Assembly: GCA_964036195.1 (NCBI GenBank) | Contig: OZ038451.1 | Coordinates: 8,622,529 to 8,686,528 of the forward strand | Source of the DNA: Sphaerolaimus hirsutus | Lineage: Eukaryota; Nematoda; Chromadorea; Monhysterida; Sphaerolaimidae | Length of the DNA stretch: 64,000 bases | Direction of reading: 5' to 3' | Shown: one piece after another, positions 1-64,000 of the stretch | Layout of the letters: every line of letters starts with the position of its first letter | Position numbering within the stretch: position 1 is the stretch's first letter | Translations under genes and position numbers: made by a program | The notes under the pieces: generated by a model | What the model was told of the DNA's origin: nothing | Database searches by the model: none | What the model saw: the letters and a program-made list of their open reading frames with translations, nothing else

Positions 1-89
1 ACCAACCCCCATTCGATGAATCAGCCCAGACATAGCTTTATTTTTCTGTTTGTCTCGTTTTCATTTTCGTGTGTTGCTCATCGATCGTT

Positions 90-228
90 TTACCCAGAGG
101 GGGACTTATTCAAGAGGGGGGAGTTATTCAAGGGGGGGCGTTATTTTTTCCTCACCTGGCCAACAGGGGGGTGATATTCAAGGGGGGGTATTATTCAAGG
201 GAGGGGTCTTATTCAAGGATATACGGTA
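90..228. repeat. TACCGTATATCC-type miniature element, right-end fragment
   Basis: The right end reads ATTCAAGGATATACGGTA. It is preceded by several copies of a module of the form TTATTCAAG plus a run of G. This is the same family found in introns 1 and 2 of the saposin-like genes. The left terminus is not visible. The short open frames here, rich in RGG and SRGG, are translations of this repeat and are not genes. Confidence 0.7.
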
Positions 229-296
229 TGTTCTAACGTAACACGTAAGTGTTTTGAACGTCTGTTATGCATTTCCCGGACCACAAATTCATAGTG

Positions 297-352
297 CCCA
301 TGTTGAGGGGGGTATTTCGAGGGGGGGGGGGTTATTTCGAGGAAATACGGTA
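297..352. repeat. TACCGTATTTCC-type miniature element, right-end fragment
   Basis: GGGGGTATTTCGAGG modules run into the terminal sequence GAGGAAATACGGTA, which is the right end of the family seen complete at 41123-41571. The following 365-600 contains a fragment related to the CAGGGGTCTCC hAT-like family (text like 'tatatattgaatccccgcgaa'). It has no recognisable gene. Confidence 0.65.
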
Positions 353-639
353 TCTATTTATTTTTCACACAATATTGCTAATTTATGCACCTTTCGGCAA
401 TTTTCAGCTTTAAAATCGGCAATACTTATTTTTGGTTATGTTTTGCATATTTATAACGATTTCCCCCCTTTTTCTGCATTTTGAAAAGACCTATATATTG
501 AATCCCCGCGAACACCGCAGCCCCACGAACCCCCCAGCCGCCCACGAACCCCCCAGCCCCCATACCCCATTTCTAGGTAAATAAATACAAAACTATATAT
601 CCACCAAGAATCGCCCACAACCCCCCCCCCCCCTCACAG

Positions 640-1582
640 GCGTTCCAAATCGTCACGCCAGTGTTTGGCGTGGCGCGGGCCGGCCGCAGCGACTCGGGCA
701 TGCCCACCGACCAGCCAGCTAGCAGAGTGTCCCAGCACGACCCCCCGCCCACGGGGCTGTTCCAGTACAATAATAAGCATTTGGAGATTGATCCTACTTT
801 GGGACAGTGGTGGGTTTTGGGGGTTGGTGTGTAGGAGTGTAGAGGGGGTGTTTTTTGGGGGTGATGTGCGGTTAGTAGGGGTCCAATCCGGTAGCCTGAA
901 AAGTGCCAAGTAAAGTGTCGAATGTCATGTAAAATGTCAACGGCTCATTTATAAAACTTTTATTTTATATTTTTAGTGACATTTTACGTGCAGTAGTAGC
1001 ATTTTATTGTTTTTCTTGGTAAAACATTTTACCTGTTCAGTAATAACATCTCTGTTTTTTTAACAACACTCCAGCATACACCACAGTATGACACAGCTCA
1101 AACCATCACCCGCTTTTTTAATTCTTCATAACAATTCAGGCAGCGCTTGGCGGTAGCCGAGGGCGCCAGCACTGATGTCAACAAAGGCCCCAAATCATCA
1201 CCAAGAGCGCCCTACAAGTACAGCGTGGACTCCCCCGCCGACCCGCTGTGCCCCCCTTCGCTCGTGTTCGACGCGAGGGACTTGCCCATGCTCGCGCCCC
1301 CTGTGCCCTGGACGGACACTAGAACTGGGGCTATGTATACTAGGTAGGTGAGAAAGGGAGAAAATAGCGGATAGTGGGTGAAAAATAGCTCACAATAGGG
1401 TATATAAGAACATATAGTACTAAAATAGCGGAAAATAGGCAGTTAGACACATGAACTGGTGATTTTGGGGGTGAAGATGTAAATATAAGACGATTTGGGG
1501 GTTCAGCGTATAGTAACCAAAAACGTTGCCTCCGGTATAGACAGATAAATAGCTGAGCAGCCTCCGGGATAGATAGATAGAC

Positions 1583-1620
<38 letters not shown>

Positions 1621-4310
1621 CTGGGCAGTTTGGTGGTTTGTGTTACCCCAGCCCTTAGAGACTCCTGCGCAATGCTTATCCTGCCCCCCCCCCCCCAATT
1701 GCCATAATATAGCAGTAGTAGAAAACACCCCTTTTGGCATTACCTCTAAATTAGCCTCTACTCGTTATTTCTCGGCCCACTTTAATCTCGTTGCTTCCTA
1801 AATACTCCCCGACCATAAACTCAGGCGTTCCCGTCTAGTACGTGCGCTGTTCGAATACACGCCCTACATGGGGCCGGAAGTTATCGAATCTCGTCTCGAC
1901 TCTATGGATTCGATGAACCCCGTTTTTGACGCACTCAATCAGTTGGGCAATGTCAGTTGGATGGTCAATGAACAGGTGAGTAGATTGGAGCACTTTAGAT
2001 CAACTTAGCACTTGACGTGACAACTGAGGGACCCCCCCCCACAACACCCACCCCATTCGAGACCCCTGCACGGGGCATGGTTAGGGTTGGAAAAAAAACG
2101 TTTTTTTAACTCGATGTTTTTTTATTAAAAAGACGTTTTTTTAATAAAACACGTTTTTTTTAAATAAAAAGCGTTTTTTTTAAAAGCTCCCAGATATGAC
2201 CTTGTGTCAACATATATAGGTATATCAGACAGTGGCAATACTCTGTGATGTTATATATGACCATATAATGGCTGTTGAGCCATGGGATAGCATTATAAGT
2301 GGTCATTTGTGTCAAAAATATCCATTTTTTGTCGATCGTATATACGTTCGTATATCGCCTTATAGTCAAAGTTCGTGACTTCAGGTAAAGTTTGGCACGG
2401 AATAGTGATGAAACAAGGTTATAAAAGGAGGTTGTTACTTTGGGAGTGAAGTTACACACTGTGGAGGTACATGGAAGCACATTACCTCAATATTATATAC
2501 TACACCGACATATGACGGCTTATTAACCTATGGTAGCATATATAAATGGATACTTTGATACTAGAAATGCCACAAAACCAATGAAAACAACCACCAATGT
2601 CTATTTGTGTGTGAAATTGCGCGCTTGCGCGCAAAAATTTTGCAAAATACCTAGTGCTTAGTACTAAAAATTTCGGTCGATGTTTAAAAAAAAAAAATTT
2701 CAGACGTCATGTTTGTTTGTTTTTTTAAACGTTTTTTTATATAAAAAAACGTTTAAAAAAAACATCGGCCAACCCTAGGCATGGTATTTATATGCGTTTT
2801 TTATAGATAGAGATTTTATAATAAAATAGATACTAAAATACACACATGCGCTGCGCACACTATGTACACCAGCGAAATCTCGGAAACATGAGATATGTTT
2901 ATCTCATAAATCTGTCAACTACTTTTGGAGGCGCTCATAAAACATTCATTGTGTTAAACTCAAATATGTTCAAAACGGGTTCAGGAGTGTCCCAAATTTC
3001 ACAGGATTTGTAGAGTGCGCCGACCACGACCCTGTGCCTGTAGTCATGTAAACCCGCTAGTCATGTAGACCCGCCAGTCATGTATTTTTTGGGCATAAGC
3101 ACGGTACAGGGGATTAGCAGCAGCGGATTTACATTTATGCAATTCAACATTTACACACGTGCAAAGCGGACCTCGATGTGCACATGGTTTCGCATGCGCA
3201 GATGCTCGAAGTCATGCTGCATGTGTTCAGGCGCGTGAGCGAGGACGAGAAATTGGATAAACGAATGGTGGCCGTGGCTAAGAAGACTGCGGTGCCCATA
3301 GTTTGTTGGGTGGTTTGGGTGAATGGGGTTTTGATTTCACCCTTGCGGGGGTTCAGATGTTTAGATAGCGAATCTTACGATCATGTAAAATTAGCTGGAA
3401 CAAATTGCGAGGGGCCTTCGCGGGGAAATTTTGATTGTGGAGCGTTGGAAATCGCCGAATTACGCTGGAATTTTTTTGGAATGAGGCTTCTGGAAGATTT
3501 TGTTCCACCTGAGAAAAAAATGTGGTCAACATTTGTCGGAATTTTGAAAAGTGAGATTTGTAGGACAGCACAACATAATAGGTATATTTATCATAAATAA
3601 ATACATTGTATCATAAACTCTATTTTGGTTGACCACTCGCAGCCGTGCGACGCCTACCGCCTGGGCAGGGACACCAAACAGTTGGTGCAAAAGTTTGTGC
3701 CGCAGCCCCCGTGCGTTTGCTTGCCTATTTTGCTTTTATTTTGTTGTTGTTTTGCGTTAGTGTTGAAAAATTGTATACCGTATTTCCTCGAAATACCCCC
3801 GGGGGTGATTGTTTCAGAGTGAGAATTTTGAGGGGGGTTAAACGAGGGGGGGTTATTGTTTCACCAGAAAATTGTTGAACTCCCAGTACTAATTTCTGTA
3901 TGCAGACGTTGAAAAATACAACAATAATCATTATGTATAAGGGTCTATAGACTTATATAGGTATGTAGATGGTATAAAACAGGTTCTAACCTAACACAGT
4001 CATTGTTTTTAAGGTGTGTTCTGCATTGTCCGGATCACAAACCGTACCTATTGTTATTTATGTTATCTCTACACGCAATTTGGGGGGTATTTCGAGGGGG
4101 GGGGCTAATAAATTCATAGTGTCCATTTTGAGGGGGGTACATCGAGGAAATACGGTAGCTGTATTTTGATCCCTCAGCTCTTCGTGTGACGAAACAACCG
4201 ATGACGAGAATGCACTGGGGCGACAGCGTCGCAGCCGAATGGTGAATTGGCAACGAGCCAAAGCGGAGTATATGCAGAACCAGGCGGATATGCACGGGCT
4301 GTGGTGCACG
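640..4310 (+). CDS. POLRMT: Mitochondrial DNA-directed RNA polymerase, partial (6 exons)
   Basis: Single-subunit mitochondrial RNA polymerase, which transcribes mtDNA in the matrix. Exons are inferred at 640-806, 1140-1343, 1825-1975, 3202-3300, 3643-3710 and 4178-4310. All have AG acceptors and GT donors, and the codon phases join in one frame. The diagnostic stretch is LPMLAPPVPWTDTRTGAMYT, matching the conserved 'PMLxPPxPWT' block of the family. It is followed by FDALNQLGNVSWMVNEQ (family 'ALxxLGNxxWxVN') and MLEVMLHVF. The last exon carries NWQRAKAEYMQNQADMHGLW, matching the helix just ahead of the catalytic domain. The T7-like palm and fingers region was not found downstream in this window, and no 5' exons are visible before 640. 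The gene is therefore partial at both ends. Donors at 807 (gtggtg) and 3301 (gtttgt) are weak. The identification rests on remembered family motifs. Confidence 0.82.
1404..1735. repeat. hAT-like 'gatagatagctg' element fragment with GATA microsatellite
   Basis: The text is shared with the complete elements at 54525-55018 and 37973-38458: 'aaaataggcagttagacaca', 'gattttgggggtgaa' and repeated 'gatagatagctg'. A GATA/GACA tandem run occupies about 1569-1620. It lies in a POLRMT intron. Termini are not clear. Confidence 0.6.
2082..2777. mobile_element. hAT-like miniature element, TAGGGTTGG family
   Basis: Terminal inverted repeats are TAGGGTTGG and CCAACCCTA. The exact 8-bp target duplication GGCATGGT lies at 2074-2081 and 2778-2785. 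The subterminal parts are built from A/T runs around ACGTTTTTT. There is no transposase reading frame, so it is non-autonomous. It sits in a POLRMT intron. Related copies are at 58837-59470, about 17690-18255 and 55571-56165. Confidence 0.85.
3776..4157. mobile_element. TACCGTATTTCC miniature element next to a POLRMT splice acceptor
   Basis: Complete copy running from TACCGTATTTCCTCGAAAT at the left to GAGGAAATACGGTA at the right, with C-run and G-run modules inside each end. Its right end is only 20 bases before the POLRMT exon that starts at 4178. The element's flank therefore supplies nearly all the space for the acceptor tract. Confidence 0.75.
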
Positions 4311-5285
4311 GTGCGTCGCTCTTTTGAATATTGCATTTTGTTTGCGCTAGGTTGAGTGCCTGTGTTTGTTGGGGATCTTGATTTGGCTGCTGTCGGGGTG
4401 GCGAAACTGCAGTTTGCAGCATTCGTGCCCGCCGCCCGCTTTTGAGAAATTAAGTTACGTGATTAAGTTGCGTAATGTAATTTGGGAATGCGTGGCACTT
4501 TTGGGTTCCGGTTCTGGTCTGGCAAATTTTTTTTTAATGGTGATTATTGAGATATGCCGCGTAAATTACGCCGTCAATCATAGTCGAGTAGCGTTCCACA
4601 ACATTTTTTTCGCGTCGTTCTATTTTTCGTCATTTTTTTACCTGCCTTTTACCTTCTATTGGAGGATGCCGTTCTAGTGACTTTTTGGTACGCAATGCTC
4701 TGTTATCAAACAGTCCTTAACAGTCCTAGGCTTGTGAAATCAACAAGAGTAAGTGGCACTTATCCAAAAAAGTGACATAGTTCACTTGTCAAATTTAAAC
4801 TAATACACAAAATTACATAATTAGGAAACTGATGGAATCCGCCCAATGAAATTCAAATTTTAGACATAAGTTGACGTATCTAACTAGTCTAAAATTCTAA
4901 AGCCGTCAGTCACTCAAGTTAACACGACAATCTATACAATAATTAGTACATCAATTAGATATGATGAAAATGGACAGAAATACCTGCTTCAACTTTATCA
5001 TATATCACAGAAGTGCCAGTTCAAGTGGGAGGCGATAGAACATAAGAATACCTATTTAATAACCGACATAAAACGGACCACCCGTTAAGCAAAAAAAACG
5101 TGTTTAAATTACTGTGACGTCAACGAACTATTAGCAGATAGATAAGTCAGGGAAATGATGAAAAGCGACCTGTACATGCACTCAAATGTATGGCCTGGGG
5201 TCAAATCCAATTGGAACGTTAGGCACCCGACATGCGCGCAAGCAAATTTAATTGCGCCTTACGCGCGCCTTACGTCCTGAATTGA
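4311..5285. other. Stretch with no recognised gene
   Basis: AT-rich sequence follows the last POLRMT exon. I see no exon of the polymerase catalytic domain and no strong element ends. At about 5170-5290 there is text related to the 'ggccagatttaatttgccctac' inverted-repeat family (for example the 'gcgccttacgcgcgccttac' run). Confidence 0.4.
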
Positions 5286-5459
5286 ATCCGCCCCCTGGGC
5301 AATCACACGACGCTGTCCTGGTTCGCCCCGCTGCCGCGCCTGGTGTCGTCCCGACTGCACCTGCTCACCGTGTGCGCCCTGTGGCGAAAAAATTGCACCC
5401 TGCCGGATTTTCGCACTTTATGCAGCGCCCCCGTCGAGTTGCCTCCGCTGTGTTGACAT
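5286..5459 (+). other. GC-rich possible terminal exon, unrecognised
   Basis: A GC-rich island with third-position G/C bias stands out from AT-rich surroundings. The open + frame gives about 56 residues, including LSWFAPLPRLVSSRLHLLTV and NCTLPDFRTLCSAPVELPPL, then TGA. I do not recognise the protein, and it does not match the expected next part of POLRMT. It might be a terminal exon of another gene, a pseudogene fragment or chance. Confidence 0.3.
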
Positions 5460-5589
5460 TTTAGGGCGTTCGGAATTGTCTCTGGAACTTTGTCGTCACT
5501 TGACACTTGACAAGTGCGAATTGGTAATTTGATAGCGGCGTTCACGGCGTTTTGATGTTACTGATTTTTTAAGACACTACGGCTTATTT

Positions 5590-5700
5590 GCAGCACGATC
5601 ATTCCTGCATTTGAACGTCGTTCATCGGCTCGTCAGCAAGCTTTGAATTGGGACGGGAACCAGTTGACATGTGTTGTCGCTGTCAACTACTGTCTGCAGT
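5590..5700. repeat. Fragment of TAGTTGACA palindromic miniature family
   Basis: It shares 'gaacgtcgttcatcggctcg', 'tcagcaagctttgaattggga' and 'aaccagttgacat' with the complete copy at 46482-46645. Only the right arm is present. Confidence 0.6.
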
Positions 5701-5960
5701 TCAATTGTCGCCACATCAAAACACCGTTAACTGCTCAACTTACCTAGTCGCGTCATTTTGATCGACTATTCCATTCGGCTGCGGCTTACTGGTCATAGTT
5801 TCCCTGCAGCTGGAAGCTAACGAGCCTCGGCTAATTTGCCGCTTGTTGCCGCGCACTGATTTCCGCAGCCACGATAAAAGGGGAGCTGTGCAGGGGGGGT
5901 TGTGGAATGGAGCTGTTGTTTGTCGGTGTAAATAGAGGCCTAGTGGCGCTGGGACTGGGG

Positions 5961-6160
5961 NNNNNNNNNNNNNNNNNNNNNNNNNNNNNNNNNNNNNNNN
6001 NNNNNNNNNNNNNNNNNNNNNNNNNNNNNNNNNNNNNNNNNNNNNNNNNNNNNNNNNNNNNNNNNNNNNNNNNNNNNNNNNNNNNNNNNNNNNNNNNNNN
6101 NNNNNNNNNNNNNNNNNNNNNNNNNNNNNNNNNNNNNNNNNNNNNNNNNNNNNNNNNNNN
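5961..6160. other. Assembly gap (200 N), probably hiding exon 1 of the saposin-like gene
   Basis: A run of exactly 200 N, presumably a placeholder length. The sequence from 6161 matches the start of intron 1 in the two minus-strand saposin-like copies. In the copy at 42720-44017 the matching base lies about 11 bases after the exon 1 donor. The signal-peptide exon of the plus-strand copy is therefore expected just inside this gap. Confidence 0.75.
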
Positions 6161-6234
6161 ACACCAATTTTTTTCTCCAAATTTAGCTCAATGGTGTCCT
6201 TTTAATATTTTATGCAGCGCAAATGTGATATTTA

Positions 6235-6503
6235 TACCGTATATCCTTGAACAAAACTCCCCTCGAATAACACTCCCCCTTGAATAACTCCTGTTGGCCA
6301 AGTGAGTAAGACATAACCCCCCTTGAATAACTTCCCGTGTTGGCCAAGTGAGTAAGACCTAACCCACTTGAATAACTCCCCACTGTTGGCCGGGTGAGTA
6401 AGACATCTCCCCCTTTGAATAACATTCCCCCTTGAGTAACTCCCCTGTCAAAACATCTGACGAAATAATAACTCCCCTGGGGTCTTATTCAAGGATATAC
6501 CAT
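6235..6503. mobile_element. TACCGTATATCC miniature element in saposin copy 1 intron
   Basis: The left end is TACCGTATATCCTTGAACAA and the right end is TTCAAGGATATACCATA. Inside are CTTGAATAACTCCCC modules alternating with GTTGGCCAAGTGAGTAAGAC. The same insertion occupies intron 1 of the other two saposin-like copies (29888-30068 and 43651-43880), so it predates the triplication. It runs directly into the next element at its right end. Confidence 0.75.
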
Positions 6504-7903
6504 ATTTCCTCGAAATACCCCCCTCGAAATACCCCCCGTCTCGAAATACCCCCCTCAAAATGGGCACTATGAAATAATTAGCCCCCCCCCCCTTGAATTA
6601 CCCCCGCCCCAAATTGAGTGTAAGAGAACCTACATGACAAAACTGCGGTTTGCGATCCGGATAACGCAGAAAAATATGTCTGTGTAAAGCCCAGATTAGA
6701 AGTCAGCGTGATTTTGACGTAAAATGATGACATAAAATGATGTCATAAAATAAATTACATGATAGTGGATCATGCTACAGGTCTACAATTTTTTATGGAT
6801 AATATATGAATCAATACCTTAATCGTGTTCAATGCTGAGTGTTATCAGCGACAGCTAGAGCGAATTGAAAAATTGATTTTTTTTCATTTTACGTCATCAT
6901 TTTATGTCAGGGAACTAATTTAACATTTTATGTCAATGGTTGCATGAACCATTGACGTGAAATGTAATATTACCGTATTTCCTCGAAATACCCCCCGGGG
7001 GGTGATTGTTTCATAGTGGTCCCGAGAGGGGGGGGTTAAACGAGGGGGGGGGGTATTTCGAGGGGGGGGGGGTTAATGGCGCTACGCACACTGAAGCCGA
7101 AATATTCGGCATACACACGTTTTTGACAAATGCCGAATTAAATGCTGAATAGAAAAAAACTTGCTGAACTTAAATTGTCCGTACTCTTGAAAATCAGGCT
7201 GTTTGTCAATTCAGCATGTATTTCAGCATTCAAAAGATGCGTACACTTTTACATGCGGAAACCATTCGGCAAAATCAGATGAAATGTTGAATGCTGAACT
7301 GCGAAAAATGTACACTTGTCGAAATTGCGAGTACGGTACGGTACGCAAGCCAATATGGTAAATACACACATTCAGCTATTGTCCTGATCATAGAAAATGC
7401 CGAAGTAATGTTGCTTTCGACATACTTTAGCGTCTAAAAATTAACGCTCAAATTTGTCCGAATTTGTCCGAATATTGTGCGCACGTTTTCAAAATTCAAT
7501 ATGGCGGCCCCTTAAATGCCGAACTTCGTCCGAACGGCAATTTTTCAATTCGGATTCGGCAGATGAAAACGTGCGTATGCCGAATATTTCGGCTTCAGTG
7601 TGCGTAGCGCCATTATTTCACAAGAAAATTTTTGAAAACCAAGTACGAAATTGTCGTCTGAAACGTACGCAGACGTCGAAAAATGCAACAAAAACTGCCA
7701 TTTATAAGGTTCTGTAGACTAATATTAGTACGTAGATGGTATAAACACTGTTCTAACGTGATTCCGACATTGTTTTAACGTGTGTTCTGCACTACGCAGA
7801 ACATAAACTGCCGTATTTGTCATGTACGTTCTCTTTACACTCAATTTGGGGGGGGGGTATTTCAAGGGGGGGGGGGGGGGGTATTTCAAGGAAATACGGT
7901 AGT
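6499..7903. mobile_element. Stacked TACCGTATTTCC miniature elements
   Basis: One left end is at 6499 (TACCATATTTCC). A second copy begins near 6973 (TACCGTATTTCCTCGAAAT) and closes at about 7903 (AAGGAAATACGGTA). Between 6640 and 6970 the two arms 'acgtaaaatgatgacataaaa' and 'ttttacgtcatcattttatg' form a further inverted repeat. The second copy carries the nested insertion at 7076-7613. Confidence 0.65.
7076..7613. mobile_element. Palindromic miniature element ATGGCGCTACGC, nested
   Basis: The long terminal inverted repeat begins ATGGCGCTACGCACACTGAA. It is mirrored at the right end up to GCGTAGCGCCAT. The flanks are TTA and TTA/TA, consistent with a short TA or TTA duplication. The interior also contains inverted 'gccgaatattcggc'-type text. 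It is inserted inside a TACCGTATTTCC element. Confidence 0.75.
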
Positions 7904-7995
7904 TCCCTGGTGTAAAATGATGGCATAAAATGAAAAAAATTGAATTTTCAAATTCATTCTAGCTGTGGCTGACAAAACTCAGTATTGGACACGAT

Positions 7996-8200
7996 CAGGG
8001 TTGGTTTTATAAAAATTCATTTTAGTAAAATTGTATAAAAATTGTATAAAAATTTTATTTTATTTTTATTTTATTCTTGTTTCATTGTATTTTATTTTAT
8101 TTTATTCCCAAAAGTCATTAATAAAATAAAATGACACATTTTACAAAAATTTTACAAAAATTGTACAAAAATTTTACAAAAAATCAGAATCATGCATGCA
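7996..8200. repeat. hAT-like CAGGGTTGG/AAAATAAAAT element fragment
   Basis: It begins CAGGGTTGGTTTTATAAA and continues with TTTTATTTTATT and TTTTACAAAAA repeats. It corresponds to the right half of the complete element at 29018-29859, seen in opposite orientation. Confidence 0.6.
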
Positions 8201-8382
8201 AGGCCAAAAAAATGTTATAATTAGACCTATACATGAAAAACCTGTGACAAATTTTTCCCTTACTTTTCAAAAGTTGCATGCAGTATGTATTGTTAGCTAG
8301 CTGCAAGTGTAAAGTTCCCTCGAAATACCCCCCTCGTTTAACCCCCCTCAAAATTCTCACTCTATTTATTTACCATTTACAG

Positions 8383-9061
8383 CCACAGCCCAGTCTTGAA
8401 GTAGCAGAATCGGAAAACGATGAAAAGCTGGCCACATTGAGCCGCGAAGTGTTGGATGCACTTGCACACAAGGTAGGTTGATTAATTGAACAAAATTTTT
8501 GAAGTTGTGTCAGTTTGTTGGCTGATTGATTTTCTATTAAGGTAAATCAGAAGTGCAGACAAACCAGTGGCTTGCCCTATATCCTCGAAAAAGACCCCTA
8601 GCGAGTTATGTTTCGTCAGAGGTTTTGAGGGGGGAGTTTTCAGGGGTTTTTTTTCCTCACTCAGCCAACGGGGGGAGTTATTCGAGGATATACAGTATAC
8701 AGCCTGTAAAATTTAGACATAGCAGTTTTTCAATTGTTACAACAGTAAACTCCTCAATTTCCGCGCAATTCCAGAGCCATTTTCATCTCAGACCCCACCT
8801 TTGGAAATGCAGTCAGATCCAAAAAAGTGCACAAAGTGCCTGCTCTTGTCCTCTGTGGCGTATGGCGGAGTGAAAATATATGGACACAATATCGAACAGA
8901 TAACTAAAGTATTGAGAGGAGTGTGCGATGGTGGTGGCCCAGTGTGTGAACATTTTATTAGGTTCCTGCCCAGTATCGTTGGGTCGATAAAAAACAATTG
9001 GACAGTTTGTGACGTCTGCCGCTTGATGGAGCTCTGCTGTATGTTTGGGTTATGCTTATAG
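8383..9061 (+). CDS. Secreted saposin-like protein, copy 1 (exons 2 and 3)
   Basis: Exon 2 is 8383-8472 (90 bases, phase 0, donor gtaggt). Exon 3 is 8792-9061 with a TAG stop. Exon 2 encodes an acidic propeptide-like segment, PQPSLEVAESENDEK onward. Exon 3 encodes a saposin-B-like domain with the order CxxC ... CDGGGPVC ... CDVC ... LCC ... GLC: nine cysteines, amphipathic helices between them, and the C-terminus CCMFGLCL. Saposin-like proteins bind or disturb membranes and lipids outside cells or in lysosomes. The specific role here is unknown. The signal-peptide exon is not visible and probably lies in the gap at 5961-6160. A TACCGTATATCC-type insertion (8579-8699) lies in the intron. The 3' flank matches copies 2 and 3 in inverted orientation. 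The reading frame is intact. Confidence 0.75.
8579..8699. repeat. TACCGTATATCC-type element in saposin copy 1 intron 2
   Basis: It runs from TATATCCTCGAAAAAGACCCC to GAGGATATACAGTA with G-run modules and the 'cctcactcagccaacgg' spacer. Matching insertions sit at the same place in copy 2 (about 27817-27945) and copy 3 (about 43083-43212). Confidence 0.7.
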
Positions 9062-9513
9062 TATACTCGCCGGACTTGATACTCTGCACTCGCACTGATT
9101 TATGTCTCATGTTGGAAGTGTGCCAATGATCATAAAGTCAGGCAATTCTTGTAAAAAGGTAAAAAAAATTCATCGCTGTGAATACGTAAACGTTTGGGTT
9201 TTTAAAACAGGAATGTATTTTTTCAACTATTTATGAAAATCGCATGCGTTAAATATCATTGGCACGCTTCCAGCGTGAGCCACGCATGCAAGGTGTAAAG
9301 TCTCCGGAGTAAAGTAGAAGTTCGCCAGGGCAGGGGCCTATTCCGCAATATACAGGTGACAAAGGTTGTTATAGGTTGTATTTTAGCACAGTAAAGTTAG
9401 AAGTATACTCCAGCAACATTACACGTTACAACGAAATCTACCATATCCCATCTGAATAAAAGAACAAACATAAATCCTTATTCATCATATTTATCAAATT
9501 GCTTTGATAAATA

Positions 9514-11191
9514 CACTACCGAGCAGAATAGTTGCGACTTTTCACACATAGAGAAACTGTAGACTGGGGGTCCACCGCAATGTTTTAGCTTCCGAGTTTC
9601 TTGTCCCTAGCCCAATTTTGATACCATTTGAGTATGTTGGGGTTTGATGTTGGCTGGGGCTACTACGACAAAAATTTGTTTGCTCAAATAATCCCCCAGG
9701 CCCAAGATAAGGGGGGTCTATAAAAAGGTGGTCAATAAATATACAAAAAATGGGCAATCTGGATGAGTGTCGTTGAAGCTTAATAACTCAACCATTTCTG
9801 GGCTGATTTCAATCATTCAACTCTTAAAATGATCGGGAAAACCTGCAGATTCTATTTTTATTGTCGGTTTAGTGATGGCTAAATTCCGTATGTCGATTTG
9901 ACCCAGTTGTTGAACATTGAAAAATGATTTTTTTGAACATGCTATCATAAACTTTAGACAACAGGGAATAATTTGAAACAAAAATGAGTTCAATATCTCT
10001 TTCCAATCAAAAGTTATGGCACTTCAAAGTTATCAATGGTGTCTAAGTATTTTATGCTGATTTTACTGGGGTTTTCAGCAAGAAAATGTTGTTATTGAAC
10101 AGTCTATAAAATACTTTAGACAGAGGGAATTAATACAGCAAAATTCTTTTTCTCAATATCTCTTTCTAATCAAAAGTTATAGCACCTACAAACTTCCATC
10201 TTCATTCCATACATAATAATTGCACATTACCATATTTCTCCGTGTAAACCGCCCCCCGTGCACAACGCCCGGGGCGTTATACAGCTGTATAGCGCCCCCG
10301 GGGCGCTATGCTTGGTTCCAAAAACATTAGCGAAGTGGGAATATTTTCAGGACAAATCAAGCTGAATGGTAATGAAAGGTCCACTTGGTTTGAACTATTT
10401 GAACGTTGTGCATTGCGGCACGCATTGTTATTCTGCGGAATGTACGTTTTTCCATTGAATTCGGTGCACACGGGGAGGGAACACAAATTATGTAAATATT
10501 TAAGCAAAATTTTTCCTTGCATAACGCCCCGCTCGCAATGATTTAACGCCCCGGGCGTTATACAAGTTTTTAAAAAAGGTTACCGAGAAGTGCCTCGGTT
10601 TTGTATAACGCCCGGGCGGTTTACATGGAGAAATACGGTACTCATTCACAGTTGGGCCAACTTTTCTTCCTAATAGAGCAAAGTCAAAACCTCAAATTTA
10701 CACACCAAATAGCCCCACTCAGTAGTATGCCTACCCCATTTCTGAGTTGCTGGCAATGGATGCAAAACTGCAGCAAAAATAAATAAATGCCACACTTGCC
10801 ATATATGCATTGCCATATGCTGTTCATGCTTCAAATGTTTCTTGCTGCACACAGAGCTCAGCGATGCAGGCAGGCAGTTGCCATGGTAAAAATTTTGTTA
10901 AAAAATGAACATAGGAGTTGGATATAGACTTTAAAGTGAGATGCTGGGTGGCTGCTGCCAAAAAAATGAAAAGTCTCAACTATTCTGAACCATGAACAAA
11001 CTGAGTTAATATGTTTGTACACTAGGAATATATGCAGATTTGAACTCGAGGGACAGTCATCCTGGGCATGTGTAGTCAACCCCCAGGGTACCCATGTATA
11101 GTATCCAAATGTTTTGCATATCAACCATTTTGAAATTCTGGCAACACAAATCACGCAGCGCAAAAAGTCTAAACTATTCTGCATGGTAGTG
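9514..11191. mobile_element. Tc1/mariner-like miniature element CACTACCG, nested
   Basis: Terminal inverted repeats are CACTACCGAGCAGAATAGTT and its near mirror at the right end, flanked by TA. It contains the insertion 10230-10638. Without that insertion it is about 1,270 bases, matching the sister copy at 23329-24590 (1,262 bases). No intact transposase is seen. Confidence 0.8.
10230..10638. mobile_element. TACCGTATTTCTCC miniature element, innermost
   Basis: Arms are TACCATATTTCTCCGTGTAA and its mirror ending GGAGAAATACGGTA. They flank CCCCGGGGCGTTATA-type modules. The sister element near 23880 carries the uninterrupted site 'cacat-TA-ctcatt' on its reverse strand, so the TA target is proven within this window. 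Confidence 0.85.
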
Positions 11192-11279
11192 TATAATGAA
11201 AATATTTTTATATTTGTCTTTTATTCAGATGGGATATAGTAGATAGCGTTGTAAGGTGTAATGTCGCTGGAGTATAAGC

Positions 11280-12422
11280 TGTTCACAAATGGCAGGTTAT
11301 TAAATCTGGAAGTTTTCAACAAGCTGACAGCTACATCAGTAAAAATACTTTTAGAAACTGCTGCAGGTTGCTGACAAATGCTGACAACTGTAAACAAGTG
11401 GTTGTCAGCAACATTTGTTTCCCAGTGTCTGGAACCCCCAGTGCCTGACTGGCACCCCTTTTGGAGAATGCTGGTGGCATTGGCACTAGGGTGTCAAAAA
11501 ACAATTTTACCTAAAATGGAAAGGTGGAAAATGTTATCTTTTCAGTTACTGGAAAATGAAAAGGTAAAAAAATGTTCCTGCGGAAAGACGGAAACAGAAA
11601 ATGGAAAGTTGACACGTAGTTGACAAGTGGTAGAGTAAAAAAGAAAACTTGCCACCCCACTCTTCACTTTACTTTTTACTTTACTCTTTACTTTTCCACT
11701 TGTGGAACCAGCGCCAGGGGGCAGGCAGTCCCAAAGTGTCGATTGTATCCAAATATTGTGTTTGTACCCTGATCTTATGTTTTTGTATTTTAATCTTATT
11801 ATCAACATATGAACTTGAATACAAAAACATAAATAAGGTTTGGATACACAGTTGACACTTTGGGGCTGAACCTGGTGCTGGCTCAACAAGTGGAAAAATA
11901 AAGTGCAGAGTAAAAAGTAAAGTGAAGAGTTTTCACTTTTACTCACCACTTGCGGGACTGGCCCCTGGTGCCCCTTTTTCCTGTGTGTCTTGGGGGCAGT
12001 CCCAAGCCCTGTAAAGTGTAAAGTAAAGTGTCAAATGTAAAGTCAAATGCAAAGTCAAGTGTCAATCAAAACAAAAAAGAAAATATTTTATTACTGAACT
12101 TTGCATGACAATTGACACTTGACTTTGCATTTGACTTTACATTTGACACTTTACTTTACACTTTACAGTGCTTGGGATTGGCACCTGGTGCTTGCTACCA
12201 TTAGTGCTTTTTCTCTGCCAATTGAAACTAAATGGTGTGCTAGTTGACACACCCCACACAAATGAGTCATGCGTCGCCTTCTAATGATAACATCAATGCA
12301 TGATGTTCTGATTCATCCAGTGATCGTGAAACGTTTTATCGCGTAATTTTTTCCCGTTTTAGCAAAATCCTGTGTTTCCAAGTCTCGCGCGCACAGCCAC
12401 AAAACGGGCCAGCTATTTGTCG
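11280..12422. repeat. Duplicated segment packed with small inverted repeats
   Basis: Sequence such as 'aactgctgcaggttgctga' and 'gtaccattagtgctttttc' recurs at about 32870-33370 and 45860-46270. Inside it, 11487-11612 begins TAGGGTGTCAAA (the family at 20163-22454). About 11999-12178 is a palindrome with arms CCCAAGCCCTGTAAAGTGTA. I see no gene. Confidence 0.55.
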
Positions 12423-12576
12423 TACCGTATTTCCTCGAAATACCCCCCTCGAAATACCCCCCTCAAAATGGCACTATGAATTTGTGGTTCGGGAAATGCA
12501 TAACAGACGTTCAAAACACTTACTGTGTTACGTTAGAACATCGTTTATACCATCTACATCTCCACCTATACAATTG
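12423..12576. mobile_element. Left half of a split TACCGTATTTCC miniature element
   Basis: It runs from TACCGTATTTCCTCGAAAT to 'catctacatctccacctata'. The matching right half resumes near 22700 and ends GAGGAAATACGGTA at 22824. Everything between interrupts it. The first part of the LINE open frame is translated from this segment. Confidence 0.75.
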
Positions 12577-15500
12577 CGAAAGAACTGCACGCTAAGCATG
12601 CTGATGGCAATGGCAATGGCGCCGACTGATGGCAATGGCGGTATAGCCGTGTATACCAAAGTGCACTTAGAATGTTCCGTTTTGGGAGGTGAATATTGGG
12701 AAGATTGTAAAAATGTATTATGGCTCACTTTACGATGCCAAAACACATCGACTTTCATTATGCTTGCAGTAGTATACCTTTTCGATTCAGGAAAAGTATC
12801 GAGGAATCGGGCTTACTTAGAGCAAAATGAATGCATCCTATCCCATCTATCATCTCAGATATCGGAAAATATAAAACAAGGCAGTCCTACCTTACTTATA
12901 GGGGATTTTAACGGTCACGTTGGGAACACTTTTCCTGGGCTGGAGCAAAATAATGCTACTGTAAATGACACAGGGAGACTTGTGAACGCATTTATTACAT
13001 TGAATGATCTCTATGTAAGCACCTCTGTCACTGATATATGGTGGTCGTATGAAGCGGGAGCAATACGCTCACTATTAGATATAGCTTTATTCGACTCGAA
13101 TGCGGAGTGGGTAAGTGAACTATTGCATCATAGTCCGACCAGTGATAGGTCAATTGCTTCAGATCACTGCTCGTTGCACTTAAAACTGTCTACACTACCC
13201 TTACATTGTGTACAGCCGACTGGCGATAAGTATTCACATGAGTGGGTGGTGAAGGGGGAAGACGTCATCGAGCCATTCTCAAACTGGCTTGAAGAGTCTT
13301 TATCATCGTTAAGTGCTCAAGAGTGTACATATGAATCTGTTTTGAGTCGCTTACAAGATGTGGCCTCTAGACGTTATAGATTAAAAGCTAGTACAATTCA
13401 GCCAACATGCGTGGCGGTGAAAATTCGGCGCATGAAGGCAGAAATACAGAAATTACGGCGGCAATTACATTTAAATGCCATCATATACTCTGAGTACAAG
13501 GCTAGGGTGTCGGTTCTACGGGACAGTATACGTTCCTGTGAACAAGAATATGAGAGGGAAATCAAGCGCAAACGACTTGACATTGAACTGCAATCAAGCA
13601 GTACTAAGACGGATTTGTACAGCCTGGCTCGGCGATATAGAGAGGCTGGCATTTTGTATCCGATGTTAAGATCGAATGTAGGCTTGGCAGATACAAAAGA
13701 AAGAATATGTAGTGTATTGCGGGGATTCTGGGATAAAGTTCAAATGGCAAATCCGATGAGCTCAGACCCAGATAACTGCAAAACTACACTCTCTGGTATC
13801 ATCTCAGGTAGCCTTGCGGTCAGTCTCGATGAGGGAATTAGCTCGGTAGAAATAAAACAAGCTATTAAGAGACTGAAACTAGGAAAATCTCCAGGTACAA
13901 CGGGAGTCTATCACGAAATGTTACGTGGTAGTGGTACTCATTTAGTGAGAGTGCTCAAAATACTTTTTAATGGTTGGTTTGATGGAAATCCTATACCTCA
14001 TGCGGCTAAAACATGCAAGCTGTCTTTACTGCACAAGAAAGGATCTAAATCGTGTATTGATAATTATCGATCTATTGGGCTGCAATGTAACCTGTTAAAG
14101 CTATACTGCTCTGTATTGAATAATAGGCTACTATCTGCATTCGAGACCGTGGATGGTTTCGGAAGTATGCAGGGGGGGTTCAGGAAAAAACGCCGCACCA
14201 CAGATAATCATGTTATCATTCAAGGCTGCGTGAATGGTAATGCTACTGTTACAGCATGTTTCGTAGATGCGGTTAAGGCTTTTGATAGGGTGCCACGCAC
14301 CAAGTTATGGCCTAAACTGCTTGATTATGGATATCCGCCAAAGTTTGTGAAATCGATATCAAGCACGTATGACGATTTGCGGTGCGTGATACAATACGGT
14401 TCTACGTACAGCCCTGAGTTTAAGTACCCTCTTGGTGTACGTCAGGGGTGTTGCCTATCACCTAGTCTGTACGTTCTCTATTTAGCAGATCTACGTACTG
14501 ATCTAGAAAGTCTGAATGTAGGAGCACAACTGGGTCCTTTAAAAGTACCAGCAGTGTTCTTTGTCGATGATATTGCTCTGCTAGCGAATAGTGCACCCGA
14601 TCTCCAGCTAATAATGGATAAATTTACGGAGTGGTCATGGAGATGGGGAGTAGCAATACACCCGGATAAAAGTAAGATTCTGCACTTCCGTCGTAAATCC
14701 AATCCATCATGCCGTTGGGCATTAGGAAATGATAAGAACGGTAGTCTCCAATACATATCTGAGGTGGACGAGATAAAGTACTTAGGTATTACAATAACGT
14801 CAGAAAAGGATATGTTTCGTACACAGCGTCAGCTGCTGCTCCAACGAGCGCAGACGGCTGCCATAATGGTGGGAGAACTAGGAAAAATGTCATTACGTCC
14901 ATTTTGGGCAGTGAACAGATTGTGGACACTATACGCAATGACAAAAGTATTCTACGGTGTAGAAATCTTTGGTTTGCCAAAGCAAACTTTGGCAAAACTG
15001 GTTGGCATACAAATGTCTGTTTATAGAAAGGTATGTCACTCCCCCCTTCACCTTTCAAACAGGTGTCTAGCTATTGATGGTGATGTTACAACAATGAAGG
15101 CTTGGTATACTAGCATAGTTGTTGGTCACTGTCGCTACTTGGAGAGTGATAAAGTAAGCTCTACCACTAAGGTAGCATTTAAACTCTGGGGTAAGACAAA
15201 GTCGAACCAACCAAGGCGTTTCAGTCCCACTGGGCGGACTACAGCACTACTTAATGATGCTAATATTGATCCTATGTTAGGCCTGAAGAGTATTAAACTG
15301 CTAGCCAAACAACACGCCTGGATAGATGCATCGTTGGGCTCTGTAAGTCTGTCTCGATCACGGGCAGAACGCTATCTGGGCACATGCCCAGCCCCTTTAA
15401 ATACCTACGAAATATACATTGATGATCTACCGTGGGTTTTTACTCGACACGGCTTGTTGCAAAATGCGCAACAATTCAAATTGAGTAGGGCGGGGAAAAA

Positions 15501-15783
15501 ACAGTTGACCTCTTGCAAATTATGTAAAAAATATGGCCATGTCTTCTGGCCAACCCTACAACACTACTTGTACGGGTGCCAAGATATGAGTATCATATAT
15601 TGGCGCGAGAAATTGTTAAGAGAATTATGCTCTGAGTGCTGTGAAGAAAAATGTGCACAAGAGATCTGCTCTGTGGATCCGATATGTCGCTTTGCACAGA
15701 TATCAAGAGTTATCTGTGCAAAATTGCGAAAATTGATATCGACACACATCACAGCATTAGATAAGTATATTACTGGCCTCTGA
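12484..15783 (+). CDS. LINE retrotransposon polyprotein (partial endonuclease, reverse transcriptase)
   Basis: Uninterrupted 1,099-codon frame of a non-LTR retrotransposon. Order: the C-terminal part of an exonuclease-endonuclease-phosphatase domain (LIGDFNGHVG near residue 140, SDHC near 225); a basic linker; reverse transcriptase with KSPGTTGVYHEM (near 468), FVDAVKAFDRV (near 595), GVRQGCCLSPSLYVLY (near 650) and catalytic FVDD (near 693, in place of the common YADD); and a terminal zinc knuckle of form C-x2-C-x12-H-x4-C (near 1010-1031). The endonuclease N-terminal half is missing. About the first 30 codons derive from the miniature element at 12423-12576, so the annotated ATG is not the native start. 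The frame has no stops, which suggests recent insertion. The clade is not assigned. Confidence 0.9.
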   Translation: MVREMHNRRSKHLLCYVRTSFIPSTSPPIQLRKNCTLSMLMAMAMAPTDGNGGIAVYTKVHLECSVLGGEYWEDCKNVLWLTLRCQNTSTFIMLAVVYLFDSGKVSRNRAYLEQNECILSHLSSQISENIKQGSPTLLIGDFNGHVGNTFPGLEQNNATVNDTGRLVNAFITLNDLYVSTSVTDIWWSYEAGAIRSLLDIALFDSNAEWVSELLHHSPTSDRSIASDHCSLHLKLSTLPLHCVQPTGDKYSHEWVVKGEDVIEPFSNWLEESLSSLSAQECTYESVLSRLQDVASRRYRLKASTIQPTCVAVKIRRMKAEIQKLRRQLHLNAIIYSEYKARVSVLRDSIRSCEQEYEREIKRKRLDIELQSSSTKTDLYSLARRYREAGILYPMLRSNVGLADTKERICSVLRGFWDKVQMANPMSSDPDNCKTTLSGIISGSLAVSLDEGISSVEIKQAIKRLKLGKSPGTTGVYHEMLRGSGTHLVRVLKILFNGWFDGNPIPHAAKTCKLSLLHKKGSKSCIDNYRSIGLQCNLLKLYCSVLNNRLLSAFETVDGFGSMQGGFRKKRRTTDNHVIIQGCVNGNATVTACFVDAVKAFDRVPRTKLWPKLLDYGYPPKFVKSISSTYDDLRCVIQYGSTYSPEFKYPLGVRQGCCLSPSLYVLYLADLRTDLESLNVGAQLGPLKVPAVFFVDDIALLANSAPDLQLIMDKFTEWSWRWGVAIHPDKSKILHFRRKSNPSCRWALGNDKNGSLQYISEVDEIKYLGITITSEKDMFRTQRQLLLQRAQTAAIMVGELGKMSLRPFWAVNRLWTLYAMTKVFYGVEIFGLPKQTLAKLVGIQMSVYRKVCHSPLHLSNRCLAIDGDVTTMKAWYTSIVVGHCRYLESDKVSSTTKVAFKLWGKTKSNQPRRFSPTGRTTALLNDANIDPMLGLKSIKLLAKQHAWIDASLGSVSLSRSRAERYLGTCPAPLNTYEIYIDDLPWVFTRHGLLQNAQQFKLSRAGKKQLTSCKLCKKYGHVFWPTLQHYLYGCQDMSIIYWREKLLRELCSECCEEKCAQEICSVDPICRFAQISRVICAKLRKLISTHITALDKYITGL

Positions 15784-16465
15784 TCATGATCAAGTAGGTA
15801 TTTATATACGTATCAAACTGCCCACTGTTTTTATCATACATCTCTGATCACAGTAATGTGTATATTGATATGGCGAAATGTGGGTTAAAATATTATTATC
15901 ACCTACATCGTGAGGTAGAGGATACTGACATCGCTTATATTCGGACAAAGCATGGAATTTAAACTTCCACATGCAGCCCGACAGTTTATTCAGCGATACA
16001 TACACTCTAAACTCACTAGGCCAAAATCGAATAATACATATAACTACTAATCGTTGTACTTTCGTTTAAGATTAAAACCAGGGCCCTGGTATCTTAGATT
16101 CCCCCGTTTATATATCTTGTTATAGATCGCTCGTTTTAGTGGTAAATTTATGTTACTAGTAAGTTGAACTTTTGTAGGGCTTAGGATATTTTTGTTTTAT
16201 ATTCCTGGTATCACCTACTATGTAGTTCCGTCTATTTGCGTGCAACGGTATCGTGTGAGTCTGCCTTAAATATCGATTGTATTCGAGTAACTATTACCGG
16301 TATTTTAAAAAACAATTGGTTCTCAGCTTTTGCTCATTGTTCAATATGAATATGTACTTTAATTTTAATGTTGCCATCGACTACTTTTCTTTTGTATGTT
16401 GTTAGTACATGCCCGTGACTTGTAGAGCCAGTAGCGGTACGAGTGTTAAATAAAATAAAATAAAT
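12577..16465 (+). mobile_element. 5'-truncated LINE with TAAA-type tail
   Basis: The element body runs from about 12577, where miniature-element text ends at 'cctata', through the reverse transcriptase frame. A 3' untranslated region of about 660 bases follows, and the element ends in a TAAA/TAAAA run at 16446-16465. No clear target-site duplication was found directly next to the tail. Confidence 0.75.
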
Positions 16466-18283
16466 GCAAAAGATAGGAGGCACAATCAGAGGCCTCAACG
16501 CCCTCATTTTTAGCCTGGTTCGCGTGTGTTTTTGCACACAATGCAGTCACTTTTTATTAGCACATATGTTCTGCTGCTGTCCTTTACAGACAGGAACTTC
16601 ATTGTGTGTCTCATTTGTGTGTTTTTTTACACAGTATAAAGTCACTTTTTATTTACACAGAAATGTACTTAAAATAAGTGAGGGGGCGGTGGCGGCATAA
16701 CTGCGCATGAACTCGGCGCTCAGAACGCTGCTCGACCGCAATGGCTGCGGGACGGACCAATTCTCGCAGCCGACCGCGCTTTCTCGACCCCATCTCATGT
16801 TGGGATTAAATGGCTTTGTAGGAGGTGTGTTCTTTTTGGATGAAACTTTCAACATTCACTTTTCACCGCTGCTTTCTGATTTGGCATTGTTCCAACTTTT
16901 GCTTTGCCTCCCTAATAGCTTAGCTTGGTAATGACTGCAAAAAAGCCCCCCAGCCGGCGCCCCATTTTCAAGCTACGAAGAAGTCCCTACTGCGTGCAAG
17001 CAATGAATCAAGTGTTATTATGCAGCAACGTGAACTTTGGTGTCGCTTCCGCCGCGAGTGCAACCAGTGCGGCGACGCAATCGACATTGGCCGACGCGTG
17101 AGCGACTGCCCCTTGAGAGGCGGCGCAGGTGGTGGGGGCGGCGGGTGTGGACCCCACATGAGTGATTGTGACAGGTTGGCTTCAGTTACCATATTGGCTT
17201 GTTCTCACTCCCATGTTTGAATTGAGTACCATGCTTGAATTGAGTGCTTGCCATGCCACACCTAAAAGCAGACAGCATCAGGCAAATAGAATAACAGAAG
17301 TGATGAAAGTAGGCATTTTATTAACTGATTTTTTTTAAATGCCACTTCGTTTTAAACAAAAGCGCAAGGGTCCACGCGCTTTAAAAAAGCGATGGCAAAT
17401 GTTTTGGTACTTAAGCACTATGCATTTTGCAATTTCACATGCAAATATGGTTCGAACGATATGACTTTTCGATTCGATATCGATCAATTTTCGATATCGA
17501 TATTCTATTTTCAATATTTTCTGTAACTCGATATTGATGCGATATGGAACCTAGATATCCATATTCGATTTCATTGTTTTTGTGGCATTTTTAAGATCAT
17601 CGTTTTTATTCTGATATTAAGCTGGGCCATTGAAAAAATACGCTTTTTCCATCCCCAAGCCCAGACGGAAGTGTGCACGTGGGGTTGACCGATGTTTTTT
17701 TAAACGTGTTATTAAAAAAAACCGTATTGAAAAAAACACGAGGTCCGAAACGTTTAAAAAAAACATTGGCTGAAATTTTTAATACTAAGCACTAGGTATT
17801 TTGCAAAAATTTTGCGTGCAACCGCGCATTTTCACCCACAAATTAGTATCAAAGCATCCATTTCTATTTGCTACCATGGGTAAATAAGCCATCATATTTA
17901 TGTTGCTGTAGTATATAATATTCAGGTAATGTGCTTCCATGTACCTCCACAGTGTGTAACACCACTCCCAAAGTAACAACCTCCTTTTATAACCTTGATA
18001 ACTATTCCGGTCCAAACTTCACTTGAAGTCATGAACATTTAGACTATAAGGCAATATACGAACATGTTGGGAAAAAAAAATTATTTTTGACACAAATCAC
18101 CACTTATACCGATATCCCATGGCTCCACAGCCATTATATGGTCATATATAACATCACAGAGTATTGTCACTTGTCTGATATACCTAAATATGTTGACCCA
18201 GGGAGCTTATCTGGGAGCTTTAAAAAACATTTAAAAACGTTTTTTTCCCAACCCTATGTGCACCGCTTCTGTTGTTTGATGTA
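16466..18283. other. Mixed region: unassigned sequence, GC-rich islands, element fragments
   Basis: There are GC-rich islands near 16690-16820 (frame with MNSALRTLLDRNGCGTDQF) and 17020-17180 (frame with RECNQCGDAIDIGRR, or small-residue frames). Plausible splice signals lie nearby, but I recognise neither. At about 17450-17560 is a TCGATATCGAT-rich stretch. About 17690-18255 is a reversed, degraded TAGGGTTGG-family element ending in CCAACCCTA. Confidence 0.4.
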
Positions 18284-19423
18284 CAGGAGTGGGCATTTTC
18301 AGTTACCGATGGAAAAACGCGATAGCTTGAGCTACAGTTGAGCTATCACAGTGAAATTTTCACACTATAGGATAGACTCCATAGGACACTATTCTGAAGT
18401 TTGCAACCCAAACGGCCACATTTTGGGTGAGTCGTGGAACACAGTTTTAAGTGTAATTTTGTGACTTGGCTTCACCCATAGGATAAATCGAGGGTGGCGT
18501 TTGAGGGGGGGTCACCGGTAGGGTTCAAACGGGATTGACTTTTCGGGATCGGGATCGGGATTCACTTTTTGAGATTTCGGGATCGGGATTGGGGTTTCGG
18601 GATCGGGATCGGGATTGGTTTTTTGAGATTTCGGGATCGGGATCGGGATTGGCCGGGATTGGGGTCACGGGATCGGGATCAGGATTGGGATAGGCATTTT
18701 TCCGGGATCGGGATTGGGTTCTAGGGATAGAGATTTCGGCCATTTTTCTGGCATTCACAGTTGTTCATAAAGGTCTCAAAACACTGTTGGATGCCAGAAA
18801 AGTGGCATAAAATTGACGCTGGGGGTTTGCATCCACTTTTTTGCATGCAAAAACGTCATTATTTCACTTTTTATAATTTCGACTAATTTTTCCGGGATCG
18901 GGATACCAGACTTGAGAGTTTCTCGGGATCGGGATCGGGATTTGAAAATTTTCGGGATCGGGATTGGTATTTTTGAGATTTCGGGATCGGGATTGGGGTT
19001 TCGGGATCGGGATCGGGACTGGTAAATCCCGGAATTTCACGGGATCCGGGATCGGGATCGGGATCCCGTTTGAACCCTAGTCACCGGTCTTTGGTTTTGT
19101 CCCCGGTCTTTGGTGTCATCCCATTCTGTTGTACATTGGCCGATTTTGATGCCCTTTGAGTATGTTGGGGTTTGGGGTCTGGGCTACGACCAATTTTCCT
19201 CTCTCGAACAGTCCCCCAGTCCCGAGATAAGGGGGGTCAAGTCACAATATTACACTAAAAACTGTGTTCCACAACTCACCCAAAATGTGGCCGTTTGGGT
19301 TGCAAACTTCAGAATAGGTGTCCTATAGAGTCTACTCTATTGTGTTAAAATTTCATTGTGATAGCTCAACCATAGCCAAAGCTATCGCGTTTTTCCAGCG
19401 GTAACTGAAAATGCCCACCCCTG
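18284..19423. mobile_element. Inverted-repeat element CAGG(A/G)GTGGGCATTTTCAG
   Basis: The left arm is CAGGAGTGGGCATTTTCAGT. Its mirror ends 'atgcccacccctg' at 19423, and the arms extend through 'gaaaaacgcgatagct'. An 8-bp duplication is not clear at its outer edges. It contains the nested element 18519-19079. Confidence 0.65.
18519..19079. mobile_element. hAT-like element filled with GGGATC repeats
   Basis: Termini are TAGGGTTCAAACGGGAT and its mirror ATCCCGTTTGAACCCTA. The exact 8-bp target duplication GTCACCGG lies at 18511-18518 and 19080-19087. Both arms consist mainly of CGGGAT units (as ATCGGGATCGGGA on one strand), arranged in opposite orientation around a short unique middle. There is no coding capacity. 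Confidence 0.85.
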
Positions 19424-20162
19424 CATAGATTTTTCACATACACATGAGAAAATATGTGTTGCATGTTTGATTTAGAACATTTTACTGCATTCTTTTTCCA
19501 CATTATCTGTACAAAGCAGGGATTTCTTACAAAAATATCCATTTTTATGTCAACTCTTGGGATGTAAAAAGCGCTTTTATTCAACAGCCCGCTTTTGAGA
19601 AGAATGCTTTTTAAAAAACGTGCTTTAAAAAAGTGCTTTTTAGCTTTTTTCAAACAAATGTTGAACATTTTATTGCCTTCTTTTTCCAGATTATATAGAA
19701 TAATACAGTACCATTCTCGATTTAAATACCATGTTTGAATTCAGTACCACTGTAGGAGCATTGTGAAATAATACAGTTTATGAGTCATGAAATATGATTA
19801 ATATGAAATATGACTGTGGAGTCATGAAATATTATTATAAGCAGGGATTGCATCCATTTTTATGTCAACTCTAGGGATGGGAAAATTGCATTTTGTTTAA
19901 AACATGCTTTTTAAGTGCCTTTTTTAAATAAATGTCTTTTTCACTTTTTATTAAATTGAAAAAGTGCAAGGGTCCCAGAGACACAGTGTATTAAAAAAGG
20001 TGCTGGCAAATAGGTGTTGTGATATGATGCTGTTTTTTATGTAAGTTAGCAAAGTTTGTTGTAAACTTAAATTGGTTATGTTTATAAATATAATATTGTG
20101 CTTACGGAGGAGAAGGTAGGTATGGGTGAGGCAAATGAAGTGAGGTTTGTTTAGGTGCAGAC

Positions 20163-22454
20163 TAGGGTGTCAAAAAAGTTTTTTTTACGGAAAACGGAAA
20201 GGTAAAAATTTTTTTAACATTACGGAAAACGGAAAGGTAAAAAAATTACTGCCGGAAACGGAAAGGTAAAAAAATTTCACTCAGCGGAAAATGGAAAAGT
20301 AAAAAAAAATTATAGGCAGGAAAACGGAAAACGGAAAGCGAAATTTTCATGGAAACGGAAAAAAATAAAGTGAAATTTGCACGGAAAAGGGCAAATTTGC
20401 AGAAGGAAAACCTGCATGCCAGTTTGCCTGTTTGGCTTTGATTGTGGTAGCTGTACATTCTGCAACTATGGATCATGCCAGTAACTTCACTTGTAAACAC
20501 CTTCCCGGACAAGTTCACCACCCAATTTTTTATTTCATTTCGGATGTAATATCTCCTTCTATAGGGGTGTTATAAAGCTGAAACTTTGAATATATAAAGT
20601 TGAAACGCCCCCCTACTCTGCTTCAATGGGGGGACGACTCACTGCAGGGTGGGTTGCCCTATACGCAACAATTTTTTTTGGCTTTTTTGCTGTCCCAAAC
20701 AAGTTCACCACCCACTTGATTAACTACACTTCAAGGGTCGTATCTCCAGCTATGAGGCTGGTATGATGCTGAAATTTGGGGGATGTCTTGCCAACAACCC
20801 CCCTTACAATACACCAGTGGGGCTGCCTGCCAGCGACCCACTACAGTATGCATTGCTGCATGTACAGTTGTTCATTTTTTCAAAACCACCCGAGCGTCCC
20901 AAACAAGTTTGCCATCAAACTGCATTATAAAAAATGTTGTGAGAACATACCTGGTATAAAATTGAGTCAGATTTGAACCCTAGTTCTGCTCATTAAATTT
21001 TTTTCAGTACAGCACCCACCCTGTCCCATAAACAGCAGGCCGAAAATTTCACTTTAAACCAATTTTTGTTTCACACTTAAAAAGTTGGTTTACAAAGTTC
21101 ATTAGGGAAGGGTCCAATGTTCAAAGTTACGTAAACAACATGACCTCTAAAATGCTACCATAAGGAAATTTATTTGGGGTGAAAATTATGGTGTCATAAT
21201 GACATCATCACAGGAACAAAATTTGACAAAATTTCCATTTTTTCATTCACCCCAAATAAATTTCCTTATGCAGGCATTTTAGAGGTTATGTTGTTTACAT
21301 GACTTTTAACCTTAAACCCTTCCCTAGTGAACTTTGTAAACCAACTTTTAAAGTGTGAAACAAAAAGTTGGTTTAAAGTGAAATTTTCAGTCTGCTGTTT
21401 ATGGGACGGGGTGGGTGCCGTACTGAAAATTTTTTGATGAATTGAACTAGGGTTCAAATTTTATTCAATTTTATATCAGGTACATTCTCACAACATTTTT
21501 TAAAATGCAGACGGATGGCGAACTTGTTTGGGAGACTTAGGTTGTTTTAAAAAAATGAAAAACTTTATATGCGGCGACCCATGCTGTAGTGGGTCGTCGG
21601 TGGCCACCCACTGATGAATTGTTAGAGGGGGTTGTTTGCAAAACATCCCCCAAATTTCAGCTTTCTATCGCCCACACAGCTGGAGATATAGCCCTCGTCG
21701 TGTAGCCAATCAAGTGAGTGGTGAACTTGTTTGGGACACCGAGAAATCCAAAAAATGTTTGCATGTAGGGCGACCCACTCTGTAGTGAGTCGCCGCACCT
21801 CCCCCCATTTATACGGAGTAGCGGAGTGTTAGGACTATATACCAACCAAATATTCGCTTTATACGGTTCCCATAGCCAGAGATATTGCATCTGAAGTGAA
21901 ATAAAAAAATGGGTGGTGAACTTGTCCGGGAAGGTGTTTAGTTCAAGCTTAACTGAACCAACAAAAAATCATCAAAAGGTCGCAAAAAAACACTACAACA
22001 ACAATAATAATTTAGCAAAAGTGAACTTTGATGTAACTTAACAGTAAAAAGTATACCCAACGGACTGCTAAGTACGTGTCCAAAATTACTTTGTGTTTTT
22101 TGCAGATTTGGATACAGATAAAAATTATGAACGACACAAGCACCTGGTAGTTAAAAACACCATAGTGGAAAAAGATAAATACGGATTGGAAAAAATAATG
22201 GAAAAATGCCAGAAAACTGAAAATTGAGCCAGAAAATGGAAAAATGGCCTGGAAAAATGTAAACGGAAAGGTAAACAATTTTCAGCCGGAAAACGGTAAA
22301 ATGGGCCGGAAAAACGGAAACAGAAAGGTAAAATATTTTCAGCTGCCAGAGAACAGAAAACGCAAAGGTAAAAATTTTTTGGCTGCTGGAAAACTGAAAG
22401 GTAAAAAATTTTCCAGCGGAAAGGCAGAAACGGAAACGGAAATTTGACACCCTA
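20163..22454. mobile_element. hAT-like element filled with CGGAAA repeats
   Basis: Termini are TAGGGTGTCAAA and TTTGACACCCTA. The exact 8-bp target duplication GTGCAGAC lies at 20155-20162 and 22455-22462. The arms are made of variants of ACGGAAAACGGAAAGGTAAAA. A second element (about 20495-21940) is inserted inside. Confidence 0.85.
20495..21940. mobile_element. Long inverted-repeat element AAACACCTTCCCGGACAAG
   Basis: The left arm AAACACCTTCCCGGACAAGT and its right mirror ending GGAAGGTGTTT bracket a 1.4 kb near-palindrome containing 'aagttcaccaccca' and a central 'gatgacgtcat'-like inverted unit. A related, truncated element lies at about 31582-32785. No open frame of transposase type was found. 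Confidence 0.7.
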
Positions 22455-22462
22455 GTGCAGAC

Positions 22463-23064
22463 AAACTGCCTGTGTGTGTGCTTGTATAGTTTAAAATATG
22501 GATTGATATTTGATTATATTTATATAGTTGCAAATTTAACCCATTTGGTGAAAAAAGTGGTGTGGAATGAAGTGCTAACAGTTGTTAGTATGACAGTTTT
22601 ATCTGTGGGTGTATTTTTTGATATGTGCAATAAATTTCCAGTAGTGTTTGAATTTTTAAAGAACTACGAAACCCGACCAAAGGTCGGAGAGAATACTGCT
22701 AGTCCTTATATAAGGCTGTAAAAACTTATAAATGGTGGTTATTGCTGCATTTTTCACGTTTTTCTCTCAAAATTTTCACTCTGAAAAAATCAACCCCCCG
22801 GGGGTAATTCGAGGAAATACGGTAGTTAGAATGACAATTCAAGGCTTGCATGCCCCCACAATCGACCGTCTACTAACCTATTTTGGCTCTACACACTATC
22901 GGTCCCCTGCGTACACCAGTTTTCAACCGAAAATTCGAACACAAGTCAGCTTTGTACGTATTCGAGTTTTCTAGCATGCGTTATTTTCCATATCCGTCAA
23001 AAATAGTTGACTGACACATGATTTTAGAAAACTCAAATGCGTTCAAAGGTGATTTGAGTTTTCG
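22463..23064. other. Unassigned sequence and right half of the split miniature element
   Basis: 22463-22700 holds an unrecognised 88-codon frame of no obvious family. About 22700-22824 is the right half of the TACCGTATTTCC element whose left half is 12423-12576. From 22825 on, the text ('agaatgacaattcaaggctt') matches a paralogous stretch at about 46270-46700. Confidence 0.5.
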
Positions 23065-23072
23065 AAGCTTCG

Positions 23073-23196
23073 CAGGGGTATTCTTGATTTTGACCCTCCA
23101 GGAGGTTTTATAGATAGCAAATCGCTCCTCCGGAGGGATAGGTAGCTGAAAATTTTACTGGGGGTTCGCGGGGGTTCTATATATATATATATATAT

Positions 23197-23241
<45 letters not shown>

Positions 23242-24858
23242 TTATTTATAAATATATATATAGGCATAGAAGGGAGGAAAAGGAGAAAAATCGCTAAAAG
23301 TAGGTGAAAAACGGTATAAATGGTTATACACTACCGTGCAGAATAGTTGAGACTTTTTGCCCTGCGTAATTAATGTTGCCAGAATTTTGAAATGGTTGAT
23401 ATGCAAAACATTTGGATACTATACATGGGTACCATGGGGGGTTGACTACACATGCCCAGGATGACTGCCCCTCAAGTTCAAATCTGCGTATATTCGTAGT
23501 GTACAAACAAATTAACTCAGTTTGTTCATGTTTCAGAATAGTTGAGACTTTTCTTGTTTTGGGTAGTAGCCACTCAGTATCTCACTTTAAAGTCTATATC
23601 TGATTCCTATGTTCATTTTTTAACAATTTTTTTGCCATGCAACTGCTTGCCTGCATTGCTGAACTCTGTGTGCAGCAAGAAACATTCTTAGCATGAACAG
23701 CATATGGCAATGCATATGTGGAAATGTGGCATTTATTTATTTTTGCTGCAGTTTTGCATCCATTGCCAGCAACTCAGAAATGGGGGTAGGCATACTTCTG
23801 GGTGGGGCTATTTGGTGTGTAAATTTGACATGATGGCTTTGCTCTATTAGGGAGAACAGTTGGCCCAACTGTGAATGAGTAATGTGCAATTATTTTGTAT
23901 GGAATGAAGATGGAAGTTTGTAGGTGCTATAACTTTTTATAGGAAAGAGATATTGAAAAAACGTTTTTGTCATATTAGTTCTCTCTGTCTAAAGAATGTT
24001 ATAGACTGTTCAATAACAAAATTTTGATGCTGCAAACCCCAGTAAAATAAGCATAAAATATTTAGACACCATTGAAAACTTTGAAGTGCCATAACTTGTG
24101 ATTGGAAAGAGATATTGAACTCATTTTTGTTTTAAATGAATCCTCGTTGTCTAAAGTATATGATAGCATATTCAAAAAAAATTATTTTTTCATGTTCAAA
24201 AACTGGGTCAAATTGACATACGTGGTTTAGACATAACTAAACCGACCACAAAAATAGAATTTGCATTATGTCCCGATCATTTTAAGTGTTGAATGAGTAT
24301 AATCAGCCCAGAAATGGTTGAGTTATTAAGCTTCAAACACACTCATCCAGATTGCCTATTTTTTGTATATTTATTGACCATCTTTTTATAGACCCCCCTT
24401 ATCTTGGGCCTGGGGGATTATTTGAGCAAACAAAAATTTTCCGTAGTAGCCCCAGCATTAGACCCCAACATACTCAAACGGCATCAAAATTGGGCAAGGG
24501 ACAAGAAATTGGGAAGCAAAAAAGTGTGGTGGACCCCCAGCCTACTGTTTCTCTATGTGTGAAAAGTCTCAACTATTCTGCACGGTAGTGTATAAGGACA
24601 TAATGTGCTAAAAAAGCTGAAAATAGGCAGTTAGATGCATGAACTAGGGATTTTGGAGGTGAAAATCTATATAACGGTATGTAAAATAGCGATTTTGAGT
24701 GAAAATTGGGGTATAGTTTCGCAAAAATCACTCCAGATAGGTAGATAGCTGGCCGATTTTGGGGAGGCGTAGGGGATAGTGGCCCCAAAATTTTGCCTCT
24801 GGGATAGATAGATAGCTGGGCGGTTTGGGGGGTTATCCCCGCCCCTTTCCTACCCCTG
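23073..24858. mobile_element. hAT-like CAGGGGTA element with nested Tc1-like copy
   Basis: Termini are CAGGGGTATTC and TACCCCTG. The exact 8-bp target duplication AAGCTTCG lies at 23065-23072 and 24859-24866. The arms carry the 'gatagatagctg' text of this family. A TA-rich microsatellite sits at about 23178-23262. The element at 23329-24590 is inserted inside. Confidence 0.85.
23329..24590. mobile_element. Tc1/mariner-like miniature element CACTACCG, sister copy
   Basis: Inverted termini CACTACCGTGCAGAATAGTT and mirror, flanked by TA. It is an intact-length (1,262 bases) non-coding sister of 9514-11191 and lacks the insertion carried by that copy. Open frames inside are short and unconvincing. 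Confidence 0.85.
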
Positions 24859-24866
24859 AAGCTTCG

Positions 24867-25635
24867 GTTGAAAACACGTAGCTTATGGTCGAAATTTCTA
24901 AACTAAGTAATTTTTAAAAGATTGAGTTTACCATGATAACATATTTTCGAGCTCCGCCAACAACAGTTGACGGAACCCTCATTACGGTAAACTCAAACGC
25001 GCTCAAATACCGATTTATCAGTCTCAGATATTTCTGCCATATCTGAAAAACTATCAAATCTGCACACATGAGTGCATAAACGCGGTTTGCTCTGTGGACC
25101 CCCACAGGTCTCAATCTTGGAGACCCCCATTTGTGCTTCACATTCACGATTCTCCTTATTGAATCTTTTCAATTTCATTTGATCGTGTGATTGCAAATCG
25201 CATAAGCAGTGGAAAATATGATTTCATAAAAAGCCTTCATAAATGTGACCTGTTTCGAAGCGGAATGAATTTCGTTGTTGTGAAAGTCAATGTATTGCTG
25301 TTGGATAAACAGAAAAATGAGATAAACGCGATAAGTTTTCGATACATCGATTGCACCACTCGATAAAAATGGCACAATTTTGGAGTGTCATTGGGGTGGC
25401 TGCATAAAGGCACCACCTTGCGGTCAATGTTGTTAAAATCCAACATCCAGAATATGAATAAAAGAAAACTGACAAAATACTAAAACGTGTTATTGTTGTT
25501 TTAACCTTACTTTGTTGTTAGAATGTTAGATTTAGAATTTTTTTAAGTTTGCAGCTTAAGTCATTGGTGCTTTAAGCATGCAAATTCACAGTGAAACTAT
25601 GTGACATATTACCCTTAGTAAAATCTTATCTAAAT
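24867..25635. repeat. Continuation of duplicated non-coding segment
   Basis: 24867-25480 ('tcgagctccgccaacaacag', 'gacccccatttgtgcttca') matches about 46700-47740 with many substitutions. It appears to be an old segmental or dispersed repeat. I see no gene. 25480-25635 is unassigned. Confidence 0.5.
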
Positions 25636-26834
25636 AAACTGCGTTCGGATCAGGTCCGGCAGTCAGTTTCTGACCTGACTGCTGGCGCTATAACTCCTGC
25701 TGTGGGGTGAATTAAGAGATGAAATTTGGGTGGGACGTATTTTAGCCGACATTCCCCCCCCCCCTACTATACTCCAACGCGGGGGCGACGGCAACCCCCC
25801 TAAGTGTGGGTCGCTGTATACGCGCAAAAAATTTACAGAATTTCGCTGTCCGCGTCAAGTCCGGCACCCACTGGTTTTTCACCACTTTGGCTGCCTTAAC
25901 TCCAGAGTCCGACACCCTATAAATTTTTTCAAAAATGCTCAATGCAGTCATCTCATGCAGTTTTACAATTCTACAGACCCATATGATACTGTACAATGCA
26001 AGTGAAGTTACCCGTTAAGCGATATTTTAGCAATGACCCTACAGTTGCATCCTAAAAATTCACTAATAATATATTTTTTTGTTAGACACTTTAAAAGTTG
26101 TTTTAGGATGCCCTCTAGGGAAGGGTTTAAGGTGTAAAATTGCATAAAAAAACTTTACCCCAATAATGCCCCACTAAGGAATTTTAATGGGGGTAACTGT
26201 TCTGACATCACCTATGACATCATCACAGTACAAATTTGTATGGTGATGATGTCATAAGTGACTTCATCACATTCACCCCCATTAAAATTCCTTAGTGGGG
26301 CATTTTTGGGATAAGGTTTCTTATGCAATTTTATACCTTAGACCCTTCCCTAGAGGGCATCCTAAACCAACTTTTCAAGTGTCTAATAAAAAATATATTT
26401 AAACTGAATTTGGCTAGGTGAAACGCAAGTTGGTCCTGGACCTGATGCAAACACTGTATCTGTAAAAAAAAACAGCGCGGTATACGCAGTGAGCGGCACT
26501 TTTGGTGAGTCGATGGTGCCACAGGATGTTGACGATAACCCCCCAAAATTTCAGCTATTTTGTGTCCACGTTTCTGGAGTTAAGGCAGCCAAAGTGGTGA
26601 AAAACAACTGGGTGCCGGACTTGACGCGGACAGCGAAATTCTGTAAGATTTTCTGCGCGTATACAGCGACCCACACTTAGGGGGGTCGCCGTCGCCCCTG
26701 CGTTGGAGTATAGTAGGGGGGAATGTCGGCTACGTCCCACCCAAATTTCATCTCTTAATTCCCCCCACAGCGGGAGTTATGGCGACAGCAGTCAGGTCAG
26801 AAACTGACTGCCGGACCTGATCCGAACGCAGTTT
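25636..26834. mobile_element. Long palindromic element AACTGCGTTCGGATCAGG
   Basis: The arms include AACTGCGTTCGGATCAGGTC and 'ggcagtcagtttctgacctg', mirrored at the right end up to GATCCGAACGCAGTT. The middle (around 26110-26340) is also inverted. At 1.2 kb the whole unit is close to a perfect hairpin. No target duplication could be fixed. Confidence 0.7.
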
Positions 26835-27971
26835 ACATTGAAGTCAGGTCAGGGGTCTAGTAGGGGGGTTTGCAATGAACTACACCCAAGCATAAACCAA
26901 ACTTTACTGCAAATTTAGAAAAAATATACATTTTTCTTCAAAGAAATTATCAATTTTGGAGGAAAATAAATCAGGAATTATTATACATAGGTATTATGTA
27001 AATAACAAATTGAATGTAATTTCATCAGCGTTTTACTTTGATTTCACTAAAATCACTGTCACTCAAGCCAACCAAATTCTCACATCATGCCAACCAAAAT
27101 TCCTCAAGAACAGTAGGTAGTTTCTGAAAAGATAACATTTATTTGGCAGCTATTTTATGCTATTTTATGAATGAAAAAAATATGTATGAAATAAACATAA
27201 AATACAGAAAAAACTATATGCCTTGGTATCTGCGGTAAAATACATCAAATGCAAATTATCCCCAAAAATATTTTTTGTTATTATTTGTGTTTTTCATAAT
27301 GGTACTTTTAAGAAATCTAGAAAACATCGAAATTGAAAATTTTGCCATTTGTGAACAGCTTACTTCTAATTTTACTGTGCTACACAACCTACCACTATCC
27401 CTGTGACTCTGTATATCGCGGAATTGGCTCCTGGCCAACTTCTAGTAAATACTAAAAGCATAACCCAAACATACAGCAGAGCTCCATCCCCTGGCAGATG
27501 TCACAAACTTTCACATTGTCTCTTATCTTCCCAATGATGTCTGGCAGGCTCCCAATAATTTTTTGACACACTGGGTCAGGGTGTTTTTCGCATAGTACTC
27601 CCAATACTTTAGTTATCTGTTCAATATTGTGTCCACGTATTTTCACTTGGGCATACACCACAGTGGACAAGAGCAAACACGGTGCGCACTTTTTTGGATC
27701 GGACCGCGTCTCCAAACTTGGGATCTGAAATGAAAATGGCGGCTCGGGATTTACTGGGTTTACTGTTGTAACAATTGAAAAACAGCTTTTTTCAAATTTA
27801 ATAGACAGTATACTGTATATCCTCGAATAAGTCCCGCTTGAATAACTCCCACCGTTGGCCGAGTGAGAAAAAAATACCCCCTTATAACTCTCCCCTCAAA
27901 ACCTCTGACGAAAAATAACTCCCTTGGGTCTTTTTCGAGAACATAAGGCAATCTACTGGTTTGTCTGCACT

Positions 27972-28627
27972 TCTGGGGCCAGATTTGATTCTCCCTACAG
28001 ATTTGTAGGGTAGGATGTACGCCCGACAGATTTTTTAAAGTTTAGCCGCATCGACGCACATGCAACGAGAGCAAGGCGGTTCGTAAAATATTCGAAACCA
28101 TCCCTTAAGGTCGCCGATATTGCAATATGACGTATATCACTTCAATTTCAGCACGGAAATCATGATTTCATCATTTCTTGGCCGTCGGCCAATTCGTTTT
28201 TTTTATTATTTTGTCGTGCGGGTTACTCGCATAAGTCGCGCTTTTGTGTAGTCAGGTGGTCACTTTTTTAGTGTTCACTGCCTACAACCGAAACCATGAG
28301 TGCAGCGCAAGAAAGAAATGCATGCACGAGCGTACAAAAGCGCGACTTATGCGAGTAACCCGCACGACAAATTAAAATAAAAAACGAATTGGCAGACGGC
28401 CAAGAAATGACGAAATCGTGATTTCCGGGCCAAAATCGAAGCGATATACGTCAGATTGCAATATTGGCGACCTTTCGTTTCGTGATAGTTTCGTGATTGG
28501 GATAGTTTCGTGTATTTTACGAACCGCCTTGCTCTCGGTGCATGTGCATCGATGCGGCTGAACTTTAAAAAATCTATCGGGCATACGCCCTACCCTACAA
28601 ATCTGTAGGGAGAATTAAATCTGGCCC
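27972..28627. mobile_element. Palindromic element GGCCAGATTTGATTCTCCC
   Basis: The left arm GGCCAGATTTGATTCTCCCT is mirrored at the right as GGGAGAATTAAATCTGGCC. Long internal arms ('gcgggttactcgcataagtc' and mirror) make it nearly one hairpin. Copy 3 of the saposin locus has the uninterrupted site near 43231 ('tctggggccagttccgc'). The flanks ctggggcc and ctggggct suggest a duplication of about 8 bp. Confidence 0.75.
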
Positions 28628-28870
28628 CTGGGGCTAGTTCCGCAAACTGAGAAGTGGGAAGTGAAATGGCAAAGGCGAAGTAAAAGCGCAAAGGCGAAGT
28701 GAAATGGCAAGTGAATTGAGAAGGAAATTGGCAAAAGCGAAGGGAAATTAATTTTAATTTTAATTTTTATAAGTTTACTTTTGCCAATTCACTTGCCATT
28801 TCACTTTGCCTTTGCGTTTTTACTTCGCCTTTGGCATTTCACTTCTCATTTTGTGGAACTGGCACCTGAT
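28628..28870. repeat. Small palindrome GCCAGTTCCGCA
   Basis: The arms run through 'gttccgcaaactgagaagtg' and its mirror ending 'ttgtggaactggcacctg'. The arms are made of 'gaagtgaaatggcaaaggc'-type units. The same insertion is in copy 3 (about 43240-43470). Relatives are near 33060-33180 and 45860-45990. Confidence 0.65.
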
Positions 28871-29017
28871 TTACCTTAATAGGAAATCAATCAACCAATA
28901 AACTTGCACAGCTTGAAAATTTCTGTTCAATTTATCAACCTACTCTTTGTGCATCCAACACTTCACGGCTCAATGTGGCCAGCATTTCATCGTTTTCCAA
29001 TTCTGCTACTCCAGGAC

Positions 29018-29859
29018 CAGGGTCGGCAAAATCTCAGAAAAAAATAAAAAAATAATAAAAATAAAATGGAAAATTGAAGAATAAAATAAAATAGAAAATT
29101 GATAAAATAAAAATACAATTTTACTAAAATTCGAATTTTAGTAAAATTTTAGTAAAATTGTACAAAAATTCGAATTTTCATACAATTTTAGTAAAATTTT
29201 ACAAAAACACGAGTGTCTGTAAAATTCTTTAAAAAGTTTTCTATCCTGTTGCTTAAGACTCTAGCTGCCAATTTGCAGAACTGGTGCCTTGTTGTTGCTT
29301 TCATTGTTCTGATTGAAAAATATTTTTGCTCAAAATTGCTAATTTTCACATCTTTTAATATATTTTCAGCTACAACATCACTAATTTATGTGATTTTCTT
29401 CTGATTTTCTTCGTTCCATACCTTTAAAAAGCCCATGTATTGAACCCCGCAAGCCCCGCCCCCCCCCCCCACCCTAAAGAAAACTAACAAGCAAATTTTT
29501 AGCTATCTTTCCCTCGGGAGGAGCAATTAGCTACATATCTATCCTGCCCCTGTGAGGGTGATAATAATTCAAGATATTATACCTGGATATTATTATGTCG
29601 CAACCCTGTCACAAGTCTACATTAAAAGTTTTTGTATTTATCTGCATGCTTCTAGTGTGCATATTGTTTTATGGCCTTTGCATCCAAGATTCCGATTTTT
29701 TGTAAAATTTTTGTAAAATGGTTACATTTTATTTTATTAATGACATTTCAGAATAAAATAAAATAAAATAAAATGAAACATGAATAAAATAAATAAATAC
29801 AGTTTTCATAAAAATAAAATACAATTTTAGTAAAAAGAATTTTACTAAAACCAACCATG
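29018..29859. mobile_element. hAT-like AAAATAAAAT element inserted in saposin exon 2
   Basis: The left terminus is CAGGGTCGG and the right terminus mirrors CATGGTTGG. The exact 8-bp target duplication TCCAGGAC lies at 29010-29017 and 29860-29867. The arms are AAATAAAAT and TTTAGTAAAATT repeats. A fragment of the CAGGGG 'gctatct' family sits inside at about 29408-29575. Copies 1 and 3 of the gene provide empty sites. Confidence 0.9.
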
Positions 29860-29887
29860 TCCAGGACTGGGCTGTAAATAGTAAATA

Positions 29888-30068
29888 TCGTATATATCCT
29901 TGAAAAAGACCCCAGGGGAGTTGTTATTTCATCAGATGCTTTAGCGTTAGGGGGGAGTTATTCAAGGGGGAATGTTATTCAAGGGGGAGTTATGTCTTAC
30001 TCACCTGCCCAACAGGGAAGTTATTCTAGGGGGTGTTATTCGAGGGTTTTTTTCCAAGGATATACCGT
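29888..30068. repeat. TACCGTATATCC-type element in saposin copy 2 intron 1
   Basis: It runs from ATATCCTTGAAAAAGACCCC to AAGGATATACCGTA with GTTATTCAAGGGGG modules and the 'tcacctgcccaaca' spacer. It is orthologous to insertions in copies 1 and 3. Confidence 0.7.
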
Positions 30069-30190
30069 AAAAATATCACATTTGCGCTGCATAAAATATT
30101 CAGACATTATTGAGCTAAATTTGGAAAAATTATTACCCATGCCACTGCAGCTGCGATGCACATTAGGACCAGCAAAAATGAGTTGTTCAT

Positions 30191-31367
30191 CTTGTTTCTG
30201 TGTCTTTGAGACTTTTACTGAAAACTGATGTAAATGTATAAGAAATTTGAACAGAGAAAACAGACAGTGATCTACAGGTCAAATTGTTCTCCTTAAGTAT
30301 CTTCGATTTGACAACTCATGCTTTGTTATCACCCTGTCTGTCTGTTTCTGTGATATTTCATGCGATGACATATCACAAAATGACACCGCTATACAATGAC
30401 ACAGATTAAGGTGCTCTTTGCCTATCAAGTCTCAACACAATGTTAGCTAAGACTAGTGATGGAAAAGTGCTAAAAAGTGGCACCACCCATTGAACGAAGG
30501 GCACAACAGTAAGGAAGGACACTACTAGTGGCAAAGAGAGTTTTAAATGCTGCCACAGGAAAAATGGTTGATTTTGAGAAACTTGATTTTAAATAATTTC
30601 AGAAGATCTCTCAAAAAAATACACCATAAATTGCATCGAATGTCTCTGAGAAAGACCAGGGGGCGGTCCCAAGCCCTGTAAAGTGTAAAGTAAAGTGTCA
30701 AATGTAAAGTATAGTGTCAAATGTAAAGTCAAATGTAAAATAAAGTGTCACTTGCGAGTTCCGCAAGTGACAAAGTCAAGAGTCAAGTTAAAAGTCAAGA
30801 GTACAGCACTTATTCAACTTGCGGGACTGGCCCCTGAAACTATTGAAGTACTGTATATCCGTGAATAAGTCCCCCGGGGAGTTATTTTTTCGTCAGAAGT
30901 TTCTGAGGGGGAGTTATTCGAGAGAGGGGGAGTTATTCAAGGGGGGAGTTATTTTTTCGTCAGTTTTTCCAGTAAAATTTGTGATAAATTTACTGCTCAA
31001 ATGAGGTAAATTTGGTAACATAAATGATTAGTAGGAATACAAAATTAACAAGTCAAGCAGTGAAAACAATGTTAGCGAACTCTAGCTGCAAGATATTACA
31101 TATATTTACATATCATATCAAATACATAGAACGTTTTTTGTAAATGTAAAATGTTATGAAATGTTTCTACCCATCAAACTCGGAGTTATTAGAGGGGGGG
31201 AGTTATTCGAGGGGGGAGTTGTTTTTTTCCTCACACTCACAAGAGTGGGGACTTAATCGAGAGGGAGAGTTATTCGAGAGGGGAACTTATTCGAGGATAT
31301 ACGGTAAATATAAATCTTCAATTATTATTTATATCTCTGGAAAATGCCATTACGTAGAAAGAAATAT
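30191..31367. other. 5' flank of saposin copy 2 with miniature elements
   Basis: 30230-30655 matches the 5' flank of copy 3 (44290-44650) closely. It may contain the promoter, though I see no defined site. About 30660-30835 is a palindromic element (CCCAAGCCCTGTAAAGTGTA arm). 30849-31306 is a complete TACTGTATATCC element ending GAGGATATACGGTA. Confidence 0.55.
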
Positions 31368-31515
31368 ACTGTATTTCTTCTAATAGAACGGCATACCTCC
31401 AATAGAACGGCACCTCCCATAGAACTACAGGTTTTGGCACGTTTTTACGCCAACGAAAACAATATAACGGCAGCCTCCAATTGACCGGCACCTCCAATAG
31501 AACGGCAGGTAGAAA
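31368..31515. repeat. TACTGTATTTCTTCTAATAGAACGGC fragment
   Basis: The left end TACTGTATTTCTTCTAATAG is followed by repeated 'aatagaacggcacctcc' modules. The end style resembles the other TACCGTAT families, but the internal module is different. The right end is absent. Confidence 0.5.
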
Positions 31516-31581
31516 TTATGTTGGGAGTGCACCAAAACACAAAAATAAGTAGAAAATGGATGGTGACAACGTTCTCCAACA

Positions 31582-32785
31582 ATCGGGGAGGTGCGGCGAC
31601 TCACTACAGGGTGGGTCGCCCTATATGCAACAGTTTTTTTTGGCGTTTTTGGTGTCCCAAACAAGTTCACCACCCACTTGATTGGCTACACTATGAGAGA
31701 CGTATATCCAGCTGTGATGGCTCTATAAAGCTGAAATTTGGGGGATGTCTTGCCAACAACCCCCTCACAATACACCAGGCGGGCGGCTGCCGACGACCCA
31801 CTGAAGCATGGGTCACTGCAAATAAAGTTAACCATTTTCTAAAAACAGCCCAAGTGTCCCAAAAAAAGTTCATCACCCAACTCCATTAAAAAATGTTGCA
31901 ACGACATACCTAGGTAATATAAAACTGAATCCTGTTGGAACCCTAGTTCAGCCAAAAAAAATTTTTTCAGTAGGGCACCCACCCTGTCCCATAAACGGTA
32001 GACCAAAAATTTCACTTTAAACCAATTTTTTGTATCACACTTAAAAAGTTGGTTTACAAAGTTCACTAGAGAATGGTCTAAGGTTCAAAGTTATGTAAAC
32101 AACATAACCTCTAAAATGCCTCCATAAGGAAATTTACTTTAATTTAGGTGAATTCTATGATGTCAAAATGATGTCATTGCAGGAACAAAATTTGACAAAA
32201 TTTTCACTTTTTCATTTACCCCAAATAAATTTTCTTATGGAAGCATTTTAGAGGTTATGTTGTTTACATAACTTTGAACGTTAGACCCTTCCCTAGCGAA
32301 CTTTGTAAACCTTCTTTATAAGTGTGAAACAAAAAATTGGTTTAAATTGAAATATTTGGTCTGCTGTTTATGGGATGGAGCGGGAGCGGAAAATACTGAA
32401 AAAAATTTTTAATCAGCAGAATTAGGGTTCAAACCCGATTCAGTTTTATATTAGGTATGTTGTTGCAACATTTTTATAGTGCAGTTGGGTGGTGAACTTG
32501 TTTGGGACACTTGGGCTGTTCTTAAAAAAATGATCAACTTTATATGCAGTGACCCATGCTTTAGTGGGTCATCGGCAGCCGCCCCACTGCTGTATTGTGA
32601 GGGGGTTGTTGGCAAGACATCCCCCAAATTTCAGCTTTCTACCACCCTCACAGCTGGAAATATAGGCTTCAAAGTGTAGCTAATCAAGTGGGTGGTGAAC
32701 TTGCTTGGGACACCAAAAACGCCAAAAAATTTTGTTGCATATAGGGCGACCCACCCTGTAGTGAGTCACCGCACCTCCCCCTATT
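31582..32785. mobile_element. Long inverted-repeat element GGTGCGGCGACTCACTACAGG
   Basis: The arms include 'actcactacagggtgggtcg' and 'aagttcaccacccacttgat', mirrored at 32660-32785. The middle has 'aacataacctctaaaatgcc' and its mirror. It is a relative of 20495-21940 with a truncated left end. Confidence 0.65.
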
Positions 32786-32869
32786 GTTGGGGAGTAAGGG
32801 GGTCTTACAACTTTATATATACAAAGTTTCAGTCTTATAGCACCCCCATGGACGGAGATATTACATCTG

Positions 32870-33374
32870 ATATTCAGCAAGCTGACAGGTTAATATACCG
32901 CTACTTTTGGAAACTGCTGCAACTTGCTGAAAATGCTGACAACAGCAAACAAGTGGTTTCCAAGTGGCAAGCTTGGTTTCCCGGTGTCTGGAACCCCCCC
33001 CCCCCAGTGCCTGGCTGGCTCCCGTTTTTAGAGAATACTGCAGTGGCATTGGCACCTGGTGCCAGTTCCAGAAGTGGAGTAGTGAGAAGTAAAATTGCAA
33101 AAGCGAAGTAAAAAAAGAAATGAGTTATCTTCGCTTTTGCCATTTTACTTCTCACTTCTCCACTTGCGGAACCGGCCCCTGGTGCCCCTTTTTGCTGTGT
33201 CCTAGTCCTTGGTACCATTAGTTCTTTTTCGCTGCTAATTGCATACAAAATGGTGTGTCACACATCTCACACAGGAGTCATGGCGTTGCTTTCTGATGAT
33301 AACATCTATGCATGATGTTCTATGATCTTCTGTGCTTATTCATCAAATGATCGTGACCACTAAAGGTTGTAACT
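32870..33374. repeat. Third copy of the duplicated non-coding segment
   Basis: It matches 11280-12420 and 45860-46150, with an inverted 'gaagtgagaagtaaaa' insertion in the middle. No gene is seen. Confidence 0.5.
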
Positions 33375-33545
33375 AGGGCTCGAACTCGACTCGACTCGAC
33401 TCAACTCGTGACTCGAGGGTAAAATGGGGTGCCGACTCGACTCAACTGACTCGACCGGAAAAATATGGCCCAGACTCGAGACTCGAGGTTTTTGCCCGAC
33501 TCGACTCAAAAATTCAGCAATATTCGAGTCGGGGTTTCCCATTGA
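33375..33545. repeat. TAGGGCTCGAACTCGA element fragment, CTCGA repeats
   Basis: It begins TAGGGCTCGAACTCGACTCG and continues as CTCGACTCGA and 'gactcgagac' repeats. This looks like the hAT-like simple-repeat style, with its right end missing. Confidence 0.5.
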
Positions 33546-33658
33546 ATCATATCAAAAATATCAATTTTAATAGGACTTTTAAACATATTTTTCAAAAATT
33601 TTGCGCGCGAGCACGCATGTCCGCACCGCATGCAGCAATATAAATTGCTTGTCATATC

Positions 33659-33992
33659 TACCGTATTTGCTTGAATAATCCCCCTGGGGGATTATTATTT
33701 CGTCAGACATTTTTGAGGGGGGAACTATTCGAGGGGGGGAATTATTCAAGGGGGGGAATTATTATTTCGTCAAAATTTTCAAGCATGTTTCCATCAACTC
33801 ATTTCCTGAAACATGCCTTATAAACACAATAACGTGCCATTTTTGTTAAAATTAGGTAGAACAAATTAATCAAATCTTTAAAGGGGGGGATTATTCGAGG
33901 GGGGAATTATTAGTTCCTCACTCGTGTTACAGGGGGGGATTATTCGAGGGGGGGAATTATTCAAGGGGGGTACTATTCAAGCAAATACGGTA
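33659..33992. mobile_element. TACCGTATTTGC miniature element
   Basis: The ends TACCGTATTTGCTTGAATAA and CAAGCAAATACGGTA are flanked by TA. Internal modules are GAATAATCCCCC on one arm and GGGGGGATTATTCGA on the other. The subfamily is distinct from the TACCGTATTTCC and TACCGTATATCC elements. Confidence 0.75.
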
Positions 33993-34479
33993 TTCAACAA
34001 TATCTAGAGTCAAGCTTCTCAACTCAAGTTGCTATACAATTCTACAGAATGAAACACACACACCATGTCAAATACATTCTACAATGCTGGCACTGACTCA
34101 AAAAGATGTAATGTAGTTGATTTAACTTCACTATTGGATTGGAATGAATGAATGAATATGAGTACAACAATGTCTAGGCAGTATGTGTCGTTGTCACCTT
34201 CTCTTGACACTTTGCATGACATTTGACATTTGACATTTTACAGGGCATTTTACAGGATCACCAGCCTCTGTAAACAAACACTCCCATTAAAATAGGTATA
34301 ACTGGAAAAATCTCTGCCATTCAAAAACCAGGTCATTTAAAGATGTTGTTTTCCATCCCCAGGCTGGCTTCATTTTTGTTTGTGGCAACATCAAGAAAGT
34401 GAACATATGTGACAAAATGTTTTATTTTTGCTTTATCTTGATATTAAAATCAACTGTTGGCATTGAAAACATTGGTTGG
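33993..34479. other. Stretch with no recognised gene
   Basis: Unassigned AT-rich sequence up to the second gap. 'ttgacactttgcatgacatttgac' near 34200 resembles arms of the AAGTGTCAAATG palindromes. Confidence 0.4.
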
Positions 34480-34679
34480 NNNNNNNNNNNNNNNNNNNNN
34501 NNNNNNNNNNNNNNNNNNNNNNNNNNNNNNNNNNNNNNNNNNNNNNNNNNNNNNNNNNNNNNNNNNNNNNNNNNNNNNNNNNNNNNNNNNNNNNNNNNNN
34601 NNNNNNNNNNNNNNNNNNNNNNNNNNNNNNNNNNNNNNNNNNNNNNNNNNNNNNNNNNNNNNNNNNNNNNNNNNNNNNN
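34480..34679. other. Assembly gap (200 N)
   Basis: Second run of exactly 200 N. The sequence after it ('ttgaaaaccaagtacgaaat', ending GAGGAAATACGG at about 34984) is the right half of a TACCGTATTTCC element. The gap probably falls inside that element or a neighbour. Confidence 0.9.
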
Positions 34680-35009
34680 AAATTTTTGAAAACCAAGTAC
34701 GAAATTGTCGTCTTTATAAGCATTCATAAGGTTCTGTAGACTAATATTAGTATGTAGATGGTATGTACACTGTTCTAACGTGACACCGACGTTGTTTTAA
34801 CGTGTGTTCTGCAGTACACAGAACACAAACTACACTTATTGTCATGTACGTTCCCTTTACACTCAATTTGGGGGGGGGTACTTCGAGGGGGGGGGGTGAT
34901 TGTTTCATAGTGGTCCCGAGAGGGGGGGGGGTCAAACGAGGGGGGGGGGGTATTTCGAGAGGGGGGGTATTTCGAGGAAATACGGAAAATGCATTGAAGT
35001 CAGGTCAGC

Positions 35010-35966
35010 GGCCAGATTTAATTTGCCCTACAAATATTTTGAAGTTATGCACTACACCCTACACGCGTCTCCCTACACGCCCGACAAAACCATGTACAAT
35101 GCATAGCCGAGTTATGCGCGTAAGGCGCCCTACAAATAAATTTTCCATTCAATTCTCACGTTTTGTCGGGCGCTCGGCCGACAAAATAAAAAAGAAAACA
35201 AGATCTGCCCTCGAGCAAAATGCTGTCGGGAGCGGTAAAATTGTAATGAAACATCGACACACATTTGACTGCAATAGTGTTCGATCTAAGTAAATACATA
35301 TGTTTTGGATTACAAATGTTACAAATTCGAAATTGAGCGGACGGATTCCGTTCGGTTCATAGTTGATTTCATTCACCCTGAAGTTATAGTCAGAGAGCAA
35401 TCTTTTTTGACTCAGTGCTAACATTTGAAATGCCATTAATTTTTGTTGTGAAGAAAATATTGTTTGAATTTGTTGTAGATGTAGTATCTTCAGCACAAAA
35501 TTCAGACATGGTACGAAATGCACTGCACTTGCTTTTTATACATAACTGGCTTGAGATGGGAAAAGTGGGTGACAGCGGCGAGACGCAGTCATCGCGCGCT
35601 GTGAAAATCGTCGGTAATCATCGAATGATGGAATCATGCCAACAATATTTCACAGCATTGCTTGAAGTACCATACAACTGATGTTTTTTTCAAACATGTT
35701 TTGATGAGAGATTTAACTTCTTTTTTTTGTAAAAATTTCCAGAAGTAATGTGCCCTACGTGCACGTAATGCGCTCGAAATCGGCAGCCTCCCGACAAATT
35801 GATTACGTTTGCCCTACACCTGACACAACCCTCCATACACGCAATTGAATTGCGTTTTCTGGAGGGGCGTGCACGTAGGGCTACCGTAATCAATTTGTCG
35901 GGAGGCTGCCCGATTTCGGGCGCATTATTTACGTGCATGTAGGGCGCATTACACAAGAATTAAATC
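35010..35966. mobile_element. Palindromic element GGCCAGATTTAATTTGCCC
   Basis: The left arm GGCCAGATTTAATTTGCCCT is mirrored by 'aagaattaaatctggccc' at the right, with further inverted arms ('ctcccgacaaattgattacg' and mirror near 35800-35900). An 88-codon frame at 35415-35681 lies within it and is not recognisable as a protein. Confidence 0.6.
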
Positions 35967-36067
35967 TGGCCCTGGGGAACCAGACCAAACCAAACTTTAC
36001 TGCAAATTTAGAAAAAATATACATTTTTCTTCAAGGAAATTATCAATTTTGGAGGAAATTGTTGCAC

Positions 36068-36831
36068 GGCACACTCAAATTTTCAGTTGCAGTTCGAACA
36101 CTTTTTCAAGGGCGGAATTCAAAAGGGTGGAATTAAAAACGGGGGCAGAATCCAAAAATGTTCGAACTGCCCTCGATTTCAATTCCGCACATGAAATGTT
36201 CGAACACTTTGCACGATGGCGGAATTGCCCCGGATTGTGCATGGGCGGAATTATTCCAGACAGGTAGGAAAGTGCAAAATGTCTGAACCGCCCTTGGAAT
36301 TCCGCCTTGGCGGAACTCAAAAACGTCCGAACCGCCCTTGACAATTTTGAGTGTGCAGTGCACCATCTAGGCAAGAAAACATTGGGACACTTTCTAGAGG
36401 GTGGAATTCAGTTTAAGTTTACACAAATATGCCATACGGTGAACTTCAATATCTTTAAAACAAGTGGATATTATAAAAAAATTTCTCTATTCATTTTTGA
36501 AGACAAAGCCTAGATCTACCTATAAAATTTTTTTTCACAAATATGTTTGGTAAGATAAATAAGATGTGTTTCTCATAACAACCTTCTCTAAAGGGCGTAT
36601 CTCTAAGTCAAGGGCGGAATTGAAAGTGTCCCAATGTTTTTGAAATGTTTTGTTATGATATGCAAATGGACAAAAACTGTGTGAATTCATCCGGATTTGT
36701 GTAAATTTCATCCTAATGTCATAAAAATGCCACATTTTTCTGAAGAAAAAAAATGTTCGAACCGCCCTTGGAGTTCTGCCTTGGCGGAACTCAAAAACGT
36801 TCGAACCGCCCTTGAAAATTTTGAGTGTGCC
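36068..36831. mobile_element. Palindromic element GGCACACTCAAAATTTTC
   Basis: The arms GGCACACTCAAATTTTCA and mirror 'attttgagtgtgcc' enclose repeated 'ttcgaaccgcccttg' and 'gggcggaattc' units. The paralogous stretch at 26950-26970 ('ggaggaaaataaatcagg') lacks the insertion, so the boundaries are supported by an empty site. Confidence 0.75.
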
Positions 36832-37832
36832 AATAAATCAGGAAGTATAATACATAGGTATTATGTAAATAACAAATTGAATGCAATTTCATCAGAGTTT
36901 TACTTCGATTATACTAAAATCATTGTCACTCAAGCCAACCAAATTCTCACATCATGCCATCCAAAATTCCTCAAGAACAGTAGTTTCTGAAAAGATAACA
37001 TTTTTTTGGCAGCTATTGCTATACACTATTTTATGAATGATAAAAATATGTTTGAAATGAACTTAAAATACAAAAAAAACTATATGCCTAGGTACCTGCA
37101 GTATAATACATCAAATGCAAATTATCCCCAAAAATATTTTTTGTTATTATTCGTGTTTTTCATAAGGCCCTGTTTACACGGATTTTTGGTGACAACAAAA
37201 TTTTTGTGTCGTCAGGCATTTTTTTTACAAAAATTGGTAATTTTACATGTGTGACGACCAATCCGCCTCGATAAATTTGGTCGTCACACATGTAAAATCA
37301 GCCTCGATAAATTTTGATATACAATAATGCAAATTTTGTAAACATTTTACATGTAAATAGGTAATGTCACTTATAGAATGTCGTCACAAGCATAGCTCGT
37401 TCACAGCTTGTGACGACAAATTTGAGTCACGCCTGTAAGTGAAGTTCAAGTTTGTCGGAGTTTTGCAGATCAGCCTCGCTACTGAGGCTGATTTTCATGA
37501 CTCCGACAATTTTTTTTTGTGATCCACATCTCACTCATTTCTCACCCGATTTGATCCATTGAACACTTGTAATGATAAGGAATTCCTGTAGATTCCATTT
37601 TTGCTGTCGGATTAATGATGGCTGAACTCGTTAAGCTGATGTAAGCCAAGACTTTGACACGCGTTTTTGACCATGCTCAACAATGGCAAAAACACACAAT
37701 TTTAAATTTTAAATTTGTTTTACACAGAAACTTAAAAACTCAAAACTAAGTTTTTTTATTGGAGAACACAGAAACATATAACACATAGTAAAGTTTATTG
37801 AGTGATTTTCAATAAAAATAAGAGATAACTAT

Positions 37833-38658
37833 ACCATATTTCCTCAAAATACCCCCAGGGTTTTTTTTTCATGGTTGAAATTTTGAGGGGGGTTATTCGA
37901 GGGGGGGGGGCTTATTGTTTCACCAGAAATTTTTTGAACTCGCAGTACTAATTTGTTGCTTGTAACGTACACCAGGGGTAGGAAAGCGGGGGTTACCCCC
38001 CCCCCCAATCGCCCAGCTATCTATCTATCCCAGAGGCCGCTCAGCTATTTATCTATCCCGGAGGCAAAATTTTAGGCTACTATCCCCTAAACCCCCCCCC
38101 CCCAAAATCGGCCAGCTATCTACCTCTATCTGGAGCGATTTTTGTGAAACTATACCCCAATTTTCACTCAAAATCGCTATTTTTCATACCTATATATAGA
38201 TTTTAACCTCCAAAATCACTAGTTCATGCATCTAACTGCCTATTTTGAGCTATTTTTAGTACTATATGTCCTTATATACCCATTTTTAGCCATTTTTCAC
38301 CTACTTTTTGCGATTTTTCTCCTTTTTCTCCCTTCTATGCCTATATATTGAACCCCCGCACACCCCCCCCCAGAAAAATTTTCAGCTATCTATCCCTCCG
38401 GAGGAGCAATTTGCTATCTATCCAACCCCCTGGAGGGCCGAAAACTAGAATACCCCTGATGTACACAGACCTAAAAAATGCAACAATAAGCACCATGTAT
38501 AAGAGTCTATACACATTTTAGTATGTAGATTGTGTAAACCCTGTTCTAACGTAACACAGTCATTGTTTTTAACATATATTCTGCATTGCCAGATCACAAA
38601 CCGCAGTTTTGCCATGTACATTCTCTGTACACTCAACTGGGGGGGGGTTATTTCGAGG
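37833..38658. mobile_element. TACCGTATTTCC element interrupted by a hAT-like copy
   Basis: The left end near 37833 (TACCATATTTCCTC) and right end near 38658 (TTATTTCGAGGATGG) enclose family text. The insertion 37973-38458 has termini CAGGGGTAGG and ATACCCCTG with flanks ACGTACAC and ATGTACAC (7 of 8 alike). Confidence 0.7.
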
Positions 38659-39000
38659 ATGGTATAAAAACAGGCATATAGGCAAAATCTGCGATTTTGA
38701 AGGTGTAACACTACAAAATGATATGAAAATCAACGATTTTGAGTGAAAAGGGGATCAGATAGATAGATAGCTGGACGATTTGGGGGGGGGGGTGGGTTAG
38801 GGGATAGTAGCCAAAACTTTTGCCTCTGGGATAGACAGATAGCTGAGCGGCCTCCAGAACAGATAGATAGCTGGTGGATTTCGGAGGGGGGGTTAGCCCC
38901 CTCCCCAGCCCCAGTGGGATACCCCTGAAATTCATAAAAAAGCGCATTTTGGCACCAATGCCAATCCATCCATGGCGCAGCACCTACACATGGCACCAGC

Positions 39001-39781
39001 CAGAGTTGTTAAAATACTGGTATTTTTGGAAAGTGTAAGTGTAAGTGTAAATACACTTTACAAATTTTGAGTATGGATACAAAAAGTGTAAGGTATTTTT
39101 AAAATACCCAGGAAAGTGTAAAAAAAGTGTAAGTGTAAATTTTTTTTAGAAAGAGCTCTCACTGTTGAGCATTAGAAAACACCACTGTTTTCACCTTTAG
39201 ATCAATTTATCTATCATTTTCATTCATTATTTCACATTTTACTGCCAATTATGAAACATTTCAGACTGTAACAAATTTAGTGGTATGAAGTTGCCTAATA
39301 ATGGCACTTTTCAGTGTTGATATTTTTAAATACACTGTTTAACACTGTTTAAATGCAACTGTTTAAATGCAAGAATGTACATGCAGCAAATATCAATGCA
39401 AAAGCCAGTTGCCTTTGTGTCCAGCTGGTCAATTGATCTTGTCCTTTTTACAAAAGTATGATGAAACTGTAGAATACCATGAGTACTGTTCAAAGGTCAG
39501 AGATAGTGCTAGTTTGCACATTTGCCATATTTTCTACATTCAATGCATAACTGCATATGTGCACTGTGCAGTTATTTTTTGTACATGAACCTGTTTTATG
39601 CTTTCTCAAAAGCATAAAACCGGGCCATCTGAAAGAAAAAAATACACTTTCTGTACCCAGGTATTTTGCCCAGGAAAGTGTAAAAAAAGTGTATGGGTAT
39701 TTTATGAAAGTGTAAGTGTAAATATAAATACCCATTTACCCGGGTATTTTGGGTAAGTGTAAATACACTTTTGCAACTCTG
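39001..39781. mobile_element. hAT-like CAGAGTTG element filled with GTAAGT repeats
   Basis: Termini are CAGAGTTGTTAAAATAC and TTTGCAACTCTG. The exact 8-bp target duplication GCACCAGC lies at 38993-39000 and 39782-39789. The arms are made of AAGTGTAAGTGTAAGTG. Its sister at 44980-45855 carries GTAAAC in the same positions. Confidence 0.88.
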
Positions 39782-39849
39782 GCACCAGCACCATAACACC
39801 ATTCTGCTTTTACAGGGCTAAATGTGAGGAGGGTGCTCCCCCCATCCAC

Positions 39850-40840
39850 TTGGCTCCGTATACAACCCCCATTTCCCCCAAATGCTCCAGCTATCTCTTC
39901 CTCCTGGAGGCTGGTCAGCTATCTATCCTTAAAGTAAATTTTTGGCTACTTTCACCTGCACCCTTCCAATCAGCCAGCTGTCAATTCTTACAGAGTCAAT
40001 ACAGAGTTCTTAAAAGTACTGCACTTTTTTCAGAGTTTAAAAGTTTTTGTTAAAAGTACTGAAGTAAATGTGTATTTAAAGTATTTTATTTTTACTTCCC
40101 CTTGAGTACAGAAAATGTAAAGTAGAATTTTTTACATTTACTCAAACATGAGAAAAATACTTGTTTTTGCCTGAAAACATAAAAGTGAGTATTTGAGAAA
40201 TTTTGCCTGAATTTTGATGCAGGATTTTTGATTGGGGGCTGCTTGTGTATGGAGCCCAGTGAACGGGGGGGGGGCTAAGCCCCCCTAAAATTTTACCTAT
40301 AATGTGATAGAGAATTGAGATTACAGGGCTGATTTTTGTACCTCTGTGTGATGGAAAAATGTGCACTTGGATGCAAAATTTTTTACATCACACCTTAAAA
40401 ATTGCTACCAAAAGTTGATTTTCCCTGTGTTTTTCAGGTCCAACCCTGGGAACAGGGGGAGGCTGCAGCCCCTGTGCCAACCCCCTGGATACGTCCTTGA
40501 TTTTGACTCAAAATCGCTAATCTTCATACCTTTTTGCCCATATTCACGTTTAAATTCACTTGTTCATCTGCGTTTGCCAATTTTCAGCTACTCTTGACTG
40601 TATATGTATTTGCTATACAAAAGATTGATGTCTTTTCACTACTTTAAGCTTTTTTCTTCCTTTTTCCCTTCTATATGCTGTGGGAAACCAATATATAAGC
40701 CTACCCAAAATACATTTTCTGTACTTGAGTACTTGAAAAAAGTATGCATAAAGGTGAGTATGGGTACTTTCTTTCAGAGGAAACAAACATATTTACACAG
40801 TACTCAAGTATATGTATTTTTTGAGTAAATGTAAATACTG
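39850..40840. repeat. Degraded hAT-like element fragments
   Basis: AGTACT/GAGTAC-rich arms ('aaaagtactgaagtaaatg' at 40050, 'gtactcaagtatatg' near 40800) flank a middle that contains the right end CCTGGATACGTCCTTG (about 40484-40499) of the CAGGGACGTAGCC family. The left terminus of the latter was not found. At about 40840-41100, text of the TAGGGTTGG family follows. Confidence 0.5.
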
Positions 40841-41122
40841 GGGGTGGAAAAAACTGTTTTTTCAACAACACCGTTTTGTTAAAAATAAAACTGTTTTTTT
40901 TCAAAAGCTCCCAGATATGGTTATGGGTCAACATATACAGGTATATTAGACAATTGGCAATACTTTGTGATGTTATATATAGCCATAGAATGGCTGTGGA
41001 GCCATGGGATAGCATTATAAGTGGTGATTTCTGACAAAAATATCAGTTTTATGTCGACTTATTATGTATATCGGCTTTTGTCGAACATTCGTGACTTTGG
41101 GGGGATTTCTTTTATATTTGCC

Positions 41123-41571
41123 TACCGTATTTCCTCGAAATACCCCCCCCCCCTCGAAATACCCCCCCCCCTCGAAATACCCCCCCTCAAAATGGACACT
41201 ATGAACTTATAAACCCCCCCTCGAAATACCCCCCCCCAATTTAGTGTATAGAGAACGTAAATGACAAAGGCTGCGGTTTGTCATCCGGGCAATGCAGAAC
41301 ACACGTTAAAAACGATGACTCTGTTATGTGAGAACAGTGTTTGTACGTCTACACACTTATAAATGTCTTTAGAGTCTTACAAATGGCGATTTTTGTTGCA
41401 TTTTTCGACGTCTGCGTACGTTTCAGACGACATTTTAGTACTGGGATTTCAAAAAATTTCTGGCGAAATAATAAACCCCCCCTCGAAATACCCCCCCCTC
41501 GTTTAACCCCCCCTCAAAATTCTCACTCTGAAACAATAAACCCCCCGGGGGTATTTCGAGGAAATACGGTA
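41123..41571. mobile_element. TACCGTATTTCC miniature element, complete reference copy
   Basis: 449 bases from TACCGTATTTCCTCGAAATA to GAGGAAATACGGTA. The left arm has three CTCGAAATACCCCCC modules. The core is about 250 bases ('gtaaatgacaaaggctgcgg'). The right arm has CTCGAAATACCCCCC and CTCGTTTAACCCCCC modules, then CCCCCCGGGGGTATTTCGAG. It is flanked by TA. Confidence 0.85.
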
Positions 41572-42719
41572 TATACTTTTTAAAGCTATTTTTCACCTGC
41601 TTTTATCGATTTTTCTCTTTATTCTTCCTTCTACACCACGAAATAGCCAGCCCCCCAGGATTTTTTTGTGTATTTACTGAATTTACTGTAAATACTCTAT
41701 TAATATGCCTGTCACATTATTGTTTTCACCACATTTTTAGGGGTCACACTATTGGAGGGGTCGCGTTAATAGGGAGGGTCGCATTTTATTTTGCTATTTT
41801 TCACAAAATACCTACCGCTACTGGTAGGTTTATAAGAACCTGCAGAACTAAAAATAGCTGAAAATAGGCAGCTAGACACATGAACTAGTGATTTTGGAGG
41901 TGAAAACATATAGAAAGGTATAAAAATTGGGTATAATTTCTGAAAAATCGCTCCAGATAGCTAGATCGCTTTGTTACGTCGGTTTTTTGTTTTGTGTTAT
42001 TCTCTGGTGGTTGCACAATTAGAGTGGGTCGCGTTTGACAGATTGAGCAATTTGACGGATTGCTTGATTGAGGGGGTCATAATAATAGAGTATTTACAAT
42101 ATATATCTATATAAACTAGCGTAAAAATTTACATTCTACCAACACACACTCCAAAATATTTTGCTGAAGTGCTGTGTCTGTTTAAGATAAAAGACACATT
42201 GTTGTCACTAAAAAAACACGTTCACAGCTCGTGATGACTTTCAGCCAGTTTTCTGTGTCTGCTGTATGAGTGTGACGATCACAATGATGAATCTGCTATT
42301 TGTCACACTCAAAATTAAATTCTCTCAATTTGTCGGAATCGTTGTTGGCTTCCCGACAGCTTCCAGCGACAAAAAAAAAATGCAGTGGTCTATCACTCCT
42401 TAACAACCAAGCCAATACGAATGAAATTTCACATACATATACTCCTGAGTACCATATATACTCGACCACTTTTTCTCAAAAATAAGGAACTTTTCAGTTG
42501 AAATTTGGAACTTTTAAAGTGTGATTCGTCGTCACCCAAAAAACCGTGTAAACGCTGCCTAATGGTATTATACTTTTAAGCAATCTAGAAAACATCGAAA
42601 TTGAAAAATTTGCCATTTGTGAACAGCTTACTTCTAATTTTACTGTGCTACACAGCCTATCACTATCCCTGTGACTTTGTATATCGCGGAATTGGCCCCT
42701 GGCCAACTTCTAGTAAATA

Positions 42720-44017
42720 CTAAAAGCATAACCCAAACATACAGCAGAGCTCCATCCACTGGCAGATGTCAGGAACTTTCACATTGTCTCTTATCTCCCT
42801 AATGATGTCTGGCAGGCTCCCAATAATTTTTTGACACACTGGGTCAGGGTTTTTTTCGCATATTTCTCCCAATGATTTAGTTATCTGTTCGATATTGAGT
42901 CCATGTATTTTCACCTCGACATACACCACAGAGGACAAGAACAGGCACCTTGCGCACTTTTTTGGATCGGACCGCGTCTCCAAACTTGGGATCTGAAATG
43001 AAAATGGCGGCTCGGGATTTACTATGTTTACTGTTGTAACAATTGAAAAACAGCTTTTTTCAAATTTAATAGACAGTATACTTTATATCCTCGAAAAGTC
43101 CCGCTTGAATAACTCCCCCCGTTGGCCGAGTGAGGAAATAATACCCTTTTAACTCCCCCCTTAAAACCTCTGACGAAAAATAACTCCCTTGGGTCTTTTT
43201 CGAGAACACAAGGCAATCTACTGGTTTGTCTGCACTTCTGGGGCCAGTTCCGCAAAATGAGAATGGGACGTGAAATGGCGAAGGCGAAGTAAAAGCGCAA
43301 AGCAAAGGCCAAGTGAAATGGCAAGTGAATAGAGAAGGAAATTGGCAAAAGCGAAGAGAAATTATTTTTTATTTTGACTTTTTTACTTTACTTTTGCCAA
43401 TTCACTTGCCATTTCACTTCGCCTTTGCCATTTCACTTCTCACTTCTCATTTTGCGGAACTGGCACCTGATTTACTTTAATAGGAAATCAATCAACCAAT
43501 AAACTTGCACAGCTTGAAAATTTCTGTTCAATTTATCAACCTACCTTGTGTGCAAGTGCATCCAACACTTCGCGGCTCAATGTGGCCAGCTTTTCATCGT
43601 TTTCCAATTCTGCTACTCCAGGACTGGGCTGTGGCTGCAAATAGTAAATACCGTATATATCCTTGAAAAAGACCCCAGTGGAGTTGTTATTTCATCAGAT
43701 GCTTTGGCGTTAGGTGGGAGTTACTCAAGGGGGAATGTTATTCAAGGGGGAGTTATGTCTTGCTCACCCTGCCAACAGGGGGGAGTTATTCAAAGGGGGT
43801 TATGTCTTACTCACCTGCCCAACAGGGGAGTTATTCAAGGGGGGTGTTATTCGAGGGGTTTCTTCTCAAGGATATACCGTAAAAATATCACATTTGCACT
43901 GCATAAAATATTCAGACATTATTGAGCTAAATTTTGATAAAAAAGTTGGTGTATAAATATTACCAATGCCACTGCAGCTGCAATGCACATTAGGACCAGC
44001 AAAAATGATTTGTTCAT
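42720..44017 (-). CDS. Secreted saposin-like protein, copy 3 (intact, 3 exons)
   Basis: Exon 1 is 43964-44017 (minus): MNKSFLLVLMCIAAAVAL, a classic signal peptide, donor gtaata. Exon 2 is 43545-43634 (30 codons, PQPSPGVAELENDEKL onward, acceptor ttgcag, donor gtaggt). Exon 3 is 42720-42992 with a TAG stop. All junctions are phase 0. The predicted precursor is 138 residues. After an acidic spacer comes a saposin-B-like domain: KCARC ... CEKNPDPVC ... VPDIC ... LCCMFGLCF. One cysteine present in copies 1 and 2 (VCDIC) is proline here, leaving eight. Membrane or lipid interaction is expected from the family; antimicrobial, digestive or lysosomal use is not decided by the sequence. Intron 1 holds a TACCGTATATCC element (43651-43880) and intron 2 two more small elements. 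Confidence 0.85.
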
Positions 44018-44035
44018 CTTGTTTCTTGTGTCTTT

Positions 44036-44290
44036 GGTCCCACACACGCTAGTTGACGCCAAAATTAGCGTCAACTCAGAGTCAACTGGTCAAAAATTCA
44101 ATTGACTCTGAGCCATTTACAATATGTATCCAAAAAATCCCCTTCTTTCATTCTACATCAATCGACTTCTCAATCTTTCTTAATCAACACAGGTAAAATC
44201 TTAAAAATAGTTATACTTAAAGCAGTTGACTCTGAGTTGACTCAATCGACTTCTAAAAAGTAGCGTCAACCACCGTGTGGAGCGCCTTGG
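44036..44290. mobile_element. TAGTTGAC palindromic miniature element
   Basis: The left arm GGTCCCACACACGCTAGTTG is mirrored by 'gcgtcaaccaccgtgtgg'. Internal units are 'agttgactctgag' in both orientations. It lies 19 bases upstream of the saposin copy 3 start codon and is absent from copy 2. Confidence 0.7.
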
Positions 44291-44654
44291 ACTGATGTAA
44301 ATGTATGAGAAATTTGAACAGAGAAAACAGACAGCGATCTACAGGTCAAATTTTTCTCCTTAAGTATCTTCAATTTGACAACTCATGCTTTGTTATCACC
44401 CAGTCTGTCTGTTTCTGTGATATTTCATGCGATGACATATCACAAAATGTCACTGCTACACAATGACACAGATTAAGGTTCTGCCACTCTCAAGTCTCAA
44501 CATAATGTGAGCTGAGGCTAGTTATGGGAAAGTACTATAAGCTGCCACAGGAAGAATTGTTGATTTTGAGAAACTTGATGTAAAATAATTTCAGAAGATC
44601 TCTCAAAAAGAAAATACACCATAAATTTAATTGAATGTCTCTGAGAAAGACCAG

Positions 44655-44965
44655 TGGGCAGTCCCAAGCCCTGTAAAGTAAAGTGTCAAATGTAAAGTGA
44701 AATGCAAAGTCAAATGTCAACTGTCATGCAAAGTGCCAAATGTAGAGTAAAGTGTCAATTGTGTAACCAAATCTTATGTTTTCGTATCCAAATCTTATTT
44801 TTCAACATAAGGTTTGGATACAAAAACATAAGATTTGTATACGAAAGATAAGATTTGGATACAGAATTGACAATTTACTTGACATGTGACACTTTCATGA
44901 CAATTCACATTTGCCTTTGCATTTGACTTTACATTTGACACTTTACTTTACAGGGATTGGGACTG
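44655..44965. repeat. Palindrome CCCAAGCCCTGTAAAGTAAAGTG
   Basis: The arms 'gtcccaagccctgtaaagta' and mirror 'actttacagggattggga' surround 'ataaggtttggatacaaaaa' in inverted pairs. It is related to 11999-12178 and 30660-30835. Confidence 0.65.
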
Positions 44966-44979
44966 CCCTCTGGTGGCAG

Positions 44980-45855
44980 CAGAGTTGTGCAAATACTGGT
45001 ATTTTTGGAAAACGTAAACGTAAACGTAAATACCTTTTCTCAATTTTAAGTATTGATACTAAAAGCGTAAAATATTTTGAAAGTACCCGGGTAAACGTAA
45101 AAAAAACGTAAACGTAAAAGTATTTTGAAGCAATCCCATCATCAGAGAGTGTGAAAAAACCTCACCTATTTTTACAGTGTGATGAACATAATGAATAATG
45201 TGAAGTATCTATTCATTGTCAAGTACACGGTGAGTGGAATCTAACACACCCCGCGCATAAGGTTCCTGAGCGGGCAACTTTTGTGTGTTTATAATTGCGA
45301 TTTGTGATGACGATGATCTAGGGGGGGGGCTGATTTTTGTATCAAAACATAACCAGAACATTTCAATACCAAAGTATGAAATTCCAGCCCCCCAACTTTA
45401 TCGTAACCCCCTAGCGTTATCGTAGAAGTGAACTTTTGTTCCTGGCGCATGAACTTTTGCCTATGCCAATTTCATTTTGGGAATCTACATGGGATGGGGG
45501 TAGGATAAAGCTATGGTGCATTTTATAGGTGGGTAGAGAAATGTTTTGGCTATCTTTTTCCACCAATATCAGCACCCTAGCGCGTTGTCATAATGAATCG
45601 TAACGCAATACATAAATACACCAAAAGTCGCTGCGCACGAACTTTATGCATAGGGTTTTGAAAATATTTTTAAATAAATAGCAGTTTTTCTATTTTCCAT
45701 ACGATTTTTACGTTTTCCCTAGTACCCGGGTATTTTGGTCAGGAAAACGTAACAAAACGTAATGGTATTTTTGGAAAACGTAAACGTAAACGTAAGTATA
45801 AATACCCGAATAACCGGGTATTTCGGGTAAACGTAAATACGTTTTTCTAACTCTG
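44980..45855. mobile_element. hAT-like CAGAGTTG element filled with GTAAAC repeats
   Basis: Termini are CAGAGTTGTGCAAATAC and TAACTCTG. The exact 8-bp target duplication GGTGGCAG lies at 44972-44979 and 45856-45863. The arms are made of AAACGTAAACGTAAACG. The end sequence is the same as 39001-39781, with GTAAAC in place of GTAAGT. Confidence 0.88.
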
Positions 45856-45863
45856 GGTGGCAG

Positions 45864-46823
45864 TTCCGGAAGCGAGAAGTGAAACGGCAAAAGCAAAGTG
45901 ATATGGCAAAAGCGAAGTAGAAAAAATGTGAGTTCTCTTCATTTTTACCATTTTACTTCTTACTTCTCCACTTGCGGAACTGGCCCCTGGTGCCCCTTTT
46001 TCCTGTGTGTCCTGGTCCTCGGTACCATTAGTGCTTTTTCGCTGCTAATTGCAAACAAAATGGTGTGTCACACATCCCACACAGATGAGTCATGATGTTC
46101 TATGATCTTCTGTGCTTATTCATCAAATGATCGTGACCACTAAAGGTTGTACGCCTCAGTTTTTATATTATAGACTAATGAATTAGCGAAATCTTGTGTT
46201 TCCAAGTCTGGCGTTTCCAGGTTTCTACGTCTGTTTCCCAGCCACAAAACGGGCCAGCTATTTATCGTTGTGAGAATGACAATTCATGGCTTGCATGCCC
46301 TCCAAAAACGACTGCCTACCTATTTTTTTAGCTCTACTCACTATTGGCCCTGCACACACCAGTTTTCAACAGAAACTTCGAACACCCATAAATCAGCTTT
46401 GAACGTATTTGAGTTTTCTAAAATGAGTAATTTTTAAACTCCGTCAACTCGCCAACTGCAGTTGACGGTCACCTCATTATTGGGCCCCACACGCTAGTTG
46501 ACATCGACACAAAATGTCAACTGGTGCAGATCCCGATTCAAAGCTTGCTGACGAGTCGACGAACGACATTCGAACGCAAGCTTTGAATTGGGAACGGAAC
46601 CAGTTGACATTTGGTGTCGATGTCAACTAGCGTGTGTGGGGCCAATAGAGAACTTAAATTCATTCAAAGGTGATTTGAGTTTTCAAAGTTTCGGTTTAAA
46701 AAGCAGGCACGTAGTTTATGGCCGAAATTTCGAAACTGATTATTCTTAAAAACACATTTTAGTTTACCAGGATGAATGTTCTTCGAGCTCCGTCAACATC
46801 AGTTGACGGACTACTCATTACGG
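45864..46823. repeat. Duplicated non-coding segment with palindromic insertion
   Basis: It matches 11280-12422 plus 22825-24900 with the interrupting elements absent, so it acts as an empty-site reference. 46482-46645 is a complete TAGTTGAC palindrome (GGCCCCACACGCTAGTTGAC and mirror ending 'gtgtgtggggcc'). Confidence 0.6.
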
Positions 46824-47264
46824 CAAAGACGTATCCAGGGGGGGCGGGGGGGGGGGGGGCTGCAGCAGGGTGAGACCGAGAAAGTCCCGGAAACTGCAAG
46901 TTTTAATATATATTTTTCGATGATTCTTAAAAATTTTGCGCGCAAGCGCGCAATTTGACCCCCATACATTGTATTTTCAGCGGATCGGCCCCTGTAAACC
47001 AATATCTTTGGAAATGAACAGATTTTTGCGAATTCGCCGTATATGTATGCATATATAGGTACATACATATCAAGCGGTTCCTGGCGCTGGCGCCAACGCC
47101 AATAGCGCCATGGCGTGGCGCCTTTCCGTGGCGCTAGCGCCAAAACGCGTTCCCGTCCCTATATAGGGAAAATTTTAGGGGGGGGGGGGCTGAGCCCCCC
47201 CCGTTCGCCGGCCCCCGTAAACAAGCAGCCCCCCCCCCGCTCAAAAATCCTGGATACGTCCCTG
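46824..47264. mobile_element. hAT-like (CAGGGACGTAGCC family) element
   Basis: Termini are CAAAGACGTATCCAGG and CCTGGATACGTCCCTG. The exact 8-bp target duplication CATTACGG lies at 46816-46823 and 47265-47272. The interior has G/C runs and 'ggcgctggcgccaacgcc' text. It is non-coding. Confidence 0.85.
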
Positions 47265-47272
47265 CATTACGG

Positions 47273-48889
47273 TGAACTCAAACGCGCTCAAATACAGATT
47301 TACCAGTTTCGGATATTTCGCCCACTTCCGAGAAACTCAAATCTGCACCAATGAGTGGGGAAAAGCTATTCGTTCTGTGGACCCCCCACAGGTCTCAATC
47401 TTGGAGACCCCCATTTCTGCTTCAACATCAAAATTCTCTTTTCAAAATGGATCTTTTCAATTTTATTTGATTGTGTATTTGCAAACCGCATAAGCAGTGG
47501 AAAATATCATTTCATACAAAAAGCCTAAATTAATATGACATGTTTCGAAGCGGAATGAATTTCGGTTTTGTAAAAGTCGAAGTATTGCTGTTGGATAAAC
47601 AGAAAATGAAAATGAGATACACGCGAATAAGTTTTCGGTCATCAGACAAAAATGAATTTGGTGCCGAAAATGTCTTCACAAAACGCGAAAATTCGCATGA
47701 AACTATTAGAGCTGTCGGATAAAAATTTGTTGAATTTTTTTAAATTTTCGCACCAAATTCAGGCTACAACCATTTCAGCCAAGCCACTAACATTTTATTT
47801 ATAAAGCACTTTCCAATCCAAACAACATAATTTAAAATCATTTTTGAGAAGGGAACAACATTGCAAAAAAATTGTCGCACTAAATTCTGACCTTTCAACG
47901 TGAAATCCAACTAAACCAGATACTAATATTTATGTAAATTACTTAATACAAATGTACCGAGAGAATTTTGCTTTACTGACGACTGACTGTTCAAACTCAT
48001 TTGTGTAAAACGAGACGTCAGGATCCAATACCGCGCCTTGTCAAGTGCCTATTTATGGCACTTTTTAACACGATTTGCAACTTGACATTTTTTGTCACTT
48101 AAAAATTGGGTTCGGAATTGGGAAAATTTGAACTGACCGATTATCAACCGAACAAGCTGAATACCGTGATCTACAAAGTTCAGTTTTAAGTGTCAACCAG
48201 AAAATTCATTTCGCCACCATAGATAAGGTGCGGAATTGATCCAGAAAACTCTCAAATACATCTCAATTCAAAACAATAGAAATCCGAAGAAAAAAACATT
48301 TGAGCCCGAAAATCTGTATTATTCTGCAAGGTGGCATATACACCAGAACTCGTAACGTGAACCATAAACATTTATGGAAGTTTGATAGGCTTTCATAAGC
48401 ATAATTGTACGAACACTTCAATAACACTTTCTGAAAAAGCAAATTGTAATGTGTATTTAACCAAAGCCCCTGGAATCGACAAGTGGTGCTTTATAATTCA
48501 TTCCGACATTTTACACAAACACAACTTACAAGTTTTGCCGCGAAAATATTAACTAAATACACTGGAATTTGTGGACCAGTTGAAAATCCGTGGAAAGAAG
48601 GAAACAAATTCATTTGTTTTTAACTTCATGAACTATCGGATACACCAGTGTCGTGATATTGAAAGTACGTGCGTTTGGACACCGTTATGCGACACGTCAA
48701 CTAAAATCACGATTGACATCGAAATTCAGTTGACAAACAAGTACGCGCAGCGCCAACATCGCACCCTGACCAAACACCACAAGTCGGATCGGGACTAAAC
48801 ACCCCTCAAAACACGCTCAAATAGAGAATCAATGCAAAACAAGCCCTGAAACAGACTCCGCCCCCTTTTTCACAAAACCCGCCCGACAC
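47273..48889. other. Intergenic stretch before the dynein light chain gene
   Basis: 47273-47740 continues the old duplicated segment (matches 24990-25480). 47740-48889 shows no recognised gene or element ends. A 75-codon frame at 48571-48798 is unassigned. Confidence 0.45.
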
Positions 48890-49629
<740 letters not shown>

Positions 49630-49950
49630 TTTGCCGTTGACGGATAATTAATTGATAATTATAATTTAATTAAATAACTGCACTTGGATTGAGAATTTGC
49701 TGCGAGGTGGAAAACGCGGTTTGGGAGGAAGGATATATTTATGTAAAGGTATTGCTCTTATGTAGGGGTGGGAAAATATTTTTTAAACCAATAACAATAA
49801 AAATATTGAATAAAAACGTACTTGTTTTTAATATATATTTTTCAGAAACTGCCCAAATATGTTTTGTCATGTCTACTGTGGACGTGATGTATGATAATGT
49901 CTATGATATGATAATGATGTGTAATGTCTTCAGTCGAGGGGCATGGGATA
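49630..49950. other. 5' flank of dynein light chain gene
   Basis: AT-rich sequence upstream of the start codon. Untranslated exons and promoter are likely here or beyond, but no element can be defined. No other gene is seen. Confidence 0.4.
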
Positions 49951-50869
49951 CAGGGGTCTCCAAGATTTTGGCCCTCGCGGGGGCTGGATAGATAGCAAAT
50001 CGCTCCTCCAGAGGGATAGATAGCTGAAAATTTTTCTGGGGGAACTGGGGGGGGGGGCTGGCGGGGGCACAATATATTGGCTTTTTCAAGGATAAGAAGG
50101 CAGAAAGGGGAAAAAATCGCTAATAATCAGTTAAAAGTAGCTTTTTAATGGCTAAAAATAGGTGTATAACCATGTATATTGCCGGAAAGCACAATTTTGA
50201 AGGTGAAAAACTATGAAAAGGTGCGAAAATGAGCAGGGACGTAGCCAGGATTTTTGAGCGGGGGGGGCGGATTGTATACGGAGCCCGGCGAACGGGGGGA
50301 TTTTACCCCTGTTGTAGGGGAATGGCGCCATGGCGCTGGCGCCATTCGTAGGCGCCATGCCATGGCGCCACTGGCGTTGGCATTGGCGCCAAAACAGCAG
50401 TATACGTCTGTATTTTACAGGCATTTACAGCGACATGGACAGAAATTGGGTCCATTTTCACTGGGTTTTAGGCCGCGGAGACTGGTCAGCCAAAAATATA
50501 TGTTGTGAAGGGAGAATGTGCGTCGAAGGGCGTCGTGTGAAGGGAGAATTTTTCTAACTGTCGACAAAATCATCGTCTGAAAGTGCCATTTCTGGCAGAT
50601 TTTTTGGTCCGGCCCAGAAAGGGGGGGCAGACGCCCCCCCCCTGGCTACGTCCTTGAAAATGAGTGATTTTGAGTGAAAATTGGGGTAAAATTTCTATAA
50701 AAACCACTCCAGATAGATAAATAGCTGAGCGATTTGGGAGGGGGGTCTTTGGGGGTAGTAGCCAAAAATTTTGCCTCGGGATAGATAGATAGATAGCTGA
50801 GCAGCCTCTGGGATAGATAGATAGCTGGCCGATTTGGGGGGGCAGCCCCCCCCCCCTAGGAGACCCCTG
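49951..50869. mobile_element. hAT-like CAGGGGTCTCC element with nested insertion
   Basis: Termini are CAGGGGTCTCC and GGAGACCCCTG. Flanks ATGGGATA and ATTGGGAT are similar but not identical. The arms contain 'gatagatagctg' and 'ggggg' runs. It is interrupted by 50234-50656. Confidence 0.78.
50234..50656. mobile_element. hAT-like CAGGGACGTAGCC element, nested
   Basis: Termini are CAGGGACGTAGCCAGG and CCTGGCTACGTCCTTG. The exact 8-bp target duplication AAAATGAG lies at 50226-50233 and 50657-50664. The interior has inverted 'atggcgccatggcgctggcg'-type text. Same family as 46824-47264, 58588-60492 and 62924-63288. Confidence 0.88.
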
Positions 50870-53365
50870 ATTGGGATCAGAACCTGTTGACATTTAGTGT
50901 CATCGTCATCTAGTGTTCATTCAATGCTTGCATTTTTTTTCTCAAAAGAATCTATAAAATTTCAGCCACCCCTGCCTGTATGTAATAGAATCAGATTTCA
51001 AAATATATTTTATGTGGTCAGTTGTTTCTATGTATTATATGAATCAAATCAGCGCCAAAAGCATATGAATATTTAAAAACTGCCTGTGCAATATCACATT
51101 GTTTTGTATTTTTACTGGCATACCTTCCATTTATGCATGTTACCAAGTAATAATAGGCTTTGATATGTGAGCATAGCATCTAAAATTGGCCATGTGCTTC
51201 CACATACTTCTGAAACGTGAAACACTCTGTTTATTAACCTGTACTTCTGAACTCTCTGTGCACAGTTCCACATTCAATTTCACTTGAAATCAGAAAGTTT
51301 TGAAAAACGGTTTTAAAAAGTTTTTTTTCCATCCCTAATAAATGGGCGAGCAAAAACAGCCACCGTAATATAAAAGTCTACGCTACTCAAAAACAAGACA
51401 AAAATAGTAAGTCAGATTTTTTCAGGACGAACACAGGAATGACGAAAAGTGTCAACCAGTGCCAAAAAGTCAATAGTGAAACTGTTTCAATTCCACTGGG
51501 GACTTTGCTGCGGTTTAACACTGAAAAAGAAGGCAAAAATATGCGAAAGATTTATTTCGGATATTTTTATGCCTGATACTGGCAAAACATGTTCACTGTA
51601 ACATAAAAAAATATTGGGAAAGTCTAACAAAATTCGAATTATCTCTGTCTACCCATCTTCAGAACACCCTTCATCAACAAATACAAAAAAAAACATTAAA
51701 ACACTCTTTCAAACTACAAAAACTTAACAAACGGGAAAACCAAACTTCAAAATCACCCAAAAACAAGGTATCAAACAGTAAAAAGGGCTCTAAAAACCGG
51801 TCATCAATAATCCTACACTTTAGCAGCACTGCAAAACTGCAAACACTTCGGAATGTTATAGTCGTTAAAGATGCTCGCTCATTGGTCGACACTCGAACGC
51901 TGATTGGCTGTTTCTATGGGTCTACTTATCGTCTCGGTTGCTATGCGCAATTGTGCCGGGGACCGTCTCTGTGGATATTTGCGCTTGAATGGAGTTTTGA
52001 GTATTGGAATTGACAATGGAGTGGGTTATTATTTTTCGTTTTTTTTTAATTCTGGCTGGGGGGCTTTCTTTCATGGGTTTTGGCTTGAAAAAGTCGGGTT
52101 TCGTGGAATGAACCCGATGGTTTTTTGTCGGGTAAATTTTTGCCCGCGATTTTTTAAAATGCAATGCAACCCAATCAACGTGATACTAATGTGTGACTGA
52201 AAAAATTTTATCGGGCAACCCGAAAAAGCGTGTCGGGCTGATTTAATTTCGCAGCAAGGTGTATTTAATTATGCACATTGTTAAGCCACAAGAAAAACGT
52301 CAAGAAAAAATTGGATTAGTGTGGCTGTTGCAAATGAAAAAGTTGAATTAACCAGCGTTATTTAGTGTCTGTCACCCATTTTGATGCAGCTCGGGGGCTG
52401 GATTAAATTTACCCGACATGTTTTTCGAGGCAGCCCGATTTTTGTATGCGGAATTTTACTATGCTCGATTCTGTGTTTGTTTTTCTTAGCTTAACATAAA
52501 TAAAATTAGGTACCAGATACATCTTTGTAAGGAAACCGCACACCTTGCACGGAAATCTACCATAACCCATCTGAATAAAAAACCAAGAATTGAATATTTC
52601 TTCAACACAACTCGTTGCATTTATTATCGGGTGGTGATTTAGCACAGTTGATCCTATTACTGTATTCATCAAATTATGGTAACACTCTGTTTGAAGCACA
52701 TGGTCGCATAAGTTGCAGGCTTTTACTTATGATTTACTCATTCTAAGTGTTAAGTAGTTGTAGGTAAGTGGTACGTCAAGTGAAACACTGAACAACTTGT
52801 TGTCCACTCAATTGATTTTTCAGGAGTTATAGGATTTTCAGGGAGTCATGAAACAGTGAAAAGTGAAATCATAGTGGCGAGTATCTTCACTTGGAATTTT
52901 GCTTATTACCTGTAAACTTAGTTGACACTTGACTGGTCACTTATCCATGTCACTTTACCTACGACTTTTCTTTTCATCGCGGAATTGACCTCTGGCAATT
53001 GACCTGAAGCATTTTCGATTGCGAAAGTTTGATCGCTGACGAAATCGCATCCACACATCGCAGCGTTATTTACTTTGAAAACGTAATTATAACTTGGGGA
53101 TCTGCCAAGTCAGGATGTTTTTATTTTACTCCGCCTTTTTTACAATGATTTCGTGTAAGCAAATCGGATATTCACTCAAAACGTTCCGCAATCCCGAAAA
53201 CGTGAAAAATATAAAAGTAAAAAAGGCCCCGAAAAAAAGAAAAAGACACCGGGTTTATTGTCATCGGCGCGGCTGCCAGTTGCACGCTCAAAATGTGCAT
53301 CTAAATCACCCAAAACATACCGCCTTTTCACAAATCATATCTTGTCTCCCGAAAAATTTATCAAA
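50870..53365. other. Intergenic stretch before AIFM1
   Basis: No gene is recognised. There are fragments of TAGTTGAC (50880-50925) and TAGGGTTGG families (51290-51340). At 52130-52450 dispersed 'gtcgggctgatttaattt' and 'cagcccgatt' text recurs in both orientations. A 98-codon frame at 51904-52200 has no family resemblance. Confidence 0.4.
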
Positions 53366-56300
53366 ATGATGCACGGATGCACTTCAAAGAGCGCTTTGGG
53401 CGCAAATGCAAAGCGAATTTTGCTGCTTTCGGCGCTGAGAAGACATTACAGTGGTTCCACGGCTAGCAGAGAAGTTAAATTGTTCAAATTTGGCACAAAA
53501 TTGACCAGATGTGCGTTTGTTACACTCTATATATCTTGGCATTGTTCCAACCATTCCTAACGATACGGTTCTGGTCCCAAAAACCAGGACTAGCAGGATG
53601 GCGCACCGCACACTGAAAATTCGGGTCATGCGTTTGTACGATTTTTGGCAAAGTATGAACTCGTAACTAGAACTGCGTTCGAAAGATGCCCGCTCACGGG
53701 TTGCAAATATGAAAGTCTATCTTACCGTTGTTTTTTTTGGCAGACCCCAAGCATTTCTAAACCACAAACTAAAAAAGGTTTTTTTTCAACGTCAAGGTTT
53801 TTAAAAAAAAACAGTTTAAAAACCACCGGCCACCCAAAATAAACCCACCCAAATCCCCCAGTTCCAGCGTCAACGTCCACAGCCCCACATCACGTTCGAT
53901 GCGTTTCCACCAGTGTGCCAGTGAAAGCTGCTTTCAAAGCCCCGGAGCCGAGTGGACCCGTGCCCGTGACCAGACCCACCGCTGCGGAAACCAGTGAATT
54001 TTGCGAGGTTGGGTGGGTGGATTGTTTTTTGAGAGGTTTGGATGAGAGAATTTATTTTTTCGTTTTTATTTTTCACTGGTTTTCAAGGTTTTAAAAGTGT
54101 CGTAGTTTTGTATCGTCGTAGTGCCAGGAAATGAATTTTATATTTTTACCCAAATACCGATGCTGAAAAAATTTGCCAAATTGAGAAATGTTAATGGAAA
54201 CCTACAATGTTCATTTTATGCCACTTCCCTGGCAAGTGTGTTTTTGAAACTTTGTTCACAATCCCGATCCCAGAACATTAAAAAACAAATACCCATCCGT
54301 AAAGTCGCTCCCGTATCAACCCTAATTTTGTATAAATTTGTTTGAAGTTTTTCAATTCGGTTTGCAGCCCAGCAAAGATTCCTTCGCCGATGTGAGTAAC
54401 GCGTTGTTTTAGTCGCCACGTGTTCCACTGTTGCCTTAGTATTTGCGTTTAAAAAGTGTCGCGTGGCTTAAAGGCGCTACATACATTAGTTGACAATGAC
54501 ACCAAATGTCAACTGGTTGTGATTCAGGGGTCTCCAAGATTTTGGCCCTCGCAGGGGCCGGATAGATAGCAAATCGCTAAAAAACTGAAGCTGAATTACA
54601 AATAGCTGAAAAAAATTTCTGGGGGGGGGGCTCGCGGGGGCAAAATATATAGGCTTTTTCAGTGCATAGAAGGCCGAAAGGGGGAAAATCGCTAGTAATC
54701 GGTTAAAAGTGGCTAAAAGTATGTTTAAAATGGCTAAAACAGACATATAACCACGCATATAGCCGGAGAGCACGAATTTGAAGGTGAAAAACTATAAAAA
54801 GGTGCGAAAATTAGTGATTTTGAGCGAAAATTGGGGCAAAATTTCTCAAAAACCACTCCAGATAGATAGATAGCTGAGCGATTTGGGGGGGGGGGGGTCT
54901 TTGGGGGTAGTAGCTAAAAATTTTGCCTCGGGATAGTTAGATAGCTGAGCGGCCTCCGGGATAGATAGATAGCTGGCGGATTTGGGGGGGGGGGCAGCCC
55001 CCCCCTAGGAGACCCCTGTTGTGATTCCAATTTAAAGCTTGCTGATGAGTAACACTGCGTATTATTGCTTACACATGTATTTACTTCATCCCGGCCTACC
55101 CATTCGTACGCTTGCACATACATCAATACTTTTCCAACACTGCAGCCTCATTTTCAACATGATTCAACACTTTTGCATTTGAACGTCGTTCGTCTGCTCG
55201 TCAGCAAGCTTTGAATTGGGATAGAAACCAGTTGACATTTGGTGTCTTTGTCAACTAGTGTGCGTACGGTCAAAGTGACATTATTCACTAAAGTTCCAAA
55301 TTCGATCGATGTTCATCGCGCAGAAATACCACTTGCCGGGGCCGCCCGCAACTTTGGACGACATGCCCGTGCCCCATTTGCCATACAAACAGGAGTATGA
55401 CAAGTTGCAGAAAAAGTTCAACTTGTATTTGGCTGTAGTTGGAGCCTTGTTTGCTGGCGGTGTGATTTTGGTTGGTTGATCTTGCTTTTAAATTGGGATG
55501 TGAGTGGTTTTTATCTATTTTTTTCTAAAAGCAACTTTTTTCATAGTTTTTGCAATCTGACGATCAGAGGAGGGTTGGCACTTGATTTTTTTAACTGATT
55601 TTTTATATAAAAAATAAGCCTAAAAATAAAAATTGTGCTGTTTTCATGGGTTTTGGGGCATTTTTAGTGTAAAATCTTCCATTTATTCATGTTACCATGC
55701 AATAATAAGCCGCGATATGCTAGTGTAGTATATAATAACAAACCAATGTGCTCCCACACACTTCTACAGTGTGTAACATCACTGTCAATGTATTAGCCTT
55801 CTCTTACAACCTTATTTAAGCACTATTCCATGCTGAACTTCACTTGAAGTCACGAGCATTCGACAAGAGGCGATATATGTAATAAATCGACGTAAAATGG
55901 ATATTTTTGAAAGAAATCACTGCTTATAATGCTATTCCATGACTTCACAGTCATAATATGACAGTCAATAGAATATCATAACCACAATAGACATAACAAT
56001 ACATTGTCTGACACTTAACATACATACATTTTTTCTCTATACCCCCATTTTGGGCGATTTAAAAAAAATCTGATTTTAATTTGAAAAAATCAATTTTTTT
56101 TTAAATTGATATATATATTTTTTAAATCAAGGCGTTTAACAAAAATTGATTTTTTTCCAACCCTAGCACATCGTTGCCGATTTTGTTGCCTGGTCGAATG
56201 CATATTTGAGAAATACCATTTTTGTTACTCCGGTCATTTTTTTCTCAGATATCTACCTGAAAACAAAAAATTTGCAAATATGTAGATATTTGTAATACAT

Positions 56301-59300
56301 TATTCAATACATTGTTCTTTGTAAATGTGTATTTATGTCGGTTACATGCAAGGACTGGGCACTTTCTATGACATCTATCCACCCACATTTCCAATTTAAT
56401 TAAAAAAATTGACATAACACATTGACAGTCGGTAAATCTCTGGGGGTTAGCACCCCCAAAACCCATTGAAGACCCCCCGGGACACCCCCGAGACCCCCGG
56501 TAGATACTTTACCACACACTAAAATTCACACCGTTTCTCATTTCCACCAGGTTTGGCAGCAAGATTCATTCTGTGTCGATGCCATACGCGCGCCGGAAGG
56601 CTACAGAAAGAGAAAAATTGTCAAACCGGATAAAAAGCCTCCACCAGAGGAGCCGGGCGCTGCGGAGAAAAAAGGTTTTTTTCTTCGGATTTTGGGTTCT
56701 CTGAGACCGGTGTTTATTTTTGCATTAGGGGAGTACAGTGCTGTGTAAATGTTGGATAAGTTAAAAGAATTTTTTGTGTTTTTAAATGTGTGTTAGAGAT
56801 GTGTTTTGATTTGGTGCGTCAGGTGGGGAAATTTTAGTAGCCGCGGGACGACGTCTTAGCAAAAAGAGTGACAATAAATTCTCGAAAATGAATTGTGTTG
56901 ACTTACCACACTGAACCTTTAAATTTTGAACCCTTGAAACTACTTAAGCTTTGTCTTTAGTCTGAACGGAGTTGTAAACGGCTACTTTTTGTCTTTAGTC
57001 TGAACGGAGTTGTCAATGGGTACTCTACAAATGTCAATGTCAAACTTGTAACATTTTTCAAACAGAGAGCACCGCGCCAGCTGGCAGTCTTCCAGTAAAA
57101 GAGGGAAAAGTTGAGGACAAGCCAAAACCGAAAGTGAAGCCAACATCGGCGGCTGCACCCGCGGCCGCGGCGGCAGGTAAAATTTGCTCAATTATAAATA
57201 ACTGTATTTAACATATGAATGCGCATTCTTACCGCACAACTGTTGGGAAAATGAAATTTTTGCAATTCCCAGAAATAGGACAGAAACGAAAAAAGCAAGA
57301 ATTGTGTACTTGAAAATAAGGTGTCGGAAACGCTAAAAATTTGCTAAACTTATGCCGGATATCGAGAAATCTTCACACAGCAGCTTCAAGATCAACACAT
57401 TCAGATTACATTCCACGAATTTGTCACGCCAAACCCCCTTCACACCAAACCCCCCAACCCCCCCCCCCAGCGTCGGGCCCCCCAGTCCAGCTGCCCTCCA
57501 GCGTGCCCTACCTGCTGATCGGCGCGGGCACGGCCAGCTTCGCCGCTTTCCGCGCCATCAAAGCGCGCGAGCCCGACGCCCGAGTTTTGGTCGTTGGCGA
57601 CGAGCCAGAATTTCCCTACATGCGCCCGCCGCTCAGCAAGGAGCTGTGGTTCAGCGATGATGCGAGATTGGTGAAAACGCTCAGGTTTAAGCAGTGGAAT
57701 GGCAAGGAGAGAAGGTGAGGGCAGTTTTGGCTCACACACACTAGTTGACATCGCAAATAAATGTCAACTAAATAACACAAAAAGTTTGAAAGGCCACTTT
57801 TAGAGAAACAGTGGAAATCGGGTGTGATGATATAAAATTAACTACGCTGTATCTAGGAAAGTTGAAATAATTAACCGAAATTTAGTTGAATTTAGTTGAC
57901 ACGAGTTTTGTTGTCAACTAGTGTGTGTGGGCTCTTTGGCACAGTTTAGTGATGTAAAAGCGCCGTGGCGCTCTTTGCGCTTGGCTCTTGACATCAAAAA
58001 AGCTGTGGAGTTGATGGCACTAGGCGCCACAGTCATGGCGCGTTGTGCATCACTAGATAAGTCATATATTTCAGATAACTACAAAATCCGTGTTAAAAGT
58101 TCACTTATCACTTTATATTATCATTCAAATGCGTCACAAAATAGCAAAAAGAGCGAATCATACATGTTTTAAAAAAAAAAACGTGTTTTGTTTTGTGATT
58201 TGATGTCGCTTTGAAAAAAAATCCACCAACGGGTAAACACCACCAGCAGTAGTTAAAAAACAACATTTTTAAAAACCATTCTAAAAACCCCACCCACCCT
58301 CCCAACCCTTCCAACCCTTCCACCCCTCCCACCCTACAGCATTTTCTTCGAGCCGGACGAGTTCTACACGCCGGTGGACCAGCTCATGTCCAGGGACCAC
58401 GGGGGCGTGGCCGTGGCCAAGGGAATCAGGGTCACCAAGTTGGACCCAGTTGAACATAAGGCGCACTTGAGCAATGGGCAAATTATACAGTATAATAAGT
58501 GTCTTATTGCTACTGGTTTGTGGGGTGTTTTGGGGTTTGTGGGGTTTTTGAGTAGGGTTGAAATGGGTGCAGATCCTTGATTCCGACCAGGGACGTAGCC
58601 AGGATTTTTGAGCGGGGGGGGGGGGCGGATTGTATACGGAGCTCGGCGAACGGCATGGCGCCATTGGCGCTGGCATTGGCGCCAAATAGTGCGGTACTTG
58701 TATGTATTTTACATACATATACAGCGACGGGGGCGAATTTTCAGTGCTTTTTTGGTCCTAAACCACAGGTATAACTAAAATATACTGTGCGGCGCCGAAA
58801 TGCGCGCTTGCGCGCAAAATTTTTACCGGACTGGCGTAGGGTTGGAAAAAAAAACGTTTTTTTTAACTCGATGTTTTTTTTAATAAAAAACGTTTTTTTT
58901 TTAAAAGCTCCCAGATATGACCTTGTGTCAACATATATAGGTATATCAGACAGTGGCAATACTCTGTGATGTTATATATGACCATATAATGTCTGTGGAG
59001 CCATTTGATAGCATTATAAGTGGTGATTTGTGTCAAAAATATCCATTTTTCGTATAGTCGAATGTTCGTGACTTCAGGTAAAGTTTGGCACGGAATAGTG
59101 ATCAAACAAGGTTATAAGACGAGGTTGTTACTTTGGGAGTGAAGTTACACACTGTGGGGGTACATGGAAGCACATTACCTCAATATTATATACTACAGCA
59201 ACATATGACGGCTTATTAACCCATGGTAGCACATAGAAATGGATACTTTGATACTAAAAATGCCACAAACCAATTAAAACAACCACCAATGTCAATATGT

Positions 59301-61659
59301 GTGTGAAATTGCGCGCTTGCGCGCAAAATTTTTGCAAAATACCTAGTGCTTAGTACTAAAAATTTCGGTCGAAGTTTTTTTAAAAAAAAAACATTTCGGA
59401 CGTCATGTTTTTTTTTTTTTTTAAACGTTTAAAAAAAAAAAACGTTTAAAAAAAACATCGGCCAACCCTAGCACTGGCGTAGTGATGGAAAAGCGCCAGA
59501 AAAAATGGCGCCAGGCGCCAAGGGCGCCATGGCGCCATTCGGAAAGTGGGCGCCAAGCGCCAGGGGCGCCAAGCGCCAGGGGCGCCACAGAAAAATGGGC
59601 GCCAGGCGCCAAGGGCGCCATGGCGCCATTGAGAAAGTGGGCGCCAGGCGCCAGGGGCGCCACGGAAAGAGGGCGCCAAGGGCGCCATGGCGCCATTTGG
59701 AAAATAGGGCGCCAGGCGCCAAGGGCGCCAGGATAAAAAAGTGCCTACAACACCATGCGTGTGCTAAAAACGTTTCTCCAGCACCATTATACGCGCATTC
59801 AGAGTTTAATTCGCGTTCTCCAGGATGTAATGACAAAAACAAGGCTAGGAACAAAAAAAATTTGAATAAAATCCACATGGCGAATTCAAACGTAATGGAA
59901 AGTGTCATTTGACAACAATCCATTCATTACAAATACACCTTTCCAAACAATGTTTCCTAATTGCAACGATTTAAATCCATTTATTAATGATTTTGCAAGT
60001 TAGACGGTTCATCATTCTTGTCTTCTGATCCGTCAGACAGATCTGATGAACCGTTGGACAAAAGATTTCCACCCACTCACACCACTCCGTCCATTTTTCT
60101 GGCGAATTTAGATCATCCACGGATGCGGCTTTCTTTTTTTTTCGTTTACACAGCACTCACCGTGAAACCTTGCTGGCGCCTTTTTGGCGCCCTTCTAAAG
60201 CAGGGCGCCAGGCGCCAAGGGCGCCACGGAAAAAGGGCGCCAAGGGCGCCATGGCGCCTTTCATAATGTGGGCGCCAAGGGCGCCACAGAAAAAGGGCGC
60301 CAAGCGCCAATGGCGCCATGGCGCGGCGCCCTTTGGCGCCCTCAAATGGCGCCAGCGCCATGGCGCCATTCCATCACTACACTGGCGACAAAATCGCTTT
60401 ACGGAAGCACCATTTCGGGTATATTTTCTTGTCCGACCCGGGAAGGGGGAGGGCGGCCGCCTCCCCGCCCCCCCCCCCTGGCTACGTCCTTGATTCCGAC
60501 AAATGTCGGAATTTTCCGATCCTGGTGCCGACTAGGTTAATAAAACGTTTCCAAGGACCCCGTCTGAAAAAATCATCTAAAAACCCTTAATAATGACTCT
60601 GGGCACATTGAATGCAATTCATTCCGATTCTAATTTTCGAAAATTCCAGTCCCGGTGTGTATTCCGAAAACCCGGTTCCGTTTGAACTCAACTTCTGTGA
60701 GCTATTTGAATTATTTACAGTCATAATGTGGCTCTATCATTTTTAAAGGCGGTACTCCGAAAAATTTGAAGGAGCTAGAACACGCCGGGCAGGAGATTCG
60801 AAGCCGCACAACTTTGTTCAGAACGGTACGCTACATTTTCTTATTTTTTTTTTGTCTGCTGGTTTTGCACATACTTGTTTGCAGCGTCAAAAATGTAAAC
60901 TTTAAAAATCGCCATCGAAAAGTAACTTATGTAACGAAGTAACGAAATGTTTTATGCTAGTTCCATCAAAAATAAGTTTCCTTCATTGGGATCATTGCGT
61001 AATTTGTCACTTTAAATTTCAGGTTCCAGATTTCCGGCGTCTAGAGGAAGTCGCCCGCAAGAGCAAAACTATAGCCATAGTGGGTGGAGGTTTTCTGGGC
61101 TCAGAAATCGCTTGCGCGCTCGCCAGGTTTGTTTTTCGCAGTTTGTATTTTAAGGGCATTTTTTGGAAAAAGGGAAAATTAATTATCACGAATTTCCCGG
61201 CATTTGCTCGAGGGTATTTTTTCTTCACCGATGGAAAATCGTATTTTGAAAATCCATGTTTTTTAGGTTAAAATTGACAAAAATATGTTGAAATTGCTGG
61301 CGCTTTTAATGGTTAGAATTGGCAAAATGTGCAAAAATTAGCAATTTGGTGAAAATTTCAAATTGGTAAAAATGGTTCAAAATTTGCTCCAGAATGGTAG
61401 AAATTGAGGTGATTGATTGAACGGGATGGGCGAGTTAGGGAACATAGAAGCAAAAATTTAGATACGTATAGATAGACATCCGGCCAATTAGGGGTGTAAC
61501 ACTTGGAGACCCCCGCTCGTTTACCCAATCACCCAATGCGGTGCAGAAAAGGCCGCGACACGGGGCTGACCGTGCTGCAGCTGTTCCCCGAAGCCGGCAA
61601 CATGGGCAAGGTGCTGCCCGAGTACTTGAGCAGGTGGACCATGGATCAGATTTCCTCTG
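53366..61659 (+). CDS. AIFM1: Apoptosis-inducing factor 1, mitochondrial, 5' part (11 exons)
   Basis: FAD/NADH oxidoreductase of the mitochondrial intermembrane space that supports respiratory chain assembly and can act in cell death. Exons: 53366-53453, 53868-54007, 54368-54391, 55324-55470, 56551-56674, 57066-57176, 57471-57714, 58340-58515, 60749-60825, 61023-61126 and 61547-61659. Every junction keeps phase. Order: basic presequence ([15 protein letters not shown]), proline-rich spacer, inner-membrane anchor ([18 protein letters not shown]), charged linker, FAD-binding Rossmann motif [20 protein letters not shown], conserved [15 protein letters not shown] and [21 protein letters not shown], and NAD-binding [17 protein letters not shown], ending [20 protein letters not shown]. 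About the last half of the protein (the rest of the NADH domain and the C-terminal domain) is missing before the opposing gene at 62645. The first three exons are less certain; the first donor (gttcca, or gtggtt three bases earlier) is weak. Confidence 0.88.
54472..55268. mobile_element. TAGTTGAC palindrome interrupted by hAT-like element, AIFM1 intron 3
   Basis: The left arm 'cattagttgacaatgacacc' and the right arm ending 'tttgtcaactagtgtgcg' are split by 54525-55018. That insert has termini CAGGGGTCTCC and GGAGACCCCTG and the exact 8-bp duplication TTGTGATT at 54517-54524 and 55019-55026. Confidence 0.85.
55571..56165. repeat. TAGGGTTGG-family element, AIFM1 intron 4
   Basis: The left end AGGGTTGGCACTTGAT and right end TTTTTTCCAACCCTA enclose T-run arms and a middle matching 2082-2777 ('gttaccatgcaataataagc', 'cttcacttgaagtcacgagc'). 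A matching target duplication was not seen. Confidence 0.65.
57729..57934. repeat. TAGTTGAC palindromic element, AIFM1 intron 7
   Basis: The arms GGCTCACACACACTAGTTGA and mirror 'tgtcaactagtgtgtgtggg' surround a 160-base core. A degraded GGCGCC-type fragment follows at about 57955-58060 ('atggcactaggcgccacagt'). Confidence 0.7.
58588..60492. mobile_element. hAT-like CAGGGACGTAGCC element holding two more, AIFM1 intron 8
   Basis: Termini are CAGGGACGTAGCCAGG and CTGGCTACGTCCTTG. The exact 8-bp target duplication ATTCCGAC lies at 58580-58587 and 60493-60500. Inside are a TAGGGTTGG element (58837-59470, flanks gactggcg and gcactggcg) and the GGCGCC element at 59480-60379. Confidence 0.88.
59480..60379. 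mobile_element. hAT-like element filled with GGCGCC repeats
   Basis: Termini are TAGTGATGGAA and TTCCATCACTA. The exact 8-bp target duplication CACTGGCG lies at 59472-59479 and 60380-60387. The arms at 59490-59740 and 60165-60370 consist of GGCGCCA units such as AGGCGCCAAGGGCGCCATGG. A 420-base middle has no repeat and no recognised gene. The long open frames in all directions over the arms are repeat translations. Confidence 0.88.
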
Positions 61660-62644
61660 GTTGGTTTGATTTTTTTGAGTGTTTTTGGGTGTCTAAAATT
61701 TGCGAGTTTTTGAAAATTTTCAGCCGTTCCTTCCGAGAGTATGCATATTTAGTTGAATAATTTGGGTGTTCTGTACGAAAATTTTCAAATTGCGGGGAAA
61801 GGGTAAGAGGTGATAATGTCAGTGACTGATAGTTTTCCCCACACATTAGAGTTTTGTGTCTGAGATGAATAGATATTGCGAGTTTGGTGTACAGTTCCCC
61901 CAACTATTTGGAGATATTTCTTCATATATTCTGCCAACCGCTGAAGTCCATATCTTATCCGAAAAAATAACTGAATTTTTTTATTTCTACTCAAATTACA
62001 TCGGTAAATTCGGTGCATCAATTTAAATACACTTGATTTTATTCATCAAAATACGATACCATCTTCAGGAGGTATGCGGACCGATCAGTATATTTTTATT
62101 TATGGCGATTCTGCAACAAGTTTCAGTTCATGGAGTGAGCCTTATTTAAAGCGGCCAGTAATTTTATTCATTGAATCTCGATGGTGTTTAGTTGGCATTT
62201 TCTCTGCGCTTCACTGGTCGCGTTCCGCGTCGAAACTGAACACGGGATTAAAAAAAAATTTTTTTACGAACTGAGCACGGGATTTTTAAAAAAATTGACA
62301 TAATGCCTCGCGGGTTTTTTTGGGATTACTGGAGCTTTTTTAGGGATGGCTGGGGTTATTCAACCGCCTTTCTTCAAAAACACTTTTTAAACGAGCATCG
62401 AAACCGGTTTTTTATTCAAAAACACTTTTAAACAGGCATCAAAACCGTCACTTTCGGGGTCGTGTGTCCCCCCCCCTCACGGCGCCCCCCTCTATGTACT
62501 TGATCTCTACGCACCCGCAGGATTGTCCACGATTTTGTTCCTCGCGAGTTTTCTATAGATCAATATTTAGGAAATCGCCCCTCCGAGAGACTGGGGTGGG
62601 GTGGGGGGGGAGCCCCCCCCCCATTTGAACCAACACCAACCAAA
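61660..62644. other. Stretch between truncated AIFM1 and peflin gene
   Basis: No exon encoding the remaining AIFM1 domains could be found in either strand. The sequence is AT-rich with short frames only. At about 62560-62610 is a fragment of the CAGGGG family ('aaatcgcccctccgagaga'). Confidence 0.5.
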
Positions 62645-64000
62645 TCACCAATCGCCCACTAACACCGCCTGCCTGAGCACCATCACCAAGAAGTCCTCGT
62701 ACTGGACGGTGATCACCCCGTCCCTGTCCGTGTCCAGCGCCCTGAACGCGCTCGTCAACGCTTGCAGGTAGATGCACAGGCGGATAAAGTCGTCGAATAA
62801 GATCGATGTGGGTTGGGAGGGCGAGAATTTGCGCACGGCGAAATTGTACCATTGGGGGGTGAGGCGGTAGCCTGGGGGGGTTGGGGGTTGAGGAAGTTTT
62901 TGGGGGTTTTTTGTGCGTAGGGTCAAGGACGTATCCAGGGGGGCTGCAGCCGTTCTCGGGTGAGACATGAAAAAGTGAAAAATACAACTTTCAGCGAATC
63001 GTCCCATAACCACGAGTATTTTGAGTAAATCAATCGCTGCAGTCCAAAATCCCACTTAAATACACTCAATTTTGTGCCATCCGTACTATATAAATGCATT
63101 TTTAGAGCGTTTCTCAGCACCGGCGCTAAAACCAGTGGCGCCATAGCGTGGCGCCTTTGAATGGCGCTAGCGCCAAGACGCTATTCCACGCGTTGTAGCG
63201 TAAATTTAAGGGGGGCTGAGCCCCTCTCCGTTCGCCGGCCTCAGTAAACAAGCAGCACCCCCGCTCAAAAATCCTGGATACGTCCCTGCGTAGGGTTATT
63301 TGTTGTTTACGGGTGACGTTTTAGAGGGGTGCGATTTGTGTCGGTGGGGGTGCCCTTGCAGGGATAATCCGGGTCCCTGTCAAGTTGGCAACCCACCAAA
63401 GTGCTCGAGACACTTTTTAAGCTCTTTTTTGTCGATGTCCCCCGAGCCGTCCTCATCGAAGTAGTTGAAAATGTCCGTCCACCGTTGCACGTATGTCCAC
63501 AGGTCGCAGAACTCGTCGAAGTCCAGTGTGCCATTCCCGGACCTAGGTTAGGGGGGTCTCCATTGGGGGATCAGGTTCAGGGCGTCAGTGCTTTTGCACG
63601 ATTTTGAGTGGGCCATTCCAGCACCCTGTGAAATGTAAAATGTCGCACAGATGGTATGTCAAATGCCTGATAAAACTCACTCTTTCTGGTTTTCCATACA
63701 ATAGTGCATGGTATTTGATCAATTTGTATGCCATTTTACAAAGTGCAGGACTATGTAGTCATAATCGGGCTGCCCGACAAAAGAAACCTGCCGGGTAAAA
63801 AATGTCAACTCGACCTAAAAAATCCACCCAATCCACTCAAACCTGTCAAACAACCCGATCATGATCCTGCACGTGTGCTTGTTGAACGGCCTCTCCCATG
63901 ACCCATTGCTAAGACACGCCTGCAACTCGGCCGAGTCGATGGTGCCGGACCTGTCCGTGTCGATGCGGTCGAACACCACGCGGAGCCAGTGCTTGTCGGG
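62645..64000 (-). CDS. PEF1: Peflin-like penta-EF-hand protein, 3' exons (partial)
   Basis: Calcium-binding adaptor of the peflin/PDCD6 family; in other animals peflin pairs with PDCD6 (ALG-2) at ER exit sites. Minus-strand exons: 63843 to beyond 64000 (HWLRVVFDRIDTDRSGTID, then RPFNKHTCRIMIGLFD), 63397-63542 (RSGNGTLDFDEFCDLWTYVQ, then DEDGSGDIDKKELKKCLEHF), and 62645-62871 (GYRLTPQWYNFAVRKFSPSQ, DDFIRLCIYLQALTSAF, then DTDRDGVITVQYEDF) with TGA. Phases join exactly. EF loops 1 to 3 have full D-x-D-x-[SN]-G-type ligands. Loop 4 (SPSQPTSILFDDF) is degenerate, and loop 5 resembles the dimerising loop. Three features favour peflin over PDCD6: the 'NxxW' segment NGSWERPFN, 'FSPSQP' in EF4, and the text of the C-terminus. 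The start and N-terminal repeat region are outside the window. Confidence 0.88.
62924..63288. mobile_element. hAT-like CAGGGACGTAGCC-family element in a peflin intron
   Basis: Termini are CAAGGACGTATCCAGG and CCTGGATACGTCCCTG. The exact 8-bp target duplication CGTAGGGT lies at 62916-62923 and 63289-63296. It is the shortest complete member of the family here (365 bases). Confidence 0.88.

Follow-up and report, generated by a model that had tools for sequence, protein, structure and literature searches.

A Clustered Family of Putatively Secreted, Nine-Cysteine Saposin-Like Proteins in the Nematode Sphaerolaimus hirsutus Appears to Be under Diversifying Selection

Introduction

Among the oldest membrane-attack proteins known are members of the saposin-like proteins (SAPLIPs), whose canonical disulfides pair 1-6, 2-5, and 3-4; one saposin-fold effector, NK-lysin, is strongly cationic. 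To our knowledge, the rate at which saposin-like proteins turn over has been little described in most invertebrate phyla, and a literature search on positively selected SAPLIP families, judged by titles, revealed no invertebrate SAPLIP cluster. The Caenorhabditis elegans caenopores (SPP proteins) and the amoebapores are small SAPLIPs that form multigene families and share a six-cysteine core, and the caenopores are called cationic (passages of PMC6780910). Saposin-fold toxins are single-domain proteins with a signal, a propeptide, a highly variable mature part, and extra disulfides (passages of PMC10437998), and they depart from the SAPLIP cysteine pattern (passages of PMC11896702).

Here, we analyze a window of 64,000 nucleotides of the S. 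hirsutus genome, in which the original prediction had placed an inverted triplication of a saposin-like gene. The family resembles the caenopores and amoebapores in being a multigene set of small predicted SAPLIPs with the six-cysteine core, but its net charge is +2 to -1 whereas the caenopores are described as cationic (passages of PMC6780910). It has the single domain, the signal and propeptide, the highly variable mature part and the additional cysteines of the toxins in PMC10437998, yet it keeps the six canonical cysteines, whereas the cysteine pattern of the toxins differs from that of SAPLIPs (passages of PMC11896702). With the saposin B-type domains of prosaposin (SapB_1 / SapB_2; scaffold C3 of this genome also carries such domains) it shares the CxxC...C...C...C-x5-C spacing and the order of helices, at 28% identity over 69 columns (hhalign); it departs from them in that each predicted gene has a single domain, in its three additional cysteines and fast evolution, and in having no Pfam match.

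The Three Copies in the Window

The window contains three related three-exon loci, at 8383-9061 (+), 27452-30190 (-), and 42720-44017 (-), which we call copies 1, 2, and 3 (loci B', A', and C, respectively). Exon 1 encodes a predicted signal peptide, exon 2 a putative propeptide, and exon 3 a predicted mature domain of 88-90 residues with nine cysteines; the introns are in phase 0. The features are as follows.

5961..6160, no strand: 200-N assembly gap where exon 1 of copy 1 would be expected
6161..34479, no strand: 28.3-kb stretch bounded by two N gaps and holding copies 1 and 2
6161..6499, +: what remains of copy 1 intron 1, adjoining the N gap
8383..8472, +: copy 1 (B') exon 2, putative propeptide, 30 aa, phase 0, 96% identity to copy 3 exon 2
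8792..9061, +: copy 1 (B') exon 3, encoding 89 aa of saposin-like mature domain with nine cysteines, then a stop
26893..27451, -: 3' flank of copy 2, shared; 560 nt align with locus A at 98% identity
27452..27724, -: copy 2 (A') exon 3, encoding 90 aa with nine cysteines, then a stop
27975..28628, -: foldback element within copy 2 intron 2, present in A and absent from C
28944..29016, -: second fragment of copy 2 exon 2, beginning with one 7-bp repeat unit and running to the donor
29017..29859, -: 843-bp insertion within copy 2 exon 2, bounded by the 7-bp direct repeat TCCTGGA
29860..29871, -: first fragment of copy 2 exon 2, ending in the other 7-bp repeat unit
30137..30190, -: copy 2 (A') exon 1, predicted signal peptide, 18 aa
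30224..30710, -: shared 5' flank of copy 2, candidate promoter region
42720..42992, -: copy 3 (C) exon 3, encoding 90 aa with eight cysteines (Pro replaces Cys at column 74), then a stop
43545..43634, -: copy 3 (C) exon 2, putative propeptide, 30 aa
43964..44017, -: copy 3 (C) exon 1, predicted signal peptide
44291..44698, -: shared 5' flank of copy 3

The relatedness of the three loci, as originally predicted, is far above chance: between copies 2 and 3 the longest single ungapped match runs to 300 nt at 95%, and between copies 1 and 3 to 184 nt at 91%. Over 281 nt, exon 3 of copy 3 is 92% identical to that of copy 2 and 79% to that of copy 1. The extended similarity claimed for copies 2 and 3 is also found, in collinear pieces (26894-30710 versus 35987-44698), copy 3 being split by insertions. 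The signal exon and long 5' flank, which had been attributed to all three copies, are common to copies 2 and 3; for copy 1 neither is visible beyond the N gap. Since its intron 1 resumes at 6161, immediately after the gap, the claim is limited to the other two, and none of the six exon 1 matches in the assembly could be assigned to copy 1. The upstream genes A and B also carry this flank, and in copy 3 about 250 bp of extra DNA separates it from the ATG.

The exons had been described as open, or open until a recent insertion. Exon 3 is indeed open in all three copies, and exon 2 of copy 2 is split by the 843-bp insertion, which is missing at the same point of locus A and copy 3. An open exon 3 is by itself weak evidence, however, because in neutral simulations it stays open in 28% of cases at 14% divergence and in 13% at 24% divergence. 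An Rfam scan of the window gave no matches at the gathering threshold.

Copies Elsewhere in the Genome

To speak of a triplication understates the family, since the mature exon occurs at seven places in the 348-Mb assembly. Six lie within 255 kb of one scaffold (C2:8410971-8665536), and the seventh is on a redundant 10.9-kb contig (C106). Copies 1 and 2 are 96-99% near-copies of genes B and A, located 200-240 kb upstream; copy 3 is a separate locus, as is the divergent locus D, recognizable by exon 3 only. There are thus four distinct loci, A, B, C, and D, and a set of six when A' and B' are added. In the intron 2 tail and the 3' flank, divergence between the distinct loci amounts to 0.05-0.29 substitutions per site.

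The 28.3-kb stretch that holds copies 1 and 2 reproduces parts of C2:8406-8433 kb at 96-99% in inverted, rearranged form, and within the stretch copy 1 is inverted relative to copy 2; 11,718 of its 28,319 nt match C2:8405-8434 kb at ≥93%, with a mean mismatch of 1.8%. From these alignments the block could have arisen by recent segmental duplication or could represent a second haplotype. It is a serious possibility, somewhat short of even, that these two copies are an assembly artefact, the alternative haplotype of A and B having been scaffolded as an extra block. The position of the stretch between N gaps and its low divergence favor such an origin, and contig C106 is another version of locus A (99.98%). 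But C106, with two mismatches in ~11 kb aligned, might itself supply the second version of A, in which case A' would be a third; in addition, A' and B' are mutually inverted, the stretch holds a 10-kb insertion that the A/B block lacks, and a neighboring AIFM1-like exon is present at a single genomic place. As C106 may itself be an assembly product, this counter-evidence is not decisive. Mis-scaffolded haplotypes, named at the outset as an outcome that would undermine the family, may thus account for the pairs A/A' and B/B' but fail to explain the four distinct loci; an artefact confined to copies 1 and 2 is compatible with the defensive role that we propose below.

Scans of viral and of bacterial/archaeal contigs gave 155 and 22 pattern matches, respectively, with no confirmed relatives among them. 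In the COX1 gene on the 14,754-bp contig C762, TGA is read as Trp, and AGR and ATA often fall at serine and methionine positions, respectively (by eye, against aligned COX1 chains), a codon use compatible with the invertebrate mitochondrial code.

The Mature Domain and Its Fold

Eight of the nine cysteine columns are invariant in all six loci, and the ninth is present in five, having been lost in copy 3. In neutral simulations at 24% divergence, all nine cysteines survive in 0.3% of runs. The six columns that we take as the canonical SAPLIP cysteines are invariant throughout and in register with the prosaposin domains.

The saposin-like character originally proposed is supported by several comparisons, in part weakly. 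In hhalign against the prosaposin domains of the same genome the probability was 91% (E 1e-6, for that single comparison). A PDB profile search (16 rows) was read from its natural single-stretch matches, of which those near full length were to saposin B and to the AOAH saposin domain, with weak E-values (0.058-0.19) that rank below those of designed repeat proteins. The designed helical repeat proteins, which had the three best E-values in that search, matched through several weak pieces and were rejected as repeat artefacts. The structures predicted for copies 2 and 1 each have five helices, although the copy 1 prediction is of low confidence (pLDDT near 40 in four of the five models), and saposin folds occupy the first Foldseek ranks for both, with weak E-values (best 0.23 and 0.41, respectively) and with unrelated or designed proteins from rank 10 and rank 4 onward. 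The first rank for copy 2 was the N-terminal domain of surfactant protein B (E 0.23), of whose surfactant role the family has no sign; hookworm Na-SLP-1 was another match of that model (TM 0.61/0.62, E 1.6). Pig NK-lysin was a weak match of the copy 1 model (TM 0.47/0.51, E 4.5), and the family differs from NK-lysin / granulysin in not being strongly basic and in its three extra cysteines. Among the Foldseek matches listed for copies 2 and 1 (50 and 27 rows, respectively), there were none of the saposin-fold toxins described in passages of PMC10437998 and PMC11896702.

Pfam and NCBIfam scans left the domain unrecognized, the only row being a sub-threshold Usp-48 for copy 3 (E 0.09-0.15). The SapB_1, SapB_2, and Saposin profiles gave no matches at E up to 10 for A, B, C, or D, while the genome's own prosaposin domain, run alongside, was matched. 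A profile match is a detection aid and not a biological definition. Interleukin-13 receptor alpha-1, which filled all three rows of a phmmer search of copy 3 against the PDB (E 0.053-0.29), was taken as chance.

The protein is probably secreted, as judged from the leader MN(K/N)SFLLVLMCIAAAVA, and a membrane activity we infer from the predicted fold alone. The net charge over exon 3 (K+R minus D+E) is +2 for A, A', B, and B', +1 for D, and -1 for C.

Selection on the Mature Exon

The original prediction of an expanding, diversifying family is supported by the further loci and by an omega above 1 in exon 3, whose dN/dS had been proposed as a check. Under codon model M0, omega for exon 3 was 3.94 over the four distinct loci (p = 7.4e-6) and 2.50 over all six (p = 6.4e-4), and it remained above 1 when codons 44-52 were dropped (4.24, p = 1.1e-5), when locus D was left out (4.80, p = 1.3e-4), and for the three window copies alone (2.38, p = 0.014). 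For the six loci, M1a versus M2a gave p = 3.3e-6. These values are inflated because synonymous divergence falls below intron divergence, as it does in all six pairs of distinct loci (A-B, 0.094 vs. 0.149).

Nonsynonymous divergence significantly exceeded the neutral value in three of the six locus pairs: A-B (0.221 vs. 0.135, p = 0.013), B-C (0.241 vs. 0.143, p = 0.007), and A-C (0.092 vs. 0.052, p = 0.037 when the neutral value came from the intron together with the 3' flank and 0.082 when it came from the intron alone). The pairs B-D, A-D, and C-D had no significant excess (p = 0.067, 0.28, and 0.19). Over the 88 codons, variable sites at positions 1, 2, and 3 number 40, 31, and 16, position 3 being the lowest (p = 0.006). 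The recent pairs A-A' and B-B' had omegas of 0.19 and 0.44, with five changes each, and A'-C one of 1.09. Exons 1 and 2 of A, B, and C did not differ from 1 (omega 0.95; just 48 codons and few changes).

Of the six frames of the intron 2 tail run as controls, one was below 1 (0.45, p = 0.049) and the other five showed no difference from it at p < 0.05. Within exon 3, the reverse frame whose third positions coincide with those of the true frame had an omega of 3.65, as expected from that symmetry; the other four gave 0.48-0.88, two of them significantly below 1. Clustering of variable residues on a helical face is not claimed, since helix 1 alone among six segments had a low p (0.018; the others, 0.16-0.65). 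Taken at the level of the sequences, the mature exon seems to be under diversifying selection and appears to change faster than neutral DNA.

Discussion

Change faster than the neutral rate is typical of proteins of defence or attack. We somewhat favor the view that the cluster is an arms-race family of secreted, membrane-active, saposin-fold defence proteins, with positive diversifying selection acting on the mature domain. The precursor would consist of a signal peptide, a propeptide, and the mature domain, and its cleavage would free a disulfide-locked helical domain. This domain may bind or disrupt lipid membranes, most likely those of microbes or other antagonists, as a defence protein akin to amoebapores, caenopores, and NK-lysin, while copies would continually be made and damaged by gene duplication, inversion, and transposon insertion.

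A different arms race is appreciably less probable: venom- or mucus-borne proteins directed against predators or prey, or proteins of reproduction or self-recognition, for which the saposin fold would be a stable scaffold with a hypervariable binding surface, as in the saposin-like macro-conotoxins, and membrane action would not be required. The matching precursor plan (signal, propeptide, variable mature domain, fixed cysteines), the extra cysteines, and the near-neutral charge agree with it, and saposin-fold toxins have been described (passages of PMC10437998 and PMC11896702); yet the family keeps the canonical six-cysteine SAPLIP spacing, from which the macro-conotoxin cysteine pattern is very different (passages of PMC11896702). 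A recently duplicated lipid-handling housekeeping family (a saposin-like cofactor) is very unlikely, for although low synonymous divergence and the several damaged copies fit it, relaxed constraint yields an omega of at most 1, whereas exon 3 is significantly above 1 and the control frames of the intron 2 tail are not, nonsynonymous change significantly outruns the neutral rate in half of the pairs, and the cysteines are nearly fixed.

We would suggest, as a tentative and rather doubtful extension, that the family is a putatively lineage-restricted, unnamed class of nine-cysteine invertebrate saposin-fold effectors, in which the fold is a scaffold for a fast-diversifying surface (a conotoxin-like evolution on a canonical SAPLIP core) and the odd ninth cysteine would allow covalent dimers in most copies. 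Pfam can miss fast-evolving saposin-like members, and such families may therefore be under-counted. A cluster that combines an excess of amino-acid change with a nearly fixed cysteine frame offers a testable set for identifying the residues and the antagonist behind the change.

Gene Plan and Genomic Distribution

Comparison of the loci at the DNA level bore out the coordinates and strands originally predicted for the three genes of the window, and the proposed genome-wide search for further copies did reveal them: in the 348-Mb assembly (762 contigs), exon 3 matched at seven places, six on scaffold C2, where the window occupies 8622529-8686528, and one on the small contig C106.

Exon 3 matches in the assembly
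C2:8410971, locus A
C2:8430303, locus B
C2:8453181, locus D
C2:8631298, locus B' (window copy 1, 8383-9061, +)
C2:8649979, locus A' (window copy 2, 27452-30190, -)
C2:8665247, locus C (window copy 3, 42720-44017, -)
C106, a 10.9-kb contig

Exon plan common to the family loci
Exon 1, 54 nt, predicted leader MN(K/N)SFLLVLMCIAAAVA
Exon 2, 84-90 nt where intact, predicted propeptide
Exon 3, 88-90 codons, nine cysteines

Both introns are in phase 0. Exon 1 gave four matches on C2 (A, A', B, C) and two on C106, as did the 5' flank; exon 2 gave five on C2 (A, A', B, B', C) and one on C106. Locus B extends over approximately C2:8417711-8430594, its first intron alone accounting for 12 kb. Copy 1 has no visible exon 1, its intron 1 resuming directly after an N gap, and exon 2 of copy 2 is interrupted by an 843-bp insertion. 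Copy 3 has a complete frame, with additional DNA upstream of its ATG and one cysteine replaced by proline; it differs from A by 0.048-0.057 substitutions per site (3' flank and intron 2 tail) and is a separate locus. Locus D may be a relic, since exons 1 and 2 were not found within the 180 kb examined at the sensitivity used and its exon 3 frame continues 23 codons beyond the stop common to the other loci.

A protein search of the genome returned the same seven places and three weak matches (E 0.28-2.4) on C3, the scaffold that bears the genome's prosaposin-type domains; a cluster of canonical domains of this type lies at C3:17920962-17935195. On another small contig (C762), the mitochondrial COX1 has TGA for tryptophan, with AGR often at serine and ATA often at methionine positions, a codon use that fits the invertebrate mitochondrial code. 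The window also contains:

57320-61271, +, exons with sub-threshold pyridine-nucleotide oxidoreductase matches, which we take to resemble mitochondrial apoptosis-inducing factor (AIFM1-like); the only exon used as a probe matched once in the genome
62645-63055, -, EF-hand exon with sub-threshold Pfam matches, possibly of a penta-EF-hand protein

Origin of Copies 1 and 2

Copies 1 and 2 lie in a block (6161-34479) that is bounded by two N gaps and 96-99% identical to parts of C2:8406-8433 kb, with the copy 1 part inverted relative to the copy 2 part and a 10-kb insertion at 12561-22702; 11,718 of its 28,319 nt match the upstream region at no less than 93%, and mismatches there average 1.8%. Most of the following retrotransposon frame is within that insertion, and two related foldback elements (80-81% alike) were also observed:

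12304-15783, +, non-LTR retrotransposon (LINE) frame, 1159 codons stop-to-stop, Pfam RVT_1 E 4e-27, endonuclease matches sub-threshold
20537-21804 and 31585-32873, foldback elements, 1.3 kb each

To the left, 1735-5960 is an inverted 93-97% copy of C2:8505.7-8510.1 kb, about 115 kb upstream; it is connected to the block by an N gap only, and one probe from it has two places in the genome.

The block either stems from segmental duplication in the recent past or represents a second haplotype of the A/B region. C106 is 99.8-99.98% identical to the A region, with two mismatches, except that it lacks two segments of 1.3-1.6 kb, bounded by inverted repeats, which are present in C2:8406-8413 kb; elements of this kind may have moved recently or may be easily lost in assembly. 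As C106 may itself represent A's second version, it speaks for a duplication, although this argument is weakened if C106 is itself an assembly product.

Selection on Exon 3

The dN/dS comparison proposed for the three window copies yielded an omega of 2.38 (p = 0.014). With a purpose-written codon program rather than PAML, maximum likelihood omega was 2.50 (p = 6.4e-4) for six loci and 3.94 (p = 7.4e-6) for the four distinct loci, values to which a low dS contributes in part, since exon 3 synonymous sites evolve more slowly than the introns. Omega still exceeded 1 without codons 44-52, without A' and B', or without D; the same program favoured M2a over M1a (p = 3.3e-6), with 14 sites of naive posterior above 0.9. 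Nei-Gojobori ratios were 2.79 (A-B), 3.81 (A-C), 2.74 (B-C), 2.75 (A-D), 2.41 (C-D) and 2.02 (B-D), and 0.19 to 2.32 in the remaining 9 of 15 pairs, lowest in the recent pairs A-A' and B-B'. Exons 1 and 2 together gave 0.95 (three sequences, 48 codons), and none of six control frames of the intron was significantly above 1.

Nonsynonymous divergence exceeded that of the neutral yardstick (intron 2 tail and 3' flank) for each of the six pairings among the four distinct loci; these pairings have loci in common and are hence non-independent; the excess was significant for A-B (p = 0.013), B-C (p = 0.007) and A-C (p = 0.037; 0.082 against the intron alone) and not significant for B-D (p = 0.067), A-D (p = 0.28) and C-D (p = 0.19). 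Exon 3 varies least at third codon positions, and its cysteine codons are almost fixed across loci.

Fold of the Mature Domain

Pfam and NCBIfam scans of the family proteins gave no saposin match; the prosaposin domain of this genome, included in the Pfam scan, was above two curated cut-offs. Profile-profile comparison with four prosaposin domains of this genome aligned 69 columns at 28% identity (91% probability, E 1e-6), and the six canonical cysteines fell into register. A PDB profile search ranked three designed helical repeat proteins first; below them, its natural near-full-length matches included saposin B at E 0.058 and, at E 0.12, the saposin domain of acyloxyacyl hydrolase.

The suggested structure prediction, run with AlphaFold2 on the three window sequences only, gave five helices for copy 2 (pLDDT 81, pTM 0.72; pLDDT range over the five models 54-81); the model for copy 1 was weaker (pLDDT 68, the other four near 40). 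For both models the top Foldseek hits were saposin folds, with every E-value at least 0.2. With copy 2 they fill ranks 1-9 (SP-B, AOAH and, at TM 0.58/0.65, saposin C), and Na-SLP-1 is at rank 12 (TM 0.61/0.62); with copy 1 they fill ranks 1-3 (AOAH and, at TM 0.59/0.63, saposin A), ahead of an unrelated protein and then NK-lysin. Taken together, these sequence and model comparisons make a saposin fold of the mature domain well supported, if not proven. Since nine is an odd number, one cysteine could form a bond to a second chain; this does not apply to copy C, which has eight.

Relation to Known Systems and Possible Role

By its cysteines and predicted fold the family belongs with the SAPLIPs and would work like them, but it differs in having three added cysteines and no match to the Pfam profile. 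Macro-conotoxins are an example of highly variable toxins built on a saposin fold (PMC10437998), although their cysteine pattern is unlike that of this family (PMC11896702). For two hookworm SAPLIPs, membrane binding is reported but no significant haemolytic or bactericidal activity, which counsels caution against presuming antimicrobial action (PMC3184995).

The combination of signal peptide, propeptide, disulfide-fixed saposin fold and fast-changing mature part would fit a secreted arms-race effector. A role in venom, mucus or reproduction is also conceivable; since lipids and membranes are the targets of many known proteins with this fold, our best guess is that these nematode genes encode a membrane-binding or membrane-disrupting defence protein.
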